NCBI RefSeq assembly: GCF_900104525.1
Contig: NZ_LT629711.1
Location: 310,001-374,000, forward strand
DNA from: Pedococcus dokdonensis
Lineage (GTDB): Bacteria > Actinomycetota > Actinomycetes > Actinomycetales > Dermatophilaceae
Direction of reading: 5' to 3'
DNA length: 64,000 bases
Shown: positions 1 to 64,000 of the stretch, piece after piece
How positions within the stretch are numbered: the stretch's first letter is position 1
How the letters are laid out: each line of letters begins with the position of its first letter
Translations under genes and position numbers: made by a program
Notes under the pieces: model-generated
The model's database searches: none
What the model was told of the DNA's origin: nothing
What the model saw: only the letters and a program-made list of their open reading frames with translations

Positions 1-101
1 TAGGAGCGGACCCAGACCGTGGGGTCGAGGTCGTCGCCGTCGAACTCGTCGACGAAGTCCTGGTGGGCCGGGTCGTCCTGGCTGCGCGGGGAACTCGACA
101 T
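1..101 (-). CDS. N-terminal fragment of a probable glycoside hydrolase (partial)
   Basis: Only the first 33 codons lie in the window; the gene starts at the ATG complementary to 99-101 and runs off the left edge. The readable part contains FVDEFDGDDLDPTVW, a pattern I associate with the beginning of GH16-type beta-glucanase-like proteins in actinobacteria (an F-D-E-F-D-G-x-x-L-D-P-x-x-W opening strand). No signal peptide precedes it. The family assignment rests on this short motif only, so it is tentative; another beta-sandwich glycosidase such as GH43 is possible. Confidence 0.4.
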   Translation of the reverse strand, partial: MSSSPRSQDDPAHQDFVDEFDGDDLDPTVWVRS

Positions 102-140
102 GGGCCCATCGTGGCGGGTGCCACCGTCAGTCGTCAGTGC

Positions 141-146
141 CATGCT
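141..146 (+). promoter_or_regulatory. Putative -10 (CATGCT) of a leaderless promoter
   Basis: CATGCT ends 6 bases before the ATG at 153, the spacing expected if transcription starts on the start codon. No Shine-Dalgarno sequence is present. Confidence 0.4.
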
Positions 147-152
147 GACGGC

Positions 153-1238
153 ATGAACGAGACGGTGGTGGGGATCGGGACGCGCAAGGGGCTGTGGCTG
201 GCCCGCAGCGAGGATCGGCAGTCGTGGCGGGTGGAGGGCCCGCACTTCCTCATGAGCGAGGTGCTGTCGCTGCTGTTCGACACCAGGCGCGAGGTGCCGA
301 GGCTGCTGGTGGGGTTCCGGTCGTCGCACTGGGGTCCGTCTCTCCAGCACTCCGACGACCTCGGCGCCAGCTGGGTGGAGCACCCGGAGGGCTCGATCCG
401 CTTCCCGGCCGACACCGACACCGCGCTCAAGGCGACCTGGCAGCTGGTCGCAGACCCCCACGACCCCGACGTGGTCTGGGCCGGCACCGAGCCGCAGGGG
501 CTGTGGCGCAGTGCCGACGGTGGCGAGACCTTCGAGCTCAACCGCGGGCTGTGGGAGCACCCGCACCGGCCGGAGTGGGGCGAGGGCTTCGGCGGCGGCG
601 CGATCCACACCGTGCTGCCGAGCCCGGCCGACGCCGACCACATGCTCGTCGCGATGAGCACCGGCGGTGTCTACAACACCCGCGACGGCGGGCAGACCTG
701 GTCACCGGGCAACACCGGCATCCACGCCTACTTCCAGCCGCACGACGAGTGGCCCGAGTTCGGCCAGTGCGTGCACAAGGTGGTCCGCGACGGGGCAACA
801 CCGACGCGCCTCTACGCGCAGAACCACCGTGGCGTCTACCGCTCCGACGACGACGGGGTGACGTGGACGTCGATCGAGGCGGGGCTGCCGACCAACTTCG
901 GCATGACCGCCGTGGCGCACCCGACCCAGGGCGACACCATGTGGCTGGTGCCGATCGCCTCGGACGGCGAGCGGATCCCACCGGCGGCCGAGCTCCAGGT
1001 GCAGCGCACCGACGACGCCGGGCAGACCTGGCGCACCCAGCACGAGGGTCTGCCGTCGCCGAGCTACACCAACGTCCTGCGTGACGCCGCAGCACTCGAC
1101 ACCCACGACGAGCCGGGGCTCTACTTCGGCACCCGCAACGGCGAGGTCTACGCCTCGCTCGACGGCGGGGAGTCGTTCGAGCGGATCGCCGAGCAGCTGC
1201 CCGACGTGCTCTGCGTGCGGGCGGTGACGCTGTCGTGA
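153..1238 (+). CDS. BNR/Asp-box repeat (sialidase-fold) beta-propeller protein
   Basis: A 361-residue protein built from repeated Asp-box motifs (S/T-x-D-x-G-x-T-W): SDDLGASW, SADGGETF, TRDGGQTW, SDDDGVTW, TDDAGQTW and SLDGGESF, spaced as in six-bladed BNR propellers. No signal peptide or membrane segment is visible, so it is probably cytoplasmic; true sialidase activity is not implied because the catalytic Arg triad cannot be identified. I chose the ATG at 153 rather than one 90 bases upstream because homology-like sequence starts there and a leaderless -10 fits. Its stop overlaps the GTG of a MoaD-like gene by 4 bases, a pairing I recall in many actinobacteria; the joint function is unknown to me. 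Confidence 0.8.
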   Translation: MNETVVGIGTRKGLWLARSEDRQSWRVEGPHFLMSEVLSLLFDTRREVPRLLVGFRSSHWGPSLQHSDDLGASWVEHPEGSIRFPADTDTALKATWQLVADPHDPDVVWAGTEPQGLWRSADGGETFELNRGLWEHPHRPEWGEGFGGGAIHTVLPSPADADHMLVAMSTGGVYNTRDGGQTWSPGNTGIHAYFQPHDEWPEFGQCVHKVVRDGATPTRLYAQNHRGVYRSDDDGVTWTSIEAGLPTNFGMTAVAHPTQGDTMWLVPIASDGERIPPAAELQVQRTDDAGQTWRTQHEGLPSPSYTNVLRDAAALDTHDEPGLYFGTRNGEVYASLDGGESFERIAEQLPDVLCVRAVTLS

Positions 1239-1519
1239 CCGCCCGCGTCGTCCTGCCCGGCCTGCTGCGCGACCTGGCCGAGGGGGCCGCCGAGCTGCCG
1301 GTCGAGCTGGCCGCGGAGGCCCCGCTGGCCGAGGTGCTCGACCGCGCCTTCGAGCCGTGGCCGATCCTCGCGTCCCGGGTGCGCGACGAGCGTGGCCAGA
1401 TCCGGCGGCACGTCAACGTCTTCGTCGACGGTGAGGACGCCAAGCGCGCCGACGGGGTGCAGACCCCGGTGTCGCCGAGCTCGACGGTGCACGTCATCAA
1501 CGCCGTCTCCGGCGGCTGA
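1235..1519 (+). CDS. MoaD/ThiS-family ubiquitin-like protein
   Basis: A 94-residue protein that ends in Ser-Gly-Gly. The C-terminal Gly-Gly is the residue pair that MoaD/ThiS-type sulfur carriers use for adenylation and thiocarboxylation. The segment HVNVFVDGEDAKRADGVQTPV followed by a terminal strand is the usual beta-grasp ending (VNVFVNGEDIR...). It starts with GTG overlapping the upstream BNR gene, so both are translationally coupled. No MoaE, ThiG or activating E1-like gene is nearby, so whether it carries sulfur for molybdopterin, thiamine or something else cannot be decided here. Confidence 0.8.
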   Translation: MTARVVLPGLLRDLAEGAAELPVELAAEAPLAEVLDRAFEPWPILASRVRDERGQIRRHVNVFVDGEDAKRADGVQTPVSPSSTVHVINAVSGG

Positions 1520-1530
1520 CCCCGACGCCT

Positions 1531-1578
1531 GACCACCCCGACTCCTGACGACCCCGACTCCTGACCACCCCGACTTCT
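1531..1578. repeat. 16-bp tandem repeat, three units
   Basis: Units GACCACCCCGACTCCT, GACGACCCCGACTCCT and GACCACCCCGACTTCT follow each other directly, with a degenerate partial unit just upstream. The last unit runs into the left arm of the hairpin element at 1571. Confidence 0.75.
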
Positions 1579-1643
1579 GGCCACCTGTGCGGGGTCAGGA
1601 CCCCTGATCGGGTCCGACACCCGGCACGAGCGGCCAGAAGTCG
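1571..1643. repeat. ACTTCTGGCC hairpin element, copy at the MoaD/cds1 gap
   Basis: Arms CGACTTCTGGCC (1571-1582) and GGCCAGAAGTCG (1632-1643) are perfect complements separated by exactly 49 bases. A second short stem, GTGC with GCAC, can form inside. The element lies between two convergent genes. The same arms and the same interior length recur at 28561-28834 and 63873-63943. Confidence 0.85.
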
Positions 1644-1649
1644 CTCACG

Positions 1650-2759
1650 TCAGGCGGTCCAGACCCCGTCGTCCCACGCGCGGGTCAGGACCGCGGTGTG
1701 CGGCGCGAGGTCCCATCCCCGCGCGGTGAGCCAGGCGTCGTCGCGGTAGGTGCCGGCATACCGCTCCGACCCGTCACACAACAGCGAGACGATGCTGCCG
1801 GCCTGCCCCCGCTCGGCCATCTCACACGCGAGCCGGAGGACCCCGAAGAGGTTCGTGCCCGTGGAGGCGCCGGCTCGCAGCCCGGTCCGCTCCGCCAGGA
1901 ACCGCATGCCCGCCACCGAGGCCGCGTCGGGCACCAGCATCATCCGGTCGACCACGCTGGGCACGAAGCTCGGCTCCACGCGCGGTCGGCCGATGCCCTC
2001 GATCCGTGACCCGCAGGCGGCCGTGACGCCGTCGTCGTCACCACAGAAGGCCGGGAGGAACGCGGAGTTCTGCGGGTCCACGACGCACACCCGGCTGGCC
2101 AGCCCGCGGTAGCGGACGAACCGGCCGATGGTGGCACTGGTGCCGCCCGTCCCCGCGCCGACGACGACCCAGTCCGGCACGGGGTGTCGTTCGCGCGCCA
2201 TCTGCTCGAAGATCGACTCGGCGATGTTGTTGTTGCCGCGCCAGTCGGTGGCGCGCTCGGCATAGGTGAACTGGTCGAGGTAGTGACCACCGCGCTCGTC
2301 GGCGAGCCGGCGGGCCACGTCGTAGACCTCGCCGGCGTCGTCGACGAGGTGGCACCGGCCACCCTCGCGTTCGATCAGGGCGATCTTCTCCGGGCTCGTC
2401 GTGCTGACCATGACGGCGATGAACGGCAGCCCGAGCATGCGGGCGAAGTAGGCCTCCGACACCGCGGTGGAGCCGCTCGACGCCTCGATCACGGTGGTGC
2501 CCTCGTGCAGCTCGCCGTTGCAGAGCGCGTAGAGGAACAGCGAGCGCGCGAGCCGGTGCTTCAGGCTGCCGGTGGGGTGGGTCGACTCGTCCTTGAGGTA
2601 GAGGTCGACGTCCGGCAGGCCCGGGATCGGCACGTGCACGAGGTGGGTGTCGGCGCTGCGGTTGGCATCGGCCTGGATGCGTCGGACCGCCTCGTCGAGC
2701 CAGGGCCGGTCGGTCGGGGCCGAGGTCGGCACGTCGATCAGGGCGGGCGCACGCTCCAT
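1650..2759 (-). CDS. cds1: PLP-dependent cysteine synthase-family protein, Cds1-like
   Basis: A 369-residue fold-type II PLP enzyme. [14 protein letters not shown] carries the lysine expected to bind [19 protein letters not shown] is the substrate/phosphate loop, and [13 protein letters not shown] is the glycine-rich phosphate-binding loop. [22 protein letters not shown] is the stretch I recall from actinobacterial homologues of M. tuberculosis Rv3684 (Cds1), reported as an L-cysteine desulfhydrase. It may thus degrade cysteine to sulfide, pyruvate and ammonia rather than make cysteine. I start it at the ATG complementary to 2757-2759; an upstream extension is antisense to the next gene. A TAGCCT hexamer lies 7 bases upstream, suggesting a leaderless transcript. 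Confidence 0.85.
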
Positions 2760-2847
2760 GAGGAGGAGGCTAGCGGGCGCTCGGCCGCGCTGGTCCGCCC
2801 ACTCCCGGGACGGCCTGTCAAGACTGGCTGTCCGGCCGCAACGGGTC

Positions 2848-2853
2848 CATGCT
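2848..2853 (+). promoter_or_regulatory. Putative -10 (CATGCT) of a leaderless promoter
   Basis: CATGCT ends 6 bases before the ATG at 2860; no ribosome binding site is present between them. Confidence 0.4.
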
Positions 2854-2859
2854 CGGGGT

Positions 2860-3384
2860 ATGACCCTCGCCAGCGATGACAAGGTGCTCATCCTCTTCCG
2901 CCACGCCAAGGCGGAACAGGTCTTCGGCAAGCCCGACCACGAGCGCGAGCTGACCCCCCGGGGCGAGCGGGACGCCCGTGCCGCCGGCGCCTGGCTGCAC
3001 GAGCACGAGCTCGGTCCAGAGCTGGTGCTGTGCTCGACGGCCACCCGCACACGGCAGACCTGGGCCGCGGCTACCGAGGGGGGTGCGTGCGGCGAGAGCG
3101 TCGAGTTCGACGACAGCATCTATTCCGGCGGCGCCGAGACGGTGCTCCGGTCGGTGCGTGAGTCGGCGGGGGAGGCGCAGGTGGTCCTGGTGGTCGGCCA
3201 CAACCCGACGATGGCGATGCTGGCCAGCGGGCTGTCCGAGGGCGACGGGTCGACGGCCGCCCACGACTGCCTTGCTGCCGGCTTCCCGACGTCCTCGATC
3301 GCGGTGTTGCGCTACGCCGGGCCGTGGTCGGACCTCACCTTCGGGACGGCCGCGCTCGAGCGGTGCCACGTGTCACGTGGGTGA
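2860..3384 (+). CDS. SixA-like histidine phosphatase
   Basis: A 174-residue histidine phosphatase-superfamily protein. The N-terminal [10 protein letters not shown] is the RHG-type motif whose histidine becomes phosphorylated; [25 protein letters not shown] (second arginine) and VVGHNPTM (second histidine) complete the active site. Length and motifs match SixA-like proteins, which dephosphorylate phosphohistidine in phosphotransfer proteins; the physiological substrate in actinobacteria is not known. It stands alone between a minus-strand PLP enzyme and ilvD. Confidence 0.85.
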
Positions 3385-3447
3385 GCAGGCGGCATACCCG
3401 GGGTTTTGGAGCGTGAGACCCGCGTCCCACCCTGTGGACCCGAGTCC

Positions 3448-3453
3448 TAGACT
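3448..3453 (+). promoter_or_regulatory. Putative -10 (TAGACT) of leaderless ilvD
   Basis: TAGACT ends 6 bases before the ilvD ATG at 3460. No clear -35 is visible. Confidence 0.45.
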
Positions 3454-3459
3454 GCGGCC

Positions 3460-5186
3460 ATGACGACCACCGAGCCCGCTGCGGGCGCCGCCACCGCCGG
3501 AGTCGACATCAAGCCGCGCAGCCGCGACGTGACGGACGGGCTCGAGAAGACCGCCGCCCGTGGGATGCTCCGCGCGGTCGGCATGGGCGACGACGACTGG
3601 GTCAAGCCGCAGGTCGGGGTCGCCAGCTCCTGGAACGAGATCACGCCCTGCAACCTCTCGCTCGACCGACTGGCCAAGGCCGTCAAGGACGGTGTGCACG
3701 CGGGCGGTGGCTATCCGCTCGAGTTCGGCACCATCTCGGTCAGCGACGGCATCTCGATGGGTCACGAGGGCATGCACTTCTCCCTGGTGTCGCGCGAGAT
3801 CATCGCCGACTCGGTCGAGACGGTGATGAACGCCGAGCGGCTCGACGGCTCGGTGCTGCTCGCCGGGTGTGACAAGTCCCTGCCGGGGATGCTGATGGCC
3901 GCGGCGCGCCTCGACCTCAGCTCGGTGTTCCTGTATGCCGGGTCGATCCTCCCGGGCATCGCCAAGCTGTCCGACGGGTCCGAGAAGACGGTCACGATCA
4001 TCGACGCGTTCGAGGCGGTCGGCGCCTGCGCCGCCGGCCTGATGTCCCGCGAGGACGTCGACGCGATCGAGCGTGCGATCTGCCCGGGCGAAGGCGCCTG
4101 TGGCGGTATGTACACCGCGAACACGATGGCGTCGGTCGCCGAGGCCATCGGGATGTCGCTGCCCGGGTCGGCCGCCCCGCCGGCCACCGACCGCCGCCGC
4201 GACGGGTTCGCGCGCAAGTCGGGCGAGGCGGTCGTCGAGCTGCTGCGCCGCGGGATCACCGCGCGCGACATCATGACCAAGGAGGCGTTCGAGAACGCCA
4301 TCGCCGTCGTGATGGCCTTCGGTGGATCGACCAACGCGGTGCTGCACCTGCTGGCGATCGCCCACGAGGCCGAGGTGGACCTCACCCTCGACGACTTCAT
4401 CCGGGTCAGCGCCAAGGTGCCGCACCTGGCCGACGTGAAGCCGTTCGGGCAGTACGTCATGACCGACATCGACCGGGTCGGGGAGTGCCGGTCGTGATGC
4501 GGGCCCTGCTCGACGCCGGCCTGCTGCACGGCGACTGCCTGACCGTCACCGGCCGCACGATGGCCGAGAACCTCGCCGACATCGCCCCGCCCGACGCCGA
4601 CGGCAAGGTGGTCCGCGCGATGGGCCAGCCGATCCACCGGACCGGAGGCATCACCATCCTGAAGGGCACGCTCGCCCCCGAGGGTGCGGTCGTGAAGTCG
4701 GCGGGATTCGACTCCGACGTCTTCGAGGGCACCGCGCGGGTGTTCGACGGCGAACGGGCTGCCATGGACGCCGTCGCGGAGGGCTCGCTCAAGGCCGGCG
4801 ACGTGGTCGTGATCCGCTACGAGGGCCCGAAGGGCGGTCCGGGGATGCGCGAGATGCTCGCGGTCACCGGCGCCATCAAGGGCGCTGGCCTCGGCAAGGA
4901 GGTGCTTCTTCTCACCGACGGGCGGTTCTCCGGCGGGACGACCGGTCTGTGCGTCGGCCACGTCGCGCCCGAGGCGGTCGACGGCGGGCCGATCGCGTTC
5001 GTGCAGGACGGCGACCGGATCACCCTCGACGTCGCCAACGGCGTGCTCGACGTGCACGTCGACGAGGCCGAGCTCGCGCGCCGCGCCGAGGGGTTCGTGC
5101 CGCCGGAGTCGAAGTACCCGCGGGGGGTGTTGGCGAAGTACCGCAAGCTGGTCGGCAGCGCCAGCGGGGGCGCCGTCTGCGGCTGA
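3460..5186 (+). CDS. ilvD: Dihydroxy-acid dehydratase, interrupted by an apparent 1-base deletion
   Basis: IlvD dehydrates 2,3-dihydroxy acids to the 2-oxo acid precursors of Val, Ile and Leu. The cluster/Mg cysteines are visible in [19 protein letters not shown] and [10 protein letters not shown]. The reading frame that starts at 3460 ends at 4497 as [11 protein letters not shown], whereas the next frame continues with [18 protein letters not shown] to 5186. The family reads D-R-V-G-G-V-P-V-V-M here, so one base is missing in or next to the GGGG run at 4480-4483. Restored, the protein would be 575 residues, the usual length. Every other part is well conserved, which argues for a sequencing error or a very recent mutation rather than old decay. 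Confidence 0.9.
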
Positions 5187-5204
5187 CCCGTCGAACTCCC
5201 GCCG

Positions 5205-5249
5205 TTCGAGGTGATATCCGACCGGAATCCGGTCGGATATCACCTCGAA
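5205..5249. repeat. 45-bp perfect palindrome after ilvD
   Basis: Bases 5205-5226 and 5228-5249 are perfect complements (22 bp) around a single central A. The arm starts TTCGAGGTGATATCC and contains GATATC, so it is less GC-rich than a typical terminator here, and no T-tract follows. It may still end ilvD transcription. Confidence 0.85.
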
Positions 5250-5418
5250 CCGGCTAGCGGACCTGCTCGATGCGGTCGCGGGTGCCGAGGGGGGAGTGCT
5301 CGGCCCGAGGCGGTGCAGCTCACCTCCGCATTCCGGGCAGAATTGACTCCATCGGCACCCGTCGCCGGGCTGGAGCTGAGACGACGGGTCCGGATCGTGG
5401 GACCGGCTGTCTCGCGCG

Positions 5419-5447
5419 TTGACACGACCGGGGGACGGCGGGAGAGT
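5419..5447 (+). promoter_or_regulatory. ilvBNC promoter (TTGACA-N17-GAGAGT)
   Basis: A consensus -35 TTGACA (5419-5424) is followed after 17 bases by GAGAGT (5442-5447), whose end lies 6 bases before the GTG of the leader peptide. The leader would therefore be translated from a leaderless mRNA. Confidence 0.6.
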
Positions 5448-5453
5448 TCTCGT

Positions 5454-5480
5454 GTGGCACGAATCCTCGTACTTCACTAG
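5454..5480 (+). CDS. Leader peptide of the ilvBNC operon
   Basis: An 8-codon reading frame encoding MARILVLH then TAG. Four consecutive branched-chain residues (Ile-Leu-Val-Leu) are encoded, two of them by GTA and CTT, codons otherwise rare in this G+C-rich sequence. The stop codon is immediately followed by a hairpin and then a terminator, the arrangement of ribosome-mediated attenuation. Comparable ILV-containing leaders precede ilvB in Corynebacterium and Streptomyces. Scarce charged Ile, Val or Leu tRNA would stall the ribosome and allow read-through into ilvB. Confidence 0.8.
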   Translation: MARILVLH

Positions 5481-5507
5481 CGCGCCGGCTCCCCGAGCCA
5501 GCGCGCT
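5479..5507 (+). promoter_or_regulatory. First attenuator hairpin of the ilvB leader
   Basis: AGCGCGC (5479-5485) pairs with GCGCGCT (5501-5507) and inside it GGCTC pairs with GAGCC. The hairpin begins inside the leader stop codon, so a ribosome finishing or stalling on the leader would control its formation. Confidence 0.6.
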
Positions 5508-5547
5508 GCCCTCCGTCGTCCTCACCCGAGGACTGGAGGGCTTTTTT
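5508..5547 (+). terminator. Attenuator terminator of the ilvB leader
   Basis: GCCCTCC (5508-5514) pairs with GGAGGGC (5535-5541), with an inner GTCCTC/GAGGAC stem, followed at once by six T residues. It is one of the few canonical terminators in the window and lies about 90 bases upstream of ilvB. Confidence 0.85.
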
Positions 5548-5549
5548 GT

Positions 5550-5611
5550 GAGCAGATCCAGACGAGCAGCACCCTGAGCAGATCCAGACGAGCAGCACCC
5601 TGAGCAGCACC
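5550..5611. repeat. 26-bp tandem duplication before ilvB
   Basis: Bases 5550-5575 and 5576-5601 are identical (beginning GAGCAGATCCAGACG), and a third partial copy covers 5602-5611. It lies between the attenuator and the ilvB start. Confidence 0.85.
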
Positions 5612-5633
5612 GAGAAGCGAAAGCGGTAGTGAC

Positions 5634-7553
5634 GTGAGTGACGCGACACCGGCAGCGAGCCCGGCGCCGACCCCGGCGCCGACCCCGGCCCCGACTCCGG
5701 CCCCGACTCCGGCGCCCAGCCCCTCCCGGCTGGCCGAGCAGGCGCGGGCGAAGGTGCCCGCCGAGGTGACCGGTGCGCAGAGCCTCGTGCTCTCGCTCGA
5801 GGCGATGGAGGTCGACACCGTCTTCGGCATCCCGGGCGGGGCGATCCTGCCTGCCTACGACCCCCTGCTCGACTCGGTCAAGGTCCGCCACATCCTCGTC
5901 CGGCACGAGCAGGGCGCCGGCCACGCTGCCGAGGGTTATGCCAGCGCGACCGGCAAGGTCGGGGTCTGCATGGCGACGTCCGGCCCGGGCGCCACCAACC
6001 TGGTCACCGCGATCGCCGACGCCTACATGGACTCGGTGCCGATCGTGGCGATCACCGGTCAGGTCGCCTCCGCCGCCATCGGCACGGACGCCTTCCAGGA
6101 AGCCGACATCCGCGGCATTACGATGCCGATCACCAAGCACAACTACCTCGTCACGAACGCCAGCGACATCCCGCGGGTCATCGCCGAGGCCTTCCACATC
6201 GCCTCGACGGGTCGTCCGGGTCCGGTCCTCGTCGACATCTCCAAGGACGCCCTCCAGGCGAGGACCTCGTTCTCGTGGCCGCCGAAGTACGACCTGCCCG
6301 GTTACCGGCCGGTGGCGCGTCCGCACAACAAGCAGATCCGTGAGGCGGCGCGGCTGATCGCCCAGGCCAAGCGCCCGGTCTTCTACGTCGGCGGTGGTGT
6401 GGTGCGGGGCCGCGCGTCCGACGCGCTGCGGGAGTTCGTCGAGCTGACCCAGATACCCGTCGTCACCACGCTGATGGCCCGTGGCGCCGTGCCGGACAGT
6501 CACCCGCTCCACCTGGGCATGCCGGGCATGCACGGGTCGGTCGCCGCCGTGACCGCGCTGCAGAAGTCCGACCTGCTGATCACCCTCGGCGCCCGGTTCG
6601 ACGACCGCGTGACGGGTCAGCTGTCGACGTTCGCGCCCGAGGCCAAGGTGATCCACGCCGACATCGACCCCGCCGAGATCTCCAAGAACCGCACCGCAGA
6701 CGTGCCGATCGTGGGCGACGTGCTCGAGGTCATCGAGGAGCTCGTCAAGGCGGTCGCCGCCGACCACGCGGCCGGCGCCACGGGCGACTACGCGGCGTGG
6801 CGTGAGCAGACCGCCGGCTGGAAGGCCACCTTCCCGCTCGGCTACACCGTGCCCGAGGGCGAGGAGAGCGTCTCCCCGCAGCACGTCATCGAGCGGATCG
6901 GCGCGATCAGCGGTCCCGAGTCCATCTACGTTGCGGGCGTGGGCCAGCACCAGATGTGGGCTGCCCAGTTCGTGCAGTACGAGCGACCGAACGCCTGGTT
7001 GAACTCCGGCGGCCTCGGGACGATGGGGTATGCCGTGCCGGCCGCCATGGGCGCAAAGGTCGCCGAGCCGGACCGCGTCGTCTGGGCGATCGACGGGGAC
7101 GGCTGCTTCCAGATGACCAACCAGGAGCTCGCGACCTGTGTCATCAACAACATCCCGATCAAGGTCGCGATCATCAACAACAGCAGCCTCGGCATGGTGC
7201 GCCAGTGGCAGTCGCTGTTCTACGACAAGCGTTACTCCAACACCGACCTGCACACGTCGGTCGGCAGCCGGATCCCCGACTTCGTCAAGCTCGCCGATGC
7301 CTACGGCTGTGTCGGCCTGCGCTGCGAACGGCCCGAGGACGTCGATGCGACGATCAAGAAGGCGATGGAGGTCAACGACGTCCCGGTGATCGTCGACTTC
7401 GTCGTCCACCGCGACGCGATGGTCTGGCCGATGGTCCCGGCCGGGGTCAGCAACGACGCCATCCAGGTGGCCAAGGACACCGCCCCGCAGTGGGACCGCG
7501 AAGAGGACGAGGCGACCGAGCAGCCCGAGGACGCCGACAAGGACGGGAAGTGA
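5634..7553 (+). CDS. ilvB: Acetolactate synthase large (catalytic) subunit
   Basis: A 639-residue TPP-dependent enzyme that condenses pyruvate with pyruvate or 2-oxobutyrate, the first common step to Val, Leu and Ile. The N-terminal TPP-binding domain starts near residue 47 ([23 protein letters not shown]); Glu92 in [14 protein letters not shown] is the cofactor-activating glutamate; a central FAD domain and a C-terminal [15 protein letters not shown]/Mg motif follow. Residues 7-30 form an unusual Ala-Pro-Thr repeat (PAPT units) not needed by the enzyme. Start GTG at 5634. The stop codon overlaps the ATG of ilvN by one base, and the operon is controlled by the leader-peptide attenuator upstream. 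Confidence 0.97.
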
Positions 7554-8071
7554 TGGCGATGAGCAAGCACACCCTGTCGGTCCTGGTCGAGAACAAGCCC
7601 GGCGTCCTGGCCCGGATCGCCGCGCTGTTCTCGCGGCGCGGCTTCAACATCGACTCGCTGGCGGTGGGGCCGACGGAGCACCCGGAGATCTCCCGCATGA
7701 CGGTCGTGGTCGACGTCGACGCACTGCCCCTCGAGCAGGTGACCAAGCAGCTCAACAAGCTGATCGAGGTCCTCAAGGTCGTCGAGCTCGAGCCGACCGC
7801 GTCGGTCCAGCGCGAGATCCTGCTGGTGAAGGTCCGCACCGACATCCACAGCCGCAGCCACGTCCTCGAGACGGTCCAGCTCTTCCGTGCCAAGGTCGTC
7901 GACGTCGCCAGCGACACCCTCACCATCGAGGTCACCGGCAACCGCGACAAACTCGCGGCCTTCCTCGAGGTGATCGAGCCGTTCGGCGTGAAGGAGCTCG
8001 TGCAGTCCGGCATGGTCGCCATCGGCCGCGGCACCCGTTCGATCACCGACCGCGCGATGCGCTCGGCCTGA
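7553..8071 (+). CDS. ilvN: Acetolactate synthase small (regulatory) subunit
   Basis: A 172-residue regulatory subunit. The first ACT domain (TLSVLVENKPGVLARIAALFSRRGFNIDSLAVG, residues about 6-80) binds the feedback inhibitor valine, and the C-terminal half (REILLVKVRTD...FGVKELVQSGMVAIGRG) contacts and activates IlvB. The ATG at 7553 overlaps the ilvB stop by one base, so the two subunits are translationally coupled; a second in-frame ATG two codons later is an alternative start. ilvC follows 42 bases downstream. Confidence 0.96.
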   Translation: MAMSKHTLSVLVENKPGVLARIAALFSRRGFNIDSLAVGPTEHPEISRMTVVVDVDALPLEQVTKQLNKLIEVLKVVELEPTASVQREILLVKVRTDIHSRSHVLETVQLFRAKVVDVASDTLTIEVTGNRDKLAAFLEVIEPFGVKELVQSGMVAIGRGTRSITDRAMRSA

Positions 8072-8101
8072 CCCCCAACCCACCGAAGACAGACAACCTA
8101 A

Positions 8102-9142
<1,041 letters not shown>

Positions 9143-9182
9143 CGCACCTCCCCGCGCGGGCACCCGCGCACCACACGGTATG

Positions 9183-9212
9183 CCGGCCGGTCCCCTTCGG
9201 GGGGCCGGCCGG
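9183..9212 (+). terminator. Hairpin after ilvC
   Basis: CCGGCCGG-T-CCCC pairs with GGGG-G-GCCGGCCGG across a TTC loop. It has no T-tract, as is common for G+C-rich actinobacteria. Confidence 0.65.
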
Positions 9213-9240
9213 TGTCGTCTCCCCAGCAGCCCCGACGGCG

Positions 9241-9275
9241 ACTGTCCACAGTTTGTCCACAACGGTGGACAAACT
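9241..9275. promoter_or_regulatory. Cluster of DnaA-box-like motifs
   Basis: TTGTCCACA (9253-9261) matches the actinobacterial DnaA box. A partial one (TGTCCACAG, 9244-9252) precedes it, and TTGTCCACC lies on the opposite strand at 9264-9272. The central two form an inverted repeat, AGTTTGTCCAC (9250-9260) with GTGGACAAACT (9265-9275). The cluster lies about 200 bases upstream of serA. Confidence 0.4.
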
Positions 9276-9471
9276 TTCGACATCGGGGGAGATGCCTCTG
9301 GTGACCAGCCTGCCGTGTGATCTTCGTGTCACATGCCGAGCCAGAGCATCCACATGCTGAGCCGCGCCGTATGCTGTCGGCCGGGCACAGCGTGGTGCCG
9401 GACCTCCATGAGCATCGAACATGAGCATCGAACCCGATGACCATCAGTGACCCCACCGAAGGAACTGACAC

Positions 9472-11058
9472 GTGAGCAAGCCGATCGTGCTGATCGCCGA
9501 GGAACTCTCGCCCGCCACCATCGACGCCCTCGGGCCCGACTTCGAGGTGCGCCACGTCGACGGCGCGTCCCGCGAGGCGCTGCTGCCGGCCCTCGCCGAT
9601 GTCGACGCCGTCCTGATCCGGTCCGCCACCAAGATGGACTCCGAGGCCATCACGGCCGCCAAGAACCTCAAGGTCATCGCCCGCGCCGGGGTGGGCCTGG
9701 ACAACGTCGACGTGCCGGCGGCCACCCGCGCCGGCGTGATGGTCGTCAACGCACCGACCTCCAACATCACGTCCGCCGCCGAGCTCGCGGTCGGCCTCCT
9801 GCTCTCGACCGCACGCAACATCGCCCCGGCCAACCAGGCCCTCAAGGGTGGTGCGTGGAAGCGCAGCAAGTACGGCGGTGTCGAGCTGCTCGACAAGAAG
9901 GTCGGTGTCGTCGGGTTCGGCCGGATCGGCCAGCTGGTGGCCGAGCGGCTCAAGGGCTTCGGCATGGAGATCCTCGCCTACGACCCCTACGTCTCCCCGC
10001 AGCGAGCAGGTCAGCTCGGCGCCCAGCTCGTCACCCTCGACGAGCTGCTCGAGCAGAGCGACTTCATCACGGTGCATCTGCCCAAGAGCCCCGAGACGTT
10101 GGGCCTGATCGGCAAGGAGGCGCTCCTGAAGGTCAAGCCCACGGTGCGCATCATCAACGCCGCACGCGGCGGCATCGTCGACGAGGAGGCCCTGGCCGAG
10201 GCGCTGCGCGAGGGCCGTGTGGCGGGCGCCGGGATCGACGTGTTCGCGACCGAGCCGACGACCGAGAGCCCGCTCTTCGAGCACGAGTCCGTCGTGGTGA
10301 CCCCCCACCTCGGTGCCTCCACCGACGAGGCCCAGGAGAAGGCGGGCGTCTCGGTGGCGAAGTCGGTGCGGCTGGCGCTGGGTGGCGACCTCGTCCCCGA
10401 CGCGGTGAACGTCTCCGGTGGCGTCGTGCCCGAGGAGGTCCGCCCCGGCATTGCCCTGGTCGAGAAGCTCGGCCGGATCTTCACCTCCCTCGCCGGCTCG
10501 GTGCCGGTGCAGCTCGACGTCGATGTCCAGGGCGAGATCACCGAGCACGACGTCTCGATCTGGAAGCTCGCGGCCCTCAAGGGCCTGTTCACCGATGTCA
10601 CCGAGGACCCGGTGACCTACGTCAACGCACCGCTGCTCGCCGAGCAGCGGGGCTGCGAGGTGCGGCTGCTCACCGACCCGACGACGCAGGACTTCCGCAA
10701 CGTCACGACGCTGCGCGGCACCCTGGCCGACGGCTCCACGATCAGCGTCGCGGGCACGCTCACCGGTCCCCGCCTGATCGAGAAGGTCGTGGGGGTCAAC
10801 GGGTTCGACATCGAGGTGCCGCTGACCGAGCACCTCGCCTTCTTCACCTACGTCGACCGCCCCGGCGTGATCGGCACCGTGGGTCGCCTCCTGGGCGACG
10901 CCCAGGTCAACATCGCCGGCATGCAGGTGGCCCGCAACGAGAAGGGCGGACAGGCTCTGGTCGCCCTCACCGTCGACAGCCGCATCCCGGCCGACGTCCT
11001 CGACGCGATCGTCACCGAGGTCGGGGCCGACGTGAGCGTCGTCGACCTCGCCGACTGA
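9472..11058 (+). CDS. serA: D-3-phosphoglycerate dehydrogenase
   Basis: A 528-residue long-form SerA, first enzyme of serine synthesis. The N-terminal catalytic/NAD domain contains VGVVGFGRIGQLVAERLKG (NAD binding), the RGGIVDE segment and TPHLGASTDEAQ with the catalytic histidine. A middle intervening domain (about 320-450) and a C-terminal ACT domain (ENGFDIEV...FFTYVDRPGVIGTVGRLLG onward) follow; the ACT domain is where serine exerts feedback in the mycobacterial enzyme. GTG start at 9472 with AAGGAA upstream. A TATGCT hexamer at 9370 could be its -10, giving a leader of about 90 bases. Confidence 0.96.
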   Translation: MSKPIVLIAEELSPATIDALGPDFEVRHVDGASREALLPALADVDAVLIRSATKMDSEAITAAKNLKVIARAGVGLDNVDVPAATRAGVMVVNAPTSNITSAAELAVGLLLSTARNIAPANQALKGGAWKRSKYGGVELLDKKVGVVGFGRIGQLVAERLKGFGMEILAYDPYVSPQRAGQLGAQLVTLDELLEQSDFITVHLPKSPETLGLIGKEALLKVKPTVRIINAARGGIVDEEALAEALREGRVAGAGIDVFATEPTTESPLFEHESVVVTPHLGASTDEAQEKAGVSVAKSVRLALGGDLVPDAVNVSGGVVPEEVRPGIALVEKLGRIFTSLAGSVPVQLDVDVQGEITEHDVSIWKLAALKGLFTDVTEDPVTYVNAPLLAEQRGCEVRLLTDPTTQDFRNVTTLRGTLADGSTISVAGTLTGPRLIEKVVGVNGFDIEVPLTEHLAFFTYVDRPGVIGTVGRLLGDAQVNIAGMQVARNEKGGQALVALTVDSRIPADVLDAIVTEVGADVSVVDLAD

Positions 11059-11078
11059 CCGGGCGCGATCCCGAGCAC

Positions 11079-11119
11079 AAGGCGAGTCAGTGCCGCCCCG
11101 AGCGGCGCTGACTCGCCTT
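11079..11119 (+). terminator. Terminator hairpin of serA
   Basis: AAGGCGAGTCAG plus GCCGC pairs with GCGGC plus CTGACTCGCCTT, followed by TTT. The right arm is the unit that is then repeated in tandem downstream. Confidence 0.75.
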
Positions 11120-11355
11120 TTGCATGAGCTACCGCCGGGGGGAGCGGCGCTGACTCGCCTTTTGTATGAGCCACCGCCGGGGGAGCGGCGCTGACTCGCC
11201 TTTTGTATGAGCCACCGCCGGAGGAGCGGCGCTGACTCGCCTTTTGTATGAGCTACCGTCGGGGGAGCGGCGCTGACTCGCCTTTTGTATGAGCTACCGC
11301 CGGGGGAGCGGCGCTGACTCGCCTTTTGTATGAGCCACCGCCGGGGGAGCGGGTA
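11101..11355. repeat. 41-bp tandem repeat derived from the serA terminator arm
   Basis: AGCGGCGCTGACTCGCCTTT begins copies at 11101, 11143, 11184, 11225, 11266 and 11307, with a truncated copy at 11348. The period is 41 bases (42 once). Each unit is the right terminator arm with its T-tract followed by about 20 bases of GTATGAGCCACCGCCGGGGG. Only the first copy has a left arm to pair with. Confidence 0.9.
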
Positions 11356-11370
11356 TGCCGGGGGGCCGGC

Positions 11371-11910
11371 TCAGCCCCGCGGCGGGCCGTCGTGCAGGAC
11401 CAGGTTGAACAGGATGCTGTCGCGCCAGTCGCCGTCGAGGTAGAGGAACGCGGGGATGCGACCGACCTCCGCGAAGCCGCACCGGCGCAACACCGACTGC
11501 GACGGCTCGTTGGCCACCATCGTGCTGGCACCCAGCCGGTGCAGGCCGAGGTCGCGGCCGCGTTGCACGAGGTGCTCGACGAGGGCGACCCCCAGACCGC
11601 GTCGCAGGTGCGCCACGTCGACCCAGTAGCCGAGGTCCGCACCGAGCATCGCCCCGCGCACGATGTTCTGGAGGTTGGCCGCCCCGACGACGTCGTCGCC
11701 GTGCCAGAGCACGGAGCAGTCGAACAGGTCGAGCTCGACCTGGCGCAACCGGCCGTCGACCACCTCGCGCTGCCCGGCCTCGGTGAAGAAGGCTTCCGGC
11801 CGGGACGGCTCCCAGGGGCGCAGGTGCTCGCGGTTGCGCACGGCTGCGGCCGCGAGCGCAGCGGCGTCGGCGGCGGTGAGGGGGTGCAGGAGGTAGCCGT
11901 CGGGGAGCAC
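11371..11910 (-). CDS. GNAT-family N-acetyltransferase, RimJ/RimL-like
   Basis: A 179-residue acyl-CoA-dependent acetyltransferase. It begins GYLLHPLTAADAAALAAA, typical of the RimJ/RimL branch, and the acetyl-CoA loop is in DLGYWVDVAHLRRGLGVALVEHLV (R-x-x-G-x-G/A). Another conserved element is ANEPSQSVLRRCGFAEVGR, the N-x-x-S...GF strand near the end. Substrate unknown; RimJ/RimL relatives acetylate protein N-termini, amino acids or antibiotics. GTG start with a TAGGCT hexamer (11917-11922, minus strand) exactly 6 bases upstream, so probably leaderless. It converges on serA across the tandem repeat. Confidence 0.8.
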   Translation of the reverse strand: MLPDGYLLHPLTAADAAALAAAAVRNREHLRPWEPSRPEAFFTEAGQREVVDGRLRQVELDLFDCSVLWHGDDVVGAANLQNIVRGAMLGADLGYWVDVAHLRRGLGVALVEHLVQRGRDLGLHRLGASTMVANEPSQSVLRRCGFAEVGRIPAFLYLDGDWRDSILFNLVLHDGPPRG

Positions 11911-11916
11911 GACGCC

Positions 11917-11922
11917 AGCCTA
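11917..11922 (-). promoter_or_regulatory. Putative -10 (TAGGCT) of the leaderless GNAT gene
   Basis: On the minus strand TAGGCT ends 6 bases before the GTG start at 11910. Confidence 0.4.
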
Positions 11923-12012
11923 GGCTCACCCCGCGCCAGCACTGTGGCGGCGGTCACGTCCAGCCATGTCTCACTGCGTGGGAAACGGGTGTCGTTTAGT
12001 TGGACGTCCACG

Positions 12013-12018
12013 TAACCT
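12013..12018 (+). promoter_or_regulatory. Putative -10 (TAACCT) upstream of the BCAA-rich short reading frame
   Basis: TAACCT ends 7 bases before the ATG at 12026, compatible with a leaderless or almost leaderless transcript; the -35 is poor. Confidence 0.35.
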
Positions 12019-12025
12019 CGAAGAC

Positions 12026-12073
12026 ATGACGCGGCAGGTCGTAATTCTTATCCGCCGCGGCGAGTTCCGGTAG
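12026..12073 (+). CDS. Short upstream reading frame rich in Val/Ile/Leu (candidate leader peptide)
   Basis: Encodes MTRQVVILIRRGEFR followed by TAG. Five consecutive branched-chain residues are encoded by GTC GTA ATT CTT ATC, of which GTA, ATT and CTT are rare in this sequence. An 11-bp hairpin begins three bases after this codon run, so a stalled ribosome would change RNA folding. It precedes a 26-residue ORF and then leuB, but leuB also has its own promoter-like hexamer, so the regulated gene is uncertain. No protein function is suggested; it is a candidate regulatory uORF. Confidence 0.5.
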   Translation: MTRQVVILIRRGEFR

Positions 12074-12091
12074 TCAGCCCACTCGCCGCGG
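12055..12091 (+). promoter_or_regulatory. Hairpin overlapping the end of the BCAA-rich uORF
   Basis: CCGCGGCGAGT (12055-12065) pairs perfectly with ACTCGCCGCGG (12081-12091); the loop contains the uORF stop codon. Confidence 0.55.
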
Positions 12092-12215
12092 AGATCCCGC
12101 GTGCGTGGCTGACAGTGGCACCCCGACATCCGGCGAGTGCCCGGTGTGAGACACCGAGAACCACCCAGACCCAGTCCTGTTGCGACACAGGCGAATGCGT
12201 GAGGAAGCGATCAAC

Positions 12216-12296
12216 ATGAGCGAAGAGGCCGAGAAGGCACGTCAGGCACTGCAGGAGTCGATGGACCTGCGCGAGCAGGGTCACTCCGACGACTGA
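12216..12296 (+). CDS. 26-residue hypothetical protein
   Basis: An ATG preceded by GAGGAAG at a good distance opens a 26-codon frame beginning MSEEAEKARQALQES and ending in HSDD. The product is charged and predicted helical by eye, with no hydrophobic segment. It lies in the 190-base leader downstream of the BCAA-rich uORF and is followed by a strong 17-bp hairpin, so the uORF, this frame and the hairpin could form one small transcription unit. I do not recognise the sequence. Its size makes chance possible, but the ribosome binding site and the position support it. Confidence 0.45.
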   Translation: MSEEAEKARQALQESMDLREQGHSDD

Positions 12297-12334
12297 CCAG
12301 CACCACAACAGGATCCGCACCAGGTCGGTGCGAC

Positions 12335-12372
12335 GACGAACGGCTCCGGGCGCCAGCCCGGAGCCGTTCGTC
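12335..12372 (+). terminator. 17-bp perfect hairpin before leuB
   Basis: GACGAACGGCTCCGGGC (12335-12351) pairs perfectly with 12356-12372 around a GCCA loop. No T-tract follows. It separates the small ORF from leuB. Confidence 0.65.
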
Positions 12373-12408
12373 ATGTGAGACGCGGGTATCAGATCGCAAG
12401 ACCGTCTT

Positions 12409-12414
12409 TAGGCT
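12409..12414 (+). promoter_or_regulatory. Putative -10 (TAGGCT) of leaderless leuB
   Basis: TAGGCT ends 6 bases before the leuB ATG at 12421; no ribosome binding site is visible. Confidence 0.45.
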
Positions 12415-12420
12415 GGTCCC

Positions 12421-13512
12421 ATGTCCTCCGAGAGCGCCGGCCACGACACCGGGACCACCACCGGGACCGACACCGTCAACCTCGCCGTCATCGGTGGCGA
12501 CGGGATCGGTCCGGAGGTCGTCGCCGAGGGCCTGAAGGTCCTCGAGGCCGCCACCGCGGGCACGGGCACCAAGTTCCACACCACGGAGTACGACCTCGGC
12601 GCGCGACGCTGGCACGCCACCGGTGAGACCCTGCCCGACTCCGTCCTGGAGGAGCTGCGCGGCCACGACGCGATCCTGCTGGGCGCGATCGGCGACCCGA
12701 CGGTCCCGAGCGGCGTCCTCGAGCGTGGGGTGCTGCTCCCCTTGCGGTTCGCTCTCGAGCAGTACGTCAACCTCCGGCCGGCCAAGCTCTTTCCGGGAGT
12801 GCAGAGCCCGTTGGCCGTCGAGCGGGTGGCCCCCGACGGCATCGACTTCGTCGTCGTCCGCGAGGGCACCGAGGGCCCCTACGTCGGCAACGGTGGGGCC
12901 CTGCGCACCGGCACCCCCCACGAGATCGCGACCGAGGTCAGCGTCAACACCCGGTTCGGTGTCGAGCGCGTCGTGCGTGACGCGTTCGCCCGCGCGCAGG
13001 GTCGCCCGCGCCAGCACCTCACCCTGGTCCACAAGCACAACGTCCTCACCCACGCCGGCCACCTGTGGCGGCGCACCGTCGAGGAGGTGGGCGTCGAGTT
13101 CCCCGAGGTCACGACGGCATACCAGCACGTCGACGCGGCCACGATCTTCCTGGCCACCGATCCGGGACGGTTCGACGTCATCGTCACGGACAACCTGTTC
13201 GGCGACATCATCACCGACATCGCCGCGGCGATCGTCGGCGGCATCGGGCTGGCCGCGAGCGCGAACATCAACCCCGAGCGCACCGCCCCGAGCATGTTCG
13301 AGCCGGTGCACGGCTCGGCGCCCGACATCGCCGGCCAGGCCAAGGCCGACCCGACTGCGACGATCCTCTCGGTCGGCATGCTCCTGGAGCACCTCGGACG
13401 GTCGGACGAGGCGGCCCGCGTCGAGCGTGCGGTCGAGGCCGACCTCGCCTCGAGAGGTGACGCCGTACGCAGCACCCCCGAGGTCGGCGACGCGATCGCG
13501 TCCGTCCTCTAG
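12421..13512 (+). CDS. leuB: 3-isopropylmalate dehydrogenase
   Basis: A 363-residue NAD-dependent beta-decarboxylating dehydrogenase of leucine synthesis. [21 protein letters not shown] is the N-terminal signature, [21 protein letters not shown] holds the substrate arginines, and [31 protein letters not shown] is the metal and NAD signature. An 18-residue Thr/Gly-rich N-terminal extension precedes the fold. It probably starts on a leaderless mRNA. ilvE follows about 100 bases downstream on the same strand. The actinobacterial LeuB subgroup has the (N/E)xREGTEGPY form seen here ([11 protein letters not shown]). Confidence 0.96.
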
Positions 13513-13618
13513 AGCACTGGCTGCATCCGACGTCTCCTGCCCGGGTGGTGGGCCGGGCAGGTAATCTCGGCAGGAGGAACCGCACCCCGCCCCAGGGGTG
13601 GATCACCAGGAGGACTCC

Positions 13619-14728
13619 ATGAGCCAGACCACCGCCCCGCTGACCTTCGAGGTCACCCGCCGCAGCGACCCGCGGCCGGACGCGGAGCGGGAGGCGGTAC
13701 TGGCCAACCCCGGGTTCGGGACGACCTTCACCGACCACATGGTCACCGCGACCTGGCGGCGCGGTGAGGGCTGGACCGACGGCAAGGTGGTCCCCTACGG
13801 GCCGATCACGCTGATGCCGTCGGCAGCGGTGTTGCACTACGCCCAGGAGATCTTCGAGGGCATGAAGGCCTACCGCCACGAGGACGGCTCTATCTGGACC
13901 TTCCGGCCCGAGGCCAACGCACAGCGGATGCTCCGCAGCGCTCGTCGGATGACCCTCCCGGAGCTGCCGGAGGAGGACTTCCTTGCCTCGCTGCGCGCGC
14001 TCGTGGAGGTCGACCAGGCCTGGGTGCCGTCCGGGACGAGCGGTGAGTCGAGCCTCTACCTGCGACCCTTCATGTACGCGTCCGAGGCCTTCCTCGGCGT
14101 CCGCCCGGCGGCCGAGGTGACCTACTCCGTGATCGCCTCCCCGGCGGGCGCCTACTTCAGCGGTGGCATCAAGCCGGTGACGCTGTGGCTGTCCACCGAC
14201 TACGCGCGCGCGGGTGAGGGCGGCACCGGTGCCGCCAAGTGCGGCGGCAACTACGCCTCCAGCCTGGCCGGCCAGCTCGAGGGCATCGAGAACGGCTGCG
14301 ACCAGGCCGTCTTCCTCGACGCCTCGACGCACACCTACGTGGAGGAGCTCGGTGGCATGAACCTGTTCTTCGTCACCAAGGACAACCGCCTCGTCACGCC
14401 CGAGCTCACCGGCTCGATCCTCGAGGGCGTCACCCGCTCGTCGGTGCTGGCGCTGGCCAAGGAGATGGGCCTGGAGCCCGAGGAGCGTCGGGTGCCCATC
14501 CAGGAGTGGAAGGACGGCGCGGCCAGCGGCGACATCGTCGAGATCTTCGCCTGCGGCACGGCTGCCGTGATCACCCCGGTGGGGGAGCTGCGCTGGGACG
14601 GCGGCTCGTGCGACCACCGCGGCGGGGTCGACTACGGCGAGGTCACCCGCTCGATCCGCGAGCGCCTCCTCGACATCCAGTACGGCCGCGCCGAGGACAC
14701 CCACGGCTGGCTCACCCGCCTCGTCTGA
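13619..14728 (+). CDS. ilvE: Branched-chain amino acid aminotransferase
   Basis: A 369-residue fold-type IV PLP aminotransferase that performs the last step to Val, Ile and Leu. The PLP lysine lies in TGAAKCGGNYASSL, and EELGGMNLFFV and EIFACGTAAVITPV are the conserved strands around the cofactor. The AGGAGG-rich leader (CCAGGAGGACTCC) immediately before the ATG at 13619 makes this the best-supported ribosome binding site in the region. A strong terminator follows, so it ends the leuB-ilvE segment. Confidence 0.96.
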   Translation: MSQTTAPLTFEVTRRSDPRPDAEREAVLANPGFGTTFTDHMVTATWRRGEGWTDGKVVPYGPITLMPSAAVLHYAQEIFEGMKAYRHEDGSIWTFRPEANAQRMLRSARRMTLPELPEEDFLASLRALVEVDQAWVPSGTSGESSLYLRPFMYASEAFLGVRPAAEVTYSVIASPAGAYFSGGIKPVTLWLSTDYARAGEGGTGAAKCGGNYASSLAGQLEGIENGCDQAVFLDASTHTYVEELGGMNLFFVTKDNRLVTPELTGSILEGVTRSSVLALAKEMGLEPEERRVPIQEWKDGAASGDIVEIFACGTAAVITPVGELRWDGGSCDHRGGVDYGEVTRSIRERLLDIQYGRAEDTHGWLTRLV

Positions 14729-14754
14729 CCCGACGCCGCGGCACCACGCACCCG

Positions 14755-14796
14755 AGGTGCGCCGCCCGCTCCCCGGAGTGGGCGGCGCACCTTTTG
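14755..14796 (+). terminator. Terminator of ilvE
   Basis: AGGTGCGCCGCCC (14755-14767) pairs with GGGCGGCGCACCT (14780-14792), followed by TTTT. The run of T overlaps the operator of the next gene. Confidence 0.85.
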
Positions 14797-14818
14797 GTTT
14801 GTGTTCGGACCATTGACA
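14795..14818 (+). promoter_or_regulatory. Operator and -35 of the amine-catabolism permease operon
   Basis: TGGT-N10-ACCA (14795-14812) overlaps a consensus TTGACA (14813-14818). The site at 19833-19856 has the same half-sites, the same spacing and the same following TTGAC. It is the type of short TGGT/ACCA palindrome bound by FadR-group GntR repressors, and the cluster encodes such a regulator. Confidence 0.6.
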
Positions 14819-14877
14819 GGCCGCGCGCGATGGGTGAAGCATTCGCTCACCTTCGTTGCGTGGACTAGGAGCTTGCT

Positions 14878-16470
14878 GTGTCCGATGTGCGATCACTGTC
14901 CGACGACGAGCGACGGCTCGCCGAGCTCGGCTACAAGCAGGAGCTGAACCGCTCCTGGTCCGGTTTCTCCAACTTCGCCATCTCGTTCTCGATCATCTCG
15001 ATCCTGGCCGGGTGCTTCACCACCTTCGGCCAGGGGTTCAACAACGGTGGCCCGGTGGCGATCTCGTGGGGCTGGCCGATCGTGTCGGCCTTCATCCTCC
15101 TGATCGGCTTCACCATGTCCGAGCTGGTCTCGGCCTACCCGACCTCGGGCGGGATCTACTGGTGGGCCAACAAGATGGGTGGCGCGCGAGCCGGCTTCTT
15201 CACCGGCTGGCTCAACCTGATCGGCCTGATCGCCGTCACCGCCTCGGTCGCCTACGGCTGCGCGACCTTCCTCGACCTGACCCTCTCCACCTTCTCGAAG
15301 GGTTACGCCGACGGCTACTCGCTCACCCGGGTGTTCTGGTTGTTCGTGATCCTGCTCGCGCTCGCCTCGGTGCTCAACATCTTCAGCGGGCACCTGATGG
15401 CGATCATGAACAACGTGTCGGTGTGGTGGCACGTCATCGGCGCGACCGTGGTGATCCTGATGCTCATCTTCATCCCGGACCACCACCAGAGCTTCAGCTA
15501 CGTCTTCACCGAGCGGTTCAACAACTCCGGCTACAGCGGTGGCAGCAACAGCTCGCTGAAGTACTGGTTCCTGGTGCTGCCCTTCGGCCTCCTGCTGACC
15601 CAGTACACGATCACCGGGTTCGACGCCTCCGCCCACCTCTCCGAGGAGACCGCATCGGCCTCGAAGGCGGCGGCCAGGGGCATCTGGCAGTCGATCTTCT
15701 ACTCCGCCATCGGCGGCTGGATCCTGTTGGTGTGCTTCCTGTTCGCGGTGCCGAACGGTGACGACGGCAAGCCCGACAACGCAGGGGTCGGCGGCGGTGG
15801 CGTCGCCTACATCTTCACCCACGCGATGGACAGCAAGTGGGCCGGCACCATCCTGCTGATCTCCGCCGTCGGGCAGTTCTTCTGCACCACGTCGTGCATG
15901 ACCAGTGCGTCGCGGATGACGTTCGCGTTCAGCCGTGACGGCGCGGTGCCGGGGTCACGGCTCTGGTCGTCGCTGTCCGGGGCGCGGGTCCCGGCCAACG
16001 CCGTGATGCTGGTCGCGGTCGTGGCCGCGCTGATCACGCTGCCGGCCCTCAAGGAGGTCAACGTCGGCACCGACGAGTCGCCGTTGATCGTCCCGGTCGC
16101 CTTCTACGCGGTGGTCTCGGTGGCCGTCATCGGCCTCTACCTCGCGTTCCTCATCCCGATCTGGCTGCGCTGGCGGATGGGCGACGCGTTCGAGCCGGGC
16201 GGCTGGAACAACGGCGCGAAGTACAAGTGGATGAACATCCTCGCGGTCATCGAGATCGCCATCATCTCGATCTACTTCATCCTGCCGTTCGTCCCGGCCG
16301 GGGTGCCGTTCAGTGACGACTTCGACTGGAAGTTCGTCAACTACGCACCGATCCTCACCATCGGCTCCCTGGTCATCCTCTGGATCTGGTGGCAGGTCTC
16401 GGCGAAGAACTGGTTCACCGGACCGAAGCACACCATCGACAAGGACGTGGTCGAGGCCTTCGGGGAGTGA
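14878..16470 (+). CDS. APC-family amino acid/amine permease
   Basis: A 530-residue integral membrane protein with about 12 hydrophobic segments. It begins with a soluble DDERRLAELGYKQELNRSWSG segment and the first helix FAISFSIISILAGCFTTFG, typical of the amino acid/choline/GABA permease branch (GabP/BAT1-like). SAYPTSGGIYWWA and ITGFDASAHLSEETASASKAA are conserved APC segments. It leads a run of genes for amine breakdown, so it probably imports the substrate. GTG start at 14878 with TAGGAG upstream; its stop overlaps the next GTG. An operator that matches the one before the GntR gene lies about 70 bases upstream. Confidence 0.9.
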   Translation: MSDVRSLSDDERRLAELGYKQELNRSWSGFSNFAISFSIISILAGCFTTFGQGFNNGGPVAISWGWPIVSAFILLIGFTMSELVSAYPTSGGIYWWANKMGGARAGFFTGWLNLIGLIAVTASVAYGCATFLDLTLSTFSKGYADGYSLTRVFWLFVILLALASVLNIFSGHLMAIMNNVSVWWHVIGATVVILMLIFIPDHHQSFSYVFTERFNNSGYSGGSNSSLKYWFLVLPFGLLLTQYTITGFDASAHLSEETASASKAAARGIWQSIFYSAIGGWILLVCFLFAVPNGDDGKPDNAGVGGGGVAYIFTHAMDSKWAGTILLISAVGQFFCTTSCMTSASRMTFAFSRDGAVPGSRLWSSLSGARVPANAVMLVAVVAALITLPALKEVNVGTDESPLIVPVAFYAVVSVAVIGLYLAFLIPIWLRWRMGDAFEPGGWNNGAKYKWMNILAVIEIAIISIYFILPFVPAGVPFSDDFDWKFVNYAPILTIGSLVILWIWWQVSAKNWFTGPKHTIDKDVVEAFGE

Positions 16471-17372
16471 CCCACGGCCTGACGCTGGAGGAGGCGCTCG
16501 AGCGGCTGCCCCGACTGGGGCGGCCGCTCGAGGTCACCGAGCTGCCGGGCGGGTTGACCAACCACAACCACAGGGTCCGGACGGCGACACACGATGTCGT
16601 CGTGCGGATCTCGCCACCAGGCACCGAGCTGCTGGCCATCGACCGCGAGCACGAGTGGCGCAACAGCTGCGTCGCCGCCTCGGTCGGCGTCGGGGCGCCG
16701 GTCGTGGAGTACCTGCAGGGCGAGGGGGTGCTCGTCGTCGAGTTCCTGCCGGGGCGCACCTACACCGCCGCTGACGTCGCGGCCAACCTGCCGCGCATCG
16801 CTGCCACGGCGCGGCGGCTGCACGCCGGGCCACCGTTCGCCTCGCGGTTCGACATGTTCGAGGTGCAGCGGGGCTACCAGCGCATCGTCGACGAGCGCGG
16901 GTATGCCGTGCCCGCCGGCTACGACGCGCTGGCTCCGAACGCGGCGCGGGTCGAGGCGGCCCTGCGGGCCCACCCCGAACGGCTGGTGCCGTGCCACAAC
17001 GACCTGCTGGCCGCGAACGTGATCGACGACGGGGGAGACCTGCGGTTCATCGACTACGAGTACTCGGGGATGAACGAGGCGTCCTTCGAGCTCGGCAACC
17101 TCGTCAACGAGTCACAGCTCGGCCACGACCACCTGGCGGAGCTGGTCGAGGCCTACCACGGCGTGGTCACGGCCCGGCTGCTCGCCCGGGCCGAGCTGTG
17201 GGGCCTGGCTGGTCGGTGGGCGTGGACGTTGTGGGGCGTGATCCAGCACGGTGCCTCGGATGTCGCCCACGACTTCTGGGACTTCGCGCAGGAGCGCCAC
17301 GAGCTGGCGCGACTGCTGCTGACCAGCCCGCGACTGGACGAGCTGCTCGACGCGGCCGGCGCGGCCCCGTGA
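16467..17372 (+). CDS. Choline/ethanolamine kinase-like phosphotransferase (APH fold)
   Basis: A 301-residue aminoglycoside-phosphotransferase-fold protein. LPGGLTNHNHRVRTATHDVVVRIS resembles the nucleotide-binding N-lobe of choline kinases, PCHNDLLAANVI is the catalytic H-N-D-x-x-x-x-N loop and RFIDYEYSGMNEASFELGN is the metal-binding motif with the choline-kinase type D-Y-E-Y. It starts with GTG overlapping the permease stop by 4 bases and its stop overlaps the next GTG, so it is a core member of the operon. Phosphorylation of an amino-alcohol or a related amine is the likely role; the exact substrate is not readable from sequence. Confidence 0.85.
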   Translation: MTHGLTLEEALERLPRLGRPLEVTELPGGLTNHNHRVRTATHDVVVRISPPGTELLAIDREHEWRNSCVAASVGVGAPVVEYLQGEGVLVVEFLPGRTYTAADVAANLPRIAATARRLHAGPPFASRFDMFEVQRGYQRIVDERGYAVPAGYDALAPNAARVEAALRAHPERLVPCHNDLLAANVIDDGGDLRFIDYEYSGMNEASFELGNLVNESQLGHDHLAELVEAYHGVVTARLLARAELWGLAGRWAWTLWGVIQHGASDVAHDFWDFAQERHELARLLLTSPRLDELLDAAGAAP

Positions 17373-19831
17373 CGACGGTCCCCGGCCGCGCTCGCGTCGT
17401 GGTCATCGGCGGTGGGGTGATCGGTTGCAGCGTGGCCTACCACCTCACCAGGCTCGGGTGGACCGACGTCGTGGTGCTGGAGCAGGGCACTCTCTCGTGC
17501 GGGACCACCTGGCACGCGGCCGGCCTCGTCGGGCAGCTGCGGGCCAGCGAGGCGGGCACCCGGCTGGTGCAGTACTCCACCGACCTCTACGCGCGGCTCG
17601 AGGACGAGACCGGGCTGACCACCGGCTACCGCGTCTGCGGCGGTCTCACGGTGGCCCGCACCCCCGAGCGGATGGTGCAGCTGCGGCGCACGGTCGCCAG
17701 CGCCGCGGCCTACGACCTCGAGTGCGAGCTGCTGACCCCACAGCAGGCGCAGGACCGCTATCCGCTGATCCAGGTCGACGACGTGGTCGGCGCCATCTGG
17801 TTGCCCGGTGACGGTCGCGCCAACCCGACGGACCTCACCCAGTCGCTGGCCAAGGGCGCCCGGATGGGCGGCGCGACGATCCTCGAGCGGGTGCGCGTCA
17901 CCGGGGTGAGGTCTCATCGCGGGCGGGTCGCCGGCGTGACCACCGACCTCGGCGACATCGAGGCCGAGGTGGTCGTCAACTGCGCGGGGCAGTGGGCCAA
18001 GGCCGTCGGTGCACTGGCAGGGGTGACCGTGCCACTGCACTCGGCCGAGCACTTCTACGTCGTCACCGACCAGGTGGCCGGCGTCCACCGCGACCTGCCG
18101 ATCCTGCGCGACCCGGATGGCTACACCTACGTCAAGGAGGAGGTCGGTGGGCTGCTGGTCGGCGGCTTCGAGCCGGTCGCCAAGCCGTGGGTCTCGCCAG
18201 ACCGGATTCCCTACCCCTTCGAGTTCGCATTGCTCGACGAGGACTGGGAGCACTTCGAGATCCTGATGGACAGTGCGGTGCACCGGATCCCGGTGCTCGC
18301 GGAGACCGGGATCCGCAAGTTCTACAACGGTCCCGAGAGCTTCACCCCCGACAACCAGTTCCTCCTCGGCGAGGCGCCCGAGCTGCCGGGGTTCTTCGTG
18401 GGCGCGGGCTTCAACTCGGTGGGGATCGCGTCGGCCGGTGGCGCCGGTCGCGCGCTGGCGGAGTGGGTCGTAGAGGGCGAGCCGACGTCCGACCTGATCG
18501 GTGTCGACCTGCGCCGGTTCTCACCGCTCGCGGGGAGCAACGCGTGGTTGCGGGCTCGGGTCGGCGAGGTGCTGGGCCTGCACTACGCCGTGCCGTGGCC
18601 CAATCGCGAGCTGGAGTCCGCACGGCCGCAACGGCTTTCACCGGTCCATGACCTGCTGGTCGAGCAGGGCGCCTGCCTCGGCAGCCGCAACGCCTGGGAG
18701 CGGGCCAACGTGTTCGCCCCGGCCGGAGTCGAGCCGGTCCTGGACTACAGCTGGGAGCGGCCCCGGTGGGTGGACTGGTGCGTCGCCGAGCAGCGCGCCA
18801 CCCGCGAGGCGGTCGCGGTCTTCGACCAGACGTCCTTCTCCAAGTACGTCGTCACCGGCCCCGACTCGTTGCGTGCCCTGCAGTGGCTGTGCTCCGCGGA
18901 CGTCGACGTCCCGGTCGGGCGGGCGGTCTACACGGCGCTGCTCAACTCGCGTGGCACCTACGAGGCCGACCTGACGGTGACGCGCACCTCGGCGACGGAC
19001 TTCTTCCTCGTGAGCAGCGCCGCGACCACCGTGCGCGACCTCGACTGGATCCGTCGCCACGTACCCGAGGACGCCCGCCTCGGCGTCGTCGACGTCACTG
19101 GCTCGTATGCCGTGTTCGGGGTCATGGGCCCACGCTCACGAGAGCTGTTGGAGGCCTTGGGTGACGACAGGTTCGACGACGCGTCCTTCCGGTTCGGCAC
19201 CAGCCGCGAGGTCGTGCTCGGAGAGGTCCTCGTGCGGGCTACCCGGATCACCTACGTGGGGGAGCTGGGCTGGGAGCTCTACGTGCCGACCGAGCTGGCG
19301 CGGTCCGTCTACCTGGACCTGTTCCGGGCCGGGGCCGACCTCGGCGTCGTGCCAGCCGGCTACTACGCCATCGAGGCGATGCGGCTCGAAAAGGGATACC
19401 GCGCCTTCGCTCGCGAGCTCACGACCGACACGGGACCGGTGGCAGCCGGACTGACCTTCGCCTGCAAGCTGCGCGGTGACGTCGACTTCCTCGGTCGCTC
19501 TGCCGTCGAGGCCACCCGCGGCACCCCGCCCGCGCGGCGGGTGGTGTCGTTCGTGGTCGGCGACCCGGCGGCATACCTGTGGGGTGGGGAGCTGGTGCTC
19601 CGCGACGGCGTGCCGGCCGGGCAGGTGACCAGCGCGGCGTGGGGCGCCACCGTCGGCTCAGCGGTGGGGCTGGCGCTCGTCGGGGACCGCGACGGCGGCA
19701 CCGCCGACAAGGATTGGCTCGACTCCGGGGAGTGGGAGGTCGACCTCGCGGGACAGCGGTTCGCGGTCGACGTGTCGCTGCGCCCGCCGTTCGACCCGGG
19801 GGGCCGCAAGCTCGGTCGGGAGACGTCTTAA
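17369..19831 (+). CDS. FAD-dependent dehydrogenase with GcvT domain (dimethylglycine/sarcosine dehydrogenase-like)
   Basis: An 820-residue two-part enzyme. Residues 1-380 form a DAO-type FAD domain (VVVIGGGVIGCSVAYHL) with TTWHAAGLVG, the motif whose histidine binds FAD covalently in dimethylglycine and sarcosine dehydrogenases. The second half (from about NVFAPAGVEPVLDYSW) is a GcvT/aminomethyltransferase-like tetrahydrofolate domain ending in a C-terminal barrel. Such enzymes oxidise N-methyl groups and hand the one-carbon unit to tetrahydrofolate. It overlaps the kinase gene by 4 bases. Together with the ligase downstream this suggests an N-methylated amine as the growth substrate; this is inference. 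Confidence 0.88.
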   Translation: MTTVPGRARVVVIGGGVIGCSVAYHLTRLGWTDVVVLEQGTLSCGTTWHAAGLVGQLRASEAGTRLVQYSTDLYARLEDETGLTTGYRVCGGLTVARTPERMVQLRRTVASAAAYDLECELLTPQQAQDRYPLIQVDDVVGAIWLPGDGRANPTDLTQSLAKGARMGGATILERVRVTGVRSHRGRVAGVTTDLGDIEAEVVVNCAGQWAKAVGALAGVTVPLHSAEHFYVVTDQVAGVHRDLPILRDPDGYTYVKEEVGGLLVGGFEPVAKPWVSPDRIPYPFEFALLDEDWEHFEILMDSAVHRIPVLAETGIRKFYNGPESFTPDNQFLLGEAPELPGFFVGAGFNSVGIASAGGAGRALAEWVVEGEPTSDLIGVDLRRFSPLAGSNAWLRARVGEVLGLHYAVPWPNRELESARPQRLSPVHDLLVEQGACLGSRNAWERANVFAPAGVEPVLDYSWERPRWVDWCVAEQRATREAVAVFDQTSFSKYVVTGPDSLRALQWLCSADVDVPVGRAVYTALLNSRGTYEADLTVTRTSATDFFLVSSAATTVRDLDWIRRHVPEDARLGVVDVTGSYAVFGVMGPRSRELLEALGDDRFDDASFRFGTSREVVLGEVLVRATRITYVGELGWELYVPTELARSVYLDLFRAGADLGVVPAGYYAIEAMRLEKGYRAFARELTTDTGPVAAGLTFACKLRGDVDFLGRSAVEATRGTPPARRVVSFVVGDPAAYLWGGELVLRDGVPAGQVTSAAWGATVGSAVGLALVGDRDGGTADKDWLDSGEWEVDLAGQRFAVDVSLRPPFDPGGRKLGRETS

Positions 19832-19832
19832 A

Positions 19833-19879
19833 TGGTTCTATCTCAGACCATTGACGCCGACCGACCGGGGGTATTGGAT
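19833..19879 (+). promoter_or_regulatory. Operator and promoter of the GntR gene
   Basis: TGGT-N10-ACCA (19833-19850) is followed directly by TTGACG (-35, 19851-19856) and, after 17 bases, TTGGAT (19874-19879), which ends 6 bases before a GTG at 19886. Operator and -35 match those before the permease, which suggests autoregulation. Confidence 0.6.
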
Positions 19880-19885
19880 CGGACG

Positions 19886-20614
19886 GTGAGCGCCGCCCAG
19901 CCGAGGATGTCGCTGCCGCACGTGGTCCTCCGGCCGGCGTCCGGCAACGCCTTCGAGGCGACCGTCGAGCAGCTCGCGACCGCGATCCGGCTGGGTGTCT
20001 TCACCGATGGTGAACAGCTGCCCCCCGAGCGCGAGCTCGCCGACCGCCTCGGCGTCAGCCGCAGCACCCTCCGCGAGGCGATCGCCGCCCTGCGCGACTC
20101 CGGACTGGTCACCACCCGCCGTGGTCGCGGCGGCGGCAGCGTGGTGACCTACGCCGGTGCCGAACCGGGCAGCCGCGCCGGCGCACCCGTGCGCACCGGC
20201 GCTGCGCTCGCGGACGCCATGGACTTCCGCCGGGTGGTCGAGCCGGGCGCCGCCGCAGTGGCAGCCACCAAGGCCCTCGCCGCCGACCAGCGGGCCTGGC
20301 TCGTCGAGTCCGCCAGGGCGGCGCGCGAAGCCCCCGACAACGCCGCCCACCGCCTGGCCGACAGCCGGTTCCACCTCGCGGTGGCCACCCTGTCGGGCTC
20401 GCCGATGCTCATCGAGGCGGTCACGCGGGCGCAGGCCGCCCTCTCCGAGCTGCTGTCCGCGATCCCGGTGCTCCCCACCAACATCGCGCACTCCAACGAC
20501 CAGCACGACGCCGTCGTCCGGGCGATCCTCGACGGCGACGACGCGCGGGCCCGCGAGGCGATGGAGGAGCACTGCGACGCCACCGCCGCCCTGTTGAGGG
20601 GGCTGATCGGATGA
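19886..20614 (+). CDS. GntR-family regulator, FadR/FCD subgroup
   Basis: A GntR winged-helix domain (FEATVEQLATAIRLGVFTDGEQLPPERELADRLGVSRSTLREA) followed by an all-helical FCD ligand-binding domain with the metal-site residues in FRRVVEPGAA, DSRFHLAVA and NDQHDAVVRAI. I start it at GTG 19886 (242 residues) because a promoter ends 6 bases upstream; an ATG at 19832 would add 18 residues but would place the operator inside the gene. It sits in the middle of the cluster and the two matching operators suggest that it controls both halves. Ligand unknown, probably the amine or a pathway intermediate. Confidence 0.88.
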   Translation: MSAAQPRMSLPHVVLRPASGNAFEATVEQLATAIRLGVFTDGEQLPPERELADRLGVSRSTLREAIAALRDSGLVTTRRGRGGGSVVTYAGAEPGSRAGAPVRTGAALADAMDFRRVVEPGAAAVAATKALAADQRAWLVESARAAREAPDNAAHRLADSRFHLAVATLSGSPMLIEAVTRAQAALSELLSAIPVLPTNIAHSNDQHDAVVRAILDGDDARAREAMEEHCDATAALLRGLIG

Positions 20615-20672
20615 CCGCGCCACCCCTGAGGACCCCACCCTGCACGACGCCACCACAGACCAGGAGACGCGC

Positions 20673-22040
20673 ATGACCGCACCACCGCAGCTCACCGTCG
20701 AGCAGCTCCGGGCCGACATCGCCGCAGGCACCGTCGACACGGTCATCGTGGCCTTCACCGACATGCAGGGTCGCTTGCAGGGCAAGCGGATCCACGCGCA
20801 GTTCTTCCTCGACACGGTGCTCGGGCACGGCACCGAGGGGTGCAACTACCTGCTCGCCGTCGACGTCGACATGAACACCGTCGACGGCTACGCCATCAGC
20901 TCGTGGGAACGCGGCTACGGCGACATGATGTTCGACCTCGACCTGGCCACCTTGCGCCGCACCCCTGGGCAGCCCTACTCGGCCACCGTGCAGTGCGACC
21001 TGTCCTGGCTGGACGGCAGCGGGCTCGTGCGGGAGTCGCCGAGGTCGGTGCTCAAGGCACAGGTCGAGGCCGCCGCGGAGCTGGGGCTCGCCGGGTTCAC
21101 CGGCACCGAGCTGGAGTTCATCGTCTTCGAGGACTCCTTCGACCAGGCCTGGGACCGCCGCTACCAGGGACTCACCGGCGCGAACCGCTACAACGTCGAC
21201 TACTCCATCCTGGGCGGCACGCGCGTGGAGCCGCTGCTGCGCGACATCCGCAACGAGATGTATGCGGCGGGCGTCACCGTCGAGAGCGCCAAGGGGGAGT
21301 GCAACCTCGGTCAGCACGAGATCGCGTTCCTCTACGACGAGGTCGTGCGCACCTGCGACAACCACGTCGTCTACAAGAACGCCGCCAAGGAGCTGGCCGC
21401 CCGACACGGGCAGTCGCTGACCTTCATGGCCAAGTTCGACGAGCGTGAGGGCAACTCGTGCCACATCCACCTGTCGCTGCGCGGCACGGACGGTGGCATC
21501 GTTTTCGCCGACGACGAGCGTGAGGGCGGTCGCAGCGCGGTCTTCGAGCACTTCGTCGCGGGCATCCAGACCCGGCTGCGCGAGCTGACCCTGCTCTACG
21601 CCCCGAACGTCAACTCCTACAAGAGGTTCCAGCCGGGGTCGTTCGCGCCGACAGCGATCGCGTGGGGCACCGACAACCGGACCTGCGCGCTGCGGGTGGT
21701 CGGTCACGGCGCGGGCCTGCGGGTCGAGAACCGCGTCCCCGGCGGTGACGTGAACCCCTACCTGGCCGTCGCGGGGATGCTGGCATCGGGGCTGCACGGC
21801 ATCCGCGAGGAGATCGAGCTCGAGCCGGCCTTCGAGGGCAACGCCTACGCGTCCGACAAGGACCGGGTGCCCTCGACGCTGGCCGAGGCCCGCGACCTGT
21901 TCGCGGCCTCGGACTTCGCACGGGCAGCCTTCGGTGACGACGTCGTCGACCACTACGCCCACGCGGCGGAGGTCGAGCTCACCGCGTTCAACGCAGCGGT
22001 GACGGACTGGGAGCGGGTCAGGGGGTTCGAGCGCCTGTGA
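20673..22040 (+). CDS. Glutamine synthetase-like gamma-glutamyl-amine ligase
   Basis: A 455-residue glutamine synthetase-fold protein. Active-site strands are visible as TGTELEFIVFED, LGQHEIAFLYDE, SCHIHLSLRG, NSYKRFQPGSFAP and RVENRVPGGDVNPYLAVAG. The sequence diverges from nitrogen-assimilating GlnA and belongs with the PuuA/GlnA4-like ligases, which couple glutamate to an amine. M. tuberculosis glnA4 is likewise next to an amidotransferase, an aldehyde dehydrogenase and an SDR gene, the same set as here. Start ATG with CAGGAG upstream; the stop overlaps the next GTG by 4 bases. The amine that is glutamylated is not known. Confidence 0.88.
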   Translation: MTAPPQLTVEQLRADIAAGTVDTVIVAFTDMQGRLQGKRIHAQFFLDTVLGHGTEGCNYLLAVDVDMNTVDGYAISSWERGYGDMMFDLDLATLRRTPGQPYSATVQCDLSWLDGSGLVRESPRSVLKAQVEAAAELGLAGFTGTELEFIVFEDSFDQAWDRRYQGLTGANRYNVDYSILGGTRVEPLLRDIRNEMYAAGVTVESAKGECNLGQHEIAFLYDEVVRTCDNHVVYKNAAKELAARHGQSLTFMAKFDEREGNSCHIHLSLRGTDGGIVFADDEREGGRSAVFEHFVAGIQTRLRELTLLYAPNVNSYKRFQPGSFAPTAIAWGTDNRTCALRVVGHGAGLRVENRVPGGDVNPYLAVAGMLASGLHGIREEIELEPAFEGNAYASDKDRVPSTLAEARDLFAASDFARAAFGDDVVDHYAHAAEVELTAFNAAVTDWERVRGFERL

Positions 22041-23419
22041 GCACTTCGCTGCACGAGGTGGTCAACCCGGCCACCGAACAGGTGGTCACCCAGGTGTCCC
22101 TCGCCGACGTCGACGAGACCGATGCGGCGATCGCGGCTGCCGAGGCGGCCGGGCCGGCCTGGCGGGCGGTCGCACCGGCGGATCGCGGTCGCCTGTTGCG
22201 CAGGTTCGCCGACCAGGTCGACGCGCACCTCGAGGAGCTCGCCCAGCTCGAGGTCGCCAACTCCGGTCACACCATCGCCAACGCCCGCTGGGAGGCGGGC
22301 AACGTCCGCGACGTGCTCACCTACTACTCGGCCGCTCCCGAGCGCCTGTTCGGTCGGCAGATCCCCGTGGCAGGTGGCCTCGACGTCACCTTCAAGGAGC
22401 CGCTCGGCACGGTGGGGATCATCGTGCCCTGGAATTTCCCCATGCCCATCGCCGGCTGGGGCTTCGCGCCCGCGCTGGCCGCGGGCAACACCGTCGTGCT
22501 GAAGCCGGCCGAGCTGACCCCGCTGACCGCGATTCGGCTGGGTGAGCTCGCACTGGAGGCGGGGATCCCTGAAGGCGTCTTCACCATCATCCCGGGCAAG
22601 GGATCGGTCGTCGGCGAGCGCTTCGTGAGCCATCCCTCGGTGCGCAAGGTCTGCTTCACCGGGTCGACTGCCGTGGGGCAGCGGATCATGCGCGGGGCAG
22701 CCGACCAGGTCAAGCGGATCACCCTCGAGCTCGGTGGCAAGAGCGCCAACATCGTCTTCGCCGACAGCGACCTCGAGAAGGCCGCGGCAACCGCGCCCTA
22801 CGGGGTGTTCGACAACGCCGGCCAGGACTGCTGCGCCCGCAGCCGGATCCTGGTGCAGCGCAGCGTCTTCGACCGCTTCATGGAGCTGTTGGAGCCGGCC
22901 GTGAAGGGCGTCGTCGTGGCCGACCCCGGGGACGACGCCACCGAGATGGGACCGCTGATCAGCGCTGGGCAGCGAGACACCGTGCGGTCCTACGTCGAGG
23001 ACGCGACCGAGGACGTGGACGTCGCGTTCCGCGGCGAGGCGCCGACGGGTGACGGTTTCTGGTACCCCGCCACCGTCGTCCTGCCCCGGTCGACGACCGA
23101 CCGGGTCTGGCAGGAGGAGGTCTTCGGACCCGTCGTGGCCGTCATGCCGTTCGACGACGAGGCCGACGCGGTCGCCAAGGCCAACGACACGGCCTACGGG
23201 CTGTCGGGGTCGATCTGGACCAACGACGTGGGCCGCGCCCTGCGCGTCGCGCGGGGTGTCGAGGCGGGCAACCTGTCCGTCAACTCGCACAGCAGCGTGC
23301 GCTACTCCACCCCGTTCGGTGGTTTCAAGCAGTCCGGGATCGGCCGCGAGCTCGGACCGGACGCGCTGGACGCGTTCACCGACGTCAAGAACGTGTTCAT
23401 CTCCACTGAGACCAACTGA
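22037..23419 (+). CDS. NAD(P)-dependent aldehyde dehydrogenase, AldC-like
   Basis: A 460-residue ALDH-superfamily enzyme. GTVGIIVPWNFPMPI and VLKPAELTPL are cofactor-binding elements, ITLELGGKSANIVF holds the general-base glutamate and NAGQDCCARSRI holds the catalytic cysteine. EEVFGPVVAVMPF is the downstream NAD-ribose motif. In a gamma-glutamyl pathway this enzyme would oxidise the gamma-glutamylated aldehyde to the acid, like PuuC. The GTG start overlaps the ligase stop, so the two are coupled. Confidence 0.92.
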   Translation: MSTSLHEVVNPATEQVVTQVSLADVDETDAAIAAAEAAGPAWRAVAPADRGRLLRRFADQVDAHLEELAQLEVANSGHTIANARWEAGNVRDVLTYYSAAPERLFGRQIPVAGGLDVTFKEPLGTVGIIVPWNFPMPIAGWGFAPALAAGNTVVLKPAELTPLTAIRLGELALEAGIPEGVFTIIPGKGSVVGERFVSHPSVRKVCFTGSTAVGQRIMRGAADQVKRITLELGGKSANIVFADSDLEKAAATAPYGVFDNAGQDCCARSRILVQRSVFDRFMELLEPAVKGVVVADPGDDATEMGPLISAGQRDTVRSYVEDATEDVDVAFRGEAPTGDGFWYPATVVLPRSTTDRVWQEEVFGPVVAVMPFDDEADAVAKANDTAYGLSGSIWTNDVGRALRVARGVEAGNLSVNSHSSVRYSTPFGGFKQSGIGRELGPDALDAFTDVKNVFISTETN

Positions 23420-23435
23420 CCCGAGAGGACAACAC

Positions 23436-24203
23436 ATGGCAGGCAGGCTCGAGGGCAAGGTCGCGGTCGTCACCGGTGGGTGCTCAGGCATCGGACTGGC
23501 GACGGTCCGCAGGTTCGCCGAGGAGGGTGCCAAGGTCGTCATCGGCGACCTCGACGACTCTGCGGGTGAGGCACTGGCCGAGGAGCTCGGCGGTGCCTAC
23601 GTGCACTGCGACGTCGCCGACAAGGACGACGTCGACCGGCTGTTCGCGACGGCCAAGGAGAAGTTCGGACGGCTCGACATCGCGTTCAACAACGCCGGTA
23701 TCAGCCCGCCCGAGGACGACTCCATCCTCGACACCGACCTCGACGCCTGGCGCCGGGTGCAGGAGGTCAACCTCACGAGCGTCTACCTCTGCTGCAAGGC
23801 CGCCCTGCCCTACATGCTCGAGCAGAAGTCGGGTTCCATCATCAACACCGCGTCCTTCGTCGCGGTGATGGGAGCGGCGACCTCGCAGATCTCTTACAGC
23901 GCCAGCAAGGGCGGCGTGCTCTCGATGACGCGCGAGCTCGGCGTGCAGTTCGCGCGGGAGGGGGTGCGCGTCAACGCGCTGTGCCCGGGACCGGTCAACA
24001 CCCCGCTGCTCAAGGAGCTGTTCGCCAAGGACGAGGAGCGGGCGGCCCGTCGGCTCGTGCACGTGCCGATGGGGCGCTTCGGGGAGCCGGAGGAGATGGC
24101 CAACGCGGTGCTGTTCCTGGCCTCCGACGAGTCGAGCTTCATGACCGCCTCGACCTTCCTCGTCGACGGCGGGATCTCCGGCGCCTACGTCACACCTCTC
24201 TGA
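23436..24203 (+). CDS. Short-chain dehydrogenase/reductase
   Basis: A 255-residue classical SDR. VAVVTGGCSGIGLATVRRFAEEG is the NAD(P) motif, NNAGIS follows, and the catalytic tetrad is in SIINTASFVAVMGAATSQISYSASKGG (Ser, Tyr, Lys). Asp in VVIGDLDD after beta-2 suggests NAD rather than NADP. Usually labelled 3-oxoacyl-ACP reductase, but its place between the aldehyde dehydrogenase and the gamma-glutamyl hydrolase suggests oxidation of an alcohol intermediate. Homologue of the gene next to aldC/glnA4 in M. tuberculosis. RBS GAGAGGAC precedes the ATG. Confidence 0.9.
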   Translation: MAGRLEGKVAVVTGGCSGIGLATVRRFAEEGAKVVIGDLDDSAGEALAEELGGAYVHCDVADKDDVDRLFATAKEKFGRLDIAFNNAGISPPEDDSILDTDLDAWRRVQEVNLTSVYLCCKAALPYMLEQKSGSIINTASFVAVMGAATSQISYSASKGGVLSMTRELGVQFAREGVRVNALCPGPVNTPLLKELFAKDEERAARRLVHVPMGRFGEPEEMANAVLFLASDESSFMTASTFLVDGGISGAYVTPL

Positions 24204-24210
24204 GGTCCAC

Positions 24211-24987
24211 GTGACGCGTCCGCTGATCGGGATCACCTGCTACGTCGAGCCGGCCACGCGGGGCGACTGGAAGGACGTGCCGAGCGTCGTCCTGCCGCAC
24301 GACTACGTCCGCCAGGTGGAGGAGGCGGGTGGCACCATCCTGGTCATCCCGCCGCGCGGCGACGCCGACGACGAGATCGCCCGGGAGGTGGTGTCCCGGC
24401 TCGACGGGCTCGTGATCGCCGGCGGTGCCGATGTCGACCCCGGGCTGTACGCCGCGGCCGACCGGCACCCCGACGTGCAGGAGGCGCGGCACGACCGTGA
24501 CGCGATGGAGGTGGCACTGGCGCGGGCGGCGGCCGAGGCCGACCTCCCGCTGCTCGGGATCTGCCGGGGCATGCAGGTCATGGCGGTGGCCGCGGGTGGC
24601 ACTCTCGAACAGCACGTCCCCGACCGGGTGGGCCACCTCGACCACTCGCCCGAGGTGGCGGTCTACGGCCACCACGGCGTGACGACGGTCCCGGGCACCC
24701 GGCTCGCCGACCTGCTCGGCGACGAGGCCGACGTGCCGAGCTACCACCACCAGTCGGTGCTCACCCACCCCGGCTACCAGCCCTCGGCCTGGGCGCCCGA
24801 CGGCACCCTCGAGGCGATGGAGGACCCGGACGCACGGTTTCGGCTGGGCGTGCAGTGGCACCCCGAGGTCGGCGACGACCCGCGGCTCTTCGAGGCGCTG
24901 GTGGCGGCGGCGCGCGAGCACCGCAGCGCCTCGCTGACCACGATGCGGACCCGGGGTTCAGGTGGTGGACCCGACCTGTCAGAGTGA
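24211..24987 (+). CDS. Gamma-glutamyl-gamma-aminobutyrate hydrolase family (class I amidotransferase, PuuD-like)
   Basis: A 258-residue peptidase C26 protein. LLGICRGMQVMAVAAGG carries the nucleophilic cysteine, and RLGVQWHPEVGDD carries the His-x-Glu of the triad. RPLIGITCYVEPATRG is the typical family start. PuuD-type enzymes hydrolyse the gamma-glutamyl bond, releasing glutamate and the product amino acid, which would close the pathway encoded by the genes upstream. The GTG start lies 7 bases after the SDR stop. The end of this gene also contains the promoter of the cimA leader. Confidence 0.9.
   Translation: MTRPLIGITCYVEPATRGDWKDVPSVVLPHDYVRQVEEAGGTILVIPPRGDADDEIAREVVSRLDGLVIAGGADVDPGLYAAADRHPDVQEARHDRDAMEVALARAAAEADLPLLGICRGMQVMAVAAGGTLEQHVPDRVGHLDHSPEVAVYGHHGVTTVPGTRLADLLGDEADVPSYHHQSVLTHPGYQPSAWAPDGTLEAMEDPDARFRLGVQWHPEVGDDPRLFEALVAAAREHRSASLTTMRTRGSGGGPDLSE
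24957..24985 (+). promoter_or_regulatory. Putative cimA leader promoter
   Basis: TTCAGG (24957-24962), 17 bases, then CAGAGT (24980-24985), which ends 6 bases before the GTG at 24992. It lies within the last codons of the upstream gene. The -10 resembles GAGAGT of the ilvB leader. Confidence 0.45.
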
Positions 24988-24991
24988 TCGC

Positions 24992-25036
24992 GTGATGCCC
25001 CGCCCCGTGGCCACCGCCACCGTCATTATCGCCTAG
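24992..25036 (+). CDS. Candidate leader peptide of cimA
   Basis: A short frame encoding MMPRPVATATVIIA (or one residue shorter from the ATG at 24995) then TAG. It ends in Val-Ile-Ile-Ala, with ATT among the codons. The stop codon abuts a 10-bp hairpin and then a terminator with a T-tract, exactly the layout of the ilvB leader. Since citramalate synthase feeds isoleucine formation, isoleucine (and possibly threonine or valine) tRNA charging is the likely signal. I know of no described cimA attenuator of this kind. Confidence 0.65.
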   Translation: MMPRPVATATVIIA

Positions 25037-25060
25037 CGCGACGAGAGCTCCTCGTCGCGC
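25036..25060 (+). promoter_or_regulatory. First attenuator hairpin of the cimA leader
   Basis: GCGCGACGAG (25036-25045) pairs perfectly with CTCGTCGCGC (25051-25060) and starts at the last base of the leader stop codon. Confidence 0.65.
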
Positions 25061-25092
25061 AGACCTCCCGCACCCGGGGGGTCTTTTGTTTT
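25061..25092 (+). terminator. Attenuator terminator of the cimA leader
   Basis: AGACCTCCC (25061-25069) pairs with GGGGGGTCT (25076-25084), followed by TTTGTTTT. It lies 100 bases before cimA. Confidence 0.8.
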
Positions 25093-25191
25093 GGCGGGAC
25101 ACACCCCGAGCCCGTCAGGACGCGACATGGGGACAATGACAGCGGGACCTTCGACCCTGCGACGACCGAGCGACCGACGAACGGACTGACG

Positions 25192-26772
25192 ATGAGCGAC
25201 CTGCACGTCTACGACACCACCCTGCGCGACGGCGCGCAGCAGGAGGGCCTCAACCTCTCGGTGTCGGACAAGCTCGCCATCGCCATGCACCTCGACGAGC
25301 TCGGTGTGGGGTTCATCGAGGGAGGCTGGCCGGGCGCGAACCCGAAGGACACCGAGTTCTTCGCCCGCGCCGCGACCGAGCTCCGGCTGCGCAACGCCAC
25401 CCTCGCTGCGTTCGGCGCCACCAGGCGGGTCGGCGGTCGCGCGGCCGACGACCCGCTGGTGCGCGCCCTGCTCGACAGCCAGGCGCCGGTCGTGACCCTC
25501 GTGGCCAAGTCGCACGTGCGCCACGTCGAGTCGGCGCTGCGCACCACCCGCGACGAGAACCTCGCCATGGTGCGCGACACCGTGTCGTTCCTCGCGGGGG
25601 AGGGCCGCCGCGTCTTCCTCGACGCCGAGCACTTCTTCGACGGGTATGCCGCCGACCGCGACTACACGTTGGAGGTCGTGCGGGCGGCGATGGAGTCGGG
25701 CGCCGAGGTGGTCGCCCTGTGCGACACCAACGGCGGGATGCTGCCCGACCAGGTCGCCGAGGTCGTCGCCGACGCCGTGACCTCGACGTCGGCCAGGGTG
25801 GGGATCCACTGCCACAACGACACCGGTTGCGCCGTGGCCAACTCGATGGCCGCCGTCGACGCGGGTGCGACCCACGTGCAGGGCACCATCAACGGGTACG
25901 GCGAGCGCACTGGCAACGCCGACCTGCTCACCGTCGTCAGCAACCTCCAGATCAAGCGCGGGCTGCCGTTGGTCGAGTCCGACCGGCTGCGCGAGGCCAC
26001 CCGCATCGCCCACTCGATCAGCGAGATCACCAACGTGCCGCCCTACTCGCGCCAGCCGTATGTCGGTGCGAGCGCGTTCGCGCACAAGGCCGGCCTGCAT
26101 GCCAGTGCGATCAAGGTCGACCCCGACCTCTACCAGCACACCGACCCCCAGCACGTGGGCAACGACATGCGGATGCTGGTGTCCGACATGGCCGGTCGCG
26201 CGAGCATCGAGCTCAAGGGTCGTGAGCTCGGCTACGACCTGTCCGGAGACAACGAGCTGCTGACCCGCGTGCTGGCCCGGGTCAAGGCTCTCGAGCTGCG
26301 CGGCTACACGTTCGATGCGGCCGACGCGTCGTTCGAGCTGCTACTGCGCCGGGAGGTCGAGGGTGGCGGCTACGACTTCTTCGACGTGGAGTCGTGGCGG
26401 GTCATCACCGACGCCCGCGGCGGCGAGGACGCCCTGTCGGAGGCGACGGTGAAGGTGCTGGCCGGCGGTGAGCGCGTGGTGGCGACCGGCGAGGGCAACG
26501 GCCCCGTGAACGCCCTCGACCACGCCCTGCGTCGGGCGCTCGCGCCGGCCTACCCCGAGCTCGACAAGCTGGAGCTGATCGACTTCCGGGTGCGCATCCT
26601 CGACGCGGCCCACGGCACCGACGCGGTGACCCGCGTGCTGATCGAGACCTCCGACGGCTCCACGTCGTGGGAGACCATCGGGGTCGCCGGAAACATCATC
26701 GAGGCGTCGTGGCAGGCCCTCGTCGACGGTGTCACCTACGGCCTGGTCCGCGCCGGGGTGCCCGTCCGGTAG
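25192..26772 (+). CDS. cimA: (R)-citramalate synthase
   Basis: A 526-residue member of the 2-isopropylmalate synthase superfamily. LHVYDTTLRDGAQQEGLNLSV is the HMGL-type active-site start, IEGGWPGANPKD and HCHNDTGCAVANSMAAVDAGATHVQGTINGYGERTGNADL carry metal and substrate residues, and the C-terminal third is a LeuA-dimer regulatory domain. Length and the GGWPG motif fit CimA-like proteins, which condense pyruvate and acetyl-CoA to citramalate, a threonine-independent route to 2-oxobutyrate and isoleucine. Substrate choice between citramalate and homologous reactions cannot be proved from sequence. Expression is probably attenuated by the leader upstream. Confidence 0.9.
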   Translation: MSDLHVYDTTLRDGAQQEGLNLSVSDKLAIAMHLDELGVGFIEGGWPGANPKDTEFFARAATELRLRNATLAAFGATRRVGGRAADDPLVRALLDSQAPVVTLVAKSHVRHVESALRTTRDENLAMVRDTVSFLAGEGRRVFLDAEHFFDGYAADRDYTLEVVRAAMESGAEVVALCDTNGGMLPDQVAEVVADAVTSTSARVGIHCHNDTGCAVANSMAAVDAGATHVQGTINGYGERTGNADLLTVVSNLQIKRGLPLVESDRLREATRIAHSISEITNVPPYSRQPYVGASAFAHKAGLHASAIKVDPDLYQHTDPQHVGNDMRMLVSDMAGRASIELKGRELGYDLSGDNELLTRVLARVKALELRGYTFDAADASFELLLRREVEGGGYDFFDVESWRVITDARGGEDALSEATVKVLAGGERVVATGEGNGPVNALDHALRRALAPAYPELDKLELIDFRVRILDAAHGTDAVTRVLIETSDGSTSWETIGVAGNIIEASWQALVDGVTYGLVRAGVPVR

Positions 26773-26794
26773 CGCCTGCACCGCAAGCACTTTC

Positions 26795-26827
26795 GGTATG
26801 CCGCGTGGCCGAGCCACGCGGCATACC
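26795..26827. repeat. GTATGCCG inverted pair after cimA
   Basis: GGTATGCCGCGTGGC (26795-26809) and GCCACGCGGCATACC (26813-26827) form a perfect 15-bp stem with a 3-base loop. The same arms recur at 32757 and 34844. It may terminate cimA. Confidence 0.85.
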
Positions 26828-27082
26828 CGCGTGTTCGGAGAGTGACTGGCAAGAAACGTCACGACGCGCGCAATGCCCTGGGCCGCTGCGTCGTCTGGCG
26901 AGGTGTCGGCGCCGACACCACCGGGGCGGGACCGGGATGCCCCGGGAAGCGCTCGGTGGAGCGCCCTGCGGTCTCGCACTCGGGGGCCCGGGAAGGTCGC
27001 CATGCGTACGAGACGCATGAGATCCAGTTACCTGACGCGGGTCACGTCCCCGCATCAGGGCGGGGGGCCTGACCTGGTGCCG
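26828..27082. other. Gene-free stretch between cimA and argG
   Basis: No convincing reading frame or ribosome binding site. It holds a perfect 18-bp palindrome (26902-26919, GGTGTCGGC and its complement) and a 7-bp stem CATGCGT/ACGCATG (27001-27019) with a 5-base loop. The last 50 bases probably include the end of the argG transcript. Confidence 0.5.
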
Positions 27083-28507
<1,425 letters not shown>

Positions 28508-28560
28508 TCAGCCTACGGGCCGCCCGACGACGGCGCGCACGGGTCCGCCCCGTGGCTACC

Positions 28561-28834
28561 CCCTCCGCACTTCTGGCCCCTGGTGCCGCACGGGAGGGGG
28601 TGCCGGGGTCCCGGATGGGGCACCTGCGGCCAGAAGTGGGATCGCGGACGCCCCCTCCGCACTTCTGGCCCCTGGTGCCGCACTGGAGGCGGTGCCGGGG
28701 CCCCGGATGGAGCACCTGCGGCCAGAAGTGGGATTGCGGACGCCCCCCTCCGCACTTCTGGCCCCTGGTGCCGCACTGGAGGCGGTGCCGGGGCCGCGGA
28801 TGGAGCACCCGCGGCCAGAAGTGGGATCGCGGAC
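28561..28834. repeat. Three tandem ACTTCTGGCC hairpin elements (period 92-93 bp)
   Basis: CACTTCTGGCC starts at 28568, 28660 and 28753 and its complement GGCCAGAAGTG starts at 28628, 28720 and 28813. In each copy the interior is exactly 49 bases, and GGTGCC/GGCACC (GGCACC varied to AGCACC in copies 2 and 3) forms an inner stem. The array fills the gap between the divergent argG and padR genes. Confidence 0.9.
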
Positions 28835-28876
28835 TTGACATCGATATATCGATGAGTGCATCATTCGATATATCGA
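28835..28876 (+). promoter_or_regulatory. padR promoter with two PadR-type operators
   Basis: TTGACA (28835-28840) and CATCAT (28859-28864) are 18 bases apart. TCGATATATCGA occurs at 28841-28852, inside the spacer (extended to a 16-bp palindrome 28839-28854), and again at 28865-28876. The centres are 24 bases apart. Such AT-rich palindromes are typical targets of PadR-family autorepressors. Confidence 0.7.
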
Positions 28877-28957
28877 CGACAGCAAGTCGACCGTGCGAGA
28901 GAGAGCCGCCCGTCAGGGTGACGGCCCCCGCACCCACGAGTTTCGTAGGAGAAACCC

Positions 28958-29680
28958 ATGAACCGCATGAACCTGAACATCCAGATGTCCCACCCACGCC
29001 GCGGTGGCCACCCCGGCCGCAACCGCGGGCAGGACGGCCAACCCGGCCACGCTCACCACGGGGGAGCGCGTCGCGGACGCGGCGCCGGCTTCGGACCGGG
29101 CTTCGGTCCGGGCTTCGGACCGGGCTTCGGTCCGGGCCTCGGCGAGGGCCGCGGTCCCCGCGGTGACGGTCGAGGCCCGCGCCGCGGTCGCCGCGGTGAC
29201 GTCCGCCGGGCCGTCCTCGCGCTGCTCGCCGAGGAGCCGATGAACGGCTACGCCATCATCACCGCCGTCGCCGAGCGATCGGAGGGCTCGTGGTCGCCCG
29301 GCCCCGGGTCGGTCTACCCGGCCCTGCGGGCGCTCGAGGAAGAGGGCCTGATCGCCCCGGACGAGTCCGACCAGGACGCGCGCCGCAAGGTCTTCGCCCT
29401 CACCGACGACGGCCGCGCCTACGCCGAGGCCCACGGCGACGAGCTCGCCCAGGCCTTCGCCGACGCGACCACCCCCCGTCGTGGATTCCGCGAGATGCGC
29501 CGCGAGCTCGGCCAGCTCGTGGTCGCCGTCGAGCAGGTCGTGGTGGCCGGCCAGCCGGCCCAGATCGAGGCGGCCCAGCAGGTGCTCGCCGACGCCCGGC
29601 GCTCGCTCTACCGCATCCTGGCGGAGGACGAGACCGGCTCCGGGAGCACCGACGCGCGCTCGACGGACTCCGTCGAGTAG
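28958..29680 (+). CDS. PadR-family transcriptional regulator with a Gly/Arg/Phe-rich N-terminus
   Basis: A 240-residue protein. Residues about 81-160 form the PadR winged helix (RAVLALLAEEPMNGYAIITAVAERS, PGSVYPALRALEEEGLI, RKVFALTDDGRAYAE), followed by a C-terminal helical region. The first 80 residues are disordered and rich in Gly, Arg and His, with four GFGP repeats encoded by a 12-base tandem repeat. The ATG at 28958 has an ideal TAGGAGAAACCC leader. Two TCGATATATCGA palindromes overlap its promoter, so it probably represses itself. No transporter or other obvious target is adjacent; its 3' end overlaps the next convergent gene by 73 bases. Confidence 0.88.
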   Translation: MNRMNLNIQMSHPRRGGHPGRNRGQDGQPGHAHHGGARRGRGAGFGPGFGPGFGPGFGPGLGEGRGPRGDGRGPRRGRRGDVRRAVLALLAEEPMNGYAIITAVAERSEGSWSPGPGSVYPALRALEEEGLIAPDESDQDARRKVFALTDDGRAYAEAHGDELAQAFADATTPRRGFREMRRELGQLVVAVEQVVVAGQPAQIEAAQQVLADARRSLYRILAEDETGSGSTDARSTDSVE

Positions 29681-30552
29681 TCACCCGTCACCGCGTCCAG
29701 GGCCTGCAGGAGTCGCTCCCGCAGGCCCTGTCCGCGCGCGGCGAAGTCGCGCTGCGCGGCGGCATACTCGGCCCGTCCCTGAGGTGTCTCGATGGCGACG
29801 GGGTCATGTCCCAGGGCGCTGAGGTCGTACGGCGAGGCGCGCATGTCGAGCTCGCGGATCTCCCGGGCGAGCGTGAAGCAGTCCAGCACCAGGCTGCTCG
29901 GTACCGCGGGCGCCAGCTTCATGCACCACTTGTAGAGGTCCATGCCGGCGTGCAGGCAGCCCGGCTGCTCGACCGCGACCTGGTCGGCGCGGGTGGGCTG
30001 CAGGAGGTTGAGCGGCCGCGCGGGCGGCGTGTAGAACCGGAACGCGTCGAAGTGGGTGCATCGGATCTGGAGTCCGTCGACCACCTGGTCGGTGCCGTCC
30101 GCGCCGAGGCGCAGCGGCCACGCGGCGTGCCGCACGTCGTCGGGGGACTGGCGGTAGACCATCGCCCACTCGTGCAGCCCGAAGCAGCCCAGCTGGGCCG
30201 GGCGCTCCCTGGTCGCCGACACGAGCCGCCGCACGAAGTCGACGGTGGAACCGCGCGCGGCGAGGTATGCCGTGGTGTCGAGCCGGCTGCCCCCGTGTCC
30301 GTCGTGGGTGTAGAACCGCCACGACCCGCGGTCGAGTGCGGCGGCGCCGGCAAGGACCACATCGGGTCCCGGGTGCCACCGCCGCAGTTGCGACGGCTTG
30401 AACGGGTAGTAGGTGAAGAGGAAGTCCTCGACCGGGTGTGGTGTCCCGACCTGGCGCCTGGACCGGTGGCCGGCCGTGAGGTCGTCGACCCGGTCGGCGT
30501 GGGCGGCTTCCAGGGCCTGCCACGCCGGCTGGTCGAGGATCGTGGCCGCCAT
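29608..30552 (-). CDS. Putative 3-methyladenine DNA glycosylase-family protein
   Basis: A 314-residue soluble protein conserved in actinobacteria and usually labelled 3-methyladenine DNA glycosylase, although it lacks an obvious helix-hairpin-helix or AlkC/AlkD repeat. Recognisable blocks are HPVEDFLFTYYPFKPSQLRRWHPG, GCFGLHEWAMVYR and QPGCLHAGMDLYKWCMKLAP, which are rich in His, Trp and Cys and look like a metal or nucleotide site. I cannot confirm the enzymatic label. ATG start complementary to 30550-30552; a GTG three codons earlier is possible. Its end overlaps padR antisense. Confidence 0.65.
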   Translation of the reverse strand: MAATILDQPAWQALEAAHADRVDDLTAGHRSRRQVGTPHPVEDFLFTYYPFKPSQLRRWHPGPDVVLAGAAALDRGSWRFYTHDGHGGSRLDTTAYLAARGSTVDFVRRLVSATRERPAQLGCFGLHEWAMVYRQSPDDVRHAAWPLRLGADGTDQVVDGLQIRCTHFDAFRFYTPPARPLNLLQPTRADQVAVEQPGCLHAGMDLYKWCMKLAPAVPSSLVLDCFTLAREIRELDMRASPYDLSALGHDPVAIETPQGRAEYAAAQRDFAARGQGLRERLLQALDAVTGDYSTESVERASVLPEPVSSSARMR

Positions 30553-30616
30553 GGGCACCAAGGCTAGGCGGTCCCCGCCGGTGGCCCCGACCCTGCCGGT
30601 GTCCCCGACGACCCTG

Positions 30617-30686
30617 GCAACACGGCAGTTGCGTCGCGTTCCGCCCAGCTACATCTGGTCGAAAGGTGACGCAACTGCCGTGTTGC
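30617..30686. repeat. Long inverted repeat (19-bp perfect stem)
   Basis: GCAACACGGCAGTTGCGTC (30617-30635) and its exact complement (30668-30686) enclose 32 bases that themselves contain CCAG-CTACAT-CTGG. It lies between two minus-strand genes (3' of the small membrane protein gene). Confidence 0.85.
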
Positions 30687-30724
30687 GTGGTGAAGGGGTG
30701 GGCAGGCGGTGGGTGGACCGGCGG

Positions 30725-30913
30725 TCACGCGCGGGCGGTGGCGTCGTGCAGGACGCGGTCCCAGTCGTGGTCGAGGTCGCTGAAGGCGATGGTTGAGTCG
30801 ACTCCGTGCGGTGCGTGGGGGAGTGACCAGGTGCGGCGGTGGTGACGCTCGAGAGCGAAGACCAGAGCAGTGACGAAGGCGATGAGAACGATGATTTCCA
30901 TGTCTGTAATCAT
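30725..30913 (-). CDS. Small membrane protein, hypothetical
   Basis: A 62-residue frame beginning MITDMEIIVLIAFVTALVFA, a single N-terminal hydrophobic helix, followed by a basic ALERHHRRTW stretch and an acidic tail (DLDHDWDRVLHD). An inner ATG four codons later (30901) is an alternative start. It is divergent from the GlxA-type regulator with 70 bases between them, which suggests that the regulator may control it. I do not recognise the family. Hydrophobic organisation and codon-position G+C support it being real. Confidence 0.5.
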   Translation of the reverse strand: MITDMEIIVLIAFVTALVFALERHHRRTWSLPHAPHGVDSTIAFSDLDHDWDRVLHDATARA

Positions 30914-30971
30914 GCGCCCAACTGATTCCAGACACGAGTGGCAAAAATGACGCGGGCAACAAGTTTTCTGC

Positions 30972-30977
30972 CATACT
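30972..30977 (+). promoter_or_regulatory. Putative -10 (CATACT) of a leaderless promoter
   Basis: CATACT ends 6 bases before the ATG at 30984. Upstream, TGGCAAAAAT at 30940-30949 resembles the AdpA-type site bound by AraC/GlxA-family regulators. Confidence 0.4.
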
Positions 30978-30983
30978 CGTGAC

Positions 30984-31937
30984 ATGGCCCTTTCCACCGT
31001 CGCTGCGCTCGTCACCGATCCCGTCGCCATGTTCGAGACCGCCATCGCGTGCGAGGTCTTCGGGCTCGACCGCACCGACGACGGCGTGCCGCCGTTCACG
31101 TTCATGATGTGCGGCGAGACCGCCGGCGTCCCCGTGCCCACGACCAGTGGCGGCGCCCTCACTCCCACCCACCAGTGGCAGGACGCGCTCGAAGCCGACC
31201 TCGTGGTCATGCCCGCGGGAGGCGTCCGTGACACCTACCCCGAGGAGCTGCTCGACGTCATCCGTGGCGCGCACGCCCGCGGGGCCACCATCCTCTCGAT
31301 CTGCACCGGGGCCTTCGTCCTGGGGGAGACGGGGCTGCTCGACGGCCTGACCGCCGTGACGCACTGGCGCTACGCCGAGCAGTTCGCCGCACGGTTCCCG
31401 CGCACCCAGGTCTCCATGGACGTCCTCTACCTCGACCAGGGCCAGATCGTGACCGGCGCAGGCACCGCCGCCGGCATCGACGCCGTCCTGCACATCGTGC
31501 GTCGCGAGCTCGGGTCGACCGTCGCCACCCGCATCGCCCGGCGCATGGTGGTGCCACCTCAGCGTGACGGTGGTCAGCGGCAGTACGTCGAGGCGCCCGT
31601 GCCCGAGACGGACTGCGAGAGCATGCAGCCGGTCCTCAACCACATCGCCGAGAACCTCGACGCTCCTCACACGGTGCCCGACCTCGCGCGCCTCGCGATG
31701 ATGTCCGAGCGCACGTTCGCTCGACGGTTCGTCGCCGAGACCGGCACCACGCCGCACAAGTGGATCGTGCAGCAGCGGGTGCTCCGGGCACGTGAGCTGC
31801 TCGAGTCGACCGACCTGCCGGTGGAGTCGGTGGCCTCGCACAGCGGCTTTGGTTCAGCGGCCCTGCTGCGCACCCACTTCCAGACCGTCGTCGGCACCTC
31901 ACCGCAGCGCTACCGTCGCGAGTTCTCCCGCGCCTGA
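30984..31937 (+). CDS. GlxA-family regulator (DJ-1/PfpI domain plus AraC helix-turn-helix)
   Basis: A 317-residue protein with an N-terminal class-I amidotransferase-like DJ-1/PfpI domain (LVVMPAGGV, ILSICTGAFVLGETGLLDG with the nucleophile-elbow cysteine) and a C-terminal AraC/XylS domain (VPDLARLAMMSERTFARRFVAETGTTPHKWIVQQRV... VASHSGFGSAALLRTHFQTVVGTSPQRYRREF). This is the AdpA/GlxA architecture. The target genes are not evident; the divergent small membrane protein is the nearest candidate. Confidence 0.9.
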   Translation: MALSTVAALVTDPVAMFETAIACEVFGLDRTDDGVPPFTFMMCGETAGVPVPTTSGGALTPTHQWQDALEADLVVMPAGGVRDTYPEELLDVIRGAHARGATILSICTGAFVLGETGLLDGLTAVTHWRYAEQFAARFPRTQVSMDVLYLDQGQIVTGAGTAAGIDAVLHIVRRELGSTVATRIARRMVVPPQRDGGQRQYVEAPVPETDCESMQPVLNHIAENLDAPHTVPDLARLAMMSERTFARRFVAETGTTPHKWIVQQRVLRARELLESTDLPVESVASHSGFGSAALLRTHFQTVVGTSPQRYRREFSRA

Positions 31938-31963
31938 GGCAACCTGCCCGCTCCGGTGCCGGA

Positions 31964-31969
31964 TAGGGT
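31964..31969 (+). promoter_or_regulatory. Putative -10 (TAGGGT) of a leaderless promoter
   Basis: TAGGGT ends 6 bases before the GTG at 31976. Confidence 0.4.
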
Positions 31970-31975
31970 CAACGG

Positions 31976-32752
31976 GTGCGCATCGCGAGATACACCACTG
32001 GTGAGGACCCGGCATACGGCATCGTCGAGGGGGAGCCGGGGCGCGAGGTCATCGCCCAGGTGCAGGGTGACCCGCTCTACCAGCCAGTGGTGCTCACCGG
32101 TGAGACCGTGCCGTTGGAGGACGCCCGGCTGCTCGCGCCGGTCATCCCGCGCAGCAAGGTGATCGGCATCGGTCGCAACTACGCCGACCACGCCAGGGAG
32201 ATGGGTGGCGAGGCACCGGAGCAACCGATGATGTTCCTCGTCCCCAACACCGCGGTCGTCGGCCCCGGCGACCCGATCGTCATGCCCTCCGGCTCCGAGG
32301 AGATCTCCTACGAGGGCGAGCTCGCCGTCGTCATCGGGAGGATCGCCAAGGACGTGCCCCGGGAGAGGGTCCCCGAGGTCGTCTACGGCTACACCTGCGC
32401 CAACGACGTGACCGCCCGCGACTGGCAGCGCGGCGACGGACAGTGGGCCAGGGCCAAGGGCTTCGACACCTCGAAGCCGCTCGGTCCTTGGATCAGCACC
32501 GACCTCGACGTGTCGGACCTGCGCATCCAGAGCCGGATCGACGGCGAGACCCGTCAGGACGGCCGGACCGCCGACATGATCTTCGACGTGGAGACGCTGG
32601 TGTCCTACGTCAGTGCCGCCTTCACCCTCCTGCCTGGTGACGTGATCCTCACCGGCACCCCGGCCGGCGTCGGCCTGGTCGAGCCGGGGCAGCGGGTCGA
32701 CGTCGAGATCGAGGGCATCGGCACGCTCACCAACACCTTCGTGCGCCGCTGA
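31976..32752 (+). CDS. Fumarylacetoacetate hydrolase-family protein
   Basis: A 258-residue FAH-fold enzyme. KVIGIGRNYADHAREMG is the substrate-side signature, ISYEGELAVVIGR contains the Mg-binding E-x-E, and GYTCANDVTARDWQ and GDVILTGTPAGVG complete the active site. The family includes acylpyruvate hydrolases, oxaloacetate decarboxylases and 2-hydroxyhepta-diene-dioate isomerases, so the substrate is open. It is commonly found directly before gltX in actinobacteria, as here, and starts with GTG on a probable leaderless mRNA. Confidence 0.88.
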   Translation: MRIARYTTGEDPAYGIVEGEPGREVIAQVQGDPLYQPVVLTGETVPLEDARLLAPVIPRSKVIGIGRNYADHAREMGGEAPEQPMMFLVPNTAVVGPGDPIVMPSGSEEISYEGELAVVIGRIAKDVPRERVPEVVYGYTCANDVTARDWQRGDGQWARAKGFDTSKPLGPWISTDLDVSDLRIQSRIDGETRQDGRTADMIFDVETLVSYVSAAFTLLPGDVILTGTPAGVGLVEPGQRVDVEIEGIGTLTNTFVRR

Positions 32753-32756
32753 GGCG

Positions 32757-32788
32757 GGTATGCCGCGTGGCCGGCCACGCGGCATACC
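32757..32788. repeat. GTATGCCG inverted pair, 32-bp perfect palindrome
   Basis: GGTATGCCGCGTGGCC (32757-32772) is followed immediately by its exact complement (32773-32788). It lies between the FAH-family gene and gltX. Confidence 0.9.
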
Positions 32789-32808
32789 TCGCCCCTCGGC
32801 GTGGTCCC

Positions 32809-32814
32809 TAGAAT
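32809..32814 (+). promoter_or_regulatory. Putative -10 (TAGAAT) of gltX
   Basis: TAGAAT ends 9 bases before the gltX ATG, giving a 5' leader of only about 3 bases. Confidence 0.45.
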
Positions 32815-32823
32815 CGGGGCACC

Positions 32824-34347
<1,524 letters not shown>

Positions 34348-34384
34348 GGATCTCGCCGACCCGGTGGGGCGCCTGACGGCCGAT

Positions 34385-34414
34385 TTGGGAACGTGACCGG
34401 GGGGCCGGTAGTAT
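34385..34414 (+). promoter_or_regulatory. tRNA promoter
   Basis: TTGGGA (34385-34390), 18 bases, then TAGTAT (34409-34414), about 55 bases upstream of tRNA-Gln. Confidence 0.55.
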
Positions 34415-34470
34415 CGCGTCTCGGTTCACTCCCATGAAGGCCTCCGGGCGCGCTGGAAGTGATACCCCCT

Positions 34471-34541
34471 TGGGGTATGGTGTAATTGGCAACACTACGG
34501 TTTCTGGTACCGTCATTCTAGGTTCGAGTCCTGGTACCCCA
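34471..34541 (+). tRNA. tRNA-Gln (CTG)
   Basis: Acceptor arms TGGGGTA and TACCCCA pair fully. The anticodon arm is ACGGT-TTCTGGT-ACCGT, giving anticodon CTG; the T arm is CTAGG-TTCGAGT-CCTGG. 71 bases; CCA is not encoded (AGC follows). Confidence 0.95.
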
Positions 34542-34650
34542 GCTCAGGCGCAAGCCCTTGTGGCACACGCCGATTCGGAGAAATCCACCACCTGCCGGTA
34601 TGGTTCTCTCCGCTGCCCGGACACTGCGAAGTGCACGAGCAACCAGCTAG

Positions 34651-34723
34651 GGCCCCGTTGTGTAGCGGCCTAGCACGCCGCCCTCTCAAGGCGGTAGCGC
34701 GGGTTCGAATCCCGTCGGGGCTA
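34651..34723 (+). tRNA. tRNA-Glu (CTC)
   Basis: Acceptor GGCCCCG pairs with CGGGGCT. The anticodon arm is CCGCC-CTCTCAA-GGCGG, giving anticodon CTC; the T arm is CGGGT-TCGAATC-CCG type. 73 bases followed by an encoded CCA (34724-34726). Confidence 0.95.
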
Positions 34724-34729
34724 CCAGCA

Positions 34730-34757
34730 GAAGCCTCCGTCCACGGACGGGGGCTTC
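34730..34757 (+). terminator. Terminator after tRNA-Glu
   Basis: GAAGCCTCCGTCC (34730-34742) pairs with GGACGGGGGCTTC (34745-34757), with one G-T pair. Confidence 0.75.
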
Positions 34758-34843
34758 GCTCATGTCCGGGCTGTGGCCCGTGTCCGGGCCGAGTGGCGGC
34801 GACCTGGCGGGCCGAGCTGCTCACGTGCTCCTCGCCACGCACG

Positions 34844-34880
34844 GGTATGCCGCGTGGCCGGGTCGGCCACGCCGGATACC
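34844..34880. repeat. GTATGCCG inverted pair, imperfect
   Basis: GGTATGCCGCGTGGCC (34844-34859) faces GGCCACGCCGGATACC (34865-34880); two positions are mismatched compared with the perfect pairs at 26795 and 32757. It lies between the tRNA terminator and the end of the IclR gene. Confidence 0.8.
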
Positions 34881-34908
34881 CTCGTCGTGTGGGGGCCCTG
34901 CGGGCCGC

Positions 34909-35652
34909 TCAGGCGTGGTTCTGCTGCTGCTGCTGCGCGTGGTGGCGGGCCAGGACCTCGGTGAGCTTGTTGGCGCCCGCGATCACGGTGGCCGCGTGCA
35001 GCCGCCCGGGCTGGCGCGAGAGGCGCTCGATCGGGCCGGAGATGGACACGGCGGCCACCACGCGGCCCGACGGCCCGCGCACGGGTGCGGACACCGAGGC
35101 GACGCCGGCCTCGCGCTCACCGACGCTCTGGGCCCAGCCGCGGCGGCGGACGCCGGACAACGTCGTCGCCGTGAACTTCGCGCCGTGCAGGCCGCGGTGC
35201 AGCCGGTCGGGCTCCTCCCAGGCGAGCAGCACCTGGGCGGCCGACCCCGCCAGCATCGACAGGGTCGCGCCGATCGGGATCGAGTCGCGCAGCCCGACCG
35301 GGCGCTCGGCTGCCGACACGCAGATGCGGTGGTCGCCCTGGCGGCGGAACAGCTGTGCGCTCTCGTTGGTGTGGTCGCGCAGCGCGCCGAGCACCGGCCC
35401 GGCGGCGGCGAGGAGGCGGTCCTCGCCCGCGGCGGCGGCCAGCTCGGCGAGCCGCGGGCCGAGCACGAACCGGCCCTGCAGGTCACGCGTGACGAGGCGG
35501 TGGTGCTCGAGGGCCACGGCCAGCCGGTGGGCCGTGGGGCGGGCCAGTCCGGTCGCGGTGACCAGCTGGGCGAGGGTCGACGGACCGGCCTCCAGGGCGC
35601 CCAGGACGATGGCTGCCTTGTCGAGAACGCCGACTCCACTGGTTGTGTCCAT
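34909..35652 (-). CDS. ndgR: IclR-family regulator of leucine genes (NdgR/LtbR-like)
   Basis: A 247-residue protein with an N-terminal winged helix ([46 protein letters not shown]) and a C-terminal IclR effector domain. Divergent transcription from leuCD is the conserved position of NdgR (Streptomyces) and LtbR (Corynebacterium), which repress leuCD and, in the latter, leuB and trp genes. The C-terminus ends in [11 protein letters not shown], a polyglutamine stretch. ATG at 35652, with CAATAT ending 6 bases upstream, suggests a leaderless mRNA. A symmetric operator lies within its promoter. Confidence 0.92.
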
Positions 35653-35658
35653 GGGATG

Positions 35659-35690
35659 ATATTGACGTCTCATTCGATGAGACGCAAATC
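35659..35690. promoter_or_regulatory. Divergent ndgR/leuC promoters sharing one operator
   Basis: The palindrome CGTCTCAT-TCG-ATGAGACG (35666-35684) lies between TTGACG (35662-35667) and CAAATC (35685-35690) for leuC. On the other strand it lies between TTGCGT and CAATAT for ndgR, with 17-base spacing. Binding there would block both directions. Confidence 0.65.
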
Positions 35691-35804
35691 CGTGGGCGTG
35701 TCCAGCGTGCGAACCTCGGACTGCAGCACAACGCCGTGCTCACGACAGGGCACGGCCAAGCCGCGCCCGAGATGGGCCGCAACCAGGACAAGAAGGTGGA
35801 AGAC

Positions 35805-37223
35805 GTGTCGGGAACGCTGGCCGAGAAGGTCTGGGATGCGCACGTCGTGCGGCGCGCCGAGGGCGAGCCGGACCTGCTCTACATCGACCTCCACCTGATC
35901 CACGAGGTGACCTCCCCGCAGGCCTTCGACGGGCTGCGGCTCGCGGGTCGGCAGGTGCGTCGACCCGACCTCACCCTCGCCACCGAGGACCACAACGTCC
36001 CGACCACTCCGGGTCCGATTACCGACCTGGTGAGCAAGACCCAGGTCGACACCCTCCGCCGCAACTGCGAGGAGTTCGGCGTCCGGCTCTTCCCGATGGG
36101 TGACGCCGAGCAGGGCATCGTCCACGTGGTCGGTCCGCAGCGCGGGCTGACCCAGCCCGGGATGACCATCGTCTGCGGCGACTCCCACACCTCGACGCAC
36201 GGCGCCTTCGGGGCGCTGGCCTTCGGCATCGGCACGTCCGAGGTCGAGCACGTGCTGGCGACCCAGACGCTGCCGCTCAAGCCGTTCAAGACGATGGCCG
36301 TCAACGTCGAGGGCGAGCTCCAGCCGGGCGTGACCGCCAAGGACATCACCCTCGCCGTCATCGCCAAGATCGGCACCGGGGGAGGGCAGGGCTACGTCCT
36401 GGAGTACCGCGGCAGCGCGATCCGCGCCCTCTCGATGGAGGGCCGGATGACGGTGTGCAACATGTCGATCGAGGCCGGCGCCCGCGCCGGCATGGTCGCG
36501 CCCGACCAGACCACCTTCGACTACCTCCAGGGGCGCGAGCACGCGCCGACCGGCGCCGACTGGGACGCGGCCATCGCCGACTGGAGCACCTTGCGCAGCG
36601 ACGACGACGCGGTCTTCGACCTCGAGGTCGACCTCGACGCGACCACGCTCACACCGTTCGTCACCTGGGGCACCAACCCCGGGCAGGGCCTGCCCCTCGG
36701 CGAGTCCGTGCCCGACCCCGAGACGATGGGCGACGACAACGAGAAGGCTGCCGCCCAGCACGCCCTCGACTACATGGGGCTGACCGCAGGCACCCCGCTG
36801 CGTGAGATCCGGGTCGACACGGTGTTCGTCGGTTCCTGCACCAACGGCCGCATCGAGGACCTGCGCGCCGCCGCCGAGGTCGTGAAGGGCCGCAAGGTCG
36901 CCGACGGGGTGCGCATGCTCGTGGTGCCCGGCTCCGCGCGCGTCCGCCTGCAGGCCGAGGAGGAGGGCCTCGACCAGGTCTTCACCGCGGCGGGTGCCGA
37001 GTGGCGGCTGCCCGGCTGCTCGATGTGCCTGGGCATGAACCCCGACCAGCTGGCCCCCGGCGAGCGCAGCGCCTCCACGTCGAACCGCAACTTCGAGGGC
37101 CGCCAGGGCAAGGGCGGTCGCACCCACCTGGTCAGCCCGCTGGTCGCCGCGGCGACCGCGCTGCGCGGCACGCTGTCGAGCCCGGCCGATCTCGTCGACG
37201 CCACCTCCGAGGGGAGCCACTGA
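35805..37223 (+). CDS. leuC: 3-isopropylmalate dehydratase large subunit
   Basis: A 472-residue aconitase-family subunit that isomerises 2- to 3-isopropylmalate. The [4Fe-4S] ligands are in [17 protein letters not shown] and [45 protein letters not shown] is the substrate-site signature. I start it at GTG 35805 because AAGGTGG is 6 bases upstream and the next residues ([14 protein letters not shown]) match the usual LeuC start; an ATG at 35772 is the alternative. The stop overlaps leuD by one base. Confidence 0.96.
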
Positions 37224-37816
37224 TGGACGCCTTCACCACCCACACCGGCGTCGGGGTGCCGCTGCGCCGCAGCAACGTCGACACCGACCAGATCATCCCC
37301 GCCGTCTACCTCAAGCGGGTCACTCGCACCGGGTTCGAGGACGGCTTGTTCGCGGCCTGGCGCAGGGACGACACGTTCATCCTCAACAACCCCTCGTATG
37401 CCGCCGGGTCGGTCCTCGTCGCCGGCGCGGACTTCGGGACGGGCTCGTCCCGCGAGCACGCGGTCTGGGCGTTGATGGACTACGGGTTCCGGGTCGTCCT
37501 GTCGTCGCGGTTCGCCGACATCTTCCGTGGCAACAGCGGCAAGCAGGGGCTGCTCACCGCGCAGGTGGCCCAGGACGACATCGAGCTGATCTGGAAGTAC
37601 CTCGAGAACGAACCAGGTGCCTCGGTCACCGTCGACCTCGTCTCCCGGACGGTGACGGCCGGTGACATCGTCGCGCCGTTCGAGGTCGACGACTACACCC
37701 GTTGGCGGCTGCTCGAGGGACTCGACGACATCAGCCTGACCCTTCGCCACGAGCAGGACGTGACGGAGTTCGAAGCCCACCGACCGGCCTACAAGCCCTC
37801 CACGACGGTGGCCTGA
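37223..37816 (+). CDS. leuD: 3-isopropylmalate dehydratase small subunit
   Basis: A 197-residue partner of Leu[20 protein letters not shown] and [15 protein letters not shown] are the swivelling-domain signatures that position the substrate. ATG at 37223 overlaps the leuC stop (TGATG), so subunits are made in step. A strong hairpin follows. Confidence 0.96.
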
Positions 37817-37875
37817 GCGGCGCGGCGCGCCGAAGCAGGGGAAATTACCGAAAGTCACCGTCCGGCAGCCACCGG

Positions 37876-37908
37876 CACGGCCCCTGGCGCAGCGTCGCAG
37901 GGGCCGTG
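37876..37908 (+). terminator. Hairpin after leuD
   Basis: CACGGCCCCTG (37876-37886) pairs perfectly with CAGGGGCCGTG (37898-37908). Confidence 0.7.
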
Positions 37909-38209
37909 ACGCTTCCCGGGCCCGATCCGTCGGGGCAGCCGCCAAACGAATGACGTTGACTGCCAACGGGTTTCGCACGTTCGCGTCTGGTCGGTGACGT
38001 CGCCAGGCGGCCTGTGCGCTGCGCGGTCAGTGGCGGCCAGGAGCGACCCAGCGGTCCCGCAATCCGTTGCGACACAACAGATCGGGGCCCGAGATGGTGG
38101 ACTCGCACGCGCAAGCGCCCTAACGTCGGACCCAAGTCGGGCATCGGCTCGGCCGCTCACCTAGTCGGACTAAGGGGTCCGACGTCACCAACCCTGTGGA
38201 GGGGAAGAC
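37909..38209. other. Upstream region of hup
   Basis: About 300 bases without a credible gene. It must hold the hup promoter, but no clear -35/-10 pair stands out (TTGACT at 37954 is a weak candidate). GTCGGAC-TAAGGG-GTCCGAC (38165-38184) forms a 7-bp stem 26 bases before the hup start. GAGGGGAAG precedes the GTG. Confidence 0.45.
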
Positions 38210-38932
38210 GTGAACAAGGCAGAACTGATCAAGGAGCTGGAGAGTCGCCTCGGCAGCCGCAAGGCCGCCAGCGATGCACTGACGGCCGTCGTGGACGTGA
38301 TCATCCGCGAGGTGGCCAAGGGCGGCAGCGTCGCCATCACCGGCTTCGGAACGTTCGAGCAGGCCGCCCGCGCAGCCCGTACCGGCCGCAACCCGCGCAC
38401 CGGTGCCAGCGTGAAGATCAAGAAGACCGTGGTGCCGAAGTTCCGGGCCGGCTCGGCGTTCAAGGACGTCGTGAAGAACCCGCGCTCGCTGCCCAAGGCC
38501 GCCGTCGCAGGCGCCCGGGCCGCTGCGGGCACCGCCACGAAGGCCGCTGCGGCCGGAGCGAAGAAGGCCGCGCCCGCCAAGAAGGCGGCACCGGCCAAGA
38601 AGGCCGCACCCGCCAAGAAGGCCGCACCCGCCAAGAAGGCCGCACCCGCGAAGAAGGCGGCACCCGCGAAGAAGGCCGCACCGGCCAAGAAGGCCACTGC
38701 GAAGAAGACGGCACCGGCCAAGAAGGCGGCACCCGCGAAGAAGGCCGCACCGGCCAAGAAGGCGGTCGTGAAGAAGGCGGCACCGGCCAAGAAGGCGGCA
38801 CCCGCGAAGAAGGCCGCACCGGCCAAGAAGGCCACTGCGAAGAAGACGGCACCGGCCAAGAAGGCCGCTCCCGCCAAGAAGGCGGCACCGGCCAAGAAGG
38901 CCGCGACCAAGCGCGCAGCCAAGAAGGCCTGA
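38210..38932 (+). CDS. hup: HU-family nucleoid protein with long Lys/Ala/Pro tail
   Basis: A 240-residue HupB/HupS-type protein. Residues 1-90 are a normal HU fold (MNKAELIKELESRLGSRKAA, GFGTFEQAARAARTGRNPRTG). From about residue 105 on, the chain consists of AAPAKK-type repeats like the tail of eukaryotic histone H1 and of mycobacterial HupB. The underlying DNA is a low-complexity repeat of 15-18 bases that can expand or contract. It packages DNA and is involved in gene regulation. Position between leuD and murA is conserved in Streptomyces and relatives. GTG start with GGGGAAG upstream. Confidence 0.95.
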   Translation: MNKAELIKELESRLGSRKAASDALTAVVDVIIREVAKGGSVAITGFGTFEQAARAARTGRNPRTGASVKIKKTVVPKFRAGSAFKDVVKNPRSLPKAAVAGARAAAGTATKAAAAGAKKAAPAKKAAPAKKAAPAKKAAPAKKAAPAKKAAPAKKAAPAKKATAKKTAPAKKAAPAKKAAPAKKAVVKKAAPAKKAAPAKKAAPAKKATAKKTAPAKKAAPAKKAAPAKKAATKRAAKKA

Positions 38933-38950
38933 GCCACGCAGCACGATCAC

Positions 38951-38983
38951 GGAGGCCGGCACCCCCTCGGGGTGTCGGCCTCC
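38951..38983 (+). terminator. Terminator of hup
   Basis: GGAGGCCGGCACCCC (38951-38965) pairs with GGGGTGTCGGCCTCC (38969-38983) around CTC. Confidence 0.75.
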
Positions 38984-38995
38984 TGACGTGTGCGG

Positions 38996-39001
38996 GATGC
39001 T
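38996..39001 (+). promoter_or_regulatory. Putative -10 (GATGCT) of leaderless murA
   Basis: GATGCT ends 6 bases before the ATG at 39008. Confidence 0.35.
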
Positions 39002-39007
39002 TGGCCC

Positions 39008-40324
39008 ATGGCAAACATCCTCACCGTGAACGGCGGCGTGCCCCTGGTCGGCGACCTCGAGGTCAGGGGCGCCAAGAACCTGGTGTCGAAGGCCATGGTG
39101 GCGGCCCTGCTCGCCGAGGCGCCCTGCCGGCTCCGTGGGGTGCCGGAGATCTCCGACGTGAAGATCGTCTCGGGACTTCTCGAGCTGCACGGCGTGAAGA
39201 TCGACTCGACCGACCGCGACGGCGAGCTGTTGCTCGACCCGACGAATGTCGAGCAGGCGCACGTGGCCGACATCGACGCACACGCGGGCTCCTCGCGGGT
39301 GCCGGTGCTGCTGTGTGGTCCGTTGCTGCACCGCCTCGGCGAGGCGTTCATCCCCGACCTCGGGGGGTGCCGGATCGGCGAGCGCCCGATCAACTACCAC
39401 CTCGACGTCCTGCGGCAGTTCGGTGCCGACGTCCAGAAGCGCCCCGAGGGGCTGCGTCTCACCGCACCCGAGGGGCTGCGCGGCACGCGGATCAAGCTGC
39501 CCTACCCGAGTGTCGGCGCCACCGAGCAGGTCCTGCTCACCGCCGTGCGCGCCCAGGGCGTCACCGAGCTGCGCAACGCCGCGGTCGAGCCCGAGATCCT
39601 CGACCTCATCGCGGTGCTCCAGAAGATGGGCGCCATCATCAGCGTCGAGACCGACCGCGTCATCAAGATCGAGGGCGTGGACCGGCTCGGCGGCTACGAC
39701 CACCTCGCCATCCCCGACCGGATCGAGGCCGGGTCGTGGGCCTGTGCGGCGCTCGCGACCAAGGGTGACGTCTACGTCAGGGGTGCGCAGCAGCTCGCGA
39801 TGATGCCGTTCCTCAACGTGTACCGGAAGATCGGGGGTGACTTCGACATCGACGACGAAGGCATCCGGTTCTGGCACGCCGGCAAGCCGCTGAACTCCCT
39901 CGTGCTCGAGACCGACGTGCACCCCGGTTTCATGACCGACTGGCAGCAACCGCTGGTGGTCGCCCTCACCCAGACCACCGGCCTGTCCATCGTCCACGAG
40001 ACCGTCTACGAGAACCGGCTGGGCTTCACCGAGGCGCTCGGCGAGATGGGCGCCCACATCCAGATCTACCGTGAGTGCCTCGGCGGCTCACCCTGCCGGT
40101 TCGGGCGGGCCAACTTCCAGCACAGTGCCGTCATCTCCGGGCCGACCCCCCTCAAGGGCGCCGAGATCACCGTGCCCGACCTGCGCGGCGGCTTCAGCTA
40201 CCTCATCGCCGCGCTCGCTGCCGAGGGGCAGTCGAAGGTGCACGGGATCGAGCTGATCTACCGCGGCTACGAGCGGTTCTCCGACAAGCTCGACTCCCTG
40301 GGTGCCGACTACGAGGTCGGCTGA
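39008..40324 (+). CDS. murA: UDP-N-acetylglucosamine 1-carboxyvinyltransferase
   Basis: A 438-residue EPT-fold enzyme for the first committed step of peptidoglycan precursor synthesis. LEVRGAKNLVSKAMVAALLA is the start motif (K and N contact UDP-GlcNAc), and PDLGGCRIGERPINYHL contains the catalytic-loop cysteine equivalent to Cys115 of the E. coli enzyme, the target of fosfomycin. Presence of that cysteine suggests a fosfomycin-sensitive type, unlike mycobacterial MurA with Asp. Location next to hup is conserved in actinobacteria. ATG start. Confidence 0.93.
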   Translation: MANILTVNGGVPLVGDLEVRGAKNLVSKAMVAALLAEAPCRLRGVPEISDVKIVSGLLELHGVKIDSTDRDGELLLDPTNVEQAHVADIDAHAGSSRVPVLLCGPLLHRLGEAFIPDLGGCRIGERPINYHLDVLRQFGADVQKRPEGLRLTAPEGLRGTRIKLPYPSVGATEQVLLTAVRAQGVTELRNAAVEPEILDLIAVLQKMGAIISVETDRVIKIEGVDRLGGYDHLAIPDRIEAGSWACAALATKGDVYVRGAQQLAMMPFLNVYRKIGGDFDIDDEGIRFWHAGKPLNSLVLETDVHPGFMTDWQQPLVVALTQTTGLSIVHETVYENRLGFTEALGEMGAHIQIYRECLGGSPCRFGRANFQHSAVISGPTPLKGAEITVPDLRGGFSYLIAALAAEGQSKVHGIELIYRGYERFSDKLDSLGADYEVG

Positions 40325-40345
40325 GCCCGCACGGGCCCGACCGGC

Positions 40346-41203
40346 TCAGCCGATCGTCTGGTCGTCGCCGATCCCCACGATCCACATCCGGTCGATGTCG
40401 GTGCCGGTGCCGAGGTCGACGCTGAGCCGCTGTCCGACGCGCAGGTGCCGCAGCGCGCTGGTCGCGAACACGGCCGCACTGAAGTGCACCTCGCGGCCGT
40501 CGTCGAGCAGCGCCGAGCCGGCGCCGGTGGACTCGTCGAAGGTGTGCACGCTGGCCTGCATGGGCGGCAGCGTATCCGGGGACCCAGCCAGCACGCCCGC
40601 GGTCGCCGGCCCGACCCCGAGGCCACGCGCCTCCCGCAGGGCCCGGTCGTCGTCGACGTCCGTGCGCAGTCGGGGCAGGTCGAGCTCGAGCCGGTGGTGG
40701 CCGGCAGCCTCGTGACGGGCCGCGGAGCCGTCCCCGAACGCCGGGACCAGGTCCGCCCCGTGGCGGGCCGTGAGGAGCACCGTGCCCGTGCCGGAGGCGT
40801 CGGGCACGACAGCCAGCGGGTATGCCGCCGCGGCCCCGAGGGCCGAGGTCAGGTCACCTGCCTCGAGTGCCGGCAGGTCGCCGAGCAGGACCGCGACCGG
40901 CGTGCTCGGTGAGCCGGCGACGGCGTGGTCGCGCCCTGCCACCACAGCAGCGTCGAGACCGGCGCCGGGGTCCGCCACGACGACCGTGCCGAGCCTTCGG
41001 GCGACCTGCCGCACCCGCTCGTCGGAGGTCACGACGAGCACCCGGCCCGACGGCATACCAGAGCAGACGGCGGTGAGGCAGTCGGTCGCCAGGGCGAGGG
41101 CCAGGTCTTCGCGCGCGACCCCGGGCGGCGGGTGCAGGCGCGTCTTCGCACCCGCGCCCCCCTTGACGGGGACGACGAGCCGCCAGTCCAGGGGGGTGGT
41201 CAT
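40346..41203 (-). CDS. fbiD: Phosphoenolpyruvate/phospholactate guanylyltransferase FbiD (CofC) with a C-terminal cold-shock-like extension
   Basis: A 285-residue protein. Residues 1-210 are the nucleotidyltransferase of coenzyme F420 synthesis: WRLVVPVKGGAGAKTRL (P-V-K-x-x-x-x-x-K-T-R-L), VVADPGAGLDAAV, VLLGDLPAL and VPDASGTGTVLL. Residues about 217-285 (QASVHTFDESTGAGSALLDDG...EVHFSAAVF...RVGQRLSVDL) resemble a cold-shock/OB domain. In relatives I recall this as a separate gene or absent, so this looks like a fusion. Start complementary to 41201-41203. It places F420 synthesis in this organism; a Ddn-like F420 protein is also encoded at 46818. Confidence 0.85.
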   Translation of the reverse strand: MTTPLDWRLVVPVKGGAGAKTRLHPPPGVAREDLALALATDCLTAVCSGMPSGRVLVVTSDERVRQVARRLGTVVVADPGAGLDAAVVAGRDHAVAGSPSTPVAVLLGDLPALEAGDLTSALGAAAAYPLAVVPDASGTGTVLLTARHGADLVPAFGDGSAARHEAAGHHRLELDLPRLRTDVDDDRALREARGLGVGPATAGVLAGSPDTLPPMQASVHTFDESTGAGSALLDDGREVHFSAAVFATSALRHLRVGQRLSVDLGTGTDIDRMWIVGIGDDQTIG

Positions 41204-41299
41204 CAGCACGATCGTCCCAGTGCTGGCGCGCTGTCTCGACACCGACCCCGCGAGCCGAGAGGATGCTCACTCACACGCACCCGTCGATTTGGAGACCAC

Positions 41300-42061
41300 G
41301 TGAGCGCCCGCGGCGCACGAGCTCTGCCCTTCGCCTACCGGTTCGCGGTGGCGATCCTGCGTCCCGTGCTCATGGTGCTGACCAAGCGTGACTGGCGGGG
41401 AGCGCACCACCTGCCCGCCCAGGGCGGTTTCGTGGCCGCGCCGAACCACCTGTCCTACGTCGACCCCCTGTCGTTCGCGCACTTCCTCGTCGACAACGGC
41501 CACCCGCCCTTCTTCCTCGGCAAGGAGGGCGTCTTCCGCATCCCCGTCGTGGGCGCGATCCTGCGCGGCGCCGAGCAGATCCCCGTCTACCGCAACACCG
41601 GACAGGCCGCCGACGCCTTCCGGGCCGCCGTCGCGGCGGTCGAGAGCGGCAAGTGCGTCGCGGTCTACCCCGAGGGCACGCTCACCCGCGACCCCGACAT
41701 CTGGCCGATGGTCGGCAAGACCGGGGCCGCTCGCATCGCCCTCGCCACCCGGTGCCCCGTCATCCCCGTGGCCCAGTGGGGCCCCCAGGATATGCTCGCC
41801 CCCTATGCCAAGCGGCTGCGGATCTTCCCCCGCAAGACCATGCACATCACCGCCGGCCCACCGGTCGACCTCAGCGACCTCTACGACCAACCGGTCACCG
41901 GTGCCCTCCTGCGCCAGGCGACCGACCGCATCATGGCAGCCATCACCACCGAGCTCGAGACGATCCGTGGCGCCCAGGCCCCGGCCGAGCGGTTCGACTC
42001 GCGCAAGCACGGCCTGCCCGAGACCGGCAAGTTCCGCCGCACCCAAGGAGATGGCGCATGA
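41300..42061 (+). CDS. 1-acyl-glycerol-3-phosphate acyltransferase (PlsC family)
   Basis: A 253-residue acyltransferase. NHLSYVDPLSF is the H-x-x-x-x-D catalytic motif, KEGVFRIPVVG and VAVYPEGTLTRD (P-E-G-T) bind the glycerol phosphate. The N-terminal FAYRFAVAILRPVLMVL is a probable membrane anchor. It makes phosphatidic acid or a related lipid at the membrane. GTG start with GGAG upstream; its stop overlaps gpsA by 4 bases, so the enzyme for making glycerol-3-phosphate is coupled with one using its acylated form. Confidence 0.9.
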   Translation: MSARGARALPFAYRFAVAILRPVLMVLTKRDWRGAHHLPAQGGFVAAPNHLSYVDPLSFAHFLVDNGHPPFFLGKEGVFRIPVVGAILRGAEQIPVYRNTGQAADAFRAAVAAVESGKCVAVYPEGTLTRDPDIWPMVGKTGAARIALATRCPVIPVAQWGPQDMLAPYAKRLRIFPRKTMHITAGPPVDLSDLYDQPVTGALLRQATDRIMAAITTELETIRGAQAPAERFDSRKHGLPETGKFRRTQGDGA

Positions 42062-43056
42062 CGACCGCTGCGGTGTTCGGGACGGGCAGCTGGGGCACCG
42101 CGTATGCCGCGGTGCTGGCCGACGGCGGCACGACGGTCCGCATGTGGGGGCGCCGCCAGGCGGTGGTCGACCAGATCAACGCGGGGAGCAACGAGGACTA
42201 CCTGCCGGGCATACCCCTGCCGGCCGGGATCACCGCCACCACCGACCCCGCCGAGGCCACCGACGGCGCCGACATCGTCGTGCTCGCCGTGCCGTCGCAG
42301 ACCCTGCGCGCCAACCTCGCGGACTGGGGTGGGGCGCTGCCCGGTGACGCGGCGATCGTGTCGCTGATGAAGGGCGTCGAGCTCGGCACCACCAAGCGGA
42401 TGAGCGAGGTGATCGCGGAGGCCGGCGGCGTGGAACCCGGTCGCATCGTCGTCGTGTCCGGCCCCAACCTGGCCAAGGAGATCGCGCTCAAGCAGCCCGC
42501 TGCGAGCGTGGTCGCCTGCGTCGACGAGACGATCGCGGGCAGGGTCGCCGAGGCGTCCAACCCGCCCTACTTCCGGCCCTACACGACCACCGACGTCGTC
42601 GGCGCCGAGCTCAGCGGTGCCGTCAAGAACGTCATCGCGCTCGCCGTCGGCATGGCCGAGGGCCTGGGCATGGGCGACAACTCCAAGGCCTCGATCATCA
42701 CCCGCGGCCTGGCCGAGACCTCGCGGCTCGGGATGGCGCTCGGCGCCGACCCGGTGACGTTCTCGGGGCTGGCCGGCGTGGGCGACCTCATCGCGACCTG
42801 CATGTCACCGTTGTCGCGCAACCGCACCTTCGGGTTGAACCTCGGGCGCGGCATGAGTGTCGAGGAGGTGGTCGCGGTGACCAAGCAGACCGCCGAGGGC
42901 GTGAAGTCCTGCGAGTCGATCCTGCAGCTCGCCCACGACCACGGCGTCGAGGTGCCGATCATCGAGCAGGTGGCCGCGGTCGTGCACGATGGCCGTCGCG
43001 CCGAGGACGTCGTCGGAGCCCTGATGGGCCGGGCCCTGAAGAACGAAGCCCACTAG
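42058..43056 (+). CDS. gpsA: Glycerol-3-phosphate dehydrogenase [NAD(P)+]
   Basis: A 332-residue biosynthetic enzyme that reduces dihydroxyacetone phosphate. AAVFGTGSWGTAYAAVLADGG is the NAD(P)-binding motif, VSGPNLAKEIA and GAVKNVIALAVGMAEGLGMGDNSKA contain the catalytic lysine, and GLAGVGDLIATCMSPLSRNRTFG is the C-terminal signature. ATG at 42058 overlaps the plsC stop. Its end overlaps the convergent trans-sulfuration gene by 4 bases. Confidence 0.96.
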   Translation: MTTAAVFGTGSWGTAYAAVLADGGTTVRMWGRRQAVVDQINAGSNEDYLPGIPLPAGITATTDPAEATDGADIVVLAVPSQTLRANLADWGGALPGDAAIVSLMKGVELGTTKRMSEVIAEAGGVEPGRIVVVSGPNLAKEIALKQPAASVVACVDETIAGRVAEASNPPYFRPYTTTDVVGAELSGAVKNVIALAVGMAEGLGMGDNSKASIITRGLAETSRLGMALGADPVTFSGLAGVGDLIATCMSPLSRNRTFGLNLGRGMSVEEVVAVTKQTAEGVKSCESILQLAHDHGVEVPIIEQVAAVVHDGRRAEDVVGALMGRALKNEAH

Positions 43057-44126
43057 GGGCGCAGCGCCTGGTCGAGGTCGCGCCAGAGGTCCTCGACGTC
43101 CTCGATGCCGACCGAGAGCCGCAGGAGGTTGTCGGGCACGGTGGCGGGCTCGGCGGGGTGGCGGCGACGGCGCTCGATCTGGGACTCGACGCCACCGAGG
43201 CTGGTCGAATGGGTCCAGAGGTCGGTGGCCGCGGCGACGCGCTCGGCACCGGCCCCGCCGCCGGGGACCTCGATCGCGATGATCGCGCCGAAGCCCGGGT
43301 ACCGGGTGGTGTCGACGTGGGCGTGGCCGGCGAGGCGCTCGGCCAGCTCGCGGGCGTTGGCGGTGGCGCGCTCGAGGCGCACGTGGAGGGTGCGCAGACC
43401 GCGCAGTGCCAGCCAGGTCTCCATCGGTCCGGCGATGCCGCCGTGCAGCAGGCGGGCCGTGGCGAGCCGGGCGGCGAGCTCCTTGCCGGCGTCGGTCGAG
43501 GGAGTGACCAGGGCGCCCAGGATGACGTCGGAGTGACCGGACAGGTACTTGGTCACCGAGTGGAGCACCACGTCGGCGCCGTCCTCCAGGGGTCGCTGGA
43601 CCAGGGGAGTGGCGAAGGTGTTGTCGCAGACGGTCAGCGCGCCGGTCTCGCGGGCCATCGCGGCCAGCGCACGGATGTCGGACACCTCGAGCATGGGGTT
43701 GGTCGGCGACTCGACCCAGAGCATCGCGGCGCCCTGCAGCGCGTCGCGGACCTGCTCCTGGTCGGTCGGGTCGACCCGGCGCACCACCGCGGCACCGCTG
43801 GTGGCGAGCTGGTCGAGGAGAGCGGTCGTGCCGTTGTAGGCGTGCGACGGGACCACGACCGCGCCCCCGTGGGGCACCAGGGTGAGGGCAGCCGACACGG
43901 CGGCCATGCCCGAGGCGAAGACCAGGGCGTCGCCACCCTCCAGGGCGCCGAGGGCCTCTTCGAAGGCCGACCACGTGGGGTTGCCGCCGCGCGCGTAGTT
44001 GACCGGGCCGTCCGCGACATAGGTCGAGGTGAACTCGAGGGGCGCGTTGACGTTGGCCCCCGGGACACGGGGCTGGCGGCCCAGGGCGACGACACGGGAG
44101 GCGGGGGACAGGTGCTCGTGGCTCAC
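43053..44126 (-). CDS. Trans-sulfuration enzyme (cystathionine gamma-synthase/lyase family)
   Basis: A 357-residue Cys/Met-metabolism PLP enzyme. VLHSVTKYLSGHSDVILGALV carries the PLP lysine, YARGGNPTWSAFEEALGALEGG (Y-x-R) binds the cofactor phosphate of the neighbouring subunit, and WVESPTNPMLEVSDI and VCDNTFATP position the ring. Sequence alone does not separate gamma-synthase, gamma-lyase and related activities. GTG start; TACGCT (44133-44138, minus strand) ends 6 bases upstream, so it is probably leaderless. It is convergent with gpsA and divergent from ddl. Confidence 0.88.
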   Translation of the reverse strand: MSHEHLSPASRVVALGRQPRVPGANVNAPLEFTSTYVADGPVNYARGGNPTWSAFEEALGALEGGDALVFASGMAAVSAALTLVPHGGAVVVPSHAYNGTTALLDQLATSGAAVVRRVDPTDQEQVRDALQGAAMLWVESPTNPMLEVSDIRALAAMARETGALTVCDNTFATPLVQRPLEDGADVVLHSVTKYLSGHSDVILGALVTPSTDAGKELAARLATARLLHGGIAGPMETWLALRGLRTLHVRLERATANARELAERLAGHAHVDTTRYPGFGAIIAIEVPGGGAGAERVAAATDLWTHSTSLGGVESQIERRRRHPAEPATVPDNLLRLSVGIEDVEDLWRDLDQALRP

Positions 44127-44132
44127 GCCGCC

Positions 44133-44138
44133 AGCGTA
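44133..44138 (-). promoter_or_regulatory. Putative -10 (TACGCT) of the leaderless trans-sulfuration gene
   Basis: On the minus strand TACGCT ends 6 bases before the GTG at 44126. Confidence 0.4.
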
Positions 44139-44199
44139 GGCGGCGGCCACGCGTGCCGCGGGCGGTGCCCGGTCGGTGGGCGGGATACGCTCGGCGGCG

Positions 44200-45330
44200 A
44201 TGACTGCTGACCAGCCCGCACCTGCCAAGCCCCGCGTCGCCATCGTCTTCGGAGGACGCTCGTCGGAGCACGCCGTGTCGTGCGCGACGGCGGCCGGCGT
44301 GATGCGCGCGATCGACCGTGACGCCTACGACGTCATCCCGATCGGGATCTCACGGGACGGGCACTGGGTGCTGTCCGACGGTGACCCGCGCGCGCTGGAG
44401 CTGACCGCGGACCGCACTCCTGAGGTGGCGGCTTCGGGGGCGGCCGTCGTCGTGCCGCTGGCGACCACCGACCGCACGCTGACCACGCTGGAGCCGCAGG
44501 AGATCCCGTCGTCGCTGGGCGAGGTCGACGTCGTGTTCCCGTTGCTGCACGGGCCTTTCGGTGAGGACGGCACGATCCAGGGCATGTTCGAGATGGCCGA
44601 CATCCGGTACGTCGGCTCGGGTGTCTTCGCGTCCGCGGCGGGGATGGACAAGCACTACATGAAGGTCCTGTTCGCGGGTGCCGGCCTTCCCGTCGGCCCG
44701 TATGTCGTCATCCCCGACTCCCAGTGGCAGCGCGACAAGGCCGCCGCGATGGATGCGGTGGGGGCGCTCGACTACCCGGTGTTCGTGAAGCCGGCGCGCG
44801 CCGGCTCGAGCATGGGCATCTCGCGGGTGTCCTCGCCGGAGGCGCTGGAGGGGGCCATCGAGCTCGCCCGTGAGCACGACCGCAAGGTCATCGTCGAGCA
44901 GGGGATCGTCGGCCGTGAGATCGAGTGCGCCGTGCTGCAAGGGCGCGGCACCGATGCCCCACGGGTGTCCCACGTCGGTGAGATCGAGGTGACGGCCGAG
45001 GGTGGTCACGAGTTCTACGACTTCGAGGCCAAGTACCTCGACGACGGGGCGGTGCTGTCCTGCCCGGCCAACGTGCCCGAGTCGGTGTCTGAGGAGGTGC
45101 AGCGGCTGGCTGCGGCGGCGTTCGAGGCGCTCGGGTGTGAAGGACTTGCGCGGGTCGACTGCTTCTACACGGACACCGGCGACGTCATCATCAACGAGAT
45201 CAACACGATGCCGGGCTTCACGCCGCACTCGATGTATCCCCAGATGTGGGAGGCGACCGGGCTCTCCTACCCGGAGCTGATCGACGAGCTCATCCAGCTC
45301 GCCCTGACCCGCCCCGTCGGCCTGCGCTGA
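44200..45330 (+). CDS. ddl: D-alanine--D-alanine ligase
   Basis: A 376-residue ATP-grasp enzyme that makes the D-Ala-D-Ala end of peptidoglycan. IVFGGRSSEHAVSCATA is the N-terminal signature, PLLHGPFGEDGTIQGMFEMADIRYVGSGV the substrate region, and EINTMPGFTPHSMYPQMWEATG the Mg-binding end. I use the ATG at 44200; an upstream ATG at 44176 lacks support. TACGCT lies 8 bases upstream. Confidence 0.96.
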   Translation: MTADQPAPAKPRVAIVFGGRSSEHAVSCATAAGVMRAIDRDAYDVIPIGISRDGHWVLSDGDPRALELTADRTPEVAASGAAVVVPLATTDRTLTTLEPQEIPSSLGEVDVVFPLLHGPFGEDGTIQGMFEMADIRYVGSGVFASAAGMDKHYMKVLFAGAGLPVGPYVVIPDSQWQRDKAAAMDAVGALDYPVFVKPARAGSSMGISRVSSPEALEGAIELAREHDRKVIVEQGIVGREIECAVLQGRGTDAPRVSHVGEIEVTAEGGHEFYDFEAKYLDDGAVLSCPANVPESVSEEVQRLAAAAFEALGCEGLARVDCFYTDTGDVIINEINTMPGFTPHSMYPQMWEATGLSYPELIDELIQLALTRPVGLR

Positions 45331-45407
45331 GCCCGGCAGCGCTGAGCGCTGCGCTGAGCTCGTCGCGCGAGTGGCTGCACTCGCACTACCGCCTCCGCAG
45401 CTCCGGT

Positions 45408-45929
45408 CTAGCGGGCGCTGCAGGACTCGTGGAAGCCGGCCGCGTTCCGCGCGGCGATGGAGGGGTGCTTGGCGGCGGTCGCCAGCTCGGCCTGGATCTC
45501 TTTCGCGTAGGCCGCCTGCCCCTGTTGCGCAGCCGCGAGACGCTTGGCGTCGAGCTCGTTGGCGAAGTCGACGTAGGCCTTGAGGATGTCGGCCTTGGCC
45601 CGTGCCGCGGCCGGTACGGGAAGCTGAGCCAGGTCGCGATCGAAGTCTGCGCGAAGCTTGGCGTGGGCGGGGAGCTGTTCGAAGAAGTCGTCCAGCGGGA
45701 TGTCGAGGCTGCCGCCGTGAGTCACCTCGATCACCTTGGGCAGCAAGGCGTCGCAGAGTCGATTCACGGAGTCCACGTAGGTCCGCACTGCCACGTCGCC
45801 GGCAGTGGTCGACGGGGACGACGGGCGAGGAGAAGGTGCTTGGGCTGAGTCCGCGGACGAGCATCCGCTCGCGACGGCACAGACGACGGCGAGGACTGCC
45901 GGGGTCACGAGTGACCGACGAGGGGCCAT
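45408..45929 (-). CDS. Putative lipoprotein, unknown function
   Basis: A 173-residue protein with a lipoprotein signal peptide: MAPRRS then a hydrophobic core and the lipobox VASGC (Cys near residue 23). A Ser/Pro/Thr linker follows (APSPRPSSPSTT), then a mostly helical domain (VRTYVDSVNRLCDALLPKVIEV ... RADFDRDLAQLPVPAAARAKADILKAYVDFANELD). I do not recognise the domain. It would be anchored on the outer face of the membrane. It converges on ddl with about 80 bases between them. Confidence 0.7.
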   Translation of the reverse strand: MAPRRSLVTPAVLAVVCAVASGCSSADSAQAPSPRPSSPSTTAGDVAVRTYVDSVNRLCDALLPKVIEVTHGGSLDIPLDDFFEQLPAHAKLRADFDRDLAQLPVPAAARAKADILKAYVDFANELDAKRLAAAQQGQAAYAKEIQAELATAAKHPSIAARNAAGFHESCSAR

Positions 45930-46113
45930 GTCGACCAGCGTCGCGCGGGTGGTGCCAGTCGCGTCAGTGGGTGAACGGATTCGTTGTGGCTTCGTTGCCG
46001 ACGGCCTGTGCCGTCGACGGCGCTTCGACGTCCACTGCACCAGTCGGCGCGATCCTTGATGACCGGGTGGCCGGGCATCGCAAAAGTCGTTTGGCGACGC
46101 GACTCGTCCCCGA

Positions 46114-46119
46114 CATGCT
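46114..46119 (+). promoter_or_regulatory. Putative -10 (CATGCT) of a leaderless promoter
   Basis: CATGCT ends 6 bases before the ATG at 46126. Confidence 0.4.
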
Positions 46120-46125
46120 TCCACC

Positions 46126-46719
46126 ATGACCGACTACGTCGAGAGCGAGCGCCTGGTGCTGCGCCAGTTCACCGCGCAGGACGCGGACCTGCTGATCGGG
46201 CTGGACAGTGACCCCGCGGTGATGCGCTTCCTCACCGGCGGTGAGCCGTCGATGTCGGACGACGAAGTCCGTGACGAGGTCATCCCGAGCCTCCTCGCGG
46301 CATACGAGCGGTGGAACGGACGGTTCGGACTCTTCGCCGCCCACGAGAAGGCAACGGGCGACTTCATCGGTTGGTTCTGCCTGCGCCCGCAGCGCACGGG
46401 TCCGCTGGACGAGGTCGAGCTCGGCTACCGGCTTCGCCGTGACGCGTGGGGGAAGGGGTACGCGACCGAGGGTTCGCATGCCTTGGTGGACAAGGGTTTC
46501 TCGGAGCTCGGCGTCAACACCGTCTGGGGCGAGACGATGGCGCTCAACCTCTCGTCCCAGCGGGTGATGGAGAAGGTCGGGATGTCCGTCGTCGAGTCGA
46601 TCCCCACGCCGGACGAGATGCAGTCCGTCGAGGGAGCCGAGCGCGGAGGCTTCCGGTACGAGGTCACGAGAGATCAGTGGGAAGCCCGCCGCGACCGGTC
46701 GACCGCCGGACGTGCCTGA
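46126..46719 (+). CDS. GNAT-family N-acetyltransferase
   Basis: A 197-residue RimJ/RimL-type acetyltransferase. ESERLVLRQFTAQDADLLIGLDSDPAVMRFL is the standard N-terminal block, LGYRLRRDAWGKGYATEGSHALVDKGF holds the acetyl-CoA loop (R-x-x-x-G-K-G-Y-A-T-E) and ALNLSSQRVMEKVGM the final strand. Substrate unknown. Followed at about 100 bases by a small nitroreductase-like gene, and probably leaderless. Confidence 0.85.
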   Translation: MTDYVESERLVLRQFTAQDADLLIGLDSDPAVMRFLTGGEPSMSDDEVRDEVIPSLLAAYERWNGRFGLFAAHEKATGDFIGWFCLRPQRTGPLDEVELGYRLRRDAWGKGYATEGSHALVDKGFSELGVNTVWGETMALNLSSQRVMEKVGMSVVESIPTPDEMQSVEGAERGGFRYEVTRDQWEARRDRSTAGRA

Positions 46720-46817
46720 GCCGCCACGACCCTTGAGGCCTCCGGCCGACGGGGAATACGCCGCGCTCACCACCCGCTGAACCTCGAAGAGACATCGGAC
46801 GGCGCCCAGGAGCACGC

Positions 46818-47189
46818 ATGGACAAGGACATTCGCTCGGCACTGCACCGCAGCCAGGTCATCGACCTGACCACCACGGGTCGACGGACCGGTCAGCCACG
46901 TCGGATCGAGATCTTCATGCACGACGAGGACGGCCTGTTGTTCATCACGGGGATGCCGCGTGCCGACCGGGTCCGTGACTGGATCCGCAACATCGAGGCA
47001 GACCCCCGCGTCGTCGTCCATCTGAAGAAGGGCATCGAGGCAGACCTGCCTGCGAGGGCCCGGGTCGTCACCGACCCCGACGAACGGCGCCCGATGATCG
47101 AGGCGGCTGCGCGACGCTGGGGCCGCACCGACATCCCGACGATGATGGAGCACAGCCCGCTCATCGTCCTCAGCGTCGATGGCGACTGA
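46818..47189 (+). CDS. Small nitroreductase/F420-binding family protein (Ddn-like)
   Basis: A 123-residue split-barrel protein. VIDLTTTGRRTGQPRRIEIFMHDEDGLLFITG resembles the deazaflavin-dependent nitroreductase family (T-G-R-x-T-G-x-x-R), and ADRVRDWIRNIEADPRVVVHLK is the typical N-x-x-x-N/D-P-x-V motif. Members bind F420 or heme-like cofactors; F420 synthesis is supported in this genome by fbiD. The substrate is unknown. ATG at 46818 with CAGGAG upstream. Confidence 0.78.
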   Translation: MDKDIRSALHRSQVIDLTTTGRRTGQPRRIEIFMHDEDGLLFITGMPRADRVRDWIRNIEADPRVVVHLKKGIEADLPARARVVTDPDERRPMIEAAARRWGRTDIPTMMEHSPLIVLSVDGD

Positions 47190-47224
47190 GGTCGGGCGGG
47201 CTGGTCAGACGTCGCCAGGGGTGC

Positions 47225-47230
47225 CACGCT
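47225..47230 (+). promoter_or_regulatory. Putative -10 (CACGCT) of a leaderless promoter
   Basis: CACGCT ends 6 bases before the ATG at 47237. Confidence 0.3.
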
Positions 47231-47236
47231 GGCGTC

Positions 47237-47599
47237 ATGCCCCGCGTTCAGGTTGCGACCGCTTCCCCTGCCGAACGTGACGCCGTCCTGACGTGCGCCG
47301 TCGCAGTGGTTTGCGCCGTGGCCTTCCTGGTCTTCGTCGGGGTGCCGGTGCACTCAGGGACGCTGGCGGTCCCGGAGGCGCTCGAAGCCGTCTGGGTGGT
47401 CGGGCTCCTGGTCGGCGCGTTCCTCGGTCCCGTGGCAGGCGGTCTGGCGGCGTTCGTGAGCGGGGCGGCGCTGGTGGCTGGAGGACCTGCCCTGACGCAG
47501 CGAGCCCGGCGCCTGCACTGGAGCACCATCGCAGTCTCGGCTCTTCTGTTGGTCGCCTACGTCTCACACTCCCACGCCCTGCAGACCTGGCTGGACTGA
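47237..47599 (+). CDS. Hypothetical membrane protein
   Basis: A 120-residue protein with about three hydrophobic segments: VLTCAVAVVCAVAFLVFVGV, VWVVGLLVGAFLGPVAGGLAAFV and STIAVSALLLVAYV, separated by short charged loops. No recognised family. The start is supported by a promoter-like hexamer 6 bases upstream. It stands alone between the nitroreductase-like gene and a convergent small gene. Confidence 0.55.
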   Translation: MPRVQVATASPAERDAVLTCAVAVVCAVAFLVFVGVPVHSGTLAVPEALEAVWVVGLLVGAFLGPVAGGLAAFVSGAALVAGGPALTQRARRLHWSTIAVSALLLVAYVSHSHALQTWLD

Positions 47600-47676
47600 C
47601 GGGAACCCAACCCGTCGCGACGGACTGGGGGGCGGACTGGGGGGAGGGCCGGCGGCCCCACCGACGACGAGGCGCC

Positions 47677-47886
47677 TCAGTCGTCCTTCTTCAGGCTGGG
47701 GTACTTCTTCTCCACGGCCGCGCGGACCTTCTTCTGCTCAGCCTCGGTCCCGTGCTGCGCGACGCGGGCCAGGGCGTTACGGGCGTGTGCGATGTCGGGG
47801 ATCGGGTACTTCTCCTCCTCCGGCAGCGCAAACGACGACCTCTTCAGCTTCTTGCGGTTGTCGCTGTCACTGAGGTCCTTGGACAT
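47677..47886 (-). CDS. Small conserved protein (DUF6582-like)
   Basis: A 69-residue basic protein containing SSFALPEEEKYPIPDIAHAR followed by NALARVAQHGTEAEQKKVRAAV. This F-A-L-P...K-Y-P-I-P-D...H-A-R-N-A-L-A-R-V block occurs in small actinobacterial and phage-associated proteins, which I recall under DUF6582; function unknown. The C-terminus is KKYPSLKKDD. ATG with GAGAGGAGT upstream on the minus strand. Confidence 0.75.
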   Translation of the reverse strand: MSKDLSDSDNRKKLKRSSFALPEEEKYPIPDIAHARNALARVAQHGTEAEQKKVRAAVEKKYPSLKKDD

Positions 47887-47990
47887 GTCCGACTCCTCTC
47901 GAGGGTTTCGATGTCAGGGGCCATACCCGGCTGACGGGGACCCCAACCCTCTCGGGTCGTGGCGGACCCGGTCGGTCGGGTCGCTGCTGG

Positions 47991-47996
47991 CAGGCT
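47991..47996 (+). promoter_or_regulatory. Putative -10 (CAGGCT) of a leaderless promoter
   Basis: CAGGCT ends 6 bases before the GTG at 48003. Confidence 0.35.
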
Positions 47997-48002
47997 GGGG
48001 GC

Positions 48003-48512
48003 GTGATACTTCCCGAGCTCCGTGACCCGCGGCTGGTCACGATCCGCCGCAGCGGGTTGCTCACGGATGCCGACCACCGGGCCCTGGCCAACTGGGCTGC
48101 CACGTGCGCCGAGCACGTCCTGCACCTCTTCGAGGGCGAGCAGCCGGGGGACACGCGCCCGCGGGAGGCCATCGAGGCGGCCCGCTCGTGGGCTCGCGGT
48201 GAGCTGCCGATGATGCGGGCCAGGGCGCTCGGCGGACACGCGATGGGCGCGGCCCGGACGATGCGCGGGGCGGCGCGGTTCGCGGCGTACGCGGCCGGTC
48301 AGGCAGCCAGTGTCGGGCACGTCGCAGAGCACGACCTCGGTGCGGCGGCCTACGCGATCAAGGCGGCTGCGGATGCGGCTCCGCACCACGCAGACGCCGG
48401 GCGCGCCGAGCGGGACTGGCAGCGCGAACAGCTGCCCGAGCAGGTGCGCGTCCTGGTGCTCGAGGACCAGGAACGTCGCAACGCCATCTGCTGGTCGGTC
48501 TTCAGCGACTGA
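48003..48512 (+). CDS. Imm5-like putative immunity protein
   Basis: A 169-residue alanine-rich helical protein. DPRLVTIRRSGLLTDADHRALANWAATCAEHVLHLFE near the N-terminus and the repeated Ala/His helices (GAARFAAYAAGQAASVGHVAEHDLGAAAYAIKAA) match proteins annotated as putative immunity (Imm5-like) in actinobacteria. Such proteins are predicted to neutralise a toxin, but no toxin gene is present in the neighbourhood, so the assignment is by resemblance only. GTG start on a likely leaderless mRNA. Confidence 0.7.
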   Translation: MILPELRDPRLVTIRRSGLLTDADHRALANWAATCAEHVLHLFEGEQPGDTRPREAIEAARSWARGELPMMRARALGGHAMGAARTMRGAARFAAYAAGQAASVGHVAEHDLGAAAYAIKAAADAAPHHADAGRAERDWQREQLPEQVRVLVLEDQERRNAICWSVFSD

Positions 48513-48521
48513 GCAGGCCCG

Positions 48522-49004
48522 TCAGTCGCACTTGCGGCCGTTGGACGGGAGTGCACCGGCGGCCTCGCCGAAAGCCGGCAGCAGCAAGGGTTCCGGCGCA
48601 TAGGCGTGGGGGACGAGCACTTCGATCGCAGGCTCGCGCCCGTAGGTCGTGAACCTGGCTCCGTCGCTCAGCTGCTCGACGACCCAGTCGACGCCGTCGA
48701 CGTCGAGGCACTCCTTGTCGGTCGGGCCGAGGGCAGGCCAGCCGCAGGTCGCGATGATCGCCGGGTCTCCCCAGGCGTGCGCGTCCGAGGCGACCCCGCC
48801 GTTGACGTCCACCCCACGCGAGGCCTGGCCGGACACCTTGGCGGGCCAGCGCGCAGTCGCCGGCTCGCACTCCACCGCGTGCTGGGGCGGGGACACTTCG
48901 ACCAGGGACGAGCACCCGGACAGCAGACCGCCGGCCACCCCGAGGACGAGGAGGCCGGCGGTCGTGGTGCGAAGCGGGCGCGCTGCCGTCAGGCGGGCGC
49001 GCAC
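48522..49004 (-). CDS. DUF3515 lipoprotein
   Basis: A 160-residue lipoprotein with signal peptide and lipobox LLSGC (Cys about residue 31), then a domain with paired cysteines (VECEPATARWP, IATCGWPALGPTDKECLDVDGVDWV). This is the DUF3515 family that commonly sits near thiL in actinobacteria; function unknown. GTG start at 49004; the next gene upstream on the same strand (an AsnC-type domain protein) ends 13 bases earlier, so they are co-transcribed. Confidence 0.85.
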   Translation of the reverse strand: MRARLTAARPLRTTTAGLLVLGVAGGLLSGCSSLVEVSPPQHAVECEPATARWPAKVSGQASRGVDVNGGVASDAHAWGDPAIIATCGWPALGPTDKECLDVDGVDWVVEQLSDGARFTTYGREPAIEVLVPHAYAPEPLLLPAFGEAAGALPSNGRKCD

Positions 49005-49017
49005 GTCGACCGGACGC

Positions 49018-49254
49018 TCAGACGTGGACGACGGTGCAGGTCAGGGTGCGGGTGATGCCCGGCACGTCCTGGATCTTGGCGATGACGAGCTTGCCCAGCT
49101 CGTCGACGGTGTTGGCCTCGACGCGGGCGATCACGTCGTAGGGACCGGTGACGTCCTCGGCCAGCACCACACCGGCAATCCCGGCAATGGCCTCGGCGAC
49201 GGACGCCGCCTTGCCGACTTCGGTCTGGATCAGGATGTAGGCCTGGACCACCAC
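49018..49254 (-). CDS. Lrp/AsnC ligand-binding (RAM) domain protein
   Basis: A 78-residue stand-alone ligand-binding domain of the Lrp/AsnC type: VVQAYILIQTEVGKAASVAEAIAGIAGVVLAEDVTGPYDVIARVEANTVDELGKLVIAKIQDVPGITRTLTCTVVHV in outline (alpha/beta ferredoxin-like sandwich). It lacks the helix-turn-helix, as in other actinobacterial stand-alone RAM proteins that bind amino acids. I start it at the GTG complementary to 49252-49254 because GAGGTG lies just upstream. It is divergent from thiL and upstream of the DUF3515 gene. Confidence 0.88.
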   Translation of the reverse strand: MVVQAYILIQTEVGKAASVAEAIAGIAGVVLAEDVTGPYDVIARVEANTVDELGKLVIAKIQDVPGITRTLTCTVVHV

Positions 49255-49270
49255 GTGGCACCTCACACTT

Positions 49271-49315
49271 CTGTTCGGGTAACGGCTGTTCGGGTAATGG
49301 CTGTTCGGGTTGTGG
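49271..49315. repeat. 15-bp tandem repeat, three units
   Basis: CTGTTCGGGTAACGG, CTGTTCGGGTAATGG and CTGTTCGGGTTGTGG are consecutive, just upstream of the AsnC-type gene and 120 bases before thiL. Confidence 0.8.
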
Positions 49316-49434
49316 CTCTCGGCGGCTGCGCCCTTGGCGATACGGATCGGGCCGGGGCTCGCCAAGGCCATGCCAGACGCTACCGTGCCCGTGTCCCACC
49401 CGTCTCCCCCGACCCGTCACGAGGAGGTCAAGTC

Positions 49435-50400
49435 ATGGTCACGGCGCCCCTCACCCTGCGAGACGTCTCCGAGTCGGAGCTCCTGCGCCGGATCTTTCCC
49501 TTCTTCCGGGCCTCCCCGGGAGTCGCGGTCGGGCCGGGTGACGACGCTGCCGTGCTGCGCACCGGACCGGGCACGGTGGCCACCACCGACTCGATGATCA
49601 GGGGACGCGACTGGCTCGACGAGTGGTCGGGTGCGAGTGACGTGGCGACCAAGCTGCTCACCCAGAACCTCGCCGACGTCGCCGCCATGGGAGCGAGGTC
49701 GACCGCCGTGCTCGTGACCCTGGTGGCCGACCCGGCAACGCCGCTCGACTGGGCGGTCGACTTCGCCCGAACCCTGGGGGAGCAGGCCGCGGACCTCGGC
49801 GTGGCCGTCGCCGGGGGCGATCTGTCGTCGGCTCCCGACGGCGTGCTGATGGTGTCGATCACCGCCCTGGGTGACCTGGACGGCCGGGCGCCGGTCCTGC
49901 GCAGCGGTGCCCGGGTCGGGGACGTCGTCGCCGTGTGCGGGCCGCTCGGCCGGTCAGCGGCCGGGCTCGCCCTGCTCCAGTCCGGCGCCGACCCGCGGAC
50001 GCAGCCGGACGGCATACGCGGCTGGTGCATCGAGCACCACCTCAGGCCGCAGGCGCCGCTGACCGAGGGCCCGGCAGCCGCCGACGCCGGCGCGACGGCG
50101 ATGATCGACCTGAGCGACGGGCTGCTCCGTGACGGTCACCGGGTCGCTGGAGCGAGCGGCGTGCGCCTCGCGCTGTCGCCGACGGCCCTGCACGGCGACG
50201 TCGCGGAGCTGGAGCCCGTGGTGGGGGAGCAGGCTCTGGACTGCGTGCTGGCCGGTGGTGAGGAGCACAGCCTCCTGGCCACCTTCACCGGCGCAGCCCC
50301 GGACGGGTGGCGCACGATCGGCGTGGTCGAGGCCGGCGAGGGCGTCACCCTCGACGGCGCTGTCCAGCAGCCGCGGGGCTGGGACCACTTCCGGGCGTAG
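49435..50400 (+). CDS. thiL: Thiamine-monophosphate kinase
   Basis: A 321-residue kinase that makes thiamine diphosphate. VGPGDDAAVLRTGPGTVATTDSMIRGRDW is the N-terminal Mg/ATP motif, NLADVAAMGARSTAVLVTL and GGDLSSAP follow, and TAMIDLSDGLLRDG is the second catalytic block. ATG at 49435 with an ideal GAGGAGG site. The last codons are part of a 20-base direct repeat that continues past the stop. Confidence 0.95.
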   Translation: MVTAPLTLRDVSESELLRRIFPFFRASPGVAVGPGDDAAVLRTGPGTVATTDSMIRGRDWLDEWSGASDVATKLLTQNLADVAAMGARSTAVLVTLVADPATPLDWAVDFARTLGEQAADLGVAVAGGDLSSAPDGVLMVSITALGDLDGRAPVLRSGARVGDVVAVCGPLGRSAAGLALLQSGADPRTQPDGIRGWCIEHHLRPQAPLTEGPAAADAGATAMIDLSDGLLRDGHRVAGASGVRLALSPTALHGDVAELEPVVGEQALDCVLAGGEEHSLLATFTGAAPDGWRTIGVVEAGEGVTLDGAVQQPRGWDHFRA

Positions 50401-50435
50401 CAGGAAATCGACACGTCCGGGCGTAGCAGGAAATC
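50390..50435. repeat. 20-bp direct repeat spanning the thiL stop codon
   Basis: TCCGGGCGTAGCAGGAAATC occurs at 50390-50409 and 50416-50435. The first copy contains the last codons and stop of thiL. Confidence 0.85.
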
Positions 50436-50448
50436 CGGGCATGAAAGA

Positions 50449-50476
50449 AGCCGACCTCCCCGTGGGGAGATCGGCT
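50449..50476. terminator. Bidirectional hairpin between thiL and rpmB
   Basis: AGCCGA-C-CTCCCC pairs with GGGGAG-A-TCGGCT around GT, with one mismatch. It lies between convergent genes. Confidence 0.7.
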
Positions 50477-50502
50477 CGATTCGGTATGCCGCGGGGGCAG
50501 GG

Positions 50503-50697
50503 TCAGCGCTTGACCTTGCCGGCCTTGAGGCACGAGGTGCAGACGTTGAGACGCTTCGGGGTCACGCCCGCGTCGCCCACCAGCGCCTTGACGCGCTGGA
50601 TGTTCGGGTTCCAGCGACGCTTGGTGCGGCGGTGCGAGTGCGAGATGTTGTGACCGAAGCTCGGTCCCTTGCCGCAGACGTCGCAGTTGGCAGCCAC
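50503..50697 (-). CDS. rpmB: 50S ribosomal protein L28 (zinc-binding form)
   Basis: A 64-residue L28. [30 protein letters not shown] is the family signature; the pairs CDVC and CTSC are the zinc ligands, so this is the C+ form. GTG start with AGGAGA upstream on the minus strand. It is convergent with thiL and divergent from the DAK2 gene, as in many actinobacteria. Confidence 0.96.
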
Positions 50698-50855
50698 GGG
50701 TGTTCTCCTGATTTCGATACGTACAAGAATGAGGTCGGTCCCGGATGGTCCTGCGCACGGGCACAGACCAGCGACGCAGAGGTCATGGGAACCGGTCAAG
50801 CGTAGCCGAGGTGTGCCGCAACGGCCAAAACGGGGCCGGTGACGCCTGCTGCGGC

Positions 50856-50861
50856 TAGCCT
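50856..50861 (+). promoter_or_regulatory. Putative -10 (TAGCCT) of a leaderless promoter
   Basis: TAGCCT ends 6 bases before the GTG at 50868. Confidence 0.45.
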
Positions 50862-50867
50862 GCCACC

Positions 50868-52586
50868 GTGCTCGAAGCCCTCACCGCCGTGGACGCGAGG
50901 CGATGGGCCGTGCTCACCCGCGCGGCGTTCGCGGCGCGCCGGGCCGAGATCGACGCGCTCAACGTCTACCCGGTCCCCGACGGGGACACCGGCACCAACC
51001 TCTACCTCAGCCTCGACGCCGCGCTCGACGCCGTGCGCACCGAGCACGAGAAGGCCGGCATCCTCGGTGCGGCCACGCTCGAGCAGGAGTGCTCGGCCCT
51101 CGCTCGCTCGCTGCTGCTGACCGCCCGCGGCAACTCCGGTGTCATCCTGAGCCAGCTGGTGCGGGGCTTCGCGGAGGCGATCGCCGAGTCAGGGTCGGAG
51201 CAGGCCGGGGCCGAGATCATCGCCGACGGTCTCGAGCGGGCCAGCCAGCGCGCCTATGCGAGCGTCACCCGCCCGGCGGAAGGCACGATCCTGACGGTCG
51301 CCCGTGCCGCAGCGCAGGCCGGTGCTGCCGCGGTCGACCGTGGCCTGGTCGCGGTCGCCGAGGACGCCCTCGACGCGGCGACCGAGGCGCTGCGCGCCAC
51401 CACTGCACAGCTCCCGGCCCTCGAGCGCGCCGGCGTCGTCGACGCGGGCGCGGCCGGCTACCTCCTGCTGCTGGAGGCGCTCGCCCGGGTCGTCCACCAG
51501 GACGGCACGCACGTCGGCGAGCGGATGGAGGTCTTTGCCGACGACTCGATGCGCCGCCGTGAGGACTGGAGCCAGGTCGGGGGTGTGGTCGAGCCGACCG
51601 GCGCCACCGGCGGGGCGCCCACCGGCGAGGGCGACCTGACGCTCGGTGGTCCTGCCTACGAGGTGATGTACCTCCTGCGGGACACCGACGAGGAGCGCGT
51701 CGCGACCCTGACGACCACCCTCGACGGGCTGGGCGACTCACTGCTCGTCGTCGGTGGCCCCGACCTGTGGAACGTCCACGTCCATGTCGACGACGTCGGT
51801 GCTGCCGTCGAGGCCGGCATCGAGGCGGGTCGCCCCTACCGCGTGCGGGTGACGCATTTTGCTGTTGCAGGTGGTGGCGACGACGCCGGGGGCCGGGACC
51901 GAGCGGGTGCGGGCAAGCCGGCGGCCACGGTCGGCGTCGTCGCCTGCGCCGCCGGTCCGGGGTTGGCCGAGGTGTTCGAGGAGGCGGGGGCGCTCGTCGT
52001 CGCGAGCGGCCCCGGGCGCCGGGCGTCGGCGGGTCAGCTGCTCGACGCGGCGCGGGCAGCGCACGCCCTCGAGGTCGTCGTGCTCCCCAACGACGGTGAC
52101 ACCGTGATGGCCGCAGAGGCTGCGGCGAGTGCGGCCGAGCAGGAGGGCGTCACGCTCCACGTCGTCCGGTCACGCACCGCCGTCCAGGGGCTGGCCGCGC
52201 TCGCGGTCTTCGACCCGACTGCATCCGGCTCCCGCAACGCGACCCAGATGTCCCACGCCGCCGCGGCCACCCGGCACGGCGCTGTCGCCATCGCGAGCAA
52301 GCAGGCCCTGACGAGTGCCGGGCCGTGCGAGGCCGGTGACGTCCTGGGGGCGGTGGCCGGCGACGTCGTCATCGTCGGCTCCGACCTCGAGGAAGTGGCG
52401 ATCGACGTCGTCGCCCGGCTGCTGAGCAGCGGCGGCGAGCTCGTCACCGTGATCGGCGGCGCGGATGCGCCCGAGGGACTCGCGGAGGGGCTCGGGCTCC
52501 GGATCGAGCGCGGGCACCGCGACGTCGAGGTGAGCGTCATCCAGGGCGGCCAGCCGCACTACCCGCTGCTGCTCGGGGTCGAGTAG
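50868..52586 (+). CDS. DAK2/DegV-domain protein (fatty acid kinase-like)
   Basis: A 572-residue protein of the DhaL-FakA type. Residues 1-200 form the DAK2/DhaL ATP-binding domain: [21 protein letters not shown] (Mg-binding Asp cluster) and [17 protein letters not shown]. The C-terminal part (residues 250-570) is the middle and DegV-like domain of FakA relatives. In Firmicutes FakA phosphorylates fatty acids held by FakB; whether this actinobacterial version does so is not established. It directly precedes recG, as in M. tuberculosis and Streptomyces, 2 bases apart. Confidence 0.88.
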
Positions 52587-52588
52587 GC

Positions 52589-54838
52589 GTGGTCGACGAG
52601 CGCACCAAGCTGGACAAGCTGCTCGGGGTGCGGACCGCGGGCAACCTGGCCAAGCACCGCGACCTCGTGACGGTGGGGGACCTCCTGGAGTTCTGGCCAC
52701 GTCGCTACCTGGAGCACACCTCCGACCTGTCCGACCTGCACGTCGGCAAGTACGTCGTCGCCGTGGCCGAGGTGAAGACCGCAGCCACCCGACGGCCCAA
52801 GAGTGGCCGCGGCGAGATGCTCACCGTGACCATCACCGACGGTCGCAACGACGTGGACCTCGTGTTCTTCAAGGCCTGGGGGCACAAGGACAAGCTCGTC
52901 CCCGGCGTGCGGGCGGTGTTCGCCGGTGAGGTCGGCATCTACGGCCGCAGGTGGCAGCTCGCCCACCCGGCATACCAGCTCGTCGAGGGCGACCTGGGCA
53001 CCTCGGCCACGGACCGCGGTCCCATCCCGGTCTACCTCCAGGTCAAGGGACTCCAGAACTGGACCGTGGCGGAGTGCGTGCGGATCGTCTTCGACCACCT
53101 CGAGGACGTGCCCGAGCCGTTGCCCGCGAGCCTGCGCCGACGGCACGGGCTGCCCGGCCGACTCGAGGCGCTGCGCGGCATCCACGTGCCCAAGGCCTTC
53201 CCCGAGGTGCAGCGCGCCCGTCAGCGGCTGCGCTACGAGGAGGCTCTGGTCTTCCAGACGCTGCTCGCGCAGCGTCGCGCGCGTCAGGCTGCCGACCGCA
53301 CCACCGGGCGCACCCCGCGGGCCGGCGGGCTTCTCGCGGCGTTCGACGCCCGCCTGCCCTTCGAGCTGACCGACGGGCAGAAGGCAGTCGGAGCGACCCT
53401 CGCCGAGGAGCTGGCCAAGGACGTGCCGATGAACCGCCTGCTGCAGGGTGAGGTCGGGTCCGGCAAGACGGTCATCGCGCTGCGCGCCATGCTCGCCGCC
53501 GTCGATGCGGGCGGTCAGGCTGCGCTGCTCGCACCCACGGAAGTCCTTGCAGCACAGCACCATCGGTCGATCACGACGATGCTGGGCGATCTGGCCGAGG
53601 GAGGCTTGCTGGGCGGCAGCGACATCGGCACCCGCGTCGCACTGCTCACCGGCAGCCAGTCGACCGCAGCCCGTCGCGACAACCTCCTCCAGGCCGCCAG
53701 CGGGGACGCCGGCATCGTGATCGGGACCCACGCGATCATCCAGGACAAGGTGCAGTTCCAGGACCTCGCGCTCGTCGTCGTCGACGAGCAGCACCGCTTT
53801 GGTGTCGAGCAGCGAGATGCGCTGCGCGAGAAAGGAACCCAGCCGCCCCACGTGCTCGTCATGACGGCCACGCCGATCCCACGCACCGTGACGATGACGG
53901 TCTTCGGCGACATGGAGACCTCGACCCTGGCCGAGCTCCCGCGGGGGCGTTCGCCCATCGCGACCCACGTCGTGCCGGCCGAGCGGCGGGACTGGGTGCA
54001 GCGCACCTGGGAGCGGGTGGCCGAAGAGGTGCGGTCCGGCCGGCAGGCCTACGTCGTCTGCCCCCGGATCGGTGATGGCGACGGCGGCGCGGGCAGGGCG
54101 AGGAGCGCAGGGAGTGCGTCGGCCGACGAGGAGGAGATCGCCGAGTCGGTCTTCGCGCCGGACGACGACGGTGAGGGCGCAGCGGTCGCTGCCCCGCCGC
54201 GCGAGATGGCGAGCGTCCATGCCGTCGAAGCCACCTTGCGGGCCAACCCCGCCCTCGCCGGCCTCTCGATCGCCGTGCTGCACGGCCGGATGCCGCCCGA
54301 GGACAAGGACGCGGTCATGGGCGCCTTCACCGCTGGCGAGGTCGATGTGCTGGTCTCCACCACCGTGATCGAGGTGGGCGTCGACGTGCCCAACGCGACC
54401 GTCATGGTCGTCGTCGACGCCGACCGGTTCGGGGTGTCGCAGCTGCACCAGCTGCGCGGTCGGGTCGGTCGTGGCGTGCACCCCGGGCTGTGCCTGCTCA
54501 TGACGTCGTCCGAGGCGGAGGCGTCGGTCGAGCGGCTGGAGGCCGTGGCCGGCACGAACGACGGGTTCGAGCTGGCCCGCCTCGACCTCGAGCTGCGTGG
54601 CACGGGCGACGTGCTCAGCGGCCGGCAGAGCGGAGGCGGCCGGTCGGGGAGGGGGATGGGGCGGGGGAGCTTCCGGTTCCTGTCGCTCGTGCGCGACGAA
54701 GAGATCATCCTCCAGGCGCGCGAGGACGCCGCCGAGCTGGTCGCCGCCGATCCAGAGCTGACCGATCACCCCGAGCTGGCCAAGGCCGTCACCGAGCGGG
54801 TCGACGAGGAGCAGGCAGCCTTCCTCGACCGAGGCTGA
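52589..54838 (+). CDS. recG: ATP-dependent DNA helicase RecG
   Basis: A 749-residue superfamily 2 helicase for stalled forks and Holliday junctions. An N-terminal wedge/OB domain (residues 1-190) is followed by helicase lobes: Walker A GEVGSGKTVIAL, VVVDEQHRFGVEQRDAL (D-E-Q-H), VMTATPIPRT and STTVIEVGVDVPNATVMVVVDADRFGVSQLHQLRGRVGRG (motifs V/VI). About 40 residues rich in Gly, Ser and acidic residues are inserted between the two helicase lobes. GTG start, 2 bases after the DAK2 stop. Confidence 0.96.
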   Translation: MVDERTKLDKLLGVRTAGNLAKHRDLVTVGDLLEFWPRRYLEHTSDLSDLHVGKYVVAVAEVKTAATRRPKSGRGEMLTVTITDGRNDVDLVFFKAWGHKDKLVPGVRAVFAGEVGIYGRRWQLAHPAYQLVEGDLGTSATDRGPIPVYLQVKGLQNWTVAECVRIVFDHLEDVPEPLPASLRRRHGLPGRLEALRGIHVPKAFPEVQRARQRLRYEEALVFQTLLAQRRARQAADRTTGRTPRAGGLLAAFDARLPFELTDGQKAVGATLAEELAKDVPMNRLLQGEVGSGKTVIALRAMLAAVDAGGQAALLAPTEVLAAQHHRSITTMLGDLAEGGLLGGSDIGTRVALLTGSQSTAARRDNLLQAASGDAGIVIGTHAIIQDKVQFQDLALVVVDEQHRFGVEQRDALREKGTQPPHVLVMTATPIPRTVTMTVFGDMETSTLAELPRGRSPIATHVVPAERRDWVQRTWERVAEEVRSGRQAYVVCPRIGDGDGGAGRARSAGSASADEEEIAESVFAPDDDGEGAAVAAPPREMASVHAVEATLRANPALAGLSIAVLHGRMPPEDKDAVMGAFTAGEVDVLVSTTVIEVGVDVPNATVMVVVDADRFGVSQLHQLRGRVGRGVHPGLCLLMTSSEAEASVERLEAVAGTNDGFELARLDLELRGTGDVLSGRQSGGGRSGRGMGRGSFRFLSLVRDEEIILQAREDAAELVAADPELTDHPELAKAVTERVDEEQAAFLDRG

Positions 54839-54842
54839 CGCC

Positions 54843-54879
54843 CTAAGTCACTGCTCGCTCACAGTGAGCAGTGACTTAG
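54843..54879. repeat. Perfect 14-bp inverted repeat after recG
   Basis: CTAAGTCACTGCTC (54843-54856) and GAGCAGTGACTTAG (54866-54879) enclose GCTCACAGT. GCTCAC in the loop can pair with GTGAGC, so two mutually exclusive stems are possible. It is unusually AT-rich for the region. Confidence 0.85.
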
Positions 54880-54924
54880 CCTCCGTCGCGGGATATGCAG
54901 AGGCGCGCGGGAGACGCGGAGTCC

Positions 54925-54930
54925 TAGGCT
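54925..54930 (+). promoter_or_regulatory. Putative -10 (TAGGCT) of a leaderless promoter
   Basis: TAGGCT ends 6 bases before the ATG at 54937. Confidence 0.45.
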
Positions 54931-54936
54931 CGTCGC

Positions 54937-55713
54937 ATGCTGCTCTCGCACGATGACGAAGGATCCGGGCCGGCAGTCGTGCTGCTGCACGCCGGGGTCG
55001 CGGACCGGCGGATGTGGGATGCCGTCGCGCCGGTGCTCGCGCACACCTTCCGGGTGATCCGGCCCGACCTGCGGGGGTTCGGCCAGACGCCGATGCCGCC
55101 GGAGAAGTACGCCGACGCCGACGACGTCGACGCGCTGATGGACTCGTTGGGGGTGACCGACGCTGCGGTCGTGGGCTCGTCGTTCGGAGGGCGCGTGGCG
55201 ATGGAGCTCGCCACGCTGCACCCGACCCGGGTCTCGTCGCTGGTGCTGATGTGCACGGCCTACCGGGGGCTGGAGCCGACCGAGTCCGTCAAGGCGTTCG
55301 GGCAGGAGGAGGACCGCCTGCTCGAGGCCGGTGACGTCGCCGGGGCCACCGAGCTCAACGTGCGCACCTTCCTCGGTCCCGAGGCCGACGGCGCGGCCCG
55401 GGCACTGCTGACCCTGATGCAGCGCAGGGCCTTCGACGTCCAGCTCGCGGCCGACGAGGCCGACCCCGGCCCCGAGCCGCGACGGGTCGAGGTCGATCCG
55501 ACGGGCATCGCGGTGCCCACCGTCGTGGTGTCCGGGGCACACGACCTCGACCACTTCGGCGACGTGGCGAGGCTGCTGGGTGAGCAGATCCCCGGTGCGG
55601 AGACGGTCGAGCTCGACTGGGCCGGGCACCTCCCGGCACTCGAGCGCCCCGACGCCGTCCAGGCCCTGCTGCTCGACGTGCTGCGCGACGACCCGACGGT
55701 GCACGCGCCCTGA
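54937..55713 (+). CDS. Alpha/beta-fold hydrolase
   Basis: A 258-residue hydrolase. VVLLHAGVADRRMWDAVAPVLAHTFRVIRPDLRGFG provides the oxyanion region, VVGSSFGGRVAMELA the nucleophile elbow (Ser in G-S-S-F-G-G), VVVSGAHDLDHF the acid and WAGHLPALERPD the histidine. It is typical of small esterase, peroxidase or lactonase-like enzymes; the substrate is unknown. ATG start with a leaderless signature. Followed by rsmD after 25 bases. Confidence 0.88.
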   Translation: MLLSHDDEGSGPAVVLLHAGVADRRMWDAVAPVLAHTFRVIRPDLRGFGQTPMPPEKYADADDVDALMDSLGVTDAAVVGSSFGGRVAMELATLHPTRVSSLVLMCTAYRGLEPTESVKAFGQEEDRLLEAGDVAGATELNVRTFLGPEADGAARALLTLMQRRAFDVQLAADEADPGPEPRRVEVDPTGIAVPTVVVSGAHDLDHFGDVARLLGEQIPGAETVELDWAGHLPALERPDAVQALLLDVLRDDPTVHAP

Positions 55714-55726
55714 GTCCGCGCGCTGC

Positions 55727-55732
55727 TACCTT
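55727..55732 (+). promoter_or_regulatory. Putative -10 (TACCTT) of leaderless rsmD
   Basis: TACCTT ends 6 bases before the GTG at 55739. Confidence 0.4.
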
Positions 55733-55738
55733 GCCGCC

Positions 55739-56314
55739 GTGACACGCATCATCAGCGGCCGGGCCGGGGGCACGCGGCTGGCCACCCCGGCCGGCTCCGG
55801 CACCCGGCCGACGAGCGACCGCGTGCGCGAGGCGCTGTTCTCCCGCCTGGAACACCTCGAGGTCCTGGCCGGCGCGAAAGTCGTTGACCTGTATGCCGGT
55901 TCAGGAGCCCTGGGTCTCGAAGCGGCCAGTCGTGGCGCGGCCACCGTCCTGCTCGTCGACTCGGACCGGTCCGCCGCGAAGGTGACCAAGCAGAACGCCG
56001 ACACCCTCGGCATACCCGGTGTGACGGTGCGGCAGGCCACGGTCCAGAAGGTCCTCGCATCACCTCCGGCCGCGCCCCAGACGCTGGTCTTCCTCGACCC
56101 GCCCTACGACCTCACGGAGGAGACGCTGACCGCGGACCTCACCGCGCTCACCACGGGGGGCTGGCTCGCCCCCGACGCGCTGGTGGTCGTCGAGCGGTCG
56201 GCGCGTTCGCCGGAGCCGGCCTGGCCGGACGTCCTCGAGTGCGAAGGAGAACGCCGTTACGGCGAGACGAAGATCTGGTTCGCCGGCCCGCGCCACCCTG
56301 ACGGCGTGGCCTGA
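55739..56314 (+). CDS. rsmD: 16S rRNA (guanine-N2)-methyltransferase RsmD
   Basis: A 191-residue methyltransferase that modifies G966 (E. coli numbering) of 16S rRNA. RIISGRAGGTRLATP, TRPTSDRVREALFSRLEHL, VVDLYAGSGALGLEAASRGA (SAM binding) and LVFLDPPYD (catalytic D-P-P-Y) are all present. GTG at 55739. Position before coaD is conserved, but here it is separated from coaD by two small stress-type genes. Confidence 0.95.
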   Translation: MTRIISGRAGGTRLATPAGSGTRPTSDRVREALFSRLEHLEVLAGAKVVDLYAGSGALGLEAASRGAATVLLVDSDRSAAKVTKQNADTLGIPGVTVRQATVQKVLASPPAAPQTLVFLDPPYDLTEETLTADLTALTTGGWLAPDALVVVERSARSPEPAWPDVLECEGERRYGETKIWFAGPRHPDGVA

Positions 56315-56339
56315 GCCACCGACCGCGCGTCCCGGACGC

Positions 56340-56375
56340 GAAGGAGCCCGACCGCACTCGCGGTCGGGCTCCTTC
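56340..56375. terminator. Bidirectional terminator between rsmD and the HesB-like gene
   Basis: GAAGGAGCCCGACCGC (56340-56355) pairs perfectly with 56360-56375 around ACTC (16 bp). The genes on both sides converge on it. Confidence 0.85.
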
Positions 56376-56389
56376 GTCGGTGTGGTCGG

Positions 56390-56686
56390 TCAGACCGCCT
56401 GCGGCGCCGACGGGAGCAGGCTGAACTGCACGCTCCCGGACTCGTCGACGGCGGCGTCGAGGACCTGGTCACCCAGGGCCACGGCCGCGGTCTGGTCGAG
56501 GTAGACCTTCGCGCCGTCCTGCTCGACGACGGCGTCGCCGGGCACGGCCTGCTCGGCGGTGGTCACGGTCAGGCCACCGGAGTCGGGGCCTTCCTGGCTG
56601 AACCGCAGACCGGCGTCGTCGCTGCTGAGGTTCTGGTCGACCAGGGTCTTCACGATCGTGCTGGCGTTGTCGGTCAGGGTGAGCAT
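56390..56686 (-). CDS. HesB/IscA-like protein without cysteines
   Basis: A 98-residue protein of the HesB/IscA fold: LTLTDNASTIVKTLVDQNL, GLRFSQEG, GDAVVEQDGAKVYLDQTAAVALGDQVLDA and a final strand ESGSVQFSLLPS. A-type carriers use three conserved cysteines for iron-sulfur binding; this protein has none, so it probably cannot carry a cluster by that route. Relatives are annotated as Fe-S cluster assembly HesB in actinobacteria. ATG complementary to 56684-56686 with GGAGA upstream. It is divergent from the hemerythrin gene. Confidence 0.75.
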   Translation of the reverse strand: MLTLTDNASTIVKTLVDQNLSSDDAGLRFSQEGPDSGGLTVTTAEQAVPGDAVVEQDGAKVYLDQTAAVALGDQVLDAAVDESGSVQFSLLPSAPQAV

Positions 56687-56830
56687 GGGCTCTCCGTTTC
56701 GTCCGATTGAGGTCAGTACCCCTCCACGGTGTCGCACCCGCCGCAGCGACCCAAATCGGGCGTCCGATGGGTGGGACCGACCCATTGCCACGACCCCCGA
56801 GGTGTGGCATCACCGCAGGTGGGGGATGGT

Positions 56831-57394
56831 ATGCGCATGACGGACTACGAGATCCCCCGACCGACCAGCGGCGACGTCGTCGACCTCATCCTCGACGACC
56901 ACCGGCTGTTCGAGGCCCTCCTGCGCGACCTGCGCGACTCCACTGCCGACCGCGAGGCCGCGCGGGCCGCGCTGTCCGCCGTGCTCATCGCGCACGGCGA
57001 GGCCGAGGAGGAGAAGGTCTACACCCAGCTCAAGAGCAAGCGGGCGATCACCGCCCACGAGGCCGAGCACGGTGAGGAGGAGCACGCCGAGGGCAACGAG
57101 GCGCTGCTGGCGCTGCTGGAGTGCAAGGGCACCGACACCCAGAAGTTCGACGACGCCGTGGAGGACCTCGCCACCGCGCTGAACCACCACATCGGCGAGG
57201 AGGAGCAGACCATCCTCAACCCGGCGCGCGAGGACGTCTCCGAACAGGTGCGCCAGGACCTGGGCGCCGCCTGGACTGCTCGTCGCAACGAGCTGCTCGA
57301 CGAGGACGCCGGGTCGATCACGAACGTCCGCAAGATCGTCGCCCGGGCCCACAAGGAGGGGCTGCTCCCCGCCGACGACGAGGACGAGGAGTAG
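56831..57394 (+). CDS. Hemerythrin HHE domain protein
   Basis: A 187-residue four-helix bundle protein with HHE-type di-iron ligands: DDHRLFEALLRDL, IAHGEAEEEKVYTQL, EAEHGEEEHAEGNEAL and ALNHHIGEEEQTIL. Such proteins sense or store oxygen, nitric oxide or iron. It starts MRMTDYEIPR; the ATG two codons later (56837) may be the real start since GGGGGA is then 10 bases away. The C-terminus is acidic. The divergent HesB-like gene may share its stress role; that is inference. Confidence 0.85.
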   Translation: MRMTDYEIPRPTSGDVVDLILDDHRLFEALLRDLRDSTADREAARAALSAVLIAHGEAEEEKVYTQLKSKRAITAHEAEHGEEEHAEGNEALLALLECKGTDTQKFDDAVEDLATALNHHIGEEEQTILNPAREDVSEQVRQDLGAAWTARRNELLDEDAGSITNVRKIVARAHKEGLLPADDEDEE

Positions 57395-57429
57395 ACCGGC
57401 AGGGCGGTCGGGGCAGCCGGCTTCGCTGC

Positions 57430-57435
57430 TAGCGT
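57430..57435 (+). promoter_or_regulatory. Putative -10 (TAGCGT) of leaderless coaD
   Basis: TAGCGT ends 6 bases before the GTG at 57442. Confidence 0.45.
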
Positions 57436-57441
57436 TCCCGT

Positions 57442-57933
57442 GTGACCAGCCCCCGTCGGTGCGTGTGCCCCGGCTCCTACGACCCCGTGACCCTCGGCCA
57501 CAGCGACGTGATCCGCCGGGCCGCGGGGCTCTACGACGAGGTCGTCGTCGCTGTGATGCACAACCCCGCCAAGCGGGGCACCTTCACCCCCGAGGAGCGC
57601 CGCGACCTCATCGTCGACACGTGCGCCGACCTCGACAACGTCAGGGTGGAGCTCTTCGCGGGCCGCCTGCTCGTCGACGTCGCCCGTGAGCTCGAGGCGA
57701 CCGCCATCGTCAAGGGGCTGCGCGGCGGCACCGACTTCGCCTACGAGCTGCCGATGGCCCTGATGAACCGGCACCTCACCGGCATCGAGACCGTGTTCCT
57801 GCCCGGTGACCCGAGCCTCGAGCACATCTCGAGCTCGCTCGTGAAGGAGGTCGCCGCCCACGGCGGCGACATCTCCGGGCTGGTGAGCGACCGGGTCCGC
57901 GACGCGCTGCTGGCCCGCCTCCAGGGGGAGTGA
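57442..57933 (+). CDS. coaD: Phosphopantetheine adenylyltransferase
   Basis: A 163-residue nucleotidyltransferase, penultimate step of coenzyme A synthesis. CPGSYDPVTLGHSDVIRRA carries the T/HxGH motif, AIVKGLRGGTDFAYELPMALMN binds pantetheine phosphate and EHISSSLVKEVAAHGGDISGLV is the C-terminal signature. GTG start on a probable leaderless mRNA. Its stop TGA overlaps a GTG that would be the expected start of the next gene but is out of frame. Confidence 0.96.
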   Translation: MTSPRRCVCPGSYDPVTLGHSDVIRRAAGLYDEVVVAVMHNPAKRGTFTPEERRDLIVDTCADLDNVRVELFAGRLLVDVARELEATAIVKGLRGGTDFAYELPMALMNRHLTGIETVFLPGDPSLEHISSSLVKEVAAHGGDISGLVSDRVRDALLARLQGE

Positions 57934-57934
57934 C

Positions 57935-60049
57935 CTGACCTCGACGGACCGGAGCCCGACCCACCCTCGGGCGACCCGCTTCCGGCCTGACGTCGAGGGA
58001 CTGCGCGCCGTCGCCGTGCTGCTCGTCGTGCTCTACCACGCGGGTCTCCCGCTCCCGAACGGCTTCCTCGGGGTCGACGTCTTCTTCGTCATCTCGGGGT
58101 TCCTCATCACCGGCATCCTCGTCCGCGAGCTGCTCACCACCGGCACCATCAGCTGGACCCGGTTCGTCGGACGCCGGATCCGGCGGCTCCTGCCCGCGGC
58201 CATCCTCGTCCTCGTCGTGACGGCCGTGGTGGCGTGGTTCGTCGTGCCGGGGCTGCGCCGCCGCGACATCGGCACCGACGTCGCAGGTGCCGCGCTCTAC
58301 GTCGTCAACTGGGTGCTGGCCCACCGTGCGGTCGACTACCTCGCCTCCGACAGCATCCCCTCTCCCGTGCAGCACTTCTGGTCGCTGGCGGTGGAGGAGC
58401 AGTTCTACGTCGTGTGGCCGCTGGCCCTGATCGCCCTGGCCCTGGTGCTCAACCGTCTGGGGCGCCGCCCCGGCGTGGGCGTCGTCGCCGGCCTCCTCAC
58501 CGTCATCGCCGTCCCGTCCTTCGGGTATGCCGTGTGGCTGGGTGGCGTCGACCCCGACCGCGCCTACTTCGTCACCACGACCAGGGCGTGGGAGCTCGGG
58601 GTGGGCGCGGCGCTCGCGGTCTGGTGCGCGGGTCGGGAGGCGAGCCCGCGGCATACCGACCCGGCGGGCGCGGCGACGCGCGCAGGGACGTGGGCGTTCG
58701 TCGGCTGGGTGGGGCTCGCCGCGGTGATCGGTTCGGCGTGCTGGTTGCCGGCAGGTGCGGTGACCCCGGGCCCCTGGACCCTCGTGCCCACCGTGGGGGC
58801 CGCGGCCGTGCTGCTGTCGGGCTGGGCCGGCACGCCGGGCGGCCCGGTCAGGCTGCTCGGCGCCGCGCCGATGGTCTGGATCGGGAGCCTGTCCTACTCC
58901 ATCTACCTGTGGCACTGGCCGGCCCTGGTGCTGACCGAGTGGGCGCTCGACGGGATCTCGACCACGCAGCGGCTCCTCGTGCTCGCCCTGTCGTTCCTGC
59001 CGGCCTGGGGGAGCCACCGGTGGCTGGAGAGCCCGATCCACCACAGTCGTGCCCTGGCCGAACGCACCCGTCCGGTGCTGGCGCTCGGGGTCGCCCTGTC
59101 GGCTGTCGGAGCCCTCGCCGCTCTGCCCCTCACCCAGGCGGCGTCGCCGTTCCGCACCACGCCCGTGTCCGGCGCGCGCCCGGCGGTCGACAGCCTCGGC
59201 GCCGCGACCCTGTCGTCCCCGCCGAGCAGCGATCCGGCCACCTATGCCGTGGACGACTGGGAGTGGTTGACCCCCGACCCCCAGCTGGCGGGGGAGGACC
59301 GCCCGGCCGCGGACGTCGACCGCTGCCAGGTCGACCGGCTCGTCGAGGAACCGGTCGCGTGCGAGTTCGGGGTGCCGGACGGCACCACGACGGTCGCGCT
59401 GGTGGGCGACTCCAAGGCGATGCAGTGGCTGCCGGCGCTCGAACGACTCGCCCCCGGGCGCGGCTGGCGGATCGTGACCTACGGCAAGTCGGCCTGCGCG
59501 TTCGCGGACGGCCGTGCGCAGAACGAGGGGCGCGCCTACCCGGCCTGCGACGAGTGGAACCGCCGGGTCGTGGAGCGGCTGGCCGCCGCGCCACCCGACC
59601 TCCTCCTGACCTCCGGGTATGCCGCGTCGGCCTGGGACGGCGCGAGCGCCACGCGGGCGGCCCTGGTGCGCGGCCTCGCGACCCGTTGGTCGCAGCTGCG
59701 CGAACGCGGGGTGCCGGTGGTGGTGCTCGGCGACAGCCCGTTGTCGCCCGACGACCTCGACGTGTGCACGGCCCGGCACCCCCACGAGCTGAGCCGGTGC
59801 GCCTTCGAGCGGGGTCCCGCCGTGGCGGGCAGCGGGCTGCCGGCGCAGGTCGAGGCAGCGGCCGCTTCCGGCACCCCGCTGGTCGACCTCACACCCTGGA
59901 TCTGCCCCGTTCCGCGCTGTCCGGTCGCGATCGGGAACGTCACGATCCACCGCGCCGGGGACCACCTCACCGCCACCTACGTGCGGACGCTCGCGACCGT
60001 GCTGGGCGCGGAGCTCGACCGGGCGGCCCCCGCGCATTTGGGGGAGTAG
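57935..60049 (+). CDS. Membrane acyltransferase of the OafA/YrhL type with C-terminal SGNH domain
   Basis: An approximately 704-residue protein. RPDVEGLRAVAVLLVVLYHAG is the characteristic N-terminal segment of acyltransferase-3 proteins, followed by about ten membrane helices (LGVDVFFVISGFLITGILV, HFWSLAVEEQFYVVWPLAL). The periplasmic SGNH hydrolase part starts near LVGDSKAMQWLPAL (Ser) and ends with GDHLTATYV (Asp-x-x-His). It O-acetylates an envelope polysaccharide or peptidoglycan. No ATG, GTG or TTG precedes the conserved motif in frame; CTG at 57935 is the only plausible start, with GGGGGAG upstream. Otherwise an indel has shifted the GTG at 57930. The first standard codon in frame, GTG 58016, would delete the motif. 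Confidence 0.85.
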   Translation: MTSTDRSPTHPRATRFRPDVEGLRAVAVLLVVLYHAGLPLPNGFLGVDVFFVISGFLITGILVRELLTTGTISWTRFVGRRIRRLLPAAILVLVVTAVVAWFVVPGLRRRDIGTDVAGAALYVVNWVLAHRAVDYLASDSIPSPVQHFWSLAVEEQFYVVWPLALIALALVLNRLGRRPGVGVVAGLLTVIAVPSFGYAVWLGGVDPDRAYFVTTTRAWELGVGAALAVWCAGREASPRHTDPAGAATRAGTWAFVGWVGLAAVIGSACWLPAGAVTPGPWTLVPTVGAAAVLLSGWAGTPGGPVRLLGAAPMVWIGSLSYSIYLWHWPALVLTEWALDGISTTQRLLVLALSFLPAWGSHRWLESPIHHSRALAERTRPVLALGVALSAVGALAALPLTQAASPFRTTPVSGARPAVDSLGAATLSSPPSSDPATYAVDDWEWLTPDPQLAGEDRPAADVDRCQVDRLVEEPVACEFGVPDGTTTVALVGDSKAMQWLPALERLAPGRGWRIVTYGKSACAFADGRAQNEGRAYPACDEWNRRVVERLAAAPPDLLLTSGYAASAWDGASATRAALVRGLATRWSQLRERGVPVVVLGDSPLSPDDLDVCTARHPHELSRCAFERGPAVAGSGLPAQVEAAAASGTPLVDLTPWICPVPRCPVAIGNVTIHRAGDHLTATYVRTLATVLGAELDRAAPAHLGE

Positions 60050-60128
60050 GCCGTGCTCCGGTAATCTCGTGCGTCGGTCATGTCCTCGCCCGAGGCTCAG
60101 GCCGAGTCACTCGACCTCTGCTGGAGCC

Positions 60129-60773
60129 ATGGAACACCTCAACCCCCGATCGCCGCTGGTCTTCGACACCACGGACCTCGGACGGCGACCGGGTTCCATG
60201 GAGCGCCTCCAGCGCACGGTCGAGGCGCCTGCCGTCCTCGGCACGGACGTGATCGCGGTCCCGGTAGGGTCCCCGGTCGAGCTGGAGCTCCGGCTCGAGT
60301 CCGTCGTCGAGGGAGTGCTGGTCACCGGCTCGGTCCACGCCACGGCAACCGGCGCCTGCGTGCGGTGCCTGGACCCCGTCAGCCGTGAGGTCGACGGACG
60401 GTTCCAGGAGCTGTTCGCCTACGCCGATCGCGCAGCCCACCACCGTGCGGTGGGTGCGGACGACGACGAGACCGATGAGCACGTGCTCGAGGGCGACCTG
60501 TTCGACCTCGAACCCGTGCTCGTGGACACGGTGGTGCCAGCACTGCCGTTCCAGCCCGTGTGCCGGGACGACTGCCCAGGCCTGTGCTCCGAGTGCGGAG
60601 CTCGCCTGGCGGACGACCCGGACCACCACCACGAAGTGCTCGACCCCCGGTGGGCCGCGCTGAGCGCGCTGTCGGCCGAGGGCAACCCAGGCTCGGGTGC
60701 CACCCACCTGGGCACCACCCAGAGCAAGACCCCGAGCAACACCCCGAGCAACACCGAAGAGAAGAGGAACTGA
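60129..60773 (+). CDS. YceD family protein (DUF177)
   Basis: A 214-residue protein: LVFDTTDLGRRPGSMERLQRTV, then GVLVTGSVHATATGACVRCLDPVSREV with the first Cys pair (CVRC) and LPFQPVCRDDCPGLCSECGARLADDPDHHHE with the second zinc-like group. YceD co-occurs with rpmF in most bacteria and has been linked to 23S rRNA accumulation, so it is likely an assembly factor. The C-terminal SKTPSNTPSNTEEKRN tail is unusual. ATG at 60129. rpmF begins directly downstream. Confidence 0.92.
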   Translation: MEHLNPRSPLVFDTTDLGRRPGSMERLQRTVEAPAVLGTDVIAVPVGSPVELELRLESVVEGVLVTGSVHATATGACVRCLDPVSREVDGRFQELFAYADRAAHHRAVGADDDETDEHVLEGDLFDLEPVLVDTVVPALPFQPVCRDDCPGLCSECGARLADDPDHHHEVLDPRWAALSALSAEGNPGSGATHLGTTQSKTPSNTPSNTEEKRN

Positions 60774-60774
60774 C

Positions 60775-60969
60775 GTGGCTGTCCCGAAGCGGAAGACGTC
60801 GCGCTCCAACACCCGTTCGCGTCGTGCGAACTGGAAGACGACGGCGACCACGCTGACCACGTGCCCCCAGTGCAAGGCCCCGACCCAGCCGCACGTGGCG
60901 TGCCCGTCCTGCGGCACCTACAAGGGCCGTCACTACACGCCGGCCGAGCGCACCGAGCACCAGGGCTGA
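60775..60969 (+). CDS. rpmF: 50S ribosomal protein L32 (zinc-binding form)
   Basis: A 64-residue L32: [20 protein letters not shown] is the standard start and [23 protein letters not shown] carries the four zinc cysteines. GTG start with GAGGAAC upstream, one base after the YceD stop. Confidence 0.97.
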
Positions 60970-60986
60970 CCCAGTTTGAACCTCGC

Positions 60987-61754
60987 GTGAGTGCCACTCA
61001 GTCCCCGGTCGGGGACAGCGCGAAGCAGCGGCCCGTCGACGAGTTCGCCGACCAGCTCACCGAGCTGGTCGGCGGGCCTGTCGACGAGTCGCTGCTTCTG
61101 CGTGCCCTCACGCACCGCTCGTACGCCTACGAGAACGGCGGCCTGCCCAACAACGAGCGCCTCGAGTTCCTCGGTGACTCGGTGCTCGGGCTCGTCGTCA
61201 CCGACACCCTCTACGCCACCCACCCCGACCTGCCTGAGGGCCAGCTCGCCAAGCTGCGCGCCGCGGTGGTCAACATGCGGGCGCTCGCCGACGTGGCACG
61301 CACGCTCGGCGTCGGCGACCACGTGATGCTCGGTCGGGGCGAGGAGAGCACCGGCGGCCGCGACAAGGCCTCGATCCTCGCCGACACGATGGAAGCGGTC
61401 ATCGGCACCGTCTACCTCTCGTGTGGCATGCCCGCCGCGTCGCGCTTGGTGCACCACCTGCTCGACCCGCTGATGGCGGCCAGCGCCACCCTCGGCGCCG
61501 GGCTGGACTGGAAGACCAGCCTCCAGGAGCTTTCGGCCGCCACGGCCAAGGGCGTGCCCGAGTACCGCGTGGACGAAGAGGGCCCCGACCACGAGAAGAC
61601 CTTCCACGCGCACGCCGTCGTCGGCGACGAGGTGCTGGGCTCCGGCACCGGGCGGTCCAAGAAGGAAGCCGAGCAACGCGCCGCCGAGCTCGCCTGGCGG
61701 GCCCTGACCGCGCGGACGGCCGACGACGACCCCGTGGCCGGCTCGCCCTCCTAG
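60987..61754 (+). CDS. rnc: Ribonuclease III
   Basis: A 255-residue dsRNA endonuclease. [19 protein letters not shown] is the catalytic signature, [15 protein letters not shown] the second acidic site, and residues about 180-245 are the dsRNA-binding domain ([33 protein letters not shown]... [19 protein letters not shown]). GTG start at 60987. An 11-residue N-terminal extension and a C-terminal [10 protein letters not shown] tail are not conserved. Confidence 0.96.
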
Positions 61755-61869
61755 GCGCGGAGCGCTCTCCCTCCTGGGCGAGCGCGCGGCACACCCGGGT
61801 CGCTGCTGCGGGGCGCTGGCACCGCTGTCGGTGGCGCGTGCTTGAGTGGGCCCATGCCCGAGGTGACGC

Positions 61870-62739
61870 GTGCCTGAGCTGCCCGAGGTCGAGGTGGTGC
61901 GCCGCGGCCTCGCGGACCACGTCGTGGGCCGCACCATCGCACGGGCCGAGTTCCGCGGTGAGCGGGTCGCACGACGACACCTGGCCGGACCGCTGGACCT
62001 CGCGGCGCAGCTGGCCGGCACCACGGTCGAGCAGGCACGGCGGCGTGGCAAGTACCTCTGGCTCGTGCTCCGAGCGCCGGACGGCCACCGGCTCGGGCTG
62101 ATCGCCCACCTCGGCATGAGCGGTCAGCTGCTGGTCGAGTCCACCGACGCGCCGCACGAGAAGCACCTGCACGCGCTGTTCACGTTCGCCGACGGCGGGT
62201 CCGAGCTGCGCTTCGTCGACCAGCGGACGTTCGGCGGGATGGCGCTGGCCGAGCTGACCGACGACCTCGTCCCGGAGACCATCGCCCACATCGCCCCCGA
62301 CCCGTTCGAGGCTGCCTACGACCAGTCCGCCGTGGTGCGCCGGATGAAGTCACGCGACTCCGCCGTCAAGCGCGCCCTGCTCGACCAGACCCTCGTGGCC
62401 GGGATCGGCAACATCTACGCCGACGAGGCACTGTGGCGTGCCCGGGTGCACGGCGAGCGGCTGTGCTCCGCGCTGACCAAGCCGACCCTCGCGCGGGTGC
62501 TCGACCACGCCCACGACGTGATGCTGGCGGCGCTGGGGGAGGGCGGCACGAGCTTCGACGCGTTGTACGTCAACGTCAACGGGGCCTCGGGCTACTTCGA
62601 CCGGTCCTTGCACGCCTACGGCCAGGAGGGTCGTCCGTGCGACCGGTGCGGCACGCTGATCCGGCGCGAGGCCTTCATGAACCGGTCGTCGTTCTCCTGC
62701 CCGCACTGCCAACCTCGTCCCCGGGTGCGCCGCGGCTGA
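61870..62739 (+). CDS. mutM: Formamidopyrimidine-DNA glycosylase
   Basis: A 289-residue bifunctional glycosylase/lyase for 8-oxoguanine. [13 protein letters not shown] begins with the catalytic Pro after Met; Glu follows. [10 protein letters not shown] holds the catalytic Lys, [18 protein letters not shown] binds DNA, and [25 protein letters not shown] is the zinc finger. GTG start with GAGGTGACG upstream. Followed by acyP, as in the conserved actinobacterial order that continues to smc elsewhere. Confidence 0.96.
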
Positions 62740-62785
62740 CAGCAGGGGTCCCTCGGTTGTACAACTGAACCGAGAGGTGGTGCAG

Positions 62786-63082
62786 ATGGATCACAACGGT
62801 CCCGCCCGGGCGGTCGTCTGGGTGCACGGTCGGGTGCAGGGTGTGGGGTTCCGCTGGTGGACCCGCGCACGGGCACTGGAGCTCGGTCTGGTCGGGCATG
62901 CGCGCAACGCCGGCGACGGGCGCGTCGAGGTGGTCTGCCAGGGCGACGAGGAGCAGATCAAGCAGCTGGTCGCCCTCATCGAGGAGCGACCGTCGCAGCA
63001 CCTGCGTCCCGGCGAGGTCCACCAGTGCGTCACCACGTGGGGTGCGCCGAAGGACGGGCTGGTCGGGTTCGTCGAAAAGTGA
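62786..63082 (+). CDS. acyP: Acylphosphatase
   Basis: A 98-residue acylphosphatase: VVWVHGRVQGVGFRWWTRARALEL contains the phosphate loop (G-R-V-Q-G-V-G-F-R, catalytic Arg) and HARNAGDGRVEVVCQG the catalytic Asn. It hydrolyses carboxyl-phosphate bonds. I start it at ATG 62786 because GAGAGG lies 8 bases upstream; a GTG at 62777 overlaps that site. The coding end is part of a tandem repeat. Confidence 0.93.
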   Translation: MDHNGPARAVVWVHGRVQGVGFRWWTRARALELGLVGHARNAGDGRVEVVCQGDEEQIKQLVALIEERPSQHLRPGEVHQCVTTWGAPKDGLVGFVEK

Positions 63083-63149
63083 CGGCGTCGAAAAGTGACG
63101 GCGTCGAAACTGATGGCGCTGAACAGTGATGGCGCTGAACACTGATGGA
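63071..63149. repeat. 16-bp degenerate tandem repeat at the acyP 3' end
   Basis: GTCGAAAAGTGACGGC occurs twice (63071, 63087), followed by GTCGAAACTGATGGC, GCTGAACAGTGATGGC and GCTGAACACTGATGGA. The first unit includes the acyP stop codon. Confidence 0.85.
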
Positions 63150-63349
63150 GGGGGAAGGAGGGGGGTCCAGGCGGAGCGGCGTCGCCTCCCGATGGGGTGC
63201 CGAGCGGTGGGTTTGCCCGTGACATCGACCGTTCACCGACGGTGGCATTGACCGGTCGGGGTCCGGCTGTCACTCTGAGAGATGCCCGGACGAACCCCCT
63301 GGGCACCCGCACGGCGCGAACCCCCGACGCCTGCGGAGAAGGAGTCGAC

Positions 63350-63541
63350 ATGGCCAAGGCCCTGGTGGGCTATCGCGTGGCGTCCGACCCGCGACTGATG
63401 CTCGAGACCGTCGAACTGCGTCGCCGCGTGCGGGACCTCGAGTTCCTCGTCGAACGGCTGCAGCTGGAGAACGACCGGCTCCGTGAGGATCTGAGACAGC
63501 CCGACGCCGTCGCGGCGGGCGTGCCTACGATTGCCGGGTGA
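63350..63541 (+). CDS. Small coiled-coil protein of unknown function
   Basis: A 63-residue protein. MAKALVGYRVASDPRLMLET is followed by a long heptad-type helix (ELRRRVRDLEFLVERLQLENDRLREDLRQ) that should form a coiled coil. ATG with an ideal GGAGAAGGAG site. Similar small proteins stand directly before chorismate mutase in related actinobacteria; the stop overlaps the chorismate mutase GTG by 4 bases, indicating coupling. No function is known to me. Confidence 0.75.
   Translation: MAKALVGYRVASDPRLMLETVELRRRVRDLEFLVERLQLENDRLREDLRQPDAVAAGVPTIAG
63526..63531 (+). promoter_or_regulatory. Putative -10 (TACGAT) of leaderless chorismate mutase
   Basis: TACGAT ends 6 bases before the GTG at 63538, inside the previous gene. 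Confidence 0.4.
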
Positions 63542-63864
63542 GCTCGACCGCACCCACGCCCGGTTCGTCCCGCTCGACCGGTTCGACCCCTGACGATCTC
63601 GTGCGCCTGCGCGCGAGCATCGACAACATCGACGCCGCCCTGATCCACCTGCTTGCCGAGCGCTTCAAGTGCACCCAGCAGGTCGGGCAGCTGAAGGCAC
63701 GCGAGGGTATGCCGCCGGCTGACCCGGCGCGCGAGGAGGCCCAGATCGCGCGCCTGCGCGACCTGGCCGACCAGGCCGGCCTCGACCCGACCTTCGCCGA
63801 GAAGTTCCTCAACTTCGTGATCGCCGAGGTGATCCACCACCACGAGGCCATCGCCGGCTCCTGA
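63538..63864 (+). CDS. Chorismate mutase (AroQ type)
   Basis: A 108-residue all-helical chorismate mutase that converts chorismate to prephenate. LVRLRASIDNIDAALIHLLAERFKCTQQVGQLKA contains the first active-site Arg and Lys, and ARLRDLADQAGLDPTFAEKFLNFVIAEVIHHHEAI completes the three-helix fold. The N-terminal 20 residues are Ser/Thr/Pro-rich and probably disordered. GTG overlaps the stop of the coiled-coil gene. Followed by the hairpin element at 63873. Confidence 0.9.
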   Translation: MSSTAPTPGSSRSTGSTPDDLVRLRASIDNIDAALIHLLAERFKCTQQVGQLKAREGMPPADPAREEAQIARLRDLADQAGLDPTFAEKFLNFVIAEVIHHHEAIAGS

Positions 63865-63872
63865 CCTCCCCG

Positions 63873-63943
63873 GCACTTCTGGCCACGGATGCCGCACGCG
63901 GCGCCCGGACCGAGGGTCTCGTGCCGCATGGGTGGCCAGAAGT
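63873..63943. repeat. ACTTCTGGCC hairpin element after chorismate mutase
   Basis: ACTTCTGGCC (63875-63884) and GGCCAGAAGT (63934-63943) are separated by exactly 49 bases; the stem extends inward by A-T. ATGC and GCAT form the inner stem in place of GTGC/GCAC elsewhere. Confidence 0.85.
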
Positions 63944-64000
63944 CGGGAAATGGCTGCGCGGTATACCCCTGCCGTCACTCTGGTCACACGAAGCACAGGC

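Follow-up and report, generated by a model that had tools for sequence, protein, structure and literature searches.

The window analyzed here is a stretch of 64,000 nucleotides from the Pedococcus dokdonensis genome and contains 34 copies of the octamer GTATGCCG, 19 on the plus strand and 15 on the minus strand, compared to 0.97 expected (mean of 100 dinucleotide shuffles, with a maximum of 6). The initial annotation of this DNA had given exactly these strand counts, with example coordinates that are off by 0-3 bases, and had rightly called the octamer over-represented against its own expectation of two or three copies. It also described three palindromes formed by inverted pairs. Two of them (26796/26819 and 32758/32780) consist of exact copies, while the partner of the copy at 34845 is imperfect, with 2 mismatches; all three fold into strong hairpins. 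The copies and pairs are located as follows:

1754..1761, minus strand, motif copy in a gene
3390..3397, minus strand, intergenic motif copy
3933..3940, plus strand, motif copy in a gene
7028..7035, plus strand, motif copy in a gene
9178..9185, plus strand, intergenic motif copy
11353..11360, plus strand, intergenic motif copy
13115..13122, minus strand, motif copy in a gene
16901..16908, plus strand, motif copy in a gene
19105..19112, plus strand, motif copy in a gene
19569..19576, minus strand, motif copy in a gene
25644..25651, plus strand, motif copy in a gene
26796..26826, inverted motif pair (26796 plus, 26819 minus), stop codon 23 bp before, fold -34.8 kcal/mol
27229..27236, minus strand, motif copy in a gene
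29760..29767, minus strand, motif copy in a gene
30265..30272, plus strand, motif copy in a gene
32010..32017, minus strand, motif copy in a gene
32758..32787, inverted motif pair (32758 plus, 32780 minus), stop codon 5 bp before, fold -42.6 kcal/mol
34845..34852, plus strand, intergenic motif copy with the imperfect inverted partner (34835-34895 fold -39.7 kcal/mol)
37396..37403, plus strand, motif copy in a gene
40820..40827, plus strand, motif copy in a gene
41051..41058, minus strand, motif copy in a gene
42102..42109, plus strand, motif copy in a gene
46298..46305, minus strand, motif copy in a gene
50010..50017, minus strand, motif copy in a gene
50484..50491, plus strand, intergenic motif copy
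52968..52975, minus strand, motif copy in a gene
55891..55898, plus strand, motif copy in a gene
56008..56015, minus strand, motif copy in a gene
58525..58532, plus strand, motif copy in a gene
58649..58656, minus strand, motif copy in a gene
59617..59624, plus strand, motif copy in a gene
63707..63714, plus strand, motif copy in a gene

The whole genome (3,942,064 bases) contains 1,927 copies of GTATGCCG, divided nearly equally over both strands (973/954). The same octamer read backwards, used as a control, is found 57 times (28/29 per strand), which makes the motif 34 times as frequent as its control and places it far from expectation. The orientation of the copies over 44 stretches (210/221) reveals no visible regional trend or replichore bias. 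Copies are denser between genes (109 in 98.6 kb) than elsewhere (321 in 819.9 kb). A preceding G, described earlier for most copies, is found at a fraction of 0.58 of 205 sites and 0.76 of the 109 intergenic sites, where the extended consensus reads GGTATGCCGCGTGG. Three foreign-looking stretches of 20 kb contain 1, 3 and 1 copies, respectively (few stretches, with no island mapped end to end).

Genes were called with our own codon-usage caller and not taken from the annotation. Within 464 kb, 162 of the 205 copies lie inside genes, compared to 9.9 genic copies predicted by synonymous codon resampling of the same proteins. All six frame/orientation classes in genes exceed expectation, two of them with n=2 each. 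The motif forces rare codons in bulk, as the initial annotation had proposed: of the 230 TAT codons in the 464 kb, 94 are part of a copy, as are 12 of the 22 ATA codons, and GTACGCCG, the synonym of the motif in favoured codons, is depleted (24 vs 68.7). Close pairs of copies (at most 60 bp apart, in 918.5 kb) comprise 14 convergent pairs, one divergent pair and no tandem pair. Eleven of the 14 convergent pairs are intergenic, and each of these 11 has a stop codon no more than 50 bp away. If the motif were a side effect of a family of terminator repeats, or of preferred codons and dipeptides, this would fit the intergenic position of the close inverted pairs as well as the 136 of 162 genic copies that encode Tyr-Ala or Ala-Tyr. 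As a full explanation this reading is refuted by the resampling, and we give it hardly any credence; the depleted synonym also speaks against it. Copies are mostly single and genic, which rules out a terminator family as the full cause, and the excess over resampling does the same for codon usage; neither of these alternatives to an uptake signal accounts for the enrichment.

The spacing of the copies differs between same-strand and opposite-strand pairs. At distances of 60-1000 bp, 22 same-strand pairs are found versus 92 expected, and 98 opposite-strand pairs versus 92 expected. Avoidance between same-strand copies reaches 1.5-2 kb, and opposite-strand copies do not avoid each other. The lowest value of the same-strand pair statistic among 152 control octamers is 0.76, and none of 2,000 orientation shuffles is as low as the motif. 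Same-strand exclusion is also present in 30 loci from other genera, where the convergent preference of close pairs is not found (6 convergent, 6 divergent); 16 comEC loci show no such preference either (3 convergent, 5 divergent). Among the named loci and the comEC loci, pairs were counted where a locus had at least four copies, and a mobile-like stretch of this genome (L130) was excluded. At the level of genomic spacing, the data thus point to a strand-specific action of the motif.

Chi is a non-palindromic octamer with many copies that is read on one strand, and RecC is its reader within RecBCD. GTATGCCG resembles E. coli Chi in being a non-palindromic octamer with many copies, and a Chi-like recombination site forms the main rival reading, which we nevertheless regard as unlikely. 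A putative AdnAB-type helicase-nuclease would enter at a DNA end, read one strand and switch to recombination, and each strand would need its own series of sites. This would account for the exclusion being confined to same-strand copies, for the equal use of both strands and for the low copy number in foreign-looking stretches. However, E. coli Chi itself, a small control since it represents one Chi system, behaves differently: a 500-kb portion of the E. coli K-12 genome holds 112 Chi sites, whose same-strand pairs at 60-1000 bp number 19 vs 16.0 expected, showing no exclusion, and whose strand distribution is biased (79 vs 33), whereas GTATGCCG shows same-strand exclusion and has no visible replication-linked orientation bias of the Chi type. 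Moreover, all 11 genomes of the genus have the motif, but 10 of them, including this one, lack RecC; together with the differing spacing, this led us to reject a Chi read by RecBCD. A Chi-like system also gives no role to the hairpins that follow genes.

The copies are regularly spaced, with a variance/mean of 0.72 over 182 5-kb bins. Such regularity would suit a site for chromosome organisation or protein binding (a nucleoid protein, a segregation signal or a DNA-pump signal), but the orientation does not visibly change along the 44 stretches as it does for pump signals, and this explanation, which we hold to be improbable, offers no reason for an exclusion on the same strand only. Even less probable is a self-mark for methylation or restriction, in which a modification system would read the word and keep it abundant. 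Some modification enzymes read non-palindromic words on one strand, and GTATGCCG is such a word, but these systems are not known to enrich their own sites 30-fold, and the strand-specific spacing and the hairpins would be left unaccounted for.

Beyond this genome, the motif is enriched in all 11 genomes of the genus and patchily across one family; none of 244 genomes from other families has more than 386 copies. Four loci from Janibacter lack the motif, and so do four from the Phycicoccus jejuensis group. One-base dialects follow clades (GTATGNCG and GTATGCGG, and more weakly GTACGCCG), with GTATGCGG reaching 1,204 copies in genome G030, and the dialect GTATGACG has 1,557 copies in genome G013. 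The presence of the motif clusters on the tree, with 6 changes compared to 21.7 when shuffled. For this tree, nine of 80 named loci were dropped for being shorter than 7 kb, as were three of the 72 remaining rows (the window included) without TadA, TadB or TadC. Within the genus, 76 of 121 aligned motif sites are unchanged versus 21.5% for all octamers, a count that pools 18 comparisons among which the same sites recur. Losses and re-spellings among neighbouring genera would not be expected if a core repair enzyme read the motif as a Chi-like site, nor if the motif had a structural role in the chromosome.

Genes for ComEA and ComEC, which the initial annotation had proposed to look for together with type IV pili, are present in the genome, as are two Tad/Flp pilus clusters (tad-1 and tad-2). 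PilM of type IVa pili was not found in this genome. ComEC is present in 36 of 36 family genomes, motif-free ones included. At the cut-offs applied, the ATPases of tad-1 (52 of 58 genomes) and tad-2 (57 of 58) are likewise widespread, motif-free genomes included, with a few matches at paralogue-level identity. In the family, three genomes gave no match for the tad-1 ATPase (G016, G023 and G024), and all three are motif-free; conversely, the tad-1 ATPase gene is split in three motif-rich genomes (G003, G009 and G017). The ends of the inserts in this gene carry no 12-base direct repeat; the best repeat, in one of the three, is 8 bases long. The presence of ComEC, PilM and the tad-1 and tad-2 ATPases does not track the motif, and we rejected them as its predictors. 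Competence genes are equally common in motif-free relatives and thus provide no proof of a link between machinery and motif. A comparison of six tad-1 proteins for a receptor candidate revealed no column that stands out.

We propose that GTATGCCG, with its 1,927 copies in a genome of the Pedococcus clade, is probably a DNA uptake sequence bound by a predicted receptor on a Tad/Flp competence pilus. Binding would favour the import of DNA of the same kind and raise DNA uptake, and the putative reader would be either a minor pilin of the Tad system or some other protein at the cell surface. ComEC would then pass a single strand, and each copy would serve one strand over about 1-2 kb. A second same-strand copy inside one imported tract would add nothing, while an opposite-strand copy would still count; single-strand passage and the redundancy of same-strand copies would thus produce two independent combs of sites. 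Biased uptake and recombination may spread and maintain the copies (molecular drive). The initial reading of the octamer as DUS-like is supported; a DUS in the full sense is what we infer.

In the excerpts cited, the neisserial DUS is described as a short word with thousands of copies, of which close inverted repeats act as terminators, with clade dialects, a conservation beyond that of its surroundings and an absence from recently acquired genes (PMC3630211, PMC2397512), and as atypical within mobile elements (PMC7371117). GTATGCCG shares with this description its high copy number, close inverted repeats, clade dialects and conservation. The hexamer ATGCCG happens to occur in both (DUS as spelled in the cited part of PMC2346458). 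Unlike the neisserial DUS, GTATGCCG belongs to another phylum with another cell envelope, is accompanied by Tad/Flp clusters in a genome where PilM of type IVa pili was not found, has a strand-specific spacing, and has a predicted receptor as its reader. For the USS of H. influenzae, orientation is reported to be irrelevant to uptake (excerpt of PMC1939737), in contrast to the strand-specific spacing of GTATGCCG, and the strand effect is therefore either a real difference or a sign of another function. According to the part of PMC7811141 cited, USS pairs that overlap are found in either order, whereas 14 of 15 close pairs here have one order, a preference not seen in other genera. The set of tad-1, tad-2, ComEA and ComEC resembles the one needed for transformation in Micrococcus luteus, which has two tad clusters, ComEA/ComEC homologues and a Tad/Flp-dependent natural transformation (PMC4322843, in the portion cited). 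The main text of that paper contains no occurrence of ‘uptake sequence,’ and in the portion cited no uptake word is tied to the Tad/Flp pilus.

According to the excerpt of PMC12616744, uptake sequences have been described in two families only, Neisseriaceae and Pasteurellaceae. Both families are Gram-negative. An uptake sequence in Actinomycetota is not among the matches listed in the excerpted open-licence literature; so far as these matches go, GTATGCCG would be the first one for this phylum, served by a Tad/Flp instead of a type IVa pilus. More tentatively, at slightly less than an even chance, signalling for the uptake of self-DNA may have arisen here independently for a third time, and for the first time in a Gram-positive phylum. 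The motif would then be read by a Tad/Flp competence pilus and act directionally on a single strand, with two combs, one per strand, spaced by the length of the imported single-stranded tract. If true, this third case, in Actinomycetota and with a different pilus, would offer dialects and losses within one family, and an independent replicate for the old question whether molecular drive or selection for kin DNA makes such sequences spread. Through same-strand exclusion, strand choice and tract length become accessible to measurement. An uptake sequence would also suggest active natural transformation in genera such as Knoellia, Serinicoccus, Ornithinimicrobium and Tetrasphaera, which it would open a route to transforming.

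The window contains 34 copies of the octamer GTATGCCG (19 on the plus strand and 15 on the minus strand; 25 genic and nine intergenic according to our own gene calls), while dinucleotide shuffles predict 0.97. The complete genome (a single contig of 3,942,064 bases) contains 973 forward and 954 reverse copies, versus 28 and 29, respectively, of the reversed pattern, a control of equal composition. Codon use was analyzed in 464 kb, comprising the window and 20 evenly spaced stretches. This sample holds 205 copies (162 genic, 42 intergenic, one straddling), and resampling synonymous codons with the protein sequences held constant gives 9.9 expected genic copies instead of 162. All six frame and orientation classes exceed expectation (4.5- to 66-fold, two classes with only two copies each). 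The motif accounts for 94 of the 230 TAT and 12 of the 22 ATA codons, and 136 of the 162 genic copies encode Tyr-Ala or Ala-Tyr. GTACGCCG, encoding the same peptide with the favored Tyr codon, is depleted (24 versus 68.7 expected). In a larger sample of 44 stretches (918.5 kb, about 23% of the genome), 109 copies lie in 98.6 kb of intergenic DNA, where they show the extended consensus GGTATGCCGCGTGG, and 321 in the remaining 819.9 kb. Copies are more evenly spaced than random (variance/mean 0.72 over 182 bins of 5 kb).

Among named organisms, the closest relatives found are Phycicoccus sp. Soil802 and Pedococcus bigeumensis, whose ATPases of the Tad/Flp pilus cluster tad-1 match at 92% and 90%; these matches and the tree place the source genome in the Pedococcus clade of the Intrasporangiaceae (Dermatophilaceae). 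Among 36 family genomes, the motif outnumbers the reversed pattern fivefold or more in all 11 genomes of the genus and in 12 others, one of which (genome G026) has only 235 copies. A thirteenth case outside the genus, genome G025, has 1,142 copies (2.5 times the control). In G025 the fixed part of the motif extends further in the 3' direction (TATGCCGCTG), most copies are intergenic (16 outside versus seven inside genes in 80 kb), and the reversed control word is raised as well. None of 22 genomes from other families of the order reaches the fivefold ratio. In a phylum survey of 248 genomes, the highest count among the 244 outside the family is 386 (7.5 Mb, control 176), and ratios above five occur solely at 15 and eight copies. 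Neither the motif nor a dialect word occurs in four loci from Janibacter and four from the Phycicoccus jejuensis group; Janibacter sp. HTCC2649, which carries the motif, is placed with Knoellia. On a TadA-B-C tree of 69 rows, the motif label requires six changes versus 21.7 with shuffled labels, each label being read from one locus of 7-21 kb and Nostocoides sp. F2B08, a user of GTATGCGG, being scored negative. This fits a history in which the motif was gained once, at the root of the Intrasporangiaceae/Ornithinimicrobiaceae/Dermacoccaceae clade, and later lost more than once.

Several relatives use variant words. GTATGACG accompanies GTATGCCG in genomes G013 (1,557 copies, control 151), G014 (834) and G021 (597), and position 6 is therefore loose there. 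GTATGCGG has 1,204 copies in genome G030 (control 107); in genome G053 (C1:28082-31265) it recurs on a single strand every ~61 bases, possibly as a CRISPR array. GTACGCCG is raised in genome G033 (58 versus 14.5 in genes, six versus 0.8 outside) and less so in G034 (22 versus 9.4), a weaker case for a dialect because this word uses favored codons. Within the genus, 76 of 121 aligned motif copies are unchanged in 18 pairwise comparisons, versus 21.5% of all octamers. Unchanged copies number 11 of 43 in the four copy-poorest genomes (G006, G007, G009, G010) and 65 of 78 in the others. Genomes rich in the motif thus preserve their copies, and those with few lose them at close to the background rate.

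Pairs of copies at most 60 bp apart comprise 14 convergent, one divergent and no tandem arrangements in the 918.5-kb sample. Eleven of the convergent pairs are intergenic, with a stop codon no more than 50 bp away in every case; the other three lie inside genes. The window's own close pairs form stable hairpins (z -6.1, -6.0 and -3.5). Such pairs could serve as terminators, a role we infer, as no U-run follows. Other genera have no preferred order, neither in 30 tad-1 loci (six convergent, six divergent) nor in 16 comEC loci (three convergent, five divergent), which makes the uptake reading slightly less secure.

Other dispersed words were also observed. In the comEC region of genome G005 (locus L104), words like ACTGACCC and GACCCGGA occur 13-17 times per 20 kb versus ~2-4 expected. 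Two repeats, one around CTCATGCAAAAGGCGAGTTAGCG (often inverted pairs ~45 bp apart, or short arrays) and one around AACCTTTGCTAGCAAAGG (often pairs 60 bp apart), were found at these sites (L, extracted loci):

Window 11118; L061; L062; L064 12099-12201; L066; L079; others: CTCATGCAAAAGGCGAGTTAGCG repeat
L018 1298: AACCTTTGCTAGCAAAGG repeat
L021 17960-18020: AACCTTTGCTAGCAAAGG repeat
L069 9651-16091: AACCTTTGCTAGCAAAGG repeat
L077 13851-13911: AACCTTTGCTAGCAAAGG repeat

Motif copies sharing a strand rarely lie close together. Observed/expected ratios of same-strand pairs rise with distance from 0.13 (60-300 bp) through 0.24, 0.31 and 0.55 to 0.82 (1.5-2 kb), reaching 1 past 2 kb, and those of opposite-strand pairs range from 0.72 to 1.25 over equal distances. 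At 60-1000 bp there are 22 same-strand and 98 opposite-strand pairs versus 92.3 expected for each; the lowest same-strand ratio among 152 control octamers of similar abundance is 0.76, and the minimum in 2,000 orientation shuffles is 39 pairs. The tad-1 loci behave likewise, with one same-strand pair versus ~13.5 expected in five loci of the Pedococcus clade and 51 versus ~103 (opposite-strand 120) in 30 loci of other genera at 60-1000 bp; a neighboring-copy test of the named tad-1 loci gives p = 8e-6. Exclusion is weaker in the comEC sample, which comprises 16 loci from inside and outside the genus (32 versus ~56, with uneven opposite-strand counts), and where the neighboring-copy test is not significant (p = 0.17 and 0.48). 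Most simply, such a site would be read on a single strand, with a benefit saturating over 1-2 kb. In Neisseria, uptake-sequence spacing is reported to match gene-conversion tract length (PMC2397512). The serious rival, albeit an improbable one, is a Chi-like site read by an AdnAB-type enzyme. Chi, the E. coli recombination octamer, is regionally strand-biased, whereas the motif shows no visible bias across the sampled stretches. Moreover, 500 kb of E. coli K-12 reveal no same-strand exclusion of Chi (19 pairs versus 16.0 expected at 60-1000 bp, 25 versus 16.7 at 1-2 kb).

The genome encodes ComEA (SLBB and HhH domains) immediately upstream of ComEC, and four Tad-type loci. Transformation of M. 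luteus needs two tad clusters (PMC4322843), and two of the four loci resemble these in gene order. No flp gene was called in tad-1, and tad-2 contains a short Flp-like pilin. In many relatives (e.g., loci L209, L210, L211 and L212), but not in the source genome, gene calling placed short ORFs (~60-80 aa), possibly pilins, between tadC and tadE. A 2,247-aa reading frame without Pfam match adjoins tad-1 (locus L129 1211-7954, near 1.92 Mb of the source genome). Of 36 family genomes, 34 lack PilM of type IVa pili. ComEC and tad ATPases are present in most motif-free relatives as well, so the machinery is likely older and the word an addition, though all three family genomes lacking a tad-1 ATPase match also lack the motif. 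Comparison of six tad-1 proteins yielded no receptor candidate. In three motif-bearing relatives, other DNA splits the tad-1 ATPase gene at the Walker A codons or shortly after:

G003:C1:2353519-2424098: split by ~71 kb
G009:C11:595536-674171: split by ~79 kb
G017:C43:9853-20886: split by ~11 kb

Samples of 20 kb within the G003 and G009 inserts contain three and one motif copies, respectively. The competence gene may be an insertion target of mobile elements.

Taken together, abundance, dialects, post-gene hairpins, conservation, the low copy number of foreign-looking stretches and the competence apparatus make an uptake sequence the best-fitting known kind of element. GTATGCCG is probably a DNA uptake sequence, and a predicted receptor of the Tad/Flp pilus would favor like DNA. 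No uptake sequence in Actinomycetota was reported among the matches listed in our literature searches. The neisserial uptake sequence ATGCCGTCTGAA, as given in PMC2346458, has ATGCCG in common with GTATGCCG, possibly by chance. The strand-specific spacing was unexpected, and it suggests that recognition is tied here to the step choosing one strand, in cells whose phylum lacks a Gram-negative-type outer membrane.
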